DNA of 32,567 nt from a virus: positions 1 through 32,567 of IMG/VR virus record IMGVR_UViG_3300020187_000120. One strand, 5' to 3'. Within the stretch, counting starts at the first letter, position 1. The number at the start of each line of letters is the position of its first letter. The translations under genes and the position numbers were made by a program. This document shows positions 1-32,567 of this stretch, in pieces. The notes below the pieces were generated by a model that was not told where the DNA came from, did no database searches, and was given only the letters and a program-made list of their open reading frames with translations.

Positions 1-32
1 CGCCCTAGATCTCCCAATTGCATAGCTTTACA

Positions 33-99
33 TAAGTCGATGTATATCAACGACTTAGGGAAGCCCGGCCGCCGTAACCTATTGGTTACCAACGACTTA
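33..99 (-). repeat. 67-bp element, copy 1
   Basis: Two 25-bp half-sites, each ending CAACGACTTA on the plus strand, flank the 17-bp spacer GGGAAGCCCGGCCGCCG. The left half is an inverted repeat (TAAGTCG/CGACTTA); the right half contains GTAACC-TATT-GGTTAC. It starts 5 nt past the stop of the 58-aa gene at 105-281, on the leftward transcript. The 18 nt before it resemble the end of the 77-bp companion module, so that module probably continues beyond the window edge in degenerate form. Confidence 0.9.
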
Positions 100-104
100 T
101 GGGA

Positions 105-281
105 TTAGAAGTTAGAGGAGTGCCATAGTAGGGTGAGGCTGTCAAGCTTAAACCATTTGGTTTTATCAGAACCCATAGCTCTGACTCTAGCCATCTCGAC
201 ACCTTTAGAGTTGACCTCTATCTCGTTGACTTGTCCCACTTTGAAAAATGGGGTGGATACTGCATCGTTAATTTTAATCAT
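105..281 (-). CDS. Hypothetical 58-aa protein (duplicated gene, copy A)
   Basis: Below 60 codons, but supported by a near-identical second copy at 1437-1613. The two proteins differ at one residue (Ser/Ala near the C-terminus) and the other visible base changes are silent, which argues for coding selection. It starts MIKINDAVSTPFFKVG and has a repeated Lys/Val pattern and a KWFKLDSL stretch, suggesting a small beta-rich domain of the kind that binds nucleic acid or protein (inference only). No family recognised. The start lies 5 nt past a -10 box, so the message is probably leaderless. It ends just before 67-bp element copy 1. Confidence 0.75.
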   Translation of the reverse strand: MIKINDAVSTPFFKVGQVNEIEVNSKGVEMARVRAMGSDKTKWFKLDSLTLLWHSSNF

Positions 282-286
282 ACCTT

Positions 287-315
287 AACTTACCTCTATT
301 TTGGGCAAAAGTCAA
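287..315 (-). promoter_or_regulatory. Sigma-70-like promoter of the 105-281 gene
   Basis: Leftward reading gives TTGACT, 17 nt, TAAGTT, then 5 nt to ATG. The expected transcription start falls at or next to the start codon. Confidence 0.7.
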
Positions 316-344
316 GAAAAAGTTTCACTTTTTTTATCTTTTCG

Positions 345-411
345 TAAGTCACTGATATTCAACGACTTACGCGGGCCGGGCCGCCGTAACCCATTGGTTA
401 CCAACGACTTA
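345..411 (-). repeat. 67-bp element, copy 2
   Basis: Same length and half-site layout as copy 1. The left half is CGTAAGTC...GACTTACG, in which an outer C-G/G-C pair replaces the inner G-C pair of copy 1. The spacer is CGCGGGCCGGGCCGCCG. It lies between the stop of the 424-567 gene and the promoter at 287-315, with 29 nt between element and -35. Confidence 0.9.
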
Positions 412-423
412 TGGGATTTAAGG

Positions 424-567
424 TTAACTTTTCTTAATCGCAGTTATTGCGACCAACTGCTGGTTTAGAGATTTTCCGTGTACTGAGAAAATTTGATTTA
501 GTGCAGGGCAGATGTTGACTTTTTTGTCAGCGTTAGTATTTTTGTGAGATGTAGTATTTTTATTCAT
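424..567 (-). CDS. Hypothetical 47-aa protein
   Basis: Short leftward ORF with a clear promoter (TTGACT, 17 nt, TATATT) and its ATG 5 nt after the -10 box. It has the same promoter-gene-67-bp element arrangement as its neighbours. The product starts MNKNTTSHKNTN, is rich in Lys and Asn, has one Cys and ends ITAIKKS. No family recognised. Its reality rests on the conserved flanks rather than on homology. Confidence 0.6.
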   Translation of the reverse strand: MNKNTTSHKNTNADKKVNICPALNQIFSVHGKSLNQQLVAITAIKKS

Positions 568-572
568 ACCCT

Positions 573-601
573 AATATAGCCTTATTCTGGGCCAAAGTCA
601 A
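573..601 (-). promoter_or_regulatory. Sigma-70-like promoter of the 424-567 gene
   Basis: TTGACT, 17 nt, TATATT on the minus strand. ATG follows after 5 nt, consistent with a leaderless transcript. Confidence 0.72.
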
Positions 602-631
602 GAAAAAGTTTCACTTTTTTTTATCTTTTCG

Positions 632-698
632 TAAGTCACTGATATTCAACGACTTACGCGGGCCGGGCCGCCGTAACCCATTGGTTACCAACGACTTA
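632..698 (-). repeat. 67-bp element, copy 3
   Basis: Essentially identical to copy 2, including the CGTAAGTC...GACTTACG left half and a 30-nt T-rich stretch to the next -35 box. Starts 3 nt past the stop codon of the 702-896 gene. Confidence 0.9.
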
Positions 699-701
699 GG
701 G

Positions 702-896
702 TTATTCTTTAACTAACCAAACTTTACCCTCCCACTCAACAAGGTCGGTGATTTCTTTTATCGTACTATTTCTCAGATTTGCATCAATAAAGCATTTACT
801 CACGAAAAAGTCGTTCGGGCTAGTTTTCTTTTGTTTGTCGGGAACTTCAGCTATAACGACATGGTCGTCATCAGATTTAGATAATAGATATTTCAT
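702..896 (-). CDS. Hypothetical 64-aa protein
   Basis: A small soluble protein starting MKYLLSKSDDDHVVIAEV, with a mixed charged centre and a C-terminal WEGKVWLVKE. The alternating hydrophobic pattern suggests a small beta-rich fold. No family recognised. ATG lies 6 nt past a TACTTT -10 box, and the gene is followed 3 nt later by a 67-bp element. Confidence 0.72.
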   Translation of the reverse strand: MKYLLSKSDDDHVVIAEVPDKQKKTSPNDFFVSKCFIDANLRNSTIKEITDLVEWEGKVWLVKE

Positions 897-902
897 ACTA
901 TC

Positions 903-931
903 AAAGTAACCTATATATGTAGCTAAGTCAA
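903..931 (-). promoter_or_regulatory. Sigma-70-like promoter of the 702-896 gene
   Basis: TTGACT, 17 nt, TACTTT on the minus strand, 6 nt before ATG. Its -35 box directly abuts the 77-bp companion module at 932-1008. Confidence 0.7.
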
Positions 932-1008
932 GCTATTTCTGAAATTAAATCAGTTTGGTGCAAATAGCGCTTTAGCCGCGCTAGCGGCGGCAGTTGCCTA
1001 GGTTTACA
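932..1008 (-). repeat. 77-bp companion module, copy 1
   Basis: Sequence fills exactly the 77 nt between a -35 box and a 67-bp element. It contains a G/C-rich inverted segment around GCCGCGCTAGCGGC and ends in CCTAGGTTTACA (plus strand). Four copies of the same length are seen in the left arm. Confidence 0.85.
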
Positions 1009-1075
1009 TAAGTCGATGTGTATCAACGACTTAGGGAAGCCCGGCCGCCGTAACCTATTGGTTACCAACGACTTA
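1009..1075 (-). repeat. 67-bp element, copy 4
   Basis: Like copy 1 with one change in the left-half loop (GTGTAT for GTATAT), so the TAAGTCG/CGACTTA stem is intact. It lies 6 nt past the stop of the 1082-1252 gene. Confidence 0.9.
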
Positions 1076-1081
1076 GGGTTA

Positions 1082-1252
1082 TTATCTTGATAAGATAACA
1101 AGCTTTTCACCTGTTCTTTGTTTATGCTGTTTTTGCAGTTGACTTGCGATCTGCATTGCCTTAGCTGAACTTGTAGCATTATCTATTAGTTTTCCAAAAA
1201 TGGTAATATTTAACCATTTAGTGAAGTTCTTGTTTAATGTAATTATTATCAT
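1082..1252 (-). CDS. Hypothetical 56-aa protein
   Basis: Starts MIIITLNKNFTKWLNITIFG and continues as a Lys/Gln-rich probable helix (SAKAMQIASQLQKQHKQR). The ATG is set by a strong TTGACT-N17-TATGTT promoter 6 nt upstream. A longer overlapping ORF in another frame (928-1179) lacks that promoter and translates straight through the 67-bp and 77-bp repeats, so this frame is preferred. No family recognised. Confidence 0.68.
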   Translation of the reverse strand: MIIITLNKNFTKWLNITIFGKLIDNATSSAKAMQIASQLQKQHKQRTGEKLVILSR

Positions 1253-1258
1253 ATATAC

Positions 1259-1287
1259 AACATAAGGGCATACCGGGCAGAAGTCAA
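1259..1287 (-). promoter_or_regulatory. Sigma-70-like promoter of the 1082-1252 gene
   Basis: TTGACT, 17 nt, TATGTT, then GTATAT and ATG on the minus strand. This is one of the best examples of the left-arm consensus. Confidence 0.78.
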
Positions 1288-1364
1288 GCTATTCCTGAAA
1301 TTAAATTAGCTTGGTGCAAATAGCGCTTTAGCCGCGCTAGCGGCGGCAGTTGCCTAGGTTTACA
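1288..1364 (-). repeat. 77-bp companion module, copy 2
   Basis: Same 77-nt length and G/C hairpin core as the copy at 932-1008, with a few substitutions. Confidence 0.85.
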
Positions 1365-1431
1365 TAAGTCGATGTATATCAACGACTTAGGGAAGCCCGG
1401 CCGCCGTAACCTATTGGTTACCAACGACTTA
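1365..1431 (-). repeat. 67-bp element, copy 5
   Basis: Same sequence as copy 1 in both half-sites and the spacer. It starts the duplicated cassette that matches 33-317. Confidence 0.9.
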
Positions 1432-1436
1432 TGGGA

Positions 1437-1613
1437 TTAGAAGTTAGAGGCGTGCCATAGTAGGGTGAGGCTGTCAAGCTTAAACCATTTGGTTTTATCA
1501 GAGCCCATGGCTCTGACTCTAGCCATCTCGACACCTTTAGAGTTGACCTCTATCTCGTTGACTTGTCCCACTTTGAAAAATGGGGTGGATACTGCATCGT
1601 TAATTTTAATCAT
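1437..1613 (-). CDS. Hypothetical 58-aa protein (duplicated gene, copy B)
   Basis: Near-identical copy of the gene at 105-281. The products differ only by Ala for Ser four residues from the end; other differences are silent. Promoter, start context and the following 67-bp element are duplicated too. The similarity stops just past the -35 box, where this copy enters the 77-bp module and copy A enters a T-rich stretch. Function unknown. Confidence 0.75.
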   Translation of the reverse strand: MIKINDAVSTPFFKVGQVNEIEVNSKGVEMARVRAMGSDKTKWFKLDSLTLLWHASNF

Positions 1614-1618
1614 ACCTT

Positions 1619-1647
1619 AACTTACCTCTATTTTGGGCAAAAGTCAA
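1619..1647 (-). promoter_or_regulatory. Sigma-70-like promoter of the 1437-1613 gene
   Basis: TTGACT, 17 nt, TAAGTT on the minus strand, identical to the promoter at 287-315. Confidence 0.7.
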
Positions 1648-1724
1648 GCTATTCCTGAAATTAAATTAGCTTGGTGCAAATAGCGCTTTAGCCGCGCTAG
1701 CGGCGGCAGTTGTCTAGGTTTACA
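1648..1724 (-). repeat. 77-bp companion module, copy 3
   Basis: Nearly identical to the copy at 1288-1364, with TGTCTAGG in place of TGCCTAGG near its end. Confidence 0.85.
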
Positions 1725-1791
1725 TAAGTCGATGTATATCAACGACTTAGGGAAGCCCGGCCGCCGTAACCTATTGGTTACCAACGACTTA
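1725..1791 (-). repeat. 67-bp element, copy 6
   Basis: Same sequence as copies 1 and 5. It is about 40 nt from the stop of the 1832-2092 gene, further than in the other cassettes. Confidence 0.9.
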
Positions 1792-1831
1792 TGGTGTTAT
1801 TCTGCCATGTTAGCTATAAGCCAGATTATAG

Positions 1832-2092
1832 TCATTTCACGAAGATTTGATTAATGTATTTTGTGGCTTGCTTGTTGCTTCCAAGCGTTACCTTAGATTG
1901 AAGATTTTCGGCAATCTTGTTTATCTTTGTTCTTGCTTCGCCCTTATCTTCGGCTTGTACTACAATTATGTTATTAGTCATTACTGAGCTAATGAATGTA
2001 TTAGTGTTCGTGTTAAAAAGAGGAAGTTTTGAATCATCATTTGATGAGATGTGAACATGGCCTGTAAAAGTTTTAGTGTTATTCTTTATCAT
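1832..2092 (-). CDS. Hypothetical 86-aa protein
   Basis: Starts MIKNNTKTFTGHVHIS. Features are a Thr/Asn-rich centre, then a charged segment EDKGEARTKINKIAENLQSK that is probably helical. It resembles small soluble phage early proteins but no family is recognised. The start is set by a TTGACT-N17-TAGATT promoter with ATG 6 nt past the -10 box. Confidence 0.72.
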   Translation of the reverse strand: MIKNNTKTFTGHVHISSNDDSKLPLFNTNTNTFISSVMTNNIIVVQAEDKGEARTKINKIAENLQSKVTLGSNKQATKYINQIFVK

Positions 2093-2098
2093 ATATAC

Positions 2099-2127
2099 AA
2101 TCTAATGGTAAAAAGGGTAAAAGTCAA
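2099..2127 (-). promoter_or_regulatory. Sigma-70-like promoter of the 1832-2092 gene
   Basis: TTGACT, 17 nt, TAGATT, GTATAT then ATG on the minus strand. There is no 67-bp element between this promoter and the next gene upstream (2145-2333). Confidence 0.72.
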
Positions 2128-2144
2128 GTTATTTATTAATTATT

Positions 2145-2333
2145 TTATTGAAAGACGACATTAAAGCGAAATTGATTGAGACCTTCGTCTCGCATGATCT
2201 TATCAAGATGCGATTGACTTGATGCAGTCCGAACCCTTGGGCGATCATTACCGTTTGAGTCGATGCCTTGATCGAAGATCTTAACTGATGTATGGGTTGA
2301 CCATTTTTTAATTCTTACTTGTATTTTATTCAT
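2145..2333 (-). CDS. Hypothetical basic 62-aa protein
   Basis: A small basic protein starting MNKIQVRIKKWSTHTSVKIF, with SNGNDRPRVRTASSQSH in the centre and a hydrophobic end (FRFNVVFQ). The charge would allow nucleic-acid binding, which is inference. No family recognised. Its promoter is of the TTGCAA variant and overlaps the 3' end of the upstream gene. Confidence 0.7.
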   Translation of the reverse strand: MNKIQVRIKKWSTHTSVKIFDQGIDSNGNDRPRVRTASSQSHLDKIMRDEGLNQFRFNVVFQ

Positions 2334-2339
2334 ATATAT

Positions 2340-2368
2340 AAATTAAGGCTTTTTTTTATTAATTGCAA
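2340..2368 (-). promoter_or_regulatory. Promoter of the 2145-2333 gene (TTGCAA variant)
   Basis: TTGCAA, 17 nt, TAATTT, ATATAT then ATG on the minus strand. The -35 box lies inside the last codons of the 2359-2583 gene. Confidence 0.62.
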
Positions 2369-2583
2369 GCTTTATTTTGCTTGATTTCCTGAAAAGCTTT
2401 TCTTGCTTTTTGTACCGCGTTCAACGTGTCAAGAATTGTTATTCCCTGCGTAATTGTGCCTTGCCAATCGGATGAATTTGACTCGCGAGCCAAGTGATTC
2501 AAGTTGCCTTCTGCTTCAGCTAATGCCAAGCCAAGGTCGAGATCCAAATCTAATTCGTATTTTGTTTGCTCTATTATGTTCAT
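2359..2583 (-). CDS. Hypothetical acidic 74-aa protein
   Basis: Starts MNIIEQTKYELDLDLDLGLA; the Leu-Asp alternation is followed by an Ala/Glu helix, and the C-terminus is Lys-rich (QKARKAFQEIKQNK). It looks all-helical. No family recognised. The start is set by a consensus TTGACT-N17-TATGTT promoter. Confidence 0.72.
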   Translation of the reverse strand: MNIIEQTKYELDLDLDLGLALAEAEGNLNHLARESNSSDWQGTITQGITILDTLNAVQKARKAFQEIKQNKACN

Positions 2584-2589
2584 ATATAC

Positions 2590-2618
2590 AACATAAGGGG
2601 AAAATTAACTAAAGTCAA
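2590..2618 (-). promoter_or_regulatory. Sigma-70-like promoter of the 2359-2583 gene
   Basis: TTGACT, 17 nt, TATGTT, GTATAT then ATG on the minus strand. The next 67-bp element lies 40 nt upstream of it. Confidence 0.76.
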
Positions 2619-2658
2619 ACTTTTTTTTAATTATTTTTGATTTATTTTGTTTATTTCA

Positions 2659-2725
2659 TAAATCGTTGCTATTCAGCGACTTACGCGGGCCTGGCCGCCG
2701 TAACCTGTTGATAATCAACGAGTTA
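2659..2725 (-). repeat. 67-bp element, copy 7 (diverged)
   Basis: Same length and layout with TAAATCG in the left half, TAACCTGTTGATAATC in the right half and CAACGAGTTA for CAACGACTTA. The GTAACC/GGTTAC stem is lost here. The G/C-rich spacer core GGCCNGGCCGCCG is kept. Confidence 0.85.
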
Positions 2726-2737
2726 GGGGTTTTTGGG

Positions 2738-2884
2738 TTATTTCTTGACTGAGTCGATGATCATATCGAAAGTCCAAACATGACCGCCGGCATCTTCCCA
2801 AAGGTCAAAAGCCTCGGACATTGGACTTGCTTGGATACGAACAAGACCATTGTCTTGAATGAATTTTTTTATTTTAATTTCCAT
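2738..2884 (-). CDS. Hypothetical 48-aa protein, W-[ST]-FDMI family
   Basis: A 48-residue leftward ORF starting MEIKIKKFIQDNGLVRI and ending HVWTFDMIIDSVKK. It is paralogous to the 51-aa product at 4947-5102: both have a short N-terminal helix, an acidic middle and the motif W[ST]FDMI near the C-terminus. The start is 4 nt after the stop of the 2889-3071 gene, so the two are likely co-transcribed and coupled. The paralogue is the main evidence that it is translated. Function unknown. Confidence 0.7.
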   Translation of the reverse strand: MEIKIKKFIQDNGLVRIQASPMSEAFDLWEDAGGHVWTFDMIIDSVKK

Positions 2885-2888
2885 ATTT

Positions 2889-3071
2889 TTAGTTCCTACT
2901 TAAAGTTAGTTTATTCTGAGCTTGCCATTCAGCAAGCCAGTCTTGATTTTGCTTTAACAGGTCACGAGAGATCTTGACAAGAACGGGGTCGCTCTCGTTT
3001 CTGATAACTTCCTTGTGAAAGAAGATATCGGCTTGAACCTTTTGGAAGAGGAGATGTCGATCATTAAGCAT
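2889..3071 (-). CDS. Hypothetical 60-aa protein
   Basis: A charged, probably helical protein starting MLNDRHLLFQKVQADIFFHKEV, with a C-terminal Trp/Gln-rich segment (NQDWLAEWQAQNKLT). First gene of a two-gene leftward unit with 2738-2884. Start set by a TTGACA-N17-TATGTT promoter. No family recognised. Confidence 0.72.
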   Translation of the reverse strand: MLNDRHLLFQKVQADIFFHKEVIRNESDPVLVKISRDLLKQNQDWLAEWQAQNKLTLSRN

Positions 3072-3077
3072 ATATAT

Positions 3078-3106
3078 AACATAAAGGAGGAGCCGGTGAA
3101 TGTCAA
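3078..3106 (-). promoter_or_regulatory. Sigma-70-like promoter of the 2889-3071 gene
   Basis: TTGACA, 17 nt, TATGTT, ATATAT then ATG on the minus strand. The spacer contains a purine-poor CTCCTCCTT stretch and no ribosome-binding site. Confidence 0.78.
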
Positions 3107-3183
3107 GCTATTCCTGAAATTAAATCAGTTTGGTGCAAATAGCGCTTTAGCCGCGCTAGCGGCGGCAGTTGTCTAGGTTTACA
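3107..3183 (-). repeat. 77-bp companion module, copy 4
   Basis: Again exactly 77 nt between a -35 box and a 67-bp element, with the same G/C hairpin core. Confidence 0.85.
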
Positions 3184-3250
3184 TAAGTCGATGTATATCA
3201 ACGACTTAGGGAAGCCCGGCCGCCGTAAGTGCCTGATAGTCAACGACTTA
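3184..3250 (-). repeat. 67-bp element, copy 8
   Basis: The left half matches copy 1. The right half is changed to TAAGTGCCTGATAGTC before CAACGACTTA, so it resembles a left half. On the leftward strand its first three bases, TAA, are the stop codon of the 3248-3487 gene. Confidence 0.88.
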
Positions 3251-3487
3251 GGAGGGGTTAAGCACTACCCACTGCATAGCCACCTCTACCACAGAGCTAC
3301 CATTCCATAGATGCACCTCTAGCTGAAACTCGGGGGCATCCCTTAGGGGTGTGTCTCTAGGTGCGTTGCCATTCATGCACATATTGGCTAATTCATACAG
3401 AGAATCAAGCCCCGCCCTAGAGTTGGGTGCTGAGCATACGACGTCTCCGTCGCGTATCAATTGGTATATAGATGTCATTGATGTCAT
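3248..3487 (-). CDS. Hypothetical 79-aa protein
   Basis: Starts MTSMTSIYQLIRDGDVVCS. A 9-nt tandem repeat creates two possible start codons three codons apart. The body has a short helix (SLYELANMCM) and a C-terminal beta-like stretch VVEVAMQWVVLNPS. It follows the 3492-3686 gene by 4 nt, so the pair is probably one transcript. Its stop codon is supplied by the 67-bp element. No family recognised. Confidence 0.7.
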   Translation of the reverse strand: MTSMTSIYQLIRDGDVVCSAPNSRAGLDSLYELANMCMNGNAPRDTPLRDAPEFQLEVHLWNGSSVVEVAMQWVVLNPS

Positions 3488-3491
3488 TGTA

Positions 3492-3686
3492 TTAGTCTAC
3501 TAGTATAAGGGGGGTAGGTAGTGGAGTGTGAGCTATATAAGCCTCTAGCTCATTAGCCTCTGCCTGTGCTATCCTATCAAGATCTGCTTGCGCGGCTACG
3601 CATTGCATCATGGCTGCGCCTGATCCGTTATTAGCTGCGTCGAGGTTATTGTCGAGGATTTTCTGTAGTCTTTGTTTTTCGTTCAT
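3492..3686 (-). CDS. Hypothetical 64-aa protein
   Basis: An Ala/Asn/Gln-rich, probably helical protein starting MNEKQRLQKILDNNLDAANNG and ending in TPLPTPLILVD. First gene of a two-gene leftward unit. Start set by a TTGACA-N17-TATGTT promoter with ATG 6 nt past the -10 box. No family recognised. Confidence 0.72.
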   Translation of the reverse strand: MNEKQRLQKILDNNLDAANNGSGAAMMQCVAAQADLDRIAQAEANELEAYIAHTPLPTPLILVD

Positions 3687-3692
3687 ATATAT

Positions 3693-3721
3693 AACATAAG
3701 GGCATACGTGCCTAATGTCAA
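3693..3721 (-). promoter_or_regulatory. Sigma-70-like promoter of the 3492-3686 unit
   Basis: TTGACA, 17 nt, TATGTT, ATATAT then ATG on the minus strand. Confidence 0.78.
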
Positions 3722-3761
3722 GCTATTTGGCGATTTATTTTCATTTATTTTGTTTATTACA

Positions 3762-3828
3762 TAAGTCCCTGCACATCAACGACTTACGAGGGCCAGGCCG
3801 CCGTAAACCCTTGGTATTCAACGACTTA
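3762..3828 (-). repeat. 67-bp element, copy 9
   Basis: TAAGTCC...GACTTA left half, spacer CGAGGGCCAGGCCGCCG and a diverged right half. It lies 40 nt upstream of the promoter at 3693-3721, the same spacing as copy 7. Confidence 0.86.
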
Positions 3829-3893
3829 TGAAAGTAATGTTCATATATCGTGCCAACTTATTTATTGCACTATACCACTACAGGATAAGGCAC

Positions 3894-3915
3894 AAAAAAG
3901 CCCACATAGTGGGCT
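3894..3915 (-). terminator. Rho-independent terminator (leftward)
   Basis: Leftward strand reads AGCCCAC-TAT-GTGGGCT followed by TTTTT. It lies 27 nt past the stop of the 3942-4250 gene. CCACATAG just upstream on the transcript (plus 3930-3937) could pair with the CTATGTGG inside the terminator stem and compete with it. Confidence 0.82.
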
Positions 3916-3941
3916 GCTGTATAGGTTAACTATGTGGAAGC

Positions 3942-4250
3942 TTAGAACACAAGAGGATCCGGCAACTTATTAGGCGATGCGAACCAATCGGATGAGTCAA
4001 TCACTTGCCCGTTTAGTACGGGCTCGAATTTGAATTGGCAGACATCTGCGTTGGCTATGCCGTTGACGCGTTCGCGTGTGGTGGGCGTGTTCCATCCTGC
4101 AAGCGACCATCTGACCAAGCCGTCAGGGTCACGCTTGACAATGGCGTTACCATGTAGCCAAACGGTTTGCCCGTCTGTCCTTGTGTTGCCTACCTTTAGA
4201 GATGTGCCTTGATTGAAGGCTTGTTTGATTTGTTCTGTTACTTTTCTCAT
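3942..4250 (-). CDS. Conserved small phage protein (GNT-T-G/LHGN type), 102 aa
   Basis: The pattern VGNTRTDGQTVWLHGNAIV, then GLVRWSLAGWNTPTTRERVN, is a recurrent signature of short phage proteins whose function is not known to me. The N-terminus (MRKVTEQIKQAFNQG) is a short helix. It probably folds as a compact alpha/beta domain. The start is ATG after a weaker promoter-like sequence, and a clear terminator follows. It is the last gene before the terminator in the 4628-to-3942 leftward run. Confidence 0.8.
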   Translation of the reverse strand: MRKVTEQIKQAFNQGTSLKVGNTRTDGQTVWLHGNAIVKRDPDGLVRWSLAGWNTPTTRERVNGIANADVCQFKFEPVLNGQVIDSSDWFASPNKLPDPLVF

Positions 4251-4255
4251 TATTT

Positions 4256-4284
4256 TATTTATTTAATTTCGGACATTATGCCAA
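4256..4284 (-). promoter_or_regulatory. Weak promoter candidate of the 3942-4250 gene
   Basis: TTGGCA, 17 nt, TAAATA, 5 nt then ATG on the minus strand. It fits the left-arm geometry but is the poorest match, and it lies inside the 20-aa ORF at 4259-4321. Confidence 0.4.
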
Positions 4285-4321
4285 CTATGGCGCTAATTAT
4301 TAAGACTATTAAGATCTCCAT
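4259..4321 (-). CDS. Possible 20-aa hydrophobic microprotein
   Basis: Begins MEILIVLIISAIVGIM and ends SEIK, so nearly the whole peptide is one membrane-compatible segment. The ATG is 1 nt after the stop of the 4323-4628 gene, suggesting translational coupling, and it ends 8 nt before the next start. Nothing but context and composition supports it. An A/T-rich sequence could give such a run of Ile/Leu codons by chance. Confidence 0.4.
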   Translation of the reverse strand: MEILIVLIISAIVGIMSEIK

Positions 4322-4322
4322 A

Positions 4323-4628
4323 TTATACTGATTCAGCTAAACCTTCGAAGTGATCTTGAAACCATTCGTCCATTTCTTCCTCAACAAACTTTTCGATTTC
4401 CTTGTTTGTTATAGTCAATTCAGTAGGTTGATCGTTGTTATCATATTGTCTTGCTGACAAAACTACAGCGTGAATATCAAAATCTGAATTACCGAAAAAA
4501 TCCGTAAGGCATGGATCAAAGACCCAATCTGTACTGATTTGAGCAATCACTGTGTCGTCTCCATAGTAAAAAGTACCCTCAAAGGCATCATCGTTAATTT
4601 GTTCGTAATCTTCTAGTATTAATTTCAT
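4323..4628 (-). CDS. Hypothetical acidic 101-aa protein
   Basis: A strongly acidic protein starting MKLILEDYEQINDDAFEG, with beta-like central strands and an acidic helix (KEIEKFVEEEMDEWFQDHFEG) near the end. The negative charge would suit a DNA-mimic or partner-binding early protein; that is speculation. Start set by a TTGCAT-N17-TACATT promoter. No family recognised. Confidence 0.74.
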   Translation of the reverse strand: MKLILEDYEQINDDAFEGTFYYGDDTVIAQISTDWVFDPCLTDFFGNSDFDIHAVVLSARQYDNNDQPTELTITNKEIEKFVEEEMDEWFQDHFEGLAESV

Positions 4629-4634
4629 AAGTAT

Positions 4635-4663
4635 AATGTAAGCTATTTATTCGGTTTATGCAA
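4635..4663 (-). promoter_or_regulatory. Promoter of the 4323-4628 gene (TTGCAT variant)
   Basis: TTGCAT, 17 nt, TACATT, ATACTT then ATG on the minus strand. Confidence 0.64.
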
Positions 4664-4686
4664 ACTTTTTCTTCAGTTATTTGCAA

Positions 4687-4899
4687 TTATATTTTAGCAA
4701 GTAATTTTAAAGCAATTTGCTTTTCGCTATCGTTGTGAGTAATTTCTTCAAGGATCTGTATTCTTGTCGAATTTATTTCATGTGCAAAGGTTGCGATTCC
4801 ATCTTGAAAATCTTCATTCAAAGGATCATTTTTAAAGTTTTCTAATTCTTTAATTTGCTTTTCTAATCTAATATTTAATGTTTCTATCGTATCGTTCAT
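4687..4899 (-). CDS. Hypothetical coiled-coil 70-aa protein
   Basis: An all-helical pattern starting MNDTIETLNIRLEKQIKELE, with heptad-like Leu/Ile spacing, a break at NDPLNED, then a second helix. Probably an oligomeric small protein. No family recognised. Start set by a TTGCAA-N17-TACTTT promoter. Confidence 0.72.
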   Translation of the reverse strand: MNDTIETLNIRLEKQIKELENFKNDPLNEDFQDGIATFAHEINSTRIQILEEITHNDSEKQIALKLLAKI

Positions 4900-4905
4900 A
4901 TATAT

Positions 4906-4934
4906 AAAGTAAGGTATTTTTTAACTAATTGCAA
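4906..4934 (-). promoter_or_regulatory. Promoter of the 4687-4899 gene (TTGCAA variant)
   Basis: TTGCAA, 17 nt, TACTTT, ATATAT then ATG on the minus strand. Confidence 0.64.
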
Positions 4935-4946
4935 ACTTTATTTCAA

Positions 4947-5102
4947 TTATTTTGCATTAAAAGCATTTTTTATCATATCGAAAGACCAAAAATTATCTCC
5001 AACATCAGTAAACAATTCAAAGTCTTCAACTTCTCTCTGTCCTACATAGTCAATTATACCAAGGTCTTCAATCATGAATTCTATTATTTCGTCTGTTATC
5101 AT
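4947..5102 (-). CDS. Hypothetical 51-aa protein, W-[ST]-FDMI family
   Basis: Leftward ORF starting MITDEIIEFMIEDLG and ending NFWSFDMIKNAFNAK. It is a paralogue of the 48-aa product at 2738-2884, sharing the N-terminal helix, an acidic centre (EDFELFTDVGD against EAFDLWEDAGG) and W[ST]FDMI. A promoter lies upstream but its -10 is about 40 nt away, so unlike most left-arm genes this mRNA should have a short leader. An overlapping rightward ORF at 4929-5156 is rejected. Confidence 0.7.
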   Translation of the reverse strand: MITDEIIEFMIEDLGIIDYVGQREVEDFELFTDVGDNFWSFDMIKNAFNAK

Positions 5103-5142
5103 ATCTCTATTTTTTATATTGTTTATTTAATGTTATGTATAG

Positions 5143-5171
5143 AATATCGCATATAAATTAACTAAAGTCAA
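5143..5171 (-). promoter_or_regulatory. Sigma-70-like promoter of the 4947-5102 gene
   Basis: TTGACT, 17 nt, GATATT on the minus strand, about 40 nt before ATG. The intervening leader is A/T-rich with AGAG near the start codon. Confidence 0.6.
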
Positions 5172-5341
5172 ACTTTTTTGCAATTACCTTTCAATTATTT
5201 TATTGCACAATGCACCCACCCCATTTCTTCAAAAAAAGCGAATGACATTTGTCCCTATATAACCGGGGGGTGCATGTCTTCAATATCCCCTAGAGACTCA
5301 AGACAGAAAAATGTCGGCAGCTGCCTTCTTTCTTTGGTGTA
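5172..5341. other. Divergent control region, no gene seen
   Basis: Non-coding sequence between the leftward arm and the rightward genes. It holds an 8-bp inverted repeat (ATGCACCC near 5208, GGGTGCAT near 5268) bracketing a TATATAA stretch, and GGCAGCTGCC at 5315-5324. A 13-codon ORF at 5311 overlaps the next gene and is not called. The inverted arms could be an operator pair, which is speculation. Confidence 0.4.
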
Positions 5342-5584
5342 ATGACAAATAACATGAATTCAATATTAGCAATATGCTCAGAGTACAGCGATAATGTATG
5401 GTATTCTGGGTTTAGTAGCGAATCTATACCAACCAAGATCGCAATAGAGATCGAGAGGAAGTATAGGTTCTCTTTCGTGAAGTTAATGGGGAGCCGGGGG
5501 TTCACTTTAGACGGAATGAAGAGAGGTGATGATAGGGTGTGTATATTAACATTAGTATATGTGGGAGCTAAATGCATTGATTGA
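5342..5584 (+). CDS. Hypothetical 80-aa protein
   Basis: Starts MTNNMNSILAICSEYSDNVW. The central helix (TKIAIEIERKYRFSFVKLMG) and C-terminal beta-like segment (VCILTLVYVGAKCID) give plausible codon use for this genome. The antisense ORF at 5290-5577 has poorer composition. No promoter of the left-arm type is evident. No family recognised. An alternative start at the fifth codon is possible. Confidence 0.55.
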   Translation: MTNNMNSILAICSEYSDNVWYSGFSSESIPTKIAIEIERKYRFSFVKLMGSRGFTLDGMKRGDDRVCILTLVYVGAKCID

Positions 5585-5695
5585 CCCCCCCTATTAAATA
5601 AAAGTAAATATAATTAATTAAATATTAAATTAATACAAAATTCAAAAAAATAAAAGCAGTAATTTGAAAATCAAACTAATATAATAAAAAACAAA

Positions 5696-5725
5696 TTGAT
5701 ATTTCGCGCGAAAGACATATATATA
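5696..5725 (+). promoter_or_regulatory. Rightward promoter with internal palindrome
   Basis: TTGATA at 5696-5701 and a TATATA-type -10 near 5718-5725 give a 16-18 nt spacer. The perfect 12-bp palindrome TTTCGCGCGAAA (5702-5713) fills the first part of the spacer, where a repressor would block RNA polymerase. The G/C island is conspicuous in A/T-rich surroundings. Confidence 0.55.
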
Positions 5726-5751
5726 ACTATAAGCATAACAACCTTCTTCTT

Positions 5752-5771
5752 GAGGTCAACAGCCGTTGACC
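5752..5771 (+). promoter_or_regulatory. Leader hairpin before the J-domain gene
   Basis: AGGTCAAC-AGCC-GTTGACCT is a perfect 8-bp stem with a 4-nt loop, followed by TTAAT, 17 nt before the start codon. It may be a weak attenuator or a translational control hairpin. It contains GTTGAC, so it could also be a second -35-like site. Confidence 0.5.
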
Positions 5772-5788
5772 TTTAATACATAATACCA

Positions 5789-6328
5789 ATGGACTATAAA
5801 CAGATAAAGAGTAGTAGATATTACAAGTTAAGATATGAGTATAAACAATATAAGAAAGAATATAATGAATTAGAATTTATATTTAATAAAATTTCAATTA
5901 AATTTACAGAAGCTGTTCAGGAGTTTTGCTTGTCGCACAATCTGAGTGATCCATTTACAAATAATGCAGTTAGACCTCAAAATGTCGGCGGCTTTGGTTC
6001 TTTAGAGACGAAGTCTCTTTATAGGTCATTAGCACTAAAGACTCACCCAGACAAGAAGACAGAAATAAAAGAGAAAGAAAGAATATTCAATGAAGCAACA
6101 AAGGCAAAGTCCTCAAACAATTTGCAAGAGTTGATTAATTTAAGTAAAGAGATTCAATGCGCGCCACAAGTAGATGAAATAACATTTGATCAATTAGATT
6201 TGCTTGAATTTAATTTGAATGAAATTAAGGAAAAAATAAATAATATAAAAACTAGTGCTGTGTGGTTATGGTTTTATTCTAATTCGACCAAAAGGGAGGA
6301 AGTTTTATTGAAATTTGTTGAGTTTTAA
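5789..6328 (+). CDS. J-domain protein (DnaJ-like), paralogue 1
   Basis: 179 aa. The segment LYRSLALKTHPDKKTEIKEK (about 78-97) carries the HPD tripeptide (86-88) between two helices, which in DnaJ/Hsp40 proteins stimulates the ATPase of Hsp70 (DnaK). There is an N-terminal Lys/Tyr-rich helix (1-50) and a C-terminal helical region ending in VWLWFYSN. There is no Gly/Phe region, zinc domain or substrate-binding domain, so it is a stand-alone J protein that would recruit host DnaK to a phage target. The same full-length architecture, including DPF/HPF before the J-domain and a C-terminal W-Y motif, recurs in the leftward gene at 31438-32052. ATG follows an A-rich stretch without a Shine-Dalgarno motif. 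Confidence 0.8.
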   Translation: MDYKQIKSSRYYKLRYEYKQYKKEYNELEFIFNKISIKFTEAVQEFCLSHNLSDPFTNNAVRPQNVGGFGSLETKSLYRSLALKTHPDKKTEIKEKERIFNEATKAKSSNNLQELINLSKEIQCAPQVDEITFDQLDLLEFNLNEIKEKINNIKTSAVWLWFYSNSTKREEVLLKFVEF

Positions 6329-6357
6329 TTTACAATTGTATTATAATTTTAACAAAA

Positions 6358-6385
6358 AACACGATTTCTATAGAAATTTCGTGTT
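6358..6385. terminator. Possible terminator hairpin after the J-domain gene
   Basis: Imperfect hairpin: AACACGATTTC, loop TATA, GAAATTTCGTGTT, with a 2-nt bulge. On the minus strand it is followed by a T run. On the plus strand the T-rich tail is a few bases away (GGAATTTT). It may act on both strands, weakly rightward. Confidence 0.45.
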
Positions 6386-6432
6386 GGAATTTTAGGATTA
6401 ATGATTTTATAATTAACTATATATTAAAATAA

Positions 6433-7149
6433 ATGCCAAGAAAAAATAAGCCTACCATAGAATTTGAACAGTTAGCTCCAGCTAAGATAGATATAAAAAG
6501 CTTATCTCTTACTGACAGGCAGAAATGCTTGCTTAAGATATCTCTATCAGAAGAAAATAAAATAACCTTCATATCGGGGCCCGCTGGGTCAACTAAAACT
6601 TTCATGGCTGTATACTCAGCATTAAGAAAATTAAAGAGGGATGAAAACTTGGATTTATTATATGTTCGCACAATTATAGAGAGTGCAGATAAAGGGTTGG
6701 GGGCTCTACCTGGAGATATTGGAGAAAAAACCAACCCATATATGGGACCATTAGATGACAAGCTTAGGGAATTAATTCCATCGGGAAGTGGAGTAGTCTC
6801 AGACTTAATAAAAAAGAAGAGAGTCCAAGCCATGCCTATAAACTTCTTAAGAGGAGCTAATTGGATTAATAAGATCGTAATAGCGGATGAGGCTCAAAAT
6901 TTTACATTTAAAGAATTGACGACATTAATGACAAGAATAGGTCATGGGACTCAACTTTTTATATGCGGCGACTACATGCAGAGCGATATTAACGGCAAGA
7001 GCGGTTTTAAGGAAATGTTTAACTTGTTTGATGATGAGTCTAGTAAGTCCAAAGGTATCGAGTGCTTCTCTTTTGGGCTCGACGATATCAAACGTAGTGC
7101 CATACTCTCTTTTATTATTAAAAAAATAACTAAAAACTTACCTAAATAA
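6433..7149 (+). CDS. phoH: PhoH-like ATPase
   Basis: 238 aa. P-loop GPAGSTKT (49-56), Walker B IVIADEAQN (148-156) and the following FICGDYMQSD (about 177-186) are the motifs of the PhoH family, ATPases related to superfamily 1 helicases and common in aquatic phages. Cellular PhoH proteins are linked to phosphate starvation and RNA processing; the role in phages is not settled. The usual Gly just before the P-loop Lys is Thr here (STKT for TGKT), so activity is not assured. The length matches the PhoH core domain without extra domains. ATG follows TATATTAAAATAA with no ribosome-binding site. Confidence 0.88.
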   Translation: MPRKNKPTIEFEQLAPAKIDIKSLSLTDRQKCLLKISLSEENKITFISGPAGSTKTFMAVYSALRKLKRDENLDLLYVRTIIESADKGLGALPGDIGEKTNPYMGPLDDKLRELIPSGSGVVSDLIKKKRVQAMPINFLRGANWINKIVIADEAQNFTFKELTTLMTRIGHGTQLFICGDYMQSDINGKSGFKEMFNLFDDESSKSKGIECFSFGLDDIKRSAILSFIIKKITKNLPK

Positions 7150-7164
7150 GTGTAATAACTCCTT
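7150..7164 (+). promoter_or_regulatory. GTGTA-box late promoter candidate
   Basis: GTGTAATAACTCC lies between the PhoH stop and the next ATG, with the box 15 nt before the start codon. It is part of the recurring GTGTA set described in the findings. Confidence 0.35.
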
Positions 7165-7599
7165 ATGTTAGGGAGTGTTATTAATACAGTAATAGGGGCG
7201 GGAATAAAAGTTGGGGCAAATTTATTAAATTTCTGGCTAGAGCAAAAAAAGCAAACTCAGTTAGCTTTAGTTGCAAGGGATAGTGAAATGCTTAAAGCTC
7301 TGATTGAGAATCAGAACAGAAGAGCAGATGATAATTTCGTAAAGACTACCAGGCGGGTACTTTTTATGTCTATCACATTCACAATGTGTTTTTTAATGAT
7401 ATATTATGCGATGAATCCCCATATCACATACGATGTCCTAATGCCAAAAGGGGAGGGATCTAAAATGGGCTTATGGGCTTGGGTTTCTGGTTCAAATGAT
7501 TGGGTTCAAGTAAAATTAACCGGAGGATTAATGCTAACATCCTTTATGGACTTATGTTTTATGGTTGTAGGGTTTTATGCCATTCCTTCAAAAAAGTAA
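7165..7599 (+). CDS. Two-TM membrane protein (possible holin)
   Basis: 144 aa. The N-terminus (1-25) is an amphipathic hydrophobic helix with GAGIKVGANLL, followed by a charged helix (26-62). Two TM segments are seen, about 65-83 (VLFMSITFTMCFLMIYYAM) and 119-140. The stop overlaps the next start in TAATG, so it is coupled to the lipoprotein gene. Small multi-TM protein plus lipoprotein is the usual layout of a holin/spanin lysis pair, but no endolysin is seen nearby and I do not recognise a holin family. It could instead be a tail or membrane-remodelling protein. Confidence 0.6.
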   Translation: MLGSVINTVIGAGIKVGANLLNFWLEQKKQTQLALVARDSEMLKALIENQNRRADDNFVKTTRRVLFMSITFTMCFLMIYYAMNPHITYDVLMPKGEGSKMGLWAWVSGSNDWVQVKLTGGLMLTSFMDLCFMVVGFYAIPSKK

Positions 7600-7874
7600 T
7601 GAAGTACATAATATTAATATTAATGTTTGGTTTAGCTACTTCATGCTCCATGAAAAGCTTAAAAAAAACTTCTAGTAACCCTCTGGGACCTACATCTACA
7701 TTTGAATTAGTTGACTTAGATAAAGATGGATCAATCAGTCCTCAGGAATTTAAAAAAAATTCAAAAACATTAAAATATAATTTATTTAACCCAGTTATAT
7801 CTTTTTCTGTTATATTGTTCATAATAATATTTATAATATTTATACTCAATAGATCCAAAGAAAGGTGTATATAA
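7599..7874 (+). CDS. EF-hand lipoprotein with C-terminal TM segment (u-spanin-like)
   Basis: 91 aa. The N-terminal signal MKYIILILMFGLATSC ends in a lipobox (LATS-C16), so Cys16 should be lipidated. A canonical EF-hand loop DLDKDGSISPQE (39-50, ligands D39, D41, D43, S45, E50) follows. A C-terminal TM helix (about 64-83) is followed by positive residues NRSKERCI, predicting an inner-membrane anchor with its end in the cytoplasm. A lipoprotein with a C-terminal TM matches the one-piece spanin (T1 gp11 type) that disrupts the outer membrane in lysis. The spacer of about 48 residues is short for spanning the periplasm, and an EF-hand is not typical. The start is the ATG overlapping the previous stop. 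Confidence 0.65.
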   Translation: MKYIILILMFGLATSCSMKSLKKTSSNPLGPTSTFELVDLDKDGSISPQEFKKNSKTLKYNLFNPVISFSVILFIIIFIIFILNRSKERCI

Positions 7875-7878
7875 ATAC
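7865..7878 (+). promoter_or_regulatory. GTGTA-box late promoter candidate
   Basis: GTGTATATAAATAC directly precedes ATG. It includes TATAAATA, which is also the T4 late-promoter consensus. It overlaps the end of the lipoprotein gene. Confidence 0.42.
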
Positions 7879-8268
7879 ATGTCTGAAACTGGCCTCACAT
7901 TAATAGTAGGAGATTCATCTGTTATGGATGTATCTATATATAATGATGATGAATTATTAGATCTTACTGAATATTTAATTTTGTTTACTGTCAAGAAGCC
8001 TTTTTTTGGAGCTATTGGCCTCAACCCCAATGAGGACTCTTCGGCTGTGTTGGTAAAGAATAGCGAAACTGACGGAGGTATTGTTAAGTATTCTTTAGGT
8101 TCTATTAAAATAAATATTTCAAGCACAGAAAGCTCTAGAATAATAGACGGAGAATATGATTATGACTTGCAAATCTCATTGCCAAGCAATCCCGACACAA
8201 TTATAACTGTAAATTCAGGAAAAATCAATTTCTCCAAACAAATAACAAGTAGGGCGGGCCCACTATGA
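7879..8268 (+). CDS. Putative baseplate/tail accessory protein, Ig-like (BppU-N-like)
   Basis: 129 aa, beta-rich. An N-terminal strand pattern (LTLIVGDSSVMDVSIYN) and a C-terminal EYDYDLQISLPSN...TVNSGKINFSKQIT match the kind of small Ig-like domain found at the N-terminus of phage baseplate or fibre-anchoring proteins. That assignment is by pattern, not alignment. First gene of the fibre block. Its last 4 bases overlap the next start (ATGA). Confidence 0.55.
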   Translation: MSETGLTLIVGDSSVMDVSIYNDDELLDLTEYLILFTVKKPFFGAIGLNPNEDSSAVLVKNSETDGGIVKYSLGSIKINISSTESSRIIDGEYDYDLQISLPSNPDTIITVNSGKINFSKQITSRAGPL

Positions 8269-8489
8269 GTAAGTATAAGGCGATTTTTAATAACATTCAG
8301 TATGAGGAATGTATATACGAAGTGCTTTCGAATGAGAAGGGCGATAAGCTTTTATTTCCTGGAGATATTTCGCAAGATGGAATAGGTTACATAGTGTCCG
8401 CAAAAAAATGCGACTCTAGAATGCTAGAAAAGAATTTAACTGCAGTAATAAAGATTAATTCTTTATCTGCTAAACTTAGTGTAATTTAA
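8265..8489 (+). CDS. Hypothetical 74-aa protein in the fibre block
   Basis: A small beta-rich protein, MSKYKAIFNNIQYEECIYEV with KGDKLLFPGDI, two further Cys and a C-terminal strand. It overlaps the upstream gene by 4 nt and precedes the next by 4 nt, so it is translated within the tail-fibre operon. It may be a small virion or assembly component. No family recognised. Confidence 0.65.
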   Translation: MSKYKAIFNNIQYEECIYEVLSNEKGDKLLFPGDISQDGIGYIVSAKKCDSRMLEKNLTAVIKINSLSAKLSVI

Positions 8490-8493
8490 GGAA

Positions 8494-9240
8494 ATGCCCA
8501 TAAAAAGACCAGATCAATTACCCAGCGGATCGAGCTTTAGTTTCGACGATATACTCTTGGTTGAAAAAGATCCTAATTCAGATGGAAAAGTTTTATTTAA
8601 AGCTACACTTAGAGACTTCATGAAGTCGGCCTTGCAACTCGACCCCGAAAGAATGGGAGCTAATCCAATAATAGGCTTGCAGTCTAAATTTGAGTGGGTA
8701 GTCGACCAAGTGGAAGCTTTAGGCAAGAACCCGCTGTATCCAGTGAGTAGTTATGAAGGTTATGTGAGTGATGGGAAATCTAGCGACGATCAATATACAT
8801 CTCCAACACCAACCAGCACCGTTACTCCGACAGTAACACCTTCCAGCACGCCCTTTAAGAGCCCTACTCCGACTCCGACTTTAACTCCAAGCATTACCCC
8901 TAGCCCTAATACTTCAGAAAAGCAAATTACTCTAAAAGGATATTTAAATGAAACTATTTTATTGCCTCAGGAACACCTGCCTAAAAACAATGGATACTCA
9001 GAATGGGAGATTAAAGAAGGTTCTGTAGAAGTAGGTTTAAGTATTTACTTTGAAGGGGTCAAGCCTGACAGCTATTCACCCACACAGCTTGGAGAGAAGT
9101 TGTTTACATTTAAAAGATTAAATGAAGGTGAAGATTTCGTGTTCTTAAATGTGGTTTATGATGAGGATGATTATGATAAGATTTTTGTCCAGGGTTTAGA
9201 GCGAGAATCGTCGATAACTTTCACAATTAAATATTCATGA
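8494..9240 (+). CDS. Tail fibre/structural protein with Thr-Pro linker
   Basis: 248 aa. The N-terminus (1-80) has the pattern KRPDQLPSGSSFSFDDILLV with DPNSDGKV, as in N-terminal domains of phage fibre proteins. A low-complexity Ser/Thr/Pro linker (about 101-142, with TPTPTLTPSITPSP) follows, then a beta-rich C-terminal domain (143-248) with FTFKRLNEGEDFVFLNV. The linker would be extended and could be glycosylated. It probably attaches or extends the large fibres encoded next. The linker coding DNA is made of short CCAAC/CTCC-like repeats. Confidence 0.68.
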   Translation: MPIKRPDQLPSGSSFSFDDILLVEKDPNSDGKVLFKATLRDFMKSALQLDPERMGANPIIGLQSKFEWVVDQVEALGKNPLYPVSSYEGYVSDGKSSDDQYTSPTPTSTVTPTVTPSSTPFKSPTPTPTLTPSITPSPNTSEKQITLKGYLNETILLPQEHLPKNNGYSEWEIKEGSVEVGLSIYFEGVKPDSYSPTQLGEKLFTFKRLNEGEDFVFLNVVYDEDDYDKIFVQGLERESSITFTIKYS

Positions 9241-9241
9241 T

Positions 9242-12200
9242 ATGTCAGTAATTGCAGATCCACCAGACGGAGATAGCGGAGCTCCAGAGAAGTATTTTTT
9301 ACTTAAATCCTTACAGAAGTCAAACGTAGGCTCTAGAGACTCTGACGGAAGTGTTAAGGAATTTTTTGATGCTGCGGACATAGGAGTCGTGCAATCCTCG
9401 GCTCTACTTCAAGGCTTAAATGAAGACGAATTTAAGAAAGGTTCAGTGGAGCCCAATCAGCCATACATTGCCTTTATAAACACCGGACGATTTGAAACAA
9501 CCGGCAGGGGGGCAGATTCTGTTCAATGGAACGCAGGCTCTTCGAATAGAGAGACAGAAGAGAATTTTGCTAATGCTGTTATTGCGAAAGTATCAACAAA
9601 AATTGCGTTCTGGAGAGGGTTGGGGAATCAATTAGGTAGTGTCTCTAATTTTGTTGGATCATTCGCGACATCGGCCCAAGCACAACCCTACTTTCAGGCT
9701 ATTATTGATGGTAAGACTTATACAGAAAGTTCTACTGGAGCGGACACTAATTTAATTTATCCTTATGGCCTGAATGTTATTGATGCTATCAATAAAATAT
9801 ATGGCCCGACCAAGAACTCTCAAGAAGAGGTACTATCAAAGCAGTTAGGCAGTTTGAGCTCTGTAGTTTTAAAAGCTGAATCTTTAGAAGATAAAATAGT
9901 AAGAACTATCGGCCCAATTTTTTCCACAACGATAGTTAATGACTTTAAGGATTTAGTGGGTCAAGAGCATATACTTTCTGGCATTATGCAGAACTTTATG
10001 CTTATCAAGCAGGTAACTGGGGAGCTTTCAGTTATAAGTTTCTCTGGAATGCCTGACACTCCAACGGGGTATGATGAAGGAAAGTTTTTAAGATCAACAG
10101 CGACGGGTATAGAGTACGTTGATATAAGCGGACAAGTTCCTGTTAGTTTTCTTGATGATATCATAGATAAGCCTACAACTGAGGTGGTGGGTGGATATTT
10201 AAAGCTTGACACCGACGGAAAACTGGTATGGTCTCCAGCTACTACTAACGGGGATATAGCTTACACAATCACAGGAGCGACTCATATCTCTGGATTACTT
10301 GATACTCCAGATGGATACGATGAAGGTAAATTTTTAAGGTCAACAAGCAATGGAGTCGAGTACGTTGATATAAGCGGACAAGTTCCTGTTAGTTTTCTTG
10401 ACGATATCATAGATAAGCCTACAACCGAGGTGGTGGGTGGATATTTAAAGCTTGACACCGACGGAAAACTAGTATGGTCTCCAGCTACTACTAACGGGGA
10501 TATAGCTTACACAATCACAGGAGCGACTCATATCTCTGGATTACTTGATACTCCAGATGGATACGATGAAGGTAAATTTTTAAGGTCAACAAGCAATGGA
10601 GTCGAGTACGTTGATATAAGCGGACAGATCTCTTCTCAGCAAATTAACTGGATAGCTTACCCCTTAGTTTCAGATCTGCCGTCAGCTTCTGAGCATCATG
10701 GAATGTTTGCTCATGTCCATGGCGAAGGTTCAGCATACATGGCTCATGCTGGATCTTGGAATAAAATATACCCAGCCTCTGAGTCCGAAAATATTAATTC
10801 GCTCACAGGGTTATCTGACACTCCCGCTGTATACGAAAGCGGTAAATACTTAGTTTCAACTGAGACTGGGATTGAGTATCGGGATATTGATTTAGGGACA
10901 ACTTCGCTCACAGGACTTTCGTTTACTGGATTTTCTGACACTCCCGCTGTATATGAAAGCGGTAAATACTTAGTTTCAACTGAGACTGGGGTTGAGTATC
11001 GGGATAGAGAATATTTAGGTAAAGATATACCTGTTTATCCAAATAGCTATAACGACACCGACTCGCTACCACCAGACCCACAGAACCGCGATGGGGAATT
11101 GGTTAAAGTTGGATGTGAACTCTATTTATCTTGCAACGGAAAATGGATAAATACGACCAGTGAAAACTTAAGTGTTACTTCTCAACTGCCAGGCTGCATA
11201 AACAATCTAGAGGAGGCTGTGCAGTATTCAGAATATAAAGATAAATTCTTGGCTGAGAATAGCTCCGATTCTTTTGCCGCAGGGTTTGACGGAGGCATAG
11301 AACCTCTAGTGATAGATGTATGCATGCATATAGACTCCAATAATAGCATTTATGACTCTGACCATAGTTTAAAAATTGTAGAAACAAGCTACAAGTGGGG
11401 AATATTTAAAAACCCTCAAGCTATAAATATCGAAGCTTTAACATCTAATCAAAATTGTACTTTTTCACAATGGACCTCTAGTTCCGCAGCGTTTGAAGAT
11501 CAAAACAATTCACACACATCATTGTTGATAGATACTGACACTTCAATTACTGGAAGTTTCTTCTGTTTTGGCTCGATAGATGAGCCAGTATGTGAAGATA
11601 TTGCACTGCATTTACAACCCGCCGTAGGAGAAACTATCGCTGACGAAAGCAGCAACAATCATCAAATAACAATACAAGGCAATGCAACCGTAGACAACAC
11701 GGCTACATTGTTTGGCGGTGGCACAATGAATTTTGATGGCGCTGGGGATTATTTGAGTGTTGCTCATTCAGATTTATTCAACTTTGGGTCTGATGACTTC
11801 ACAATAGAAATGTGGATCAATTTTAATTCTCAACCAGCCTTTGATTCGGTGGTAATGTCTCATGGTGATTCTGGCACTAACTCTAACGATTGGGGCTGGA
11901 TGTTTTGGTCAACAGGACCAAATAATCTTTCCTTCTTTTCTTCGTTAGTAGGAGAAGGGAGCAATTGGTCGGGAAGTGTTCCAATGATGGATTCAATTAA
12001 TTTACATCAATGGTATCATATAGCAATCGTTAAAAAATCTGGTACGGTTTATACATATGTTGATGGCGTACTTCAAAATCAAAGATCACATAGTGCTTCG
12101 ATTAAAAATGTAACCCAGAATTTGATCATAGGCAGGAGTCACTGGTCCAATCGGTCGGCGGAGTTTGATGGCTATTTTCAAGATATTCGCATTAGTAAAA

Positions 12201-12265
12201 AAGCATTATACACAGAAGACTTCGCTCCGCCAAGTAATTTATTCACTAAGCCTTGCCCTAAATAA
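9242..12265 (+). CDS. Tail fibre with DTP repeats, InlB-like module and LamG tip
   Basis: 1007 aa. Residues 1-265 form a unique N-terminus likely to attach the fibre. Residues about 270-590 hold repeats of the motif DTPxxYDEGKFLRST..GxEYVDISG. Two 82-residue units are encoded by almost identical 246-bp DNA. At about 597-645 comes a VGCELYLSCNGKW segment shared with the next two genes, then an InlB B-repeat-like part (about 715-777, SQWTSS...SITGSF). The C-terminus (about 786-1003) is LamG/concanavalin-like, with FDGAGDYLSVAHSD, FTIEMWINF, WYHIAIVKKSG and YVDGVLQNQ. LamG folds bind carbohydrate or protein, so this is probably a receptor-binding tip. Confidence 0.8.
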   Translation: MSVIADPPDGDSGAPEKYFLLKSLQKSNVGSRDSDGSVKEFFDAADIGVVQSSALLQGLNEDEFKKGSVEPNQPYIAFINTGRFETTGRGADSVQWNAGSSNRETEENFANAVIAKVSTKIAFWRGLGNQLGSVSNFVGSFATSAQAQPYFQAIIDGKTYTESSTGADTNLIYPYGLNVIDAINKIYGPTKNSQEEVLSKQLGSLSSVVLKAESLEDKIVRTIGPIFSTTIVNDFKDLVGQEHILSGIMQNFMLIKQVTGELSVISFSGMPDTPTGYDEGKFLRSTATGIEYVDISGQVPVSFLDDIIDKPTTEVVGGYLKLDTDGKLVWSPATTNGDIAYTITGATHISGLLDTPDGYDEGKFLRSTSNGVEYVDISGQVPVSFLDDIIDKPTTEVVGGYLKLDTDGKLVWSPATTNGDIAYTITGATHISGLLDTPDGYDEGKFLRSTSNGVEYVDISGQISSQQINWIAYPLVSDLPSASEHHGMFAHVHGEGSAYMAHAGSWNKIYPASESENINSLTGLSDTPAVYESGKYLVSTETGIEYRDIDLGTTSLTGLSFTGFSDTPAVYESGKYLVSTETGVEYRDREYLGKDIPVYPNSYNDTDSLPPDPQNRDGELVKVGCELYLSCNGKWINTTSENLSVTSQLPGCINNLEEAVQYSEYKDKFLAENSSDSFAAGFDGGIEPLVIDVCMHIDSNNSIYDSDHSLKIVETSYKWGIFKNPQAINIEALTSNQNCTFSQWTSSSAAFEDQNNSHTSLLIDTDTSITGSFFCFGSIDEPVCEDIALHLQPAVGETIADESSNNHQITIQGNATVDNTATLFGGGTMNFDGAGDYLSVAHSDLFNFGSDDFTIEMWINFNSQPAFDSVVMSHGDSGTNSNDWGWMFWSTGPNNLSFFSSLVGEGSNWSGSVPMMDSINLHQWYHIAIVKKSGTVYTYVDGVLQNQRSHSASIKNVTQNLIIGRSHWSNRSAEFDGYFQDIRISKKALYTEDFAPPSNLFTKPCPK
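10114..10605 (+). repeat. Two tandem 246-bp coding repeats
   Basis: Units at 10114-10359 and 10360-10605 differ at only a few bases in the stretches compared, all seen at third codon positions. A partial third unit follows. Another diverged copy begins near 12424 in the next gene. Near-identity at silent sites means recent duplication or gene conversion. Confidence 0.85.
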
Positions 12266-12278
12266 TTGCATTTAAAAT

Positions 12279-15200
12279 ATGACTAATTCAACAAAAACAT
12301 CGATGTCCGGTTTCTTTGAAATGGGAAAACATATTAAGAATAATTTGAATTTCTCGGGGTTGCAGGATACTCCAATGGGGTATGATGAAGGGAAGTTTTT
12401 AAGATCAACAGACAATGGGCTCGAGTATGTTGATATAAGCGGAAAAGTTCCTGTCAGTTTTCTTGGGGACATTGTAGATAAACCTACGGCTGAGGTGTTG
12501 GGCGGATATTTAAAGCTTGACAACGTCGGAAAACTAGTATGGTCTCCAGCTACTACTGACGGAGATATAGCTTACACGATCACAGGAGCAACTCATATCA
12601 CTGGATTACTTGATACTCCAGCTGGATACGATGAAGGCAAATTTTTAAGGTCAACAAGTAATGGGATCGAGTACGTTGATATAAGCGGACAAGTTCCTGT
12701 GACTTTCGAGGAGATCATTGGAACTCCTGATCAATATCAAAGCGGTAAATACTTAGTTTCAACTGAGACTGGGATTGAGTATCGGGATATTGATTTAGCG
12801 GCATCGTCATTCATCGAACTTTCTGATACTCCTCGAGATTACGACGATGGAAAGTATTTAGCCTCTACAGCTAATGGGCTTGAGTGGGTAGACGCTACGA
12901 CAACCGAAGGGGGTGACGATACCTCAGTAGTTCCTGAAGTTTATGATAATATTAATTCACTACCGCTAGCGATAAACCAAGATGGAGCTATAGTAAGAGT
13001 TGGATGTGATCTTTATGTATCATGTGATGGACAATGGAGGCCCTTAGTTGAATCTGGGCAAGAGCAGCTTCCTGTAAGCACAATTCCTGGTTGTATTAAA
13101 AATATAAATGAATTAACTTTATATCAAGCTTATAAAGATGAATTTATAGCAGACAATTCTTTGGATTCATTTGAAGCAGGATTTGATCAAACTTTTCAAA
13201 GTTTAATATATGATGTTTGTCTCTATACAGAAGATCCAGCTAATATTGTAAAAATTGATGAAACTACATACAAGTGGGGGATATTTAAAGATACTACTGT
13301 GGTTAATATTTCAGCGACCCCTCAGCAGGTAAGCGATGGTTCGGTTTCTTTTGTTCGGTGGGACGGTGTTGGGGCTGTCTTTGGAGATCCACTTGATGCC
13401 AACACTACTTTAACTGTAGATAAGGATTTAGCAATTACAGCTTATTTTACAAGATTATATACTGCCGCTAGATGTGCGGATGTTTTATTGTTCATTGATG
13501 CCACCAAAAGTATAAAAGATTTAAGCTTGGAAAATAGCGAGATTATTTCTGAAGTTCCTGTTGATCGAGATTCAGACGGTTTGCATTTTGGTAGGGGTGG
13601 CAACTTTACTAGATATTCAGCCGGCGAATATACAAAAGCGACTATACCTTCCTACTTGTTTGGTAATAGCAAGACATTCACTTTTCAATTTAGACTCACA
13701 CAAGCTGGTAGTGATGGCTTCTCAATGGCAATAGGCAATAATGAACATTATGTGGTATTGAGGATTATGTATGATAAATTTGTGATGCATATTGGCGACC
13801 CCGGTACATGGGGATCTAATATAGGAACAGGAATAGTTCCTGTGATAGGAAAGTGGTATGATATAACAATGCGATATGGAAGTAGATATGACCAAATTGC
13901 AATAAGCATTGATGGTGTTGAGTTTGATTGGGCAACTAAGGCGGATTCGCTCGGTTCTAGTGGTTCGGGATCAATGAGCACAATAGATGCCACCAGTTAT
14001 TTAGCTATCAATTCCACCTTTGGTGGCGATTCTTCCGTAAATGCAGATTATAAAAACATTAAAATATTTGAGGGGCAGGCGGCGGATATTTCCTCAATTG
14101 ACCCTGCATCCACATCAGTTCCCGAAGGATGTACTTCTTTGTTATTCAGCAGTTTAAATGGAAGCGGAAATGATGATGGAAATTTAACTTTCGCCCCCGT
14201 AGTTCCACATAGCAGAATAATGACAGAAATGGATTCAGGAAAAAGTGCTGTATTTACTGGAGGCGATAGAAGTTATATTGACACACAGCTTAATCTTCAC
14301 GATTTAACTAATCTAAGTTTATCTTTCTGGTTTTATTGGGATGGCAGTACGGATGGAGCGGTAGTAGGTTCGATAAATAATGATGGAGCACTCACATCCT
14401 GCCGTCAACAAGTTCAATTTAGATCTTCGGATAGTAAAATTACCTACACGTCAAGGCAAGGCGATTTAGCGAGTTATACATTTTCATTGCCTGACGGATG
14501 GCACCATTTTGCCGTTACGGACAACAACTCAACAGCTGCTTCTGATGCGGTAAATATGTATGTTGACGGCATTCCAGTTCCTTATTCGGTGTTGGTTAGT
14601 GGTGGCAATTATAGCACAAACACCAATATGCAAATTGGTAGAACTAGAAAAAGTGATGGCGGTATTGGTCGTTGGCTTAGTGCAAAATTAGATGACTTAA
14701 GAATTTATTCTGACATCTTAACTCCCACAGAAATACAATATATATCCAGAAACGACAGGCCTAATATTCCGACAGATAATCTTACTGCTTACTATAAATT
14801 TGATGGCAATGTTAATGATCAAAGTGAGCTTTATGACGGAACTCCACATTCAATAACATATACAGAATCTGCGCATTTCAGTTTTGGAGATCAATTACTA
14901 CTGACAGATAAACCATTTGCCTCTTTAGGTACTGAAGCATACACAATCGAATTTTTAGTTAAGACTGATGAGTTTCAAACAACAGGTGGCGGGGGTGTAA
15001 TTTTTAGTTCGCATTGGGAAGGGGAGCATGGAGGTTGCACAGGCTCGGCTCAATATTGGTCCATTTCTATTGGCGGTACTGGATTGGTGAATTTTGACTT
15101 CAGGGATACAGGTAATACCCATGCGAGCTCAATACCTATCGTTTTAGGGGTCTGGAATCATGTCGCTATTACATACGACGGATCAATTGGAGTTGGAGAA

Positions 15201-15494
15201 TCAGGAAGATCAACAGGATATACATTCTGGATAAACGGAAAAAAAGCTGGAGAATGGGGCTCGTATATTCAGAGAAATGTGTCAGGCGAATCTTGTGTAG
15301 GTCAAATTAATGGAGTTGTTGATATGGGTGGATATACTTTAGGTACAACTTTACATGAGGTTATAGGAGCCAACTCAAGTCTTTCTTATATCGGACTCTT
15401 AGGTAGCCTTAAAGAGATTAGAATTATAAAAGGTAAATCTATATACAACGCAGATTTTACCCCACCAGCTTTAATAGAAAATTTATGCGAATAA
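12279..15494 (+). CDS. Tail fibre paralogue with three LamG-like domains
   Basis: 1071 aa. Residues 24-207 carry DTP repeats sharing long identical stretches with 9242-12265. About 217-394 is the shared VGCDLYVSCDGQW and InlB-like module (SFVRWDGVGAVFGDP...AITAYF). Three LamG/concanavalin-like domains follow: about 400-607 (FTFQFRLTQ, ISIDGVEFDW), 617-820 (LSLSFWFYWDGS, MYVDGIPVP) and 834-1068 (YTIEFLVKTD, WNHVAITYDG, FWINGKKAG). The long N-terminal attachment region of the previous fibre is missing, so this protein may assemble onto it. Probably a host-receptor-binding fibre with multivalent tip. Confidence 0.8.
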   Translation: MTNSTKTSMSGFFEMGKHIKNNLNFSGLQDTPMGYDEGKFLRSTDNGLEYVDISGKVPVSFLGDIVDKPTAEVLGGYLKLDNVGKLVWSPATTDGDIAYTITGATHITGLLDTPAGYDEGKFLRSTSNGIEYVDISGQVPVTFEEIIGTPDQYQSGKYLVSTETGIEYRDIDLAASSFIELSDTPRDYDDGKYLASTANGLEWVDATTTEGGDDTSVVPEVYDNINSLPLAINQDGAIVRVGCDLYVSCDGQWRPLVESGQEQLPVSTIPGCIKNINELTLYQAYKDEFIADNSLDSFEAGFDQTFQSLIYDVCLYTEDPANIVKIDETTYKWGIFKDTTVVNISATPQQVSDGSVSFVRWDGVGAVFGDPLDANTTLTVDKDLAITAYFTRLYTAARCADVLLFIDATKSIKDLSLENSEIISEVPVDRDSDGLHFGRGGNFTRYSAGEYTKATIPSYLFGNSKTFTFQFRLTQAGSDGFSMAIGNNEHYVVLRIMYDKFVMHIGDPGTWGSNIGTGIVPVIGKWYDITMRYGSRYDQIAISIDGVEFDWATKADSLGSSGSGSMSTIDATSYLAINSTFGGDSSVNADYKNIKIFEGQAADISSIDPASTSVPEGCTSLLFSSLNGSGNDDGNLTFAPVVPHSRIMTEMDSGKSAVFTGGDRSYIDTQLNLHDLTNLSLSFWFYWDGSTDGAVVGSINNDGALTSCRQQVQFRSSDSKITYTSRQGDLASYTFSLPDGWHHFAVTDNNSTAASDAVNMYVDGIPVPYSVLVSGGNYSTNTNMQIGRTRKSDGGIGRWLSAKLDDLRIYSDILTPTEIQYISRNDRPNIPTDNLTAYYKFDGNVNDQSELYDGTPHSITYTESAHFSFGDQLLLTDKPFASLGTEAYTIEFLVKTDEFQTTGGGGVIFSSHWEGEHGGCTGSAQYWSISIGGTGLVNFDFRDTGNTHASSIPIVLGVWNHVAITYDGSIGVGESGRSTGYTFWINGKKAGEWGSYIQRNVSGESCVGQINGVVDMGGYTLGTTLHEVIGANSSLSYIGLLGSLKEIRIIKGKSIYNADFTPPALIENLCE

Positions 15495-15495
15495 T

Positions 15496-17148
15496 ATGAG
15501 TGAAGATACATACAAAATGTTAACAGCCTTTAGTGGCATGGGTAATTTCATGAGAGGAAAATTAGAAGGGCTAACTTTTTCTGGAATGCAGGATACCCCA
15601 ACTGGATACGAGAGTGGAAAATATTTAGTTTCTACTGCTAGCGGTGTTGAGTGGACAGATGCTCCTGTTGGAGTCTCTTCTTCAGTAACTTCTTACGATT
15701 CAGTCGCTAGCTTGCCAGCCAGTCAAGAAGTGGGAACGTTAGCTACTGTTGGCTGCGACTTGCACATTGCTTGTGATGACGGAGAATGGCAGAAGGTATT
15801 AAAGGATGGAGAGCAGGCTTCAGTATTAGACGATGAGAAATTTCCAGCATGCGTTACAACTATAAACGATCAAATTATATATAGCTCATACAGAGATGCT
15901 TTCATAGAGGATAATCAGGCTGATGTATTCAAAAGGGCTTACAATGGAGACCCTCAAACTGGAATTCATGAAGTGTGTGTTTACACGATTGATCCAAAAA
16001 ACATCGCTCGAATAGATGACGGGCCAGACAATATTTACAAATTTGGTTTATTTTACGGGAACACAGGGGTAGATATAACTGCGATACCAAAAAATAATGA
16101 TGTCACATTTGATAGGTGGGAGTCAAGCACGAGTCAGGATGTTTTTGGCGACCCCAATCAACAAAATACTACTTTGCAAGTCAGCGAAAATATGGATATA
16201 CACGCTTACTTCGCAGGCTATACGGTTGCCGTAACCTTAAATCTTACAAACTACATAAATGCGAATAGCATTGCGGTTGCAGGTAACACTTTAATTGCTG
16301 GATATTATGGGCGTCAGGTTGTTATTTGGGAAATTCAAGAAAATGGAAGTCTACTTTACAAGCAGAAATTAACTAGTGGCTCAAATTCCAATTTTGGCAT
16401 AGGTTGCAATTTAAATGAAACGGGAGACAAGATCATCGTGTCCGACTATAAACAGGGCACTCAAAGGGTGTATTTATATGTAAAAAATTCTGATGGCATA
16501 TTTGAACAAAAAAACTCTCTTTCGCGCGCTGAATATGCTTTCAGTAGTGATGTAGCATGGGTTGGCGATAAGATATACTGTTCATCATATCAATACTTTA
16601 AATGCTGGATGTATGACGTTGACCCGACAGATTATGCCATTACCTTAGATCAAGAATTATACTATAACCCGCAAAACATTAGCACTCCCAACTCCTCGTC
16701 ATGGGGATTTGGCAATAAGCATGATGTTTTTGGTAATTTGTGGGTAGTGGCAGGTTTTGATTCAATAAATATTGCAAACTACAACATAGCAACAAGTCAG
16801 TGGGAGATCAATGAGTCCGAATCTTTTAATTTTGCAAGTGCAGTCAATACAAGCATCAATAACGGAGCCACTCTTGCTGCGGTTGGAAGTGCTGTAAATG
16901 ACGTAATTATACAAGATTACGACAATATATTTGTCTCTAGCTCCGAAAGTTTTTCTGTAGATGGATTGAGTTCTGCTGGGGCAGTATTTAAATTCCAAAA
17001 ACAAGAAGGCCAATGGGTTCATGTTCAAACATTTACTTCTAGAACCCCGAATGCAAATTCTTATTTCGGTATAAGTATAGATGTCAAGGGAAATCAATTG
17101 TTTGTGTATGATTACCTGCCAAACGAAATAACTATAATTAATATATAA
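15496..17148 (+). CDS. Tail fibre paralogue with FG-GAP-like beta-propeller tip
   Basis: 550 aa. It has one DTP repeat (about 25-55), then the shared VGCDLHIACDDGEW/InlB-like module (about 65-243). The C-terminal 300 residues are different from both neighbours. They contain repeated blade-like units such as GAVFKFQKQEGQWVHVQTFT followed by SYFGISIDVKGNQLFVYD, which is the FG-GAP/integrin-alpha-like propeller pattern. Starts immediately after the previous stop. It is the third member of a paralogous set with swapped receptor-binding ends. Its stop overlaps the next start (TAATG). Confidence 0.76.
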   Translation: MSEDTYKMLTAFSGMGNFMRGKLEGLTFSGMQDTPTGYESGKYLVSTASGVEWTDAPVGVSSSVTSYDSVASLPASQEVGTLATVGCDLHIACDDGEWQKVLKDGEQASVLDDEKFPACVTTINDQIIYSSYRDAFIEDNQADVFKRAYNGDPQTGIHEVCVYTIDPKNIARIDDGPDNIYKFGLFYGNTGVDITAIPKNNDVTFDRWESSTSQDVFGDPNQQNTTLQVSENMDIHAYFAGYTVAVTLNLTNYINANSIAVAGNTLIAGYYGRQVVIWEIQENGSLLYKQKLTSGSNSNFGIGCNLNETGDKIIVSDYKQGTQRVYLYVKNSDGIFEQKNSLSRAEYAFSSDVAWVGDKIYCSSYQYFKCWMYDVDPTDYAITLDQELYYNPQNISTPNSSSWGFGNKHDVFGNLWVVAGFDSINIANYNIATSQWEINESESFNFASAVNTSINNGATLAAVGSAVNDVIIQDYDNIFVSSSESFSVDGLSSAGAVFKFQKQEGQWVHVQTFTSRTPNANSYFGISIDVKGNQLFVYDYLPNEITIINI

Positions 17149-18809
17149 TGAGCAGAGATATAAACAAATCATTTCAATCGGAGATTGACAAAGCCGCTTT
17201 TATTAAGCAAAAAATCGAGGAATCTGCAGGTTCATCAACTGGGGGTTCTTCAAGTGGTGGTGGAGCTTTCGCTAGTAGCGAAAGCGGAATCTACTGGTCT
17301 AATTTTTACACAGATGTTCCGGATGCGATAATCCTCCCTGATTCTGCTGGTAATCAAAATATCCTAAATCTCAACCAACTCCTAACTAACGACGAGATTT
17401 TCTATGTAGCTAGATATTACCCAGATGAGCATAAATATATTTCCTTTAAGAATGACGACATTGGAGAAGTTGGTACCTATCGGGCAGGAGTAGGTGGAGC
17501 GGTGACTAGCCTTTCTGGTATTCTGGATGAAGGTGGTGCATTATATTATGGTGGAGGTTCTTCTTTAGGAAATGGAATTACCTCTCTCGATATAACGAAA
17601 GACATTATCCCTCTTGTCGGTAGTGGAGTTAAGATTCCTGATTCTATTTTAATTAAAGATGCAACTAGATCAACAGACTTTTTTAATCTTGACCTCGCAA
17701 GCATTGCCTCGGGTAGTCATTTTTCTTATGAAACGAATAATGGTGTCGGCAAACGGTGGTATATAGCATTTGATGTAAATGATGGGTCCTACAAATATAT
17801 AGCAGCTGGGGTTGATGTTAATGTTTCAAAAGAATTCGGTTCAATTCAAGAGTATATAGCAAACGGAAGAGCTACATATTACGGAGATTCTAGTTCAAGT
17901 AATAATTCTAGTTCAAGTAATGGTTCTTCAACTTTCGCAGCACTTACTGACACCCCGACAGAACTTACTGCCGATAAGTATCTCAAAGTAAATACTGAAG
18001 GAACAGCTTTAGAGCTTGTGGATGCTCCTGTTGGTTCGGGCGGAGGTTCGGGTGAGGGAGCCAATACTGCTGAAATACAGGCTCATCAAGGACTCTTTGA
18101 AGGAGTTGTACCGTTCGCTATATCCGCTCTCACGAGTAACACTGCAGGTAGAAAGATTTTGTATCTTGATCACTACGGAGCTGGAGGAGCGAGCGAGGAT
18201 TATTTTTTATATTCCAACCATCTCGATGCTGGGAGATTTGCCGTGTATTTTAAAACTAATACCGTAACAGGCGAATGGCTCACTAGCAGCACTATAACAA
18301 AAGAGGGTGATGGTTCTTTGGCAAGCTATATAGCTAATGGTCATGCATTTTATTTTGGTGGAGGTTCTTCAGATGGTGGTTCTGCAATTCAAGCAGTAAG
18401 TATAACAGGAGGAGGTGACGGAGGTTCGTCTGTTGGGTACAACGACAGAAGTTTAACAACGATTCAAGGGGTAAATGGAGTTGCTGGATTGACTCTTGAC
18501 AATAATATTGTGACATTGACTGAGCCTGGTAGATATCATATTAAAGCAAGAAGTGGTTCTTATGTGTCTGAGTTGACATCGACTACAATATATTTTATAT
18601 CAGGTGACTACGAGACGCAAAGATTTGAGTCGCAACGAGGATGGTGTCATGCAGGAGCTTATTCTTCTGATGTTGTGGTAACGGAAAGTTCAGTTGTAGT
18701 TGATATTACACAAACTACAACATTTAAAATTGAAACTTATATTTCTAAAGCAAAAACTGGCAATGGTTTGAGTTATGGTGGTGGTGCGAGTGTATTCGTT
18801 CAAAGGTAG
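17148..18809 (+). CDS. Tail fibre with triplicated unit and C1q-like tip
   Basis: 553 aa. Three related units of about 90-120 residues each end in a Tyr/Phe-rich YYGGGSS-type signature (ALYYGGGSS near 135, ATYYGDSSSS near 245, AFYFGGGSS near 405). They are separated by Ser/Gly linkers. One DTP repeat (ALTDTPTELTADKYLKVNTEG) lies in the middle. The C-terminal about 135 residues (VTLTEPGRYHIKARSGSYV ... GGASVFVQR) follow a C1q/TNF-like jelly-roll pattern, typically trimeric. Probably a trimeric fibre ending in a C1q-like knob. Last gene of the fibre block. Confidence 0.72.
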   Translation: MSRDINKSFQSEIDKAAFIKQKIEESAGSSTGGSSSGGGAFASSESGIYWSNFYTDVPDAIILPDSAGNQNILNLNQLLTNDEIFYVARYYPDEHKYISFKNDDIGEVGTYRAGVGGAVTSLSGILDEGGALYYGGGSSLGNGITSLDITKDIIPLVGSGVKIPDSILIKDATRSTDFFNLDLASIASGSHFSYETNNGVGKRWYIAFDVNDGSYKYIAAGVDVNVSKEFGSIQEYIANGRATYYGDSSSSNNSSSSNGSSTFAALTDTPTELTADKYLKVNTEGTALELVDAPVGSGGGSGEGANTAEIQAHQGLFEGVVPFAISALTSNTAGRKILYLDHYGAGGASEDYFLYSNHLDAGRFAVYFKTNTVTGEWLTSSTITKEGDGSLASYIANGHAFYFGGGSSDGGSAIQAVSITGGGDGGSSVGYNDRSLTTIQGVNGVAGLTLDNNIVTLTEPGRYHIKARSGSYVSELTSTTIYFISGDYETQRFESQRGWCHAGAYSSDVVVTESSVVVDITQTTTFKIETYISKAKTGNGLSYGGGASVFVQR

Positions 18810-18876
18810 TCCGTGGGCACTAATGGTGTGCAGTTTGTTAATTTTATTTAATTTATAATTTATAATTAATTATTCT

Positions 18877-18893
18877 GTGTATATATCTTGCAT
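18877..18893 (+). promoter_or_regulatory. GTGTA-box late promoter candidate
   Basis: GTGTATATATC in an A/T-rich 80-nt gap, with the box starting 17 nt before ATG. This gap separates the fibre block from the packaging block. Confidence 0.42.
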
Positions 18894-19478
18894 ATGGATT
18901 GGTCTATAATACTATCATCGTGTATAGTTGCAATAACTACAATATTTAGCATATTCTTAAAGGAGTTCATACAAGCAAGGTCTTTAAAGTCTAAGACTTG
19001 TGTCGTGAATTATACAAAGAAAAATGAAAATGTAGAGAAAGCAATTAATTATTTATCGAAAGCCTTGAAGTCTGACAGGGTTTATATTTATGAGTTTCAT
19101 AATGGGGATCACTTCTATAGTGGAACTCATCAGCAGAAATTCAGCTGCACTTATGAATCTCTAGGAGCTGGGGTAAGTTCTGAAGCTTTAGCTCTGCAGG
19201 ACTTAAGGGTTAGTACCTTTAATTACTTCATCAAGTCTGTTGTTAATGAAAATAAGTTCTTCATTCCGGACTCTGGGGAAGTTAGTAATCCATTAATAAA
19301 AAGCTGGCTAGACACGAGAGGAATTGCATCTACTTTTTCTTTTCCTATTAAAAGTTTAAATAAAAATATAATAGGTATAATAAGTATAGACTTTACTAAG
19401 CAGAAGGATGAGTTAACTTGCGAGGAAATTCAGCTTGTTATAGATCAATCTAAGATAATTTGCGGTTATTTAATTTAA
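18894..19478 (+). CDS. Membrane-anchored GAF-like domain protein
   Basis: 194 aa. One N-terminal TM (about 4-22, WSIILSSCIVAITTIFSIFL) is followed by KEFIQARSLKSK, so by the positive-inside rule the rest should be cytoplasmic. The soluble part has GAF-like sensor patterns: RVYIYEFHNGDHFYSGTH, SLGAGVSSEAL, and a C-terminal NIIGIISIDFTKQKDELTCEE with a final helix. GAF domains bind small ligands or sense redox state. Single TM plus globular domain and gene size also recall the T4 holin T, but the predicted topology is opposite. ATG at 18894 is preferred to the TTG two codons earlier. No counterpart of known function recognised. Confidence 0.6.
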   Translation: MDWSIILSSCIVAITTIFSIFLKEFIQARSLKSKTCVVNYTKKNENVEKAINYLSKALKSDRVYIYEFHNGDHFYSGTHQQKFSCTYESLGAGVSSEALALQDLRVSTFNYFIKSVVNENKFFIPDSGEVSNPLIKSWLDTRGIASTFSFPIKSLNKNIIGIISIDFTKQKDELTCEEIQLVIDQSKIICGYLI

Positions 19479-19518
19479 AATAGAATTTAATTGATTAATT
19501 ATTTATTATTAATTAATT

Positions 19519-19857
19519 ATGTTATCTACCTATTGTCAGGAATGCGGAAGTAAGAACGAATATATATCAAAGAAGCCTAAATACTGTTCTGAGTGTGGGG
19601 AGCCTCTGGGTGTACAGGATCAGAAAAAAGATGAAGCCCCGCCTGTTAAGGCTATATCCAGATCTCAAGATTCGCCTAGCTTAGACCTGGATGAGGAAGG
19701 TCTGGATATTTACGAGGTTCCCAGTTTAGATAAACTCGATTATGAAATAGAAATCGCTGGTAGTTCAAATTCCTTCAGCTTAGGTCAATTAATGGGAAGT
19801 TCTGAAGCTCGACATCAAGAAGTAAAGCCTAAGAGGGGTAGACCTAAAAAGAAATGA
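19519..19857 (+). CDS. Zinc-ribbon and AT-hook protein
   Basis: 112 aa. CQECGSKNEYISKKPKYCSECG (6-27) is a CxxC-x12-CxxC zinc ribbon. An acidic, disordered centre (about 55-80) follows. The C-terminal KPKRGRPKKK is an AT-hook with the GRP core, which binds the minor groove of A/T-rich DNA. The combination suggests a DNA-binding accessory protein for transcription or packaging. It overlaps the sigma factor gene by 4 nt (ATGA), so they may work together. Function otherwise unknown. Confidence 0.72.
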   Translation: MLSTYCQECGSKNEYISKKPKYCSECGEPLGVQDQKKDEAPPVKAISRSQDSPSLDLDEEGLDIYEVPSLDKLDYEIEIAGSSNSFSLGQLMGSSEARHQEVKPKRGRPKKK

Positions 19858-20573
19858 CTGAGTCTATTGAGCTTATTGGGCCGGTTGAACCTATTAAGTA
19901 TGAAGATAAGATCGATGTAATTAATCAGGAAATAAGAAAAAGAAAAAATAAATGGTTTCTCGACTCGATGCCGTGGATATCGTTCGAGGATGTTGAGCAA
20001 ATAATTAGAGTTCACATATACCAAAAATGGGAAAAATGGGATCAATCCAGAGAGCTCAAGCCTTGGATTAATAAAATTATTAGTAATCAATTTAAGAATA
20101 TATTAAGAAATTTTTATTTAAACTTCGCTAAGCCCTGTTCTAGTTGCCCATTTGATAGCTCGTCAGAAGGGGAAATGTTATGTACATTCACCAAGAGCGG
20201 ACAACAAGATAAGAGTTGCCCTTTGTATGCTAAATGGGTAAAAAGTAAAAAAAGTGCTCACGATGTTAAGATCCCGTTGAGGTTGGATGCTCAGGAGTAC
20301 GAATCTGGTATCTTTGTGGGGGATTCGTTTAATATAGATCTTGCTGCAGAAAAAATTAGAGTATTACTTAAAGAGCAGCTTTCGGAGCGCCAATACGATA
20401 TATACATAATGCTATTCATCGAGAACAGGCCGGAAGATGAAGTTGCTAAATACCTTGGATACAAGAGTAATGAGAGTGGAAGATCTGCTGGCTATAAACA
20501 GCTCAAGAACATAAGGAAGTCATTAAAGGAAAAAGTTATAAGGGTTATGAAAAATAATGATATAATAATATGA
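19854..20573 (+). CDS. Phage RNA polymerase sigma factor with four-cysteine insert
   Basis: 239 aa. The N-terminal part (about 34-91) has the sigma region 2 pattern: DVEQIIRVHIYQKWEKW, then LKPWINKIISNQFKNILRNFY. A region 4-like helix-turn-helix (about 168-226) has LSERQYDIYIMLFIENRPED and EVAKYLGYKSNESGRSAGYKQ. Between them C95-x2-C98, C110 and C122 (CSSCPF...LC...CPLY) could bind zinc or an iron-sulfur cluster. It should replace or redirect the host sigma factor to phage promoters, most likely for late genes, since it sits among virion genes. Overlaps both neighbours by 4 nt. No region 1 or 3 is evident. Confidence 0.8.
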   Translation: MTESIELIGPVEPIKYEDKIDVINQEIRKRKNKWFLDSMPWISFEDVEQIIRVHIYQKWEKWDQSRELKPWINKIISNQFKNILRNFYLNFAKPCSSCPFDSSSEGEMLCTFTKSGQQDKSCPLYAKWVKSKKSAHDVKIPLRLDAQEYESGIFVGDSFNIDLAAEKIRVLLKEQLSERQYDIYIMLFIENRPEDEVAKYLGYKSNESGRSAGYKQLKNIRKSLKEKVIRVMKNNDIII

Positions 20574-21616
20574 GTTTAACCAACGAGCAAAAGGCTTTTA
20601 TTGATGAAAATTTTCATAAAATTCCTGATTTAATAGAATTAACTAGAGCTACCTTTAAGGATGGAACTATCGATGGTAGATCAAAGCAGGGTAGGTCTGT
20701 GAGGGAGTATTTAGCCTCGAAGGATATTAAATATCAAACAACCAAACATAAGGAGGTTAAGCCTATACTGCTAAGCTCCGAGCAGAAAGATTTTATAACA
20801 CAATATGCTGCTGATGGTATGTCTAGTTTTCAGATAGCTCAAGTATTATTTCCCGACAAAGAGGTCAAGAGGTTAAGTCAAGAGCAGAGAGTGGTTAAGC
20901 AGTATTTAGACGCCGTTAAAAAACAACAAAAAGAAGAAAGGCGAGCCAATAGAAACAAGTACGACCCTCCCGAGTCAACCCAGGAATGTATAGACTTGGT
21001 TAATCAATATACTAATAGTGACTACATTGAGTCAGACTTAAAGGGTATTGAGAGGAAATCTCTAGAGTGTTTGTTTAAATTTCTTAGATCCCCTAGGTTT
21101 ACTCAGATAATAAACAACTACGGAAAAGAGGAGGATCAGGAATTATTTCAGGCTGAATTCATTAGAGCTACATGGGACAAGCCGGACTTAACATCGGATG
21201 AGGTTAATTTGTATGTTAATGTGTGTGTAGATTATATTAATTTGAAGAACATATCTTGTCATATGGAGAAACTTAACAGGATGTTTGATGATGCCGATGA
21301 ACAGCAGGAATTAACGGTTAGGCTGTCTGAGCTATTAAAGACTAAGAGTGAGGAATATAACCAGTGTGAAAAAAGGCAAGAATCTTTAATTCAAAGACTT
21401 GCGGGAGATAGAGCTAAGAGAGTGTCATTAAGGCAAGATAATAACGGTTCCGTCCTAGCTCTGGTTGAGAGCTTTCAGAATCAAGAAGAAAGGGAGTTAA
21501 TGGTAAAGATGGCTGAAATGCAAAAGAAGGCTATTGCTGAAGAAGCTGACAATCTTGAATCTATGGCTGAATGGAAGTCTAGAATACTAGGAATATCAAA
21601 AAGCGATGTAGTTTAA
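20570..21616 (+). CDS. DNA-binding protein, possible small terminase subunit
   Basis: 348 aa. The N-terminal half has two related segments, each with a short helix pair (LTNEQKAFIDENFHKIPDLI near 3-22 and LSSEQKDFITQYAADGMSSF near 68-87). Both read like helix-turn-helix DNA-binding units. The centre is helical. The C-terminal third is a Glu/Gln/Lys-rich coiled coil. Position three genes after the zinc ribbon and two before the large terminase, with HTH units plus an oligomerising coiled coil, fits a small terminase, but it is longer than usual. A transcription factor is the alternative. Confidence 0.5.
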   Translation: MSLTNEQKAFIDENFHKIPDLIELTRATFKDGTIDGRSKQGRSVREYLASKDIKYQTTKHKEVKPILLSSEQKDFITQYAADGMSSFQIAQVLFPDKEVKRLSQEQRVVKQYLDAVKKQQKEERRANRNKYDPPESTQECIDLVNQYTNSDYIESDLKGIERKSLECLFKFLRSPRFTQIINNYGKEEDQELFQAEFIRATWDKPDLTSDEVNLYVNVCVDYINLKNISCHMEKLNRMFDDADEQQELTVRLSELLKTKSEEYNQCEKRQESLIQRLAGDRAKRVSLRQDNNGSVLALVESFQNQEERELMVKMAEMQKKAIAEEADNLESMAEWKSRILGISKSDVV

Positions 21617-21617
21617 A

Positions 21618-22550
21618 ATGGGCCATTTATGTAAAGTTTGTGAAGAGGCTTTTAGTTCCGAGAAAGGCCTACATATACATCTAAAAAAACATAAGATGGA
21701 TTTAGCTACATACTACACAAGCTACTACCCCAGAAACAACCTACTTACTGGGGATCCATTGCCATTCAAGAATCGAGAGGAATATTTCTTTCGAGATTTT
21801 TCTACTAGAAGTCAGTTGATAAAATGGTGTATGAGTCGCCCAAAAAACGAAGTTAAGACTTATGCTTTAAGCAAGCTTGTTGAAAGGGTAAAGTCTAAGA
21901 GCTTATCTTTGGCTCCAAATCACCTAGAACTAAAGATATCTCAACTTCCTGACATCGATGTCTATAAGTATGCATTTGGGAGCTACTCGGAGGCTTGCAA
22001 GCAGGCTGGAGTCAAGCCTTTGTTTGGCTCTAAGATCGACCAAGAATTCTTTAACTCGGACTCACACTTTAAGGACTTGAATATTCTTATTGACACTAGA
22101 GAGCAAAAGCCGTTGGTTTTTGAGAAATCAGAAGAATTAAAATTAGACTTTGGCGATTATACTATTGGTGGTGAGGACTATAATTATACATATGTGGATA
22201 GAAAAGCTGAGCAGGACTTCAAAGGAACCCTTTCTGGGGGTTTTGAAAGGTTTAAGAGAGAGTTAGACAGAGTTAAGAGATTTGATTCTTATTTATTTAT
22301 AGTTGTAGAAAGTGATCTTAATAAGATATATAAAAATAATAAATTTATAAAACATAAATCTAATTTAAATTTCATATATCACAACATGAGATTATTAACT
22401 CACATGTATTCAGGCCATTGTCAATTTATATTCACTGGTAGTAGGAAAAACTCAGAATCAATAGTTCCCAAATTACTAAAGCTGGGTAAATCTCTATGGG
22501 ATGTTGATATGCAGTACTATATAGACACTAACAATAAAAAAACAAAATAA
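21618..22550 (+). CDS. C2H2 zinc finger-ERCC4 family nuclease
   Basis: 310 aa. A C2H2 finger is complete at the N-terminus (C5-x2-C8-x12-H21-x3-H25). Residues 156-232 have the XPF/ERCC4 nuclease pattern: LIDTREQKPLVF (D159, R161, E162), LDFGDYTI (G179-D180) and VDRKAEQDF (R195, K196, D200). This equals the GD-x-ERK-xxx-D signature with Asp for Glu. The middle (50-140) has small DNA-binding-like segments. It should cut branched or flapped DNA, perhaps to resolve replicative DNA for packaging by the terminase encoded next. All visible catalytic residues are present. Confidence 0.82.
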   Translation: MGHLCKVCEEAFSSEKGLHIHLKKHKMDLATYYTSYYPRNNLLTGDPLPFKNREEYFFRDFSTRSQLIKWCMSRPKNEVKTYALSKLVERVKSKSLSLAPNHLELKISQLPDIDVYKYAFGSYSEACKQAGVKPLFGSKIDQEFFNSDSHFKDLNILIDTREQKPLVFEKSEELKLDFGDYTIGGEDYNYTYVDRKAEQDFKGTLSGGFERFKRELDRVKRFDSYLFIVVESDLNKIYKNNKFIKHKSNLNFIYHNMRLLTHMYSGHCQFIFTGSRKNSESIVPKLLKLGKSLWDVDMQYYIDTNNKKTK

Positions 22551-22566
22551 CTAAGAGTAATTTATT

Positions 22567-24426
22567 ATGGCATGGATTGAGGGAAATCAACAAAGAAAAA
22601 CAAAAGAGGATATCAATAAAGAGATATTAGCTATCGAGGGCTTTATGGAGGATGATGAAGCTAAGGACTACTTATTTAAATTCTTAAGGGAAAATATAAC
22701 TTTTACCACGAGTTTGATTGGGGGAGTGGATTTATTTCCTTTTCAACATATGGCGATCAAGGCTATGTTTGAGACCGATTATTTTATGGGAGTCTGGAGT
22801 CGAGGAATGTCTAAATCGTTCACAACTGGAGTCTATGCATTTCTGGATGCCATACTGAATCAGGGTGTCGAGATTGGAATTTTAGCTGCATCGTTTAGGC
22901 AGTCGAAACAAATTTTTAAAAAAATCGAAGACATTGCTGCGAAGCCGGAGGCTCAAATGTTAGCAAAATGCATTACTAAGAAATCTAAAAGCAATGATGA
23001 ATGGTTGATGGAGATAGGCAGGAGTAGGATTAGGGCATTACCTTTAGGGGACGGATCTAAACTTCGAGGATTTAGGTTTCACAGGATTATTATTGATGAG
23101 TTCTTACTGATGCCTGAACGTATCTATAACGAGGTTATTGTTCCGTTTCTTTCTGTAGTGGAGAATCCAACTCAGCGGGAAAATTTGCATAACTTAGAAA
23201 CAAAATTAATAGATCAGGGCAAAATGAATGAGGATGAAAGGCATTTATGGCCTAATAATAAATTGATAATGTTGTCCTCGGCTAGCTATAAATTCGAATA
23301 CATGTACAAGCTGTACAGTCAGTTTAACAGTTTAATCAACAAGCAGACAGATAAAGCTACGAGATGCATTATGCAATTCTCTTACGATTGTGCCCCAGGT
23401 CAACTTTACGACCAAAATCTACTAACTCAAGCCAAAGCTACAATGAGTCAGTCTCAGTTTGAAAGAGAGTTTGGTGCATTATTTACAGACGACAGTTCTG
23501 GGTATTTTAAAACTTCCAGAATGGCTGCATGTACAATAAAAGATGGAGATGATCCTCATGTGGAAATTAAAGGTCAGCCTGAAGATGAATATATATTAGC
23601 TTTTGACCCATCTTGGTCTGAGAGTGAAAGTAGTGATGATTTCGCTATACAGGTATTGAAGTACAACAAATCTAACGGAACTGCAACTTTAGTTCATTCG
23701 TATGCCATGCCCGGTACGGCTTTAAGGGATCATATTTTTTATTTCCATTATTTAATTAAGAATTTTAATATTGTTTGTATAGTTGGAGATTATAATGGGG
23801 GTGTTCAGTTCATTAGTGCCGTTAACGAAAGCCAGCTCTTCAAATCTTCGAATATAAAATTAAAAACAATTGACGGAGAATTTGATAAGATGGATTCGTA
23901 TAAGGATGAGCTTAGAGTGGCTAAAGGGCAATATAATAAAAAAGATTATAAGTATTTAATACTCAGGAAGCCTAGCTCAGATTGGATCAGAAGAGCTAAC
24001 GAGTTACTTCAATCTAATTTCGACCACAAGAGGATATGGTTTGGGTCAAGAGCTCTAGAGGACTCTTATAATAAGCAAAGAGCTAAAAAGATCCCTATAG
24101 GCAAGCTGAAGTTTATTAGGCTTGCTGACGATGTAGATAAGCAAAGTGACGGAGCTAAAATGATAGACTTCATAGAGCACCAGTACGACATGATTAACTT
24201 AACTAAGAACCAGTGTGCATTAATACAGATAACTACATCTCCTCAGGGAACTCAAACGTTCGGGCTCCCACAGGAATTGAGGAGGCAGTCTGGCCCTGAT
24301 AAAGCAAGAAAAGACTCGTACTCCGCCTTAATTCTGGGAAGCTGGATGACTAAGATATTTTATGACATGAACAATATTCAGCATCAGCAAATCCAGGGAA
24401 CATTCTCTCCGATGTTCATAGGTTGA
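22567..24426 (+). CDS. terL: Terminase large subunit
   Basis: 619 aa. N-terminal ATPase: SRGMSKSFTTG (78-88) as Walker A, with the R-G-x-x-K-S layout of terminases and Ser in place of the usual Gly before Lys. IIIDEF (174-179) is Walker B with catalytic Glu, and LIMLSSASY (233-241) is coupling motif III. C-terminal RNase H-fold nuclease: LAFDPSWS (345-352) and IVGDYNGG (405-412) supply metal-binding Asp residues. It pumps DNA into the prohead through the portal encoded next and cuts it. Full family length. The neighbour order nuclease-terL-portal-protease-capsid is typical of tailed phages. Confidence 0.92.
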   Translation: MAWIEGNQQRKTKEDINKEILAIEGFMEDDEAKDYLFKFLRENITFTTSLIGGVDLFPFQHMAIKAMFETDYFMGVWSRGMSKSFTTGVYAFLDAILNQGVEIGILAASFRQSKQIFKKIEDIAAKPEAQMLAKCITKKSKSNDEWLMEIGRSRIRALPLGDGSKLRGFRFHRIIIDEFLLMPERIYNEVIVPFLSVVENPTQRENLHNLETKLIDQGKMNEDERHLWPNNKLIMLSSASYKFEYMYKLYSQFNSLINKQTDKATRCIMQFSYDCAPGQLYDQNLLTQAKATMSQSQFEREFGALFTDDSSGYFKTSRMAACTIKDGDDPHVEIKGQPEDEYILAFDPSWSESESSDDFAIQVLKYNKSNGTATLVHSYAMPGTALRDHIFYFHYLIKNFNIVCIVGDYNGGVQFISAVNESQLFKSSNIKLKTIDGEFDKMDSYKDELRVAKGQYNKKDYKYLILRKPSSDWIRRANELLQSNFDHKRIWFGSRALEDSYNKQRAKKIPIGKLKFIRLADDVDKQSDGAKMIDFIEHQYDMINLTKNQCALIQITTSPQGTQTFGLPQELRRQSGPDKARKDSYSALILGSWMTKIFYDMNNIQHQQIQGTFSPMFIG

Positions 24427-24483
24427 AAAGTTAACTTTAACTTTTATAGACTTTTACTTTAACTTTGTGTAATATAAAGAGTG
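24427..24483 (+). promoter_or_regulatory. Intergenic stem-loop and GTGTA-box before the portal gene
   Basis: An A/T-only stem AAAAGTTAA-CT-TTAACTTTT begins within the terL stop codon. GTGTAATATAAAG at 24467 lies 17 nt before the portal ATG. The first may be a weak terminator or RNA-processing site and the second a late promoter. Confidence 0.42.
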
Positions 24484-26526
24484 ATGAAGAAAAGAAAATA
24501 CAATAAGAGCTCTAAGTATTGGGACAAGTTCAATAATCAGGATAGACCAATAGAGGAAATACTCAATAGTATGGGGGCCGACGATTCACTTCCGGCCACT
24601 GCTGGAGGTAGTTTTTATGTAGGAACATCTCATGCCAGCCAAGGTAGAGCCGCCGCATATAGCGGGAATACAGCTTCAAGGAGAAATTCCGTACATTATT
24701 CAGAGAAAAAATATCAGTATAACAATATAGCTCAAGGAATGTTGCCCTATAATTACGGCAAAGGTAATGGGGTGGATGTCAGGGAAGCTATAGAGCTTTG
24801 TCAGAAGGCTTATGCTAACATAGCGATATTTAGAAACGCTATAGACATAATGGCTGAATTTTCGAACTCGCCAATCTACCTAGAGGGAGAGAATGATAAG
24901 TCTAAGAAATTTGTAGAAAATTGGATGAAGAAAATCGGGGTATGGAAATTGAAAGATCAATATTTCAGGGAGTATTATAGATCGGGGAATGTATTCCTTT
25001 ATAGAATAGATGGAAAATTTTCAACAGATGATTTGTTAAAGTTAAATTATGTATATGCTTCGGAGAGTTTAATGGCTGGAGAAATGCCAGTCAAGTATAT
25101 TCTGCTCAACCCTTACGATATAGTAGCAGACAGATCTACCTCCTTCAGGGAAGGTTCGTACAAGAAAATTTTGTCTGAATACGAACTGGAAAAACTCAGG
25201 GATCCTAAGACAGATGAAGACAGGAAGGTTTTAGAATCTTTAGACAAGGACACTAGGGAGAAAATAGAAACAGGCTCATATACTGCCGAAGGCTTGGATG
25301 TCAAGCTCAATCCGAAGAAGTTGGTTTATTCATTTTACAAGAAGCAAGATTACGAGCCATTCGCTATACCTTTTGGTTTTCCTGTACTGGAGGATATAAA
25401 CTGGAAACTTGAGTTAAAGAAGATTGATCAGGCTATATGTAGGACGGTGGAGAATGTGATTCTTTTGATTACTATGGGGGCGGAGCCTGAAAAAGGGGGG
25501 ATCAATCCACAGAATTTAAAAGCAATGCAGGAACTATTCAAGAACGAGAGTGTGGGTAGAGCATTAATTGCGGATTATACAACTAAGGCTCAGTTTGTAA
25601 TTCCAGACCTAAATAAAGTATTAGGTTCGGAGAAATATAAAATCGTTAACGAGGATATCAAAGAAGGGTTGCAGAATGTAATAGTGGGTAGTGAGAAATT
25701 TTCTAATACACAAATTAAGGCTGAGATATTCCTGGAAAGATTAAAAGAGTCTAGAAATGCATTTTTGAATGACTTTTTGCAGCCTCAAATTAAGGAGGTC
25801 TGCGAGAATATGGGCTTAAAGAATTATCCAGTTGCTAAATTTGAAGAGATAGATATTAAGGATGAAGTTCAGTTTCATAGGGTTATCACCAGATTACTAG
25901 AGATAGGAATACTTACTCCAGAGCAAGGAATTAAATCTATGCAGACTGGAATATATCCAGACCCTAAAGATTTACCTAAGGTTCAGGATGAGTATATAAG
26001 TCAAAGAGAGAAAGGGTTTTACAATCCTCTTGTAGGAGGAATACCTATGATAGAGGGAGTTCAGTCTCAGAAGGACAGAGCTCTCAAGAAGCAGGAAATG
26101 AAGCAGTCTGAGAATGAGCAGAGCCAACCTCAGAATACAGAGAATGTAAATAAGACTCCGAAATCCGCAGGAAGGCCTGGTGGAACTACCAACATTCCAG
26201 TTAACGCATCTAAGGGTTATGATAAGAAGTTAATTCAAAAAACAATATATGATATAGAGGAATTACAATTATATGCAGAAGCTAGTTTCATTAAGAATAA
26301 AAAAATTGAAAATATCAGCGAGCCCCAGAAGGAGTTAATTGTGAAGCTTTGTGAGTCTGTAGTTTGTGCTAAGGATAGACAACAATGGAAAAGAACTTTA
26401 TTGAGCTGCATAAAGAATGTTAATAATATAGAAAAGCTGACAACAATTGATGGCATCGTTGAAATAGGGTCCGAGCATGAACTGAGTGAATATCCTGCTG
26501 CAATATTATATCATAGTAAAAAATAA
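24484..26526 (+). CDS. Portal protein
   Basis: 680 aa from the ATG; a GTG one codon earlier is possible. The core (about 85-500) has portal features: IAIFRNAIDIMAEFSNSPIY, then WKLKDQYFREYYRSGNVFLY, a long helix-rich stem and LNDFLQPQIKEVCENMGL. Residues about 540-600 are Gln/Glu/Asn-rich and likely disordered. The C-terminal 80 residues (KKLIQKTIYDIEELQLYAEA...) form a separate helical extension. It forms the dodecameric head vertex and DNA channel and docks the terminase. Identification rests on position between terL and the protease plus these patterns. Confidence 0.85.
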   Translation: MKKRKYNKSSKYWDKFNNQDRPIEEILNSMGADDSLPATAGGSFYVGTSHASQGRAAAYSGNTASRRNSVHYSEKKYQYNNIAQGMLPYNYGKGNGVDVREAIELCQKAYANIAIFRNAIDIMAEFSNSPIYLEGENDKSKKFVENWMKKIGVWKLKDQYFREYYRSGNVFLYRIDGKFSTDDLLKLNYVYASESLMAGEMPVKYILLNPYDIVADRSTSFREGSYKKILSEYELEKLRDPKTDEDRKVLESLDKDTREKIETGSYTAEGLDVKLNPKKLVYSFYKKQDYEPFAIPFGFPVLEDINWKLELKKIDQAICRTVENVILLITMGAEPEKGGINPQNLKAMQELFKNESVGRALIADYTTKAQFVIPDLNKVLGSEKYKIVNEDIKEGLQNVIVGSEKFSNTQIKAEIFLERLKESRNAFLNDFLQPQIKEVCENMGLKNYPVAKFEEIDIKDEVQFHRVITRLLEIGILTPEQGIKSMQTGIYPDPKDLPKVQDEYISQREKGFYNPLVGGIPMIEGVQSQKDRALKKQEMKQSENEQSQPQNTENVNKTPKSAGRPGGTTNIPVNASKGYDKKLIQKTIYDIEELQLYAEASFIKNKKIENISEPQKELIVKLCESVVCAKDRQQWKRTLLSCIKNVNNIEKLTTIDGIVEIGSEHELSEYPAAILYHSKK

Positions 26527-26533
26527 ATATTAA

Positions 26534-26551
26534 GTGTACTTATATGAGTAA
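26534..26551 (+). promoter_or_regulatory. GTGTA-box late promoter candidate
   Basis: GTGTACTTATATG begins 18 nt before the ATG of the protease-scaffold gene, in a 25-nt gap. Confidence 0.4.
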
Positions 26552-28150
26552 ATGAATAAACAATTTAAATATACCACAAAATTTTCAGATTTAAGTTTAG
26601 CCTCTGAGGATATTAACGACTCTAGGCTCAATATTAGTGAAGCATCTCTAGACTCATTAAAGTCTATGATTCCAGGAGATGTAGACCTAGAAAAAAACCT
26701 CGACTTACTTGGGGTTGCATTTAATGCGGCTGTTGTAAATAAATTTAATAAGAACGGAGATGGAATTAGTTCTTCATCTGCAGTAGATATACTAGACCAA
26801 TTTAAGCATAAGCCTACAAACATTGAGCATAAAAAAGAAAAAGTTGTTGGGCATATTGTGTCTGCATTATTCTCTAGGTTTGAGACAAACGAAATAATGG
26901 ATACAGAAGAAGCTTTAGCGACGGAAGGGTCGTTTAATATTTCTCTTGCTGCATTAATTTACAAAAGTGTTAATTCGGAATTCGCTAATTTAGTTGAAGA
27001 GTCTATGGATCCTGAGAGTCCTTTATACAATAAAGTCTCAGCAAGTTGGGAGATTGGGTTCAATGACTATGTCCTAGCTGTTGGCAATGATGATTTATCT
27101 GAATCAGTAATCATTGATGATGAAGAAAAGATCGAAGAATTAAAAAATAATTTAAAAGCTTATGGCGGAACAGGATTTCTAGAGGATGGGTCTACAATAA
27201 ACAGGCTTATTATTGGAGAAATTTTCCCGCTAGGCATAGGATTCACATCCAATCCAGCTGCTGAAGTAAAGGGAATCACTAGGAGTTCGTCCAAGAACGA
27301 AGAGTCTGTAATAGACCAAGGCGAGAAATCTTATAATGGTGATAAGGATTATGATTATGGATCCGACAACGAAGTTGAAAATAAAAAAAATAAAAAAAAT
27401 ATTTCACAAATGAATGAATCTGATGTAATTAACAAAAAACGTACTACTATGGAAAACAACGAAATTTTAAACAATCTGGTATCAGCTCTTGAAGATAAAG
27501 TGTCTAACAAGAAATTCTCTGAAGAAGCTGTCGCTACCGTATCTAAAATTATTAACGACGCAATCTTGGAAAAGAATACTTCATTCCTTCAAGAAAAAGA
27601 TAAACTTGAGACCGAGAAGGCTGAGTTGGCAAAAGCTGCAGAAGATAATGCTGCCGAAGTTGCTCAACTAAGAAGCGAGCTTGATTCAGCTGTGTCTAAG
27701 GTAAATGATTTAGAGCAAACTCAAAGACAACAGGAAGCTGTCGCAACTTTTGACTCTAGAATGTCAGCCGTCGAGGAGATTTACTCCTTGGATGAGGCTA
27801 GTCGTAAAGTAGTAGCTCTTGAGCTTAAGGATTTAGCTTTAGAAGATGAAGCTTTTGCAACTTTTCAAGAGAAACTCGAGGTGGTATTAAAACACCAAAA
27901 TAAGCAATTCATTGCTCAGCAAGAAGAAGAATTTAATACTAAACTCGCAGAAGCTGTTGAGAAAAGAATTTCAGAACTTAAGAATGTTGATTCCTCCGAG
28001 GATCAAGTTTTAGAAGAAGCCTTAGACAATGTCGAGGCAGAAACTGAAGTCATCGCAAATAATAATGCTGACTCATCAAAAGCAGAAGAGTCATTGAGCG
28101 AAAAGTTCAAGAAAGCTTTTTCTGAAGACAATTTAACCATAAACTACTAA
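26552..28150 (+). CDS. Prohead protease fused to scaffold
   Basis: 532 aa in two parts. Residues 1-245 match phage prohead serine proteases in pattern: NGDGISSSSAVDILDQF, then PTNIEHKKEKVVGHIVS with probable catalytic H93, and KVSASWEIGF with S163/S165 as nucleophile candidates. After a charged, low-complexity linker (about 245-290, with poly-A coding runs), residues 300-532 are an Ala/Glu/Lys-rich coiled coil as expected for a scaffold. The protease frees the capsid of scaffold before DNA packaging. In-frame ATG codons at 27410 and 27449 could give scaffold alone. Position before decoration and capsid genes agrees. Confidence 0.82.
   Translation: MNKQFKYTTKFSDLSLASEDINDSRLNISEASLDSLKSMIPGDVDLEKNLDLLGVAFNAAVVNKFNKNGDGISSSSAVDILDQFKHKPTNIEHKKEKVVGHIVSALFSRFETNEIMDTEEALATEGSFNISLAALIYKSVNSEFANLVEESMDPESPLYNKVSASWEIGFNDYVLAVGNDDLSESVIIDDEEKIEELKNNLKAYGGTGFLEDGSTINRLIIGEIFPLGIGFTSNPAAEVKGITRSSSKNEESVIDQGEKSYNGDKDYDYGSDNEVENKKNKKNISQMNESDVINKKRTTMENNEILNNLVSALEDKVSNKKFSEEAVATVSKIINDAILEKNTSFLQEKDKLETEKAELAKAAEDNAAEVAQLRSELDSAVSKVNDLEQTQRQQEAVATFDSRMSAVEEIYSLDEASRKVVALELKDLALEDEAFATFQEKLEVVLKHQNKQFIAQQEEEFNTKLAEAVEKRISELKNVDSSEDQVLEEALDNVEAETEVIANNNADSSKAEESLSEKFKKAFSEDNLTINY
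27449..28150 (+). CDS. Possible nested scaffold start
   Basis: In-frame ATG (codon 300 of the fusion) starting MENNEILNNLVSALEDK, with a second candidate at 27410. It begins exactly where the coiled coil begins and where codon choice shifts to that of the capsid genes. The A-rich run before 27410 suits initiation in this genome. Phage lambda makes its scaffold (Nu3) from a start inside the protease gene C in this way. This is inference; the sequence cannot show that initiation happens. Confidence 0.38.
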   Translation: MENNEILNNLVSALEDKVSNKKFSEEAVATVSKIINDAILEKNTSFLQEKDKLETEKAELAKAAEDNAAEVAQLRSELDSAVSKVNDLEQTQRQQEAVATFDSRMSAVEEIYSLDEASRKVVALELKDLALEDEAFATFQEKLEVVLKHQNKQFIAQQEEEFNTKLAEAVEKRISELKNVDSSEDQVLEEALDNVEAETEVIANNNADSSKAEESLSEKFKKAFSEDNLTINY

Positions 28151-28171
28151 AAATAAAAGGAATAAAATACC

Positions 28172-28867
28172 ATGGCTATTAGACTATTACCGTTTCGCGA
28201 CTACAACGAACATGATGTTGTAAATTTGTACAGAAGTGCAGGAAATCTGGGTGACTTTATTGATCTCTCTGATTCCACAAAAAGATCCACTCCCGAAGGG
28301 GATGCTGGAGTATTTGTTAAAGTCTCCAATGGAGTCTTAAACTCATCAGCTACCGATTGGGATCCAGTCGATGTAGAGTCTAACCCTGCTAGCTTGCTGG
28401 GTAAAACTGATTATCCTCACGTTGGTAGAAATACTTATCCTACGGTAGCCCTTAGTGTTACTGGAGTAAATAGTAATTCAGATCAATGCATTGGAGTTAC
28501 TCTTAGACAAACTGTTGCTAGAGATGAGTTGGGAGAAAACCTTCTTTATAATCCAATTAAAAAAGATGAACTTTACGGAGTGCTTCCTGGCGAAGCTGTT
28601 CCGGTTCTTTCAAGAGGATTAGTAACTTTAACTTCTGATGCTTTTGATGGCACACCAGCGGTTGGTGAAGCTCTTGTTCCTTCCACTTTAGGAAAGGCTT
28701 CAGGAATTGCTTACGGATCGCTAAGTGCTAGCGATAATAATATCGGAACAGTTCTAGCTGAAGGCTTTAGAGATGATTACACTAACTCCGCTGGCGGAAC
28801 CAATGTTTTTGGAAATCAAGGTCTTCAAAGCGGAAACTATTACGTAGTAAAACTTAACTGTGCATAA
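28172..28867 (+). CDS. Head decoration/stabilisation protein (putative)
   Basis: 231 aa, Gly/Ser/Val-rich and beta-dominated, starting MAIRLLPFRDYNEHDVVNLY. It contains GVFVKVSNGVL, VGRNTYPTVALSVTG and a region CIGVTLRQTVARDELGEN. This arrangement and its place between scaffold and major capsid genes match phage head decoration proteins, which clamp the expanded capsid. A AAGGA sequence 11 nt upstream of ATG is one of the few ribosome-binding-like sites in the window, and codon use looks biased, as expected for a product needed in many copies. Confidence 0.68.
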   Translation: MAIRLLPFRDYNEHDVVNLYRSAGNLGDFIDLSDSTKRSTPEGDAGVFVKVSNGVLNSSATDWDPVDVESNPASLLGKTDYPHVGRNTYPTVALSVTGVNSNSDQCIGVTLRQTVARDELGENLLYNPIKKDELYGVLPGEAVPVLSRGLVTLTSDAFDGTPAVGEALVPSTLGKASGIAYGSLSASDNNIGTVLAEGFRDDYTNSAGGTNVFGNQGLQSGNYYVVKLNCA

Positions 28868-28893
28868 TTTAATAAAAAAGAGAAATATTTAAA

Positions 28894-30048
28894 ATGAAAA
28901 TTACATTAAAGAGAACCGAAGAACAAGTAGAACTTGTAAAAGCCATGGCATCAAAGGACAGAAATGTCGCTTATGAAGCTCAAATGGCTCTAGCTCAATT
29001 CATTGGGCCTGTGCTTGCTAAAGTTATTAACCAAGCTCCGACATTAAGCAATTTGTTTTCAAATTTTGCTTTTAGTGCGGACGAAAGCCCAAGCATTCCA
29101 ATGGACTTGTACTACGACATTACTGATGAAGATTATGTAACTGTTTGGAGTCAAGCGGTCCCAGGAGGCTTGCCAACTAACACAGTAACTCCTATTGGTG
29201 GAGAAATGAAATTTACAACCTATCGCCTTGATAGTGCTGTGGATTTTGATAAGCGATATGCCCAACGGTCTCGCATGGATGTTGTTAGTAAATCGTTCAC
29301 TCGAATTGCTCAAGAAATTTTACTTAAGCAGGAAAGAAACTCTGCAGCTCTTATTTTAGGTGCCCTTGCAGAAGCGGAAACTAAAGGAGTAAGTCATACA
29401 ATTAACTCTACTGGAGTTGGCGGTCTTGCAGATGCTACGACCGCTAGTTCGTCAAGGCTTATTCTTGACGACTTCAATCGTCTTTTAACCCTAGGCAAGC
29501 GTATCAATACTGCTTGGACTGGCGGAACAGCTGAAGGCGGAACTGGAGGTCGAGGAGTAACTGATCTTATTGTTTCTCCCGAAGTAGTTCAAGGTCTTCG
29601 AGAAATGTCTTATAATCCAATCAACACTAGAACTGTTGGTGGTGGTAATGACATTGCTGCAACTGACAGTATGCGTGAATCTATTTATAATAATGCTGGA
29701 ATTCCCGAGTTTTACGGAATTAACATTATGGAACTTCAAGAAATGGGTAAAGGCCAACGGTTTAATAAATTGTTTGCTGCTTCAGATGTTAGTACGACAA
29801 GAGTGAAAGGTGTCTCAGCAACTCGAGGTGCTTTTTCTGATACTTATCATGAGCTTGTTATTGGTTTAGATAAAAGGGTTGATTCTCTGCTTCGAGCAGT
29901 AGCATCGGATTCAGAAACTGGTTCCGAATTCTCTCTTATCGCTGATGATCAATACAGCGTTCGTCAATCCAAGATTGGTTACTTCGGTTCAATCGAAGAG
30001 GGTCGTATGATTTTAGACAATAGAGCCCTTTTCGGACTAATTTGTTAA
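28894..30048 (+). CDS. Major capsid protein
   Basis: 384 aa. N-terminal helix with MKITLKRTEEQVELVKAMAS, an E-loop/spine-like region (DLYYDITDEDYVTVWSQAVP), and a core with long helices and beta strands, ending ARRAVASDSE-like LLRAVASDSETGSEF. No signature short motif exists for HK97-fold capsid proteins, so the call rests on size, place directly after protease and decoration genes, biased codon use and a strong terminator right after the gene. An A-rich stretch precedes ATG with a GAGA-type weak ribosome-binding site. Confidence 0.82.
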   Translation: MKITLKRTEEQVELVKAMASKDRNVAYEAQMALAQFIGPVLAKVINQAPTLSNLFSNFAFSADESPSIPMDLYYDITDEDYVTVWSQAVPGGLPTNTVTPIGGEMKFTTYRLDSAVDFDKRYAQRSRMDVVSKSFTRIAQEILLKQERNSAALILGALAEAETKGVSHTINSTGVGGLADATTASSSRLILDDFNRLLTLGKRINTAWTGGTAEGGTGGRGVTDLIVSPEVVQGLREMSYNPINTRTVGGGNDIAATDSMRESIYNNAGIPEFYGINIMELQEMGKGQRFNKLFAASDVSTTRVKGVSATRGAFSDTYHELVIGLDKRVDSLLRAVASDSETGSEFSLIADDQYSVRQSKIGYFGSIEEGRMILDNRALFGLIC

Positions 30049-30079
30049 GTGTAGATTTCCTTAACCAGAGATCTTTATC

Positions 30080-30107
30080 AAAAAATCCACCTTCTGGTGG
30101 ATTTTTT
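30080..30107 (+). terminator. Rho-independent terminator after the capsid gene
   Basis: AAAAAATCCACC-TTCT-GGTGGATTTTTT gives a strong stem with a 6-T tail. The matching A run on the other side means it could also stop leftward transcription. It lies about 30 nt past the capsid stop. Confidence 0.9.
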
Positions 30108-30127
30108 GTTTATATAAGTTATTATAT

Positions 30128-30156
30128 GTGTACTAAACTTTAAATACGGATACATT
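30128..30156 (+). promoter_or_regulatory. GTGTA-box late promoter candidate
   Basis: GTGTACTAAACTTTAAATACGG follows the terminator and precedes the 30157 gene by 29 nt, further than in the other cases. A new promoter is expected here because the capsid terminator lies just upstream. Confidence 0.42.
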
Positions 30157-30534
30157 ATGACCACAAGAAAAAAAACAACAAAAAAAACTATCAAGAAAAC
30201 ACCTAAAGAATATGCTGACGGAAAAGAAGATCGAAAAACTAGAGCTAAAACTGTAGAAGAGCTAATGAAGGTGAATACTCGGGATCCATTTAGGACAGCT
30301 ACTGGAGAAGATTTTGAAGATGCAGTAACCGGAATGAACCTATCTCAACTTCAGGAGATCGCTGTACAGGCTGGAGTTTTTCCGTCTGGAACAAAAGCAA
30401 CATTAAAAAACAAGCTTCTCAAGGAGTATCAAAATAAAACACAAGGAGTATATGGAGCCAGTTCTTCATCGAAGCCCGCTGTTGATCCAAAATCGAAAAG
30501 AGCGGCAGACATTATAAAATTACTGAATGAGTAA
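30157..30534 (+). CDS. Lys-rich protein with SAP-like helix pair
   Basis: 125 aa. A very basic N-terminus (TTRKKTTKKTIKKTPKEYAD) is followed by NLSQLQEIAVQAGVFPSGTKA and TLKNKLLKEY (about 60-90). This is the helix-extended-helix pattern of SAP or Rho N-terminal domains, which bind nucleic acid. A Ser-rich linker leads to a C-terminal helix. It follows the capsid terminator. It may bind packaged DNA or act in head completion; that is inference. The stop overlaps the next start (TAATG). Confidence 0.6.
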   Translation: MTTRKKTTKKTIKKTPKEYADGKEDRKTRAKTVEELMKVNTRDPFRTATGEDFEDAVTGMNLSQLQEIAVQAGVFPSGTKATLKNKLLKEYQNKTQGVYGASSSSKPAVDPKSKRAADIIKLLNE

Positions 30535-31430
30535 TGAATCAATTAGGAGAGCTAGCTTACAACATATGGGATATTGAGTTTGGGGATCATTCCTCAGCTT
30601 TAGAGCGAGAAAGAAATGCCCTCCTAATTTCTGGATATCTTGATGTAAATTTAGGACAGTTAAATGTTCTTGTTAATACAGATTTTTGTCTGGATGTAGA
30701 AAAAGATAAAGTCTCTCCAGTTTTAGGTAAGGAGGAAAAGGCTATACTTACTCAACTATATTTAAAGGACTATCTTCAAAAGCAGTCCAGAAATGTATTA
30801 AGGAACGCCACTAGCGAGTCTTCAACCTCAACTCAATCTTCTGTTGGTGAATGGATAGAGCTTCGAGAAGGAGACACTACCATAAAAAGATCTATAGTTA
30901 GTGCTTCTACTCGAAATACTTCCGCAAAACTGTTGTCAGACTCCTCCAAGGAGGCTTCTAAGCTTTTAGAGAAATTAATACATTCTTACAACATGTACGG
31001 AGCAAGCCCGCTTCAAGTCGCTGGTGATGATGCAAATATCCAAATGACAGAAAGCGAGGTTCTTGATTTATTAATGATGGAGGAGAGTAAGAATGCTAAG
31101 AGGATAAATCAATTAGAATTCAAGCTGAATGCTACCGATGCTGAAATTAGTGATGTTAAATCTAAAATCAAAAGTCAGAAGATATCGGGATTTGCGAAGA
31201 CTTTCGTACTTCCTGCGGGCTCTGATGAGATATTTATTAACTGGTCTAGCGATTATAGCCCAACCACTCCACCCACAGTATTAATAGCTATGAGAAGTAG
31301 AAGCGATCAGGACCCAATTATTGCTCACAGAATAGAAGGAGCTCCTTCTGTGTACGGTGTGAATGTAGTGTTTTCTTCAAAGGTTCCAAACATGAATTAC
31401 TCTTTAGAGGTTTGTGCTTTTATAATATAA
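30534..31430 (+). CDS. Coiled-coil virion protein with beta-rich tip domain
   Basis: 298 aa. Residues 1-180 are helical (LLKNATSESS-type linkers between helices). About 180-215 is a heptad segment (ESKNAKRINQLEFKLNATDAEI). The C-terminal 85 residues (FAKTFVLPAGSDEIFINWSSDYSP ... DPIIAH ... VVFSSKVPNMNYSLEVCAF) form a beta sandwich. The tip is homologous to the end of the leftward fibre gene at 32116-32567: both keep F/Y-S..P.V, DPII and a final FS..PN.NY.LEV.A. H-type lectin-like domains have this layout. Probably a head fibre, neck or tail fibre that binds host glycans. Confidence 0.6.
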   Translation: MNQLGELAYNIWDIEFGDHSSALERERNALLISGYLDVNLGQLNVLVNTDFCLDVEKDKVSPVLGKEEKAILTQLYLKDYLQKQSRNVLRNATSESSTSTQSSVGEWIELREGDTTIKRSIVSASTRNTSAKLLSDSSKEASKLLEKLIHSYNMYGASPLQVAGDDANIQMTESEVLDLLMMEESKNAKRINQLEFKLNATDAEISDVKSKIKSQKISGFAKTFVLPAGSDEIFINWSSDYSPTTPPTVLIAMRSRSDQDPIIAHRIEGAPSVYGVNVVFSSKVPNMNYSLEVCAFII

Positions 31431-31437
31431 TTGCATT

Positions 31438-32052
31438 TTATTTATCTAAGTTATTTTCGTTTTTTGTCAATTGAGCAAATATACTTTCTTGAGCTTCGCT
31501 ATCTTCGTAATACCATCTGTACATAATATCACTCTTAGCTTTACTTATTTTACTTTCGAGTATTAGTATCTCCCCTTCAATAACCTCCAGAAGCTCTGAG
31601 TTGATTCCATCAATCTCGATATCAAGCTCAAGAGCTACTTTTAAGATAGCATTAAGGTCCCCAGAGCTCTTTCCCTCGCTGGCCTCATGGTATAGGTCAG
31701 ATCGACTTCTAGACTCCTCCTCGGTTAACTCTAGGGTTTTATCTGGATGAGTTTTTTTGACTATCTCTCTATATAAATCTTTAATTTGTTCATTATCTAT
31801 GGAATCTTTCTTTGTCGGGTCTCGTGATGCATTTTCAAATGGGTGCATTATGTTTTTGCTTGAGCAATATTTAAGCATTTCGGAAATGAACACCTCCTTG
31901 GCATGTTTGAATACTTCAGAAACTTCTTCGTTCTCCATATTCAAATAACTAATCTTGTGTTTTAATTTCTTAAACTTTCTCGAAAGCATTTCCTGTTGAG
32001 GTTCTGGAAGAGCTTTAGATATCTTGTTGTTAAGTTTTTTAGGCTTTTTCAT
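31438..32052 (-). CDS. J-domain protein (DnaJ-like), paralogue 2
   Basis: 204 aa from the ATG at 32052. An upstream in-frame ATG at 32082 would start inside the terminator hairpin and is rejected. LYREIVKKTHPDKTLELTEE (about 93-112) contains HPD (102-104). Basic N-terminal helix 1-35, HPF before the J-domain (70-72), and a C-terminal helical part with SDIMYRWYYED. The whole length parallels the J protein at 5789-6328. Should stimulate host DnaK for an unknown client. It is encoded leftward, convergent with the virion block, as its own unit after a terminator. Confidence 0.8.
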   Translation of the reverse strand: MKKPKKLNNKISKALPEPQQEMLSRKFKKLKHKISYLNMENEEVSEVFKHAKEVFISEMLKYCSSKNIMHPFENASRDPTKKDSIDNEQIKDLYREIVKKTHPDKTLELTEEESRSRSDLYHEASEGKSSGDLNAILKVALELDIEIDGINSELLEVIEGEILILESKISKAKSDIMYRWYYEDSEAQESIFAQLTKNENNLDK

Positions 32053-32061
32053 ATGTGTATG

Positions 32062-32066
32062 TACAC
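32062..32066 (-). promoter_or_regulatory. GTGTA-box candidate of the leftward J-domain gene
   Basis: On the minus strand GTGTACATACACATATG follows the terminator T run, with the box 14 nt before ATG. The same box-to-start spacing occurs before several rightward genes. Confidence 0.38.
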
Positions 32067-32093
32067 AAAAAAGACGGCCCAAAAGGGCCGTCT
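32066..32093 (-). terminator. Rho-independent terminator of the leftward fibre gene
   Basis: Leftward strand: AGACGGCCC-TTTT-GGGCCGTCT followed by a T run. A 9-bp G/C-rich stem, 23 nt past the stop of the 32116 gene. Confidence 0.92.
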
Positions 32094-32115
32094 AGGTTAA
32101 GGGTTTTAAGCTTGA

Positions 32116-32567
32116 TTACAGAGAAGCTAAGACTTCTAACTTGTAATTACCGTTAGGAATATCATCAGAGAACTGAAATGTAGCTTCTGAAGTAGAAACC
32201 GCACTAAGTTGAACTCCAATAATTGGATCATTTGCTCCACCTACCATTGTAGCAACAACTTTAGGGCTCGCAGAGAACGTTCTTCCAAACGATACAGTTT
32301 TACTTGTATCATTAGCAGTAAGATCTGCAGAAACCGCAACAACATCGTTGTCGCCGATCAGTTCACTCAAGCTTGAGATGTCAGATACTTCTTTAGCTTG
32401 TAAGCTAGAGATTTCACCATCAACGACTCCAGCCTCAAGGCTAGATGCGCTTGTTAGTGTTGCGACGTCAGACACTTCCTTAGCTTGTAAGCTAGAGATT
32501 TCAGTGTCTTTGGTTTCAACAGCATCTGAGAGATCAGATACTTCCTTAGCTTGTAAGCTAGAGATTT
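32116..32567 (-). CDS. Coiled-coil fibre protein, 5' end beyond window
   Basis: The reading frame stays open to the right edge, so the N-terminus is missing. A GTG at 32475 is inside the repeat region and is not the likely start. The visible part carries three copies of ISSLQAKEVSD (minus-strand codons in 32533-32565, 32467-32499, 32380-32412), which make a heptad coiled coil, probably trimeric. The C-terminal 70 residues (DTSKTVSFGRTFSASPKVVA ... NDPIIGVQLS ... FQFSDDIPNGNYKLEVLAS) are the same domain as the tip of 30534-31430. Probably a trimeric fibre with a lectin-like tip. Confidence 0.68.
   Translation of the reverse strand, partial: ISSLQAKEVSDLSDAVETKDTEISSLQAKEVSDVATLTSASSLEAGVVDGEISSLQAKEVSDISSLSELIGDNDVVAVSADLTANDTSKTVSFGRTFSASPKVVATMVGGANDPIIGVQLSAVSTSEATFQFSDDIPNGNYKLEVLASL
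32380..32565 (-). repeat. 33-bp coding repeats, three copies
   Basis: Units encoding ISSLQAKEVSD at 32380-32412, 32467-32499 and 32533-32565. The DNA is almost identical between copies, so the coiled-coil repeats arose by recent duplication, and more copies may lie beyond the edge. Confidence 0.8.

What the first reader, a model, noticed from the sequence alone, without database searches (positions are those of the whole stretch)
5789..32052. Two diverged J-domain paralogues flank the virion block on opposite strands
Both have HPD J-domains inside the same full-length architecture with matching N-terminal helix, P-F turn before the J-domain and a C-terminal W-Y motif. Neither has normal DnaJ client domains. 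Two dedicated DnaK recruiters suggest capsid or fibre assembly, or replication complexes, need host Hsp70, with separate timing (rightward operon versus a separate leftward unit).
Basis: partly seen in the sequence, partly recalled or inferred. Interest (0 to 1): 0.66.

Follow-up and report, generated by a model that had tools for sequence, protein, structure and literature searches.

The report
Two phage J-domain co-chaperones, differently timed
An uncultured marine virus of bacteria carries two distantly related small proteins with the signature that lets them recruit the cell's Hsp70 folding machine; one has the same start signal as the capsid genes and the other does not, so the virus probably uses the host chaperone at two different stages of infection.

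Summary
J1 (5789-6328 +) and J2 (31438-32052 -) are real, diverged paralogues (E = 6e-22) with the same architecture: a long N-terminal helix, a helix-HPD-helix J hairpin, and a helical tail with an invariant W. Their family profile hits only J-domain proteins in the PDB. Sampling that does not depend on the motif shows H and D in 22 of 22 relatives and P in 21 of 22. Canonical helix I is not recognisable, and there are no DnaJ client domains. The family is wide in large phages, including cultured Erwinia jumbo phages. Four of 24 family-bearing records encode their own Hsp70. The window's group encodes none, so host DnaK would be the partner. J1 and J2 form two sister clades. Most large contigs of this phage group keep one; the window and two relatives keep both. 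J2 sits behind a conserved terminator and carries the GTGTA start element found before portal and scaffold genes. J1 never carries it and lies beside PhoH or, in relatives, ribonucleotide reductase. The 'separate timing' idea is therefore supported. The client proteins and DnaK binding are not shown. Phage J-proteins are already known (Rki of RB43; jumbo phages), so this is a new variant of a known kind.

The parts
5789..6328 (+). J1: 179 aa J-domain protein, HPD at residues 86-88
   Evidence: orthologues upstream of PhoH in G007, G008, L200, L203, L204, L285
31438..32052 (-). J2: 204 aa J-domain protein, HPD at residues 102-104
   Evidence: orthologues at the same convergent place in 13 or more relatives
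32058..32066 (-). GTGTA-type 5' element of J2, 14 nt before the ATG (GTGTACATA)
   Evidence: present before 12 of 13 J2 orthologues
32072..32093 (-). intrinsic-terminator hairpin between the fibre gene and J2, conserved with compensatory changes
32116..32475 (-). fibre-like protein with C-terminal H-lectin-like domain, upstream of J2 on the same strand
   Evidence: weak H_lectin match, E 0.029; same neighbour in relatives
6433..7149 (+). PhoH-like ATPase, downstream neighbour of J1
   Evidence: phrog_170, 2e-57
22567..30048 (+). virion block between J1 and J2: terminase, putative portal, putative protease/scaffold, decoration-like protein, putative major capsid protein
   Evidence: terminase by match; the other names from order and size, not tested

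Best explanation
J1 and J2 are atypical class C (type III) J-domain co-chaperones that recruit the host's DnaK through a helix II-HPD-helix III hairpin and present their own clients through the helical arms on either side. They descend from one phage J gene that split before this phage group diversified. J2 is expressed as a late gene with the capsid genes and most likely serves virion (tail or fibre) assembly. J1 is under a different, non-late control and most likely acts earlier, around DNA precursor supply, replication or host takeover. Shown: homology, motif conservation, selection, gene order, the different 5' signals. Inferred: DnaK binding, timing, clients.
For: All 40 PDB sequences matched by the family profile at E<=0.01 are J-domain proteins, best 7e-7. 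In 22 representatives under 85% identity found without using HPD, the helix II Arg and T, H, D of THPD are invariant and P is 21/22, against a mean column conservation of 0.48. AlphaFold models are confident (pLDDT 88.9 and 84.6) and place HPD in the loop between a 14-residue helix and a 15-20-residue helix. The nearest predicted viral structures are called 'J domain-containing protein'. dN/dS is 0.04-0.22. A full Hsp70 occurs in 4 of 24 family-bearing records and in all three megaphage records hit by the window proteins; none in 11 records of the window's group. J1 and J2 are clean sister clades (97/89). The GTGTA element is before J2 (12/13), portal (54/56) and scaffold (79/90), but J1 0/10 and early genes 0/43. 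J1-type genes of relatives adjoin the RNR small subunit.
Against: No binding or activity data. Helix I is not recognisable by sequence or in the models, and whole-model fold searches of the PDB give J domains only weak scores (Z 3.8 and 3.4). One J1 lineage carries HTD and is still under purifying selection. The J2 slot holds an unrelated 118-133 aa protein or glycosyltransferases in many relatives with the same capsid, so J2 is not essential to that capsid type. GTGTA as a promoter is inferred from position only.
Confidence: 0.58

Rival explanations
1. One or both are DnaK decoys or modulators rather than client-delivering co-chaperones: they occupy DnaK or displace host DnaJ to change host stress control or to escape DnaJ-dependent phage sensing, as Rki does with sigma-32.
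For: Rki of RB43, the first characterised phage J-protein, is made early, is toxic through DnaK, is not a generic co-chaperone and stabilises sigma-32 (PMC3486835). Host DnaJ, with an intact J domain, is needed for bNACHT25 phage sensing (PMC12169576). J1 lacks the late element.
Against: Rki has a canonical N-terminal J domain and shares only the J hairpin with this family (6.4 bits). J2 shares the capsid genes' 5' signal, late for a takeover factor.
Confidence: 0.25
2. They are virion-assembly or structural helical proteins in which a J hairpin survives as a fold element and Hsp70 interaction is secondary or lost.
For: HTD lineage kept under selection; the W and the P-[FL] motif outside the J hairpin are as conserved as HPD; neighbours are often tail sheath, neck and fibre genes.
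Against: T, H, D and the helix II Arg are invariant in all 22 diverse relatives and P in 21; some members sit beside DNA polymerase or translation genes instead.
Confidence: 0.13
3. Chance HPD in unrelated helical proteins, not J domains.
For: Pfam scores just below cut-off; helix I missing.
Against: Profile hits exclusively J-domain chains in the PDB; hairpin geometry matches; homologues in other phages are auto-named J domain-containing.
Confidence: 0.03

Closest known systems
Rki (ORF057w) of Escherichia phage RB43
   Same: phage-encoded J-protein without DnaJ client domains; HPD-dependent partner of host DnaK proven for Rki (PMC3486835)
   Different: Rki has a complete J domain at its N terminus and an unrelated C-terminal region; made early; single copy; only the hairpin aligns
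DNAJ-domain proteins noted in jumbo phages (group 2.2, PMC7824862) and moraphages (PMC12619734)
   Same: J-domain co-chaperones predicted to recruit host or phage Hsp70 for assembly
   Different: those reports describe sporadic single genes or full DnaJ/DnaK pairs; not a family with two clades of different expression class in one phage
Hypothetical proteins of Erwinia phages Yoloswag (gp159) and Alexandra and Yersinia phage fHe-Yen9-02
   Same: cultured members of the same wide family (THPDK core, helical tail), full-length matches within that subgroup
   Different: lie between a DNA polymerase/exonuclease gene and a DHH phosphoesterase followed by tail sheath; single copy; annotated hypothetical
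SV40-type T antigens (type III viral J-proteins)
   Same: virus-encoded J-domain used to hijack host Hsp70 (as reviewed in PMC3486835)
   Different: J domain N-terminal in a multifunctional replication protein; eukaryotic virus; no sequence kinship tested

Membership tests
J-domain protein (Hsp40/DnaJ superfamily) | HPD motif between helix II and helix III | tested here: met
J-domain protein (Hsp40/DnaJ superfamily) | basic helix II (K..YR) that contacts Hsp70 | tested here: met
   helix II Arg invariant, Lys 20/22; contact itself not tested
J-domain protein (Hsp40/DnaJ superfamily) | compact four-helix domain with helix I before helix II | tested here: inconclusive
   Pfam match starts at profile position 12-17 of 63; segment before helix II is coil of low confidence; the long N-terminal helix could take helix I's place, not measured
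J-domain protein (Hsp40/DnaJ superfamily) | binds Hsp70 and stimulates its ATPase | not testable with these tools
   needs biochemistry
Class A/B DnaJ (type I/II) | G/F region, zinc finger or C-terminal client-binding domains | tested here: not met
   no such match in Pfam or NCBIfam
Class C (type III) J-protein | only the J domain shared with other J-proteins | tested here: met
Rki family | N-terminal full J domain plus Rki C-terminal region | tested here: not met
   only 37 profile positions of the hairpin align, 6.4 bits

The most novel reading that the evidence does not exclude
A phage that partitions host Hsp70 use in time with two subfunctionalised J-proteins: a non-late J1 for DNA precursor, replication or takeover complexes, and a late J2, insulated by its own terminator and late promoter, for tail or fibre assembly; both using a reduced J domain without helix I.
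Probability: 0.35. Interest if true: 0.62.

Novelty: new variant of a known kind. Interest (0 to 1): 0.42.

Why it matters
Only one phage J-protein (Rki) turned up with experimental characterisation in the papers searched, and it acts early on DnaK. Here is a family spread over phage records up to about 640 kb, in one abundant uncultured marine group in two clades with different start signals, some relatives carrying their own Hsp70. It makes 'what do phages want host Hsp70 for, and when?' testable, and cultured members exist (Yoloswag gp159). A J domain that seems to work without helix I would also bear on the minimal Hsp70-recruiting unit.

Tried and rejected
Single-protein scans of viral contigs found almost nothing; the alignment of both paralogues was needed. 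HPD invariance was set aside as biased, because the search pattern contained THPDK; it was re-tested with scans from the capsid protein, the membrane protein w7165 and the C-terminal half only and a profile search of the group's longer contigs. Foldseek and VIA against the PDB with whole models did not bring up J domains clearly; this says little, since long helices dominate. A conserved client from gene neighbourhood was sought and not found. A chromosomal origin was sought in genome contigs: only short matches around the THPDK core (19-63 query residues), nearly all in Nitrosopumilus-type archaea, not members by length. My first view that J2 is simply the last gene of the tail operon was corrected after the conserved terminator and GTGTA element were found. 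Generic sigma-70 scans gave no excess over shuffles.

Full report
What was checked. The window is a 32,567-base IMG/VR record classed as linear, so probably a fragment. J1 is 5789-6328 on the + strand (179 aa) and J2 is 31438-32052 on the - strand (204 aa). They are paralogues: 6e-22, 26% identity, 52% similar over 175 aa. Pfam DnaJ matches both only across helix II, HPD and helix III; a scan of the whole record finds these two places and no other. NCBIfam gives only partial matches, mostly to DnaJ-type chaperones.

A family. An alignment of the two paralogues brought in 25 loci from viral contigs, and a second round 58. The family has about 60 distinct members, on contigs from a few kb to 508 kb, and in uncultured megaphages of 635-642 kb. 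Members share a long N-terminal helix, a variable and often acidic linker, a core like [kr]x[LV][YF]R[ek]I[av]xxTHPDK, and a C-terminal part ending around W.W. Cultured members are hypothetical proteins of Erwinia, Dickeya and Yersinia jumbo phages. The A3 profile of this family, searched against every PDB chain, returned 40 sequences at E<=0.01 and every one is a J-domain protein.

Removing a bias. Those scans used a pattern containing THPDK, so HPD conservation in them is circular. Relatives were therefore collected through the major capsid protein, the small membrane protein 7165-7599, the C-terminal half of J1 only, and a profile search of whole records. In 22 representatives below 85% identity, the helix II Arg and T, H, D are invariant and P is 21 of 22; mean column conservation is 0.48. 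The exception is one lineage with HTD (L229/L306 and near-copies), also under purifying selection (dN/dS 0.05; other pairs 0.04-0.22).

Structure. AlphaFold models are confident (pLDDT 88.9 and 84.6). J1: helix 3-49, helix II 72-85, HPD 86-88, helix III 94-108, then helices 112-121, 133-154, 157-162 and 166-178. J2 follows the same plan. The stretch just before helix II is coil, so canonical helix I is not seen. Whole-model searches of the PDB do not single out J domains (Z 3.8 and 3.4 at best), while the search of predicted viral structures lists proteins named 'J domain-containing' among its best hits.

Two clades, one phage group. The capsid protein has no match among 50,697 phage records but 425 matching stretches in IMG/VR: an abundant uncultured group, with contigs up to 206 kb. 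Of nine contigs of at least 100 kb reached through the capsid or membrane protein, seven carry exactly one family member. The tree puts all group members in two sister clades, J1-type and J2-type (97/89). The window, G007 and G008 have one of each. So the split is older than the window's lineage, and most lineages keep one type. J1-type genes stand before PhoH in the window's clade and next to the ribonucleotide reductase small subunit elsewhere (PF00268, 2e-75). J2-type genes stand next to a fibre with an H-lectin-like end; in relatives lacking J2 that slot holds an unrelated 118-133 aa protein or glycosyltransferases.

Expression signals. In the longer relative G008, J2 lies at the downstream end of a leftward block that includes two fibre-like genes, sugar-transferase-like genes and proteins of 925, 2486 and 3832 aa. 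Between the fibre gene and J2 there is an intrinsic terminator whose stem changes on both sides among relatives (for example GACGGCCC/GGGCCGTC, GGCAGCCCC/GGGGCTGTC), followed at once by GTGTA and the J2 ATG. GTGTA[AT] occurs in 275 of 1,369 upstream windows of the group against 34 for its reverse complement and 11 inside genes, mostly 14-18 nt before the ATG. It precedes portal (54/56), scaffold/protease (79/90), PhoH (22/28), w7165 (45/62) and J2 (12/13), but none of the early leftward genes (0/43) and no J1 (0/10). I read it as a late promoter element giving very short leaders; that reading is inference. It does show that J1 and J2 belong to different 5'-signal classes.

Hsp70. Four of 24 family-bearing records encode a complete Hsp70 and some a full-length DnaJ, in one case directly beside the family gene. 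All three megaphages hit by the window proteins encode Hsp70, against 37 of 50,697 records; genome size confounds this. Eleven records of the window's group have none, so host DnaK would be the partner.

Mechanism. Most likely both proteins use the HPD hairpin to bring host DnaK to clients held by their helical arms (shown: hairpin, conservation, selection; inferred: binding and clients). J2 would act late, near tail and fibre assembly; J1 earlier, near nucleotide supply or takeover. The Rki precedent (PMC3486835) means a decoy role acting on DnaK is a live rival. Neighbours of the wider family (tail sheath, head-tail adaptor, glycosyltransferases, several DNA polymerases, IF-3) do not point to one client.

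Known or new. Phage J-proteins and the idea that they recruit host Hsp70 for assembly are published (PMC3486835, PMC7824862, PMC12619734). New here are the reduced-J architecture as a wide phage family, its two clades, and their different start signals in one phage.

Noticed in passing
window 7879, 8494, 18888, 24481, 26552, 30157, 32052 (upstream of each) and group contigs: GTGTA[AT] element 14-18 nt before the ATG of putative late genes (275 of 1369 upstream windows against 34 for the reverse complement); no -35 box and few G downstream; a sigma factor gene (19854-20573) lies in the same block. Putative late promoter of an uncultured phage group.
   Followed up: partly
window 702-4899, - strand: Most of the leftward small genes have their own similar promoter-like TTGAC(A/T)..TATAT ending a few bases before the ATG: an array of single-gene units with very short leaders.
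   Followed up: no
L229:6639-7181 and L306:4813-5340: J1-type lineage with HTD in place of HPD, still under purifying selection.
   Followed up: partly
L018:9695-11406 (IMGVR 3300009181_000033): Family gene convergent with and directly beside a full-length DnaJ (358 aa, with zinc-finger region) in a 298 kb phage contig.
   Followed up: no
G027, G020, G015, G030: Large phage contigs that encode a complete Hsp70 (623-642 aa) as well as a family member.
   Followed up: partly
L026:6102-6599 and L026:7084-7701: Phage contig with translation initiation factor IF-3 (PF05198, 1.6e-25) and a gene that reads like peptide deformylase beside the J gene.
   Followed up: no
window 30534-31430 and 32116-32475: The two genes on either side of J2 share a C-terminal H-lectin-like domain; in several relatives the 30534 homologue is about 170 aa and lacks it, suggesting domain exchange across J2.
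   Followed up: no
L123:8122-8505, L135:7274-7672, L139:8101-8466, L142:8143-8535: In relatives without J2 the same slot holds a different 118-133 aa helical protein of unknown function; possible non-homologous replacement.
   Followed up: no
window 9242-18809: Four large fibre-like proteins, at least three with a repeated module (DTP.GY..GK(F/Y)L.ST..G.EY.D), and one LamG-like domain by match; the number of such genes differs widely between relatives (none in G007, many in G008).
   Followed up: no
window 28894-30048: Putative major capsid protein with 425 matching stretches in IMG/VR and none in 50,697 phage records: a common phage group without a cultured member in that collection.
   Followed up: partly
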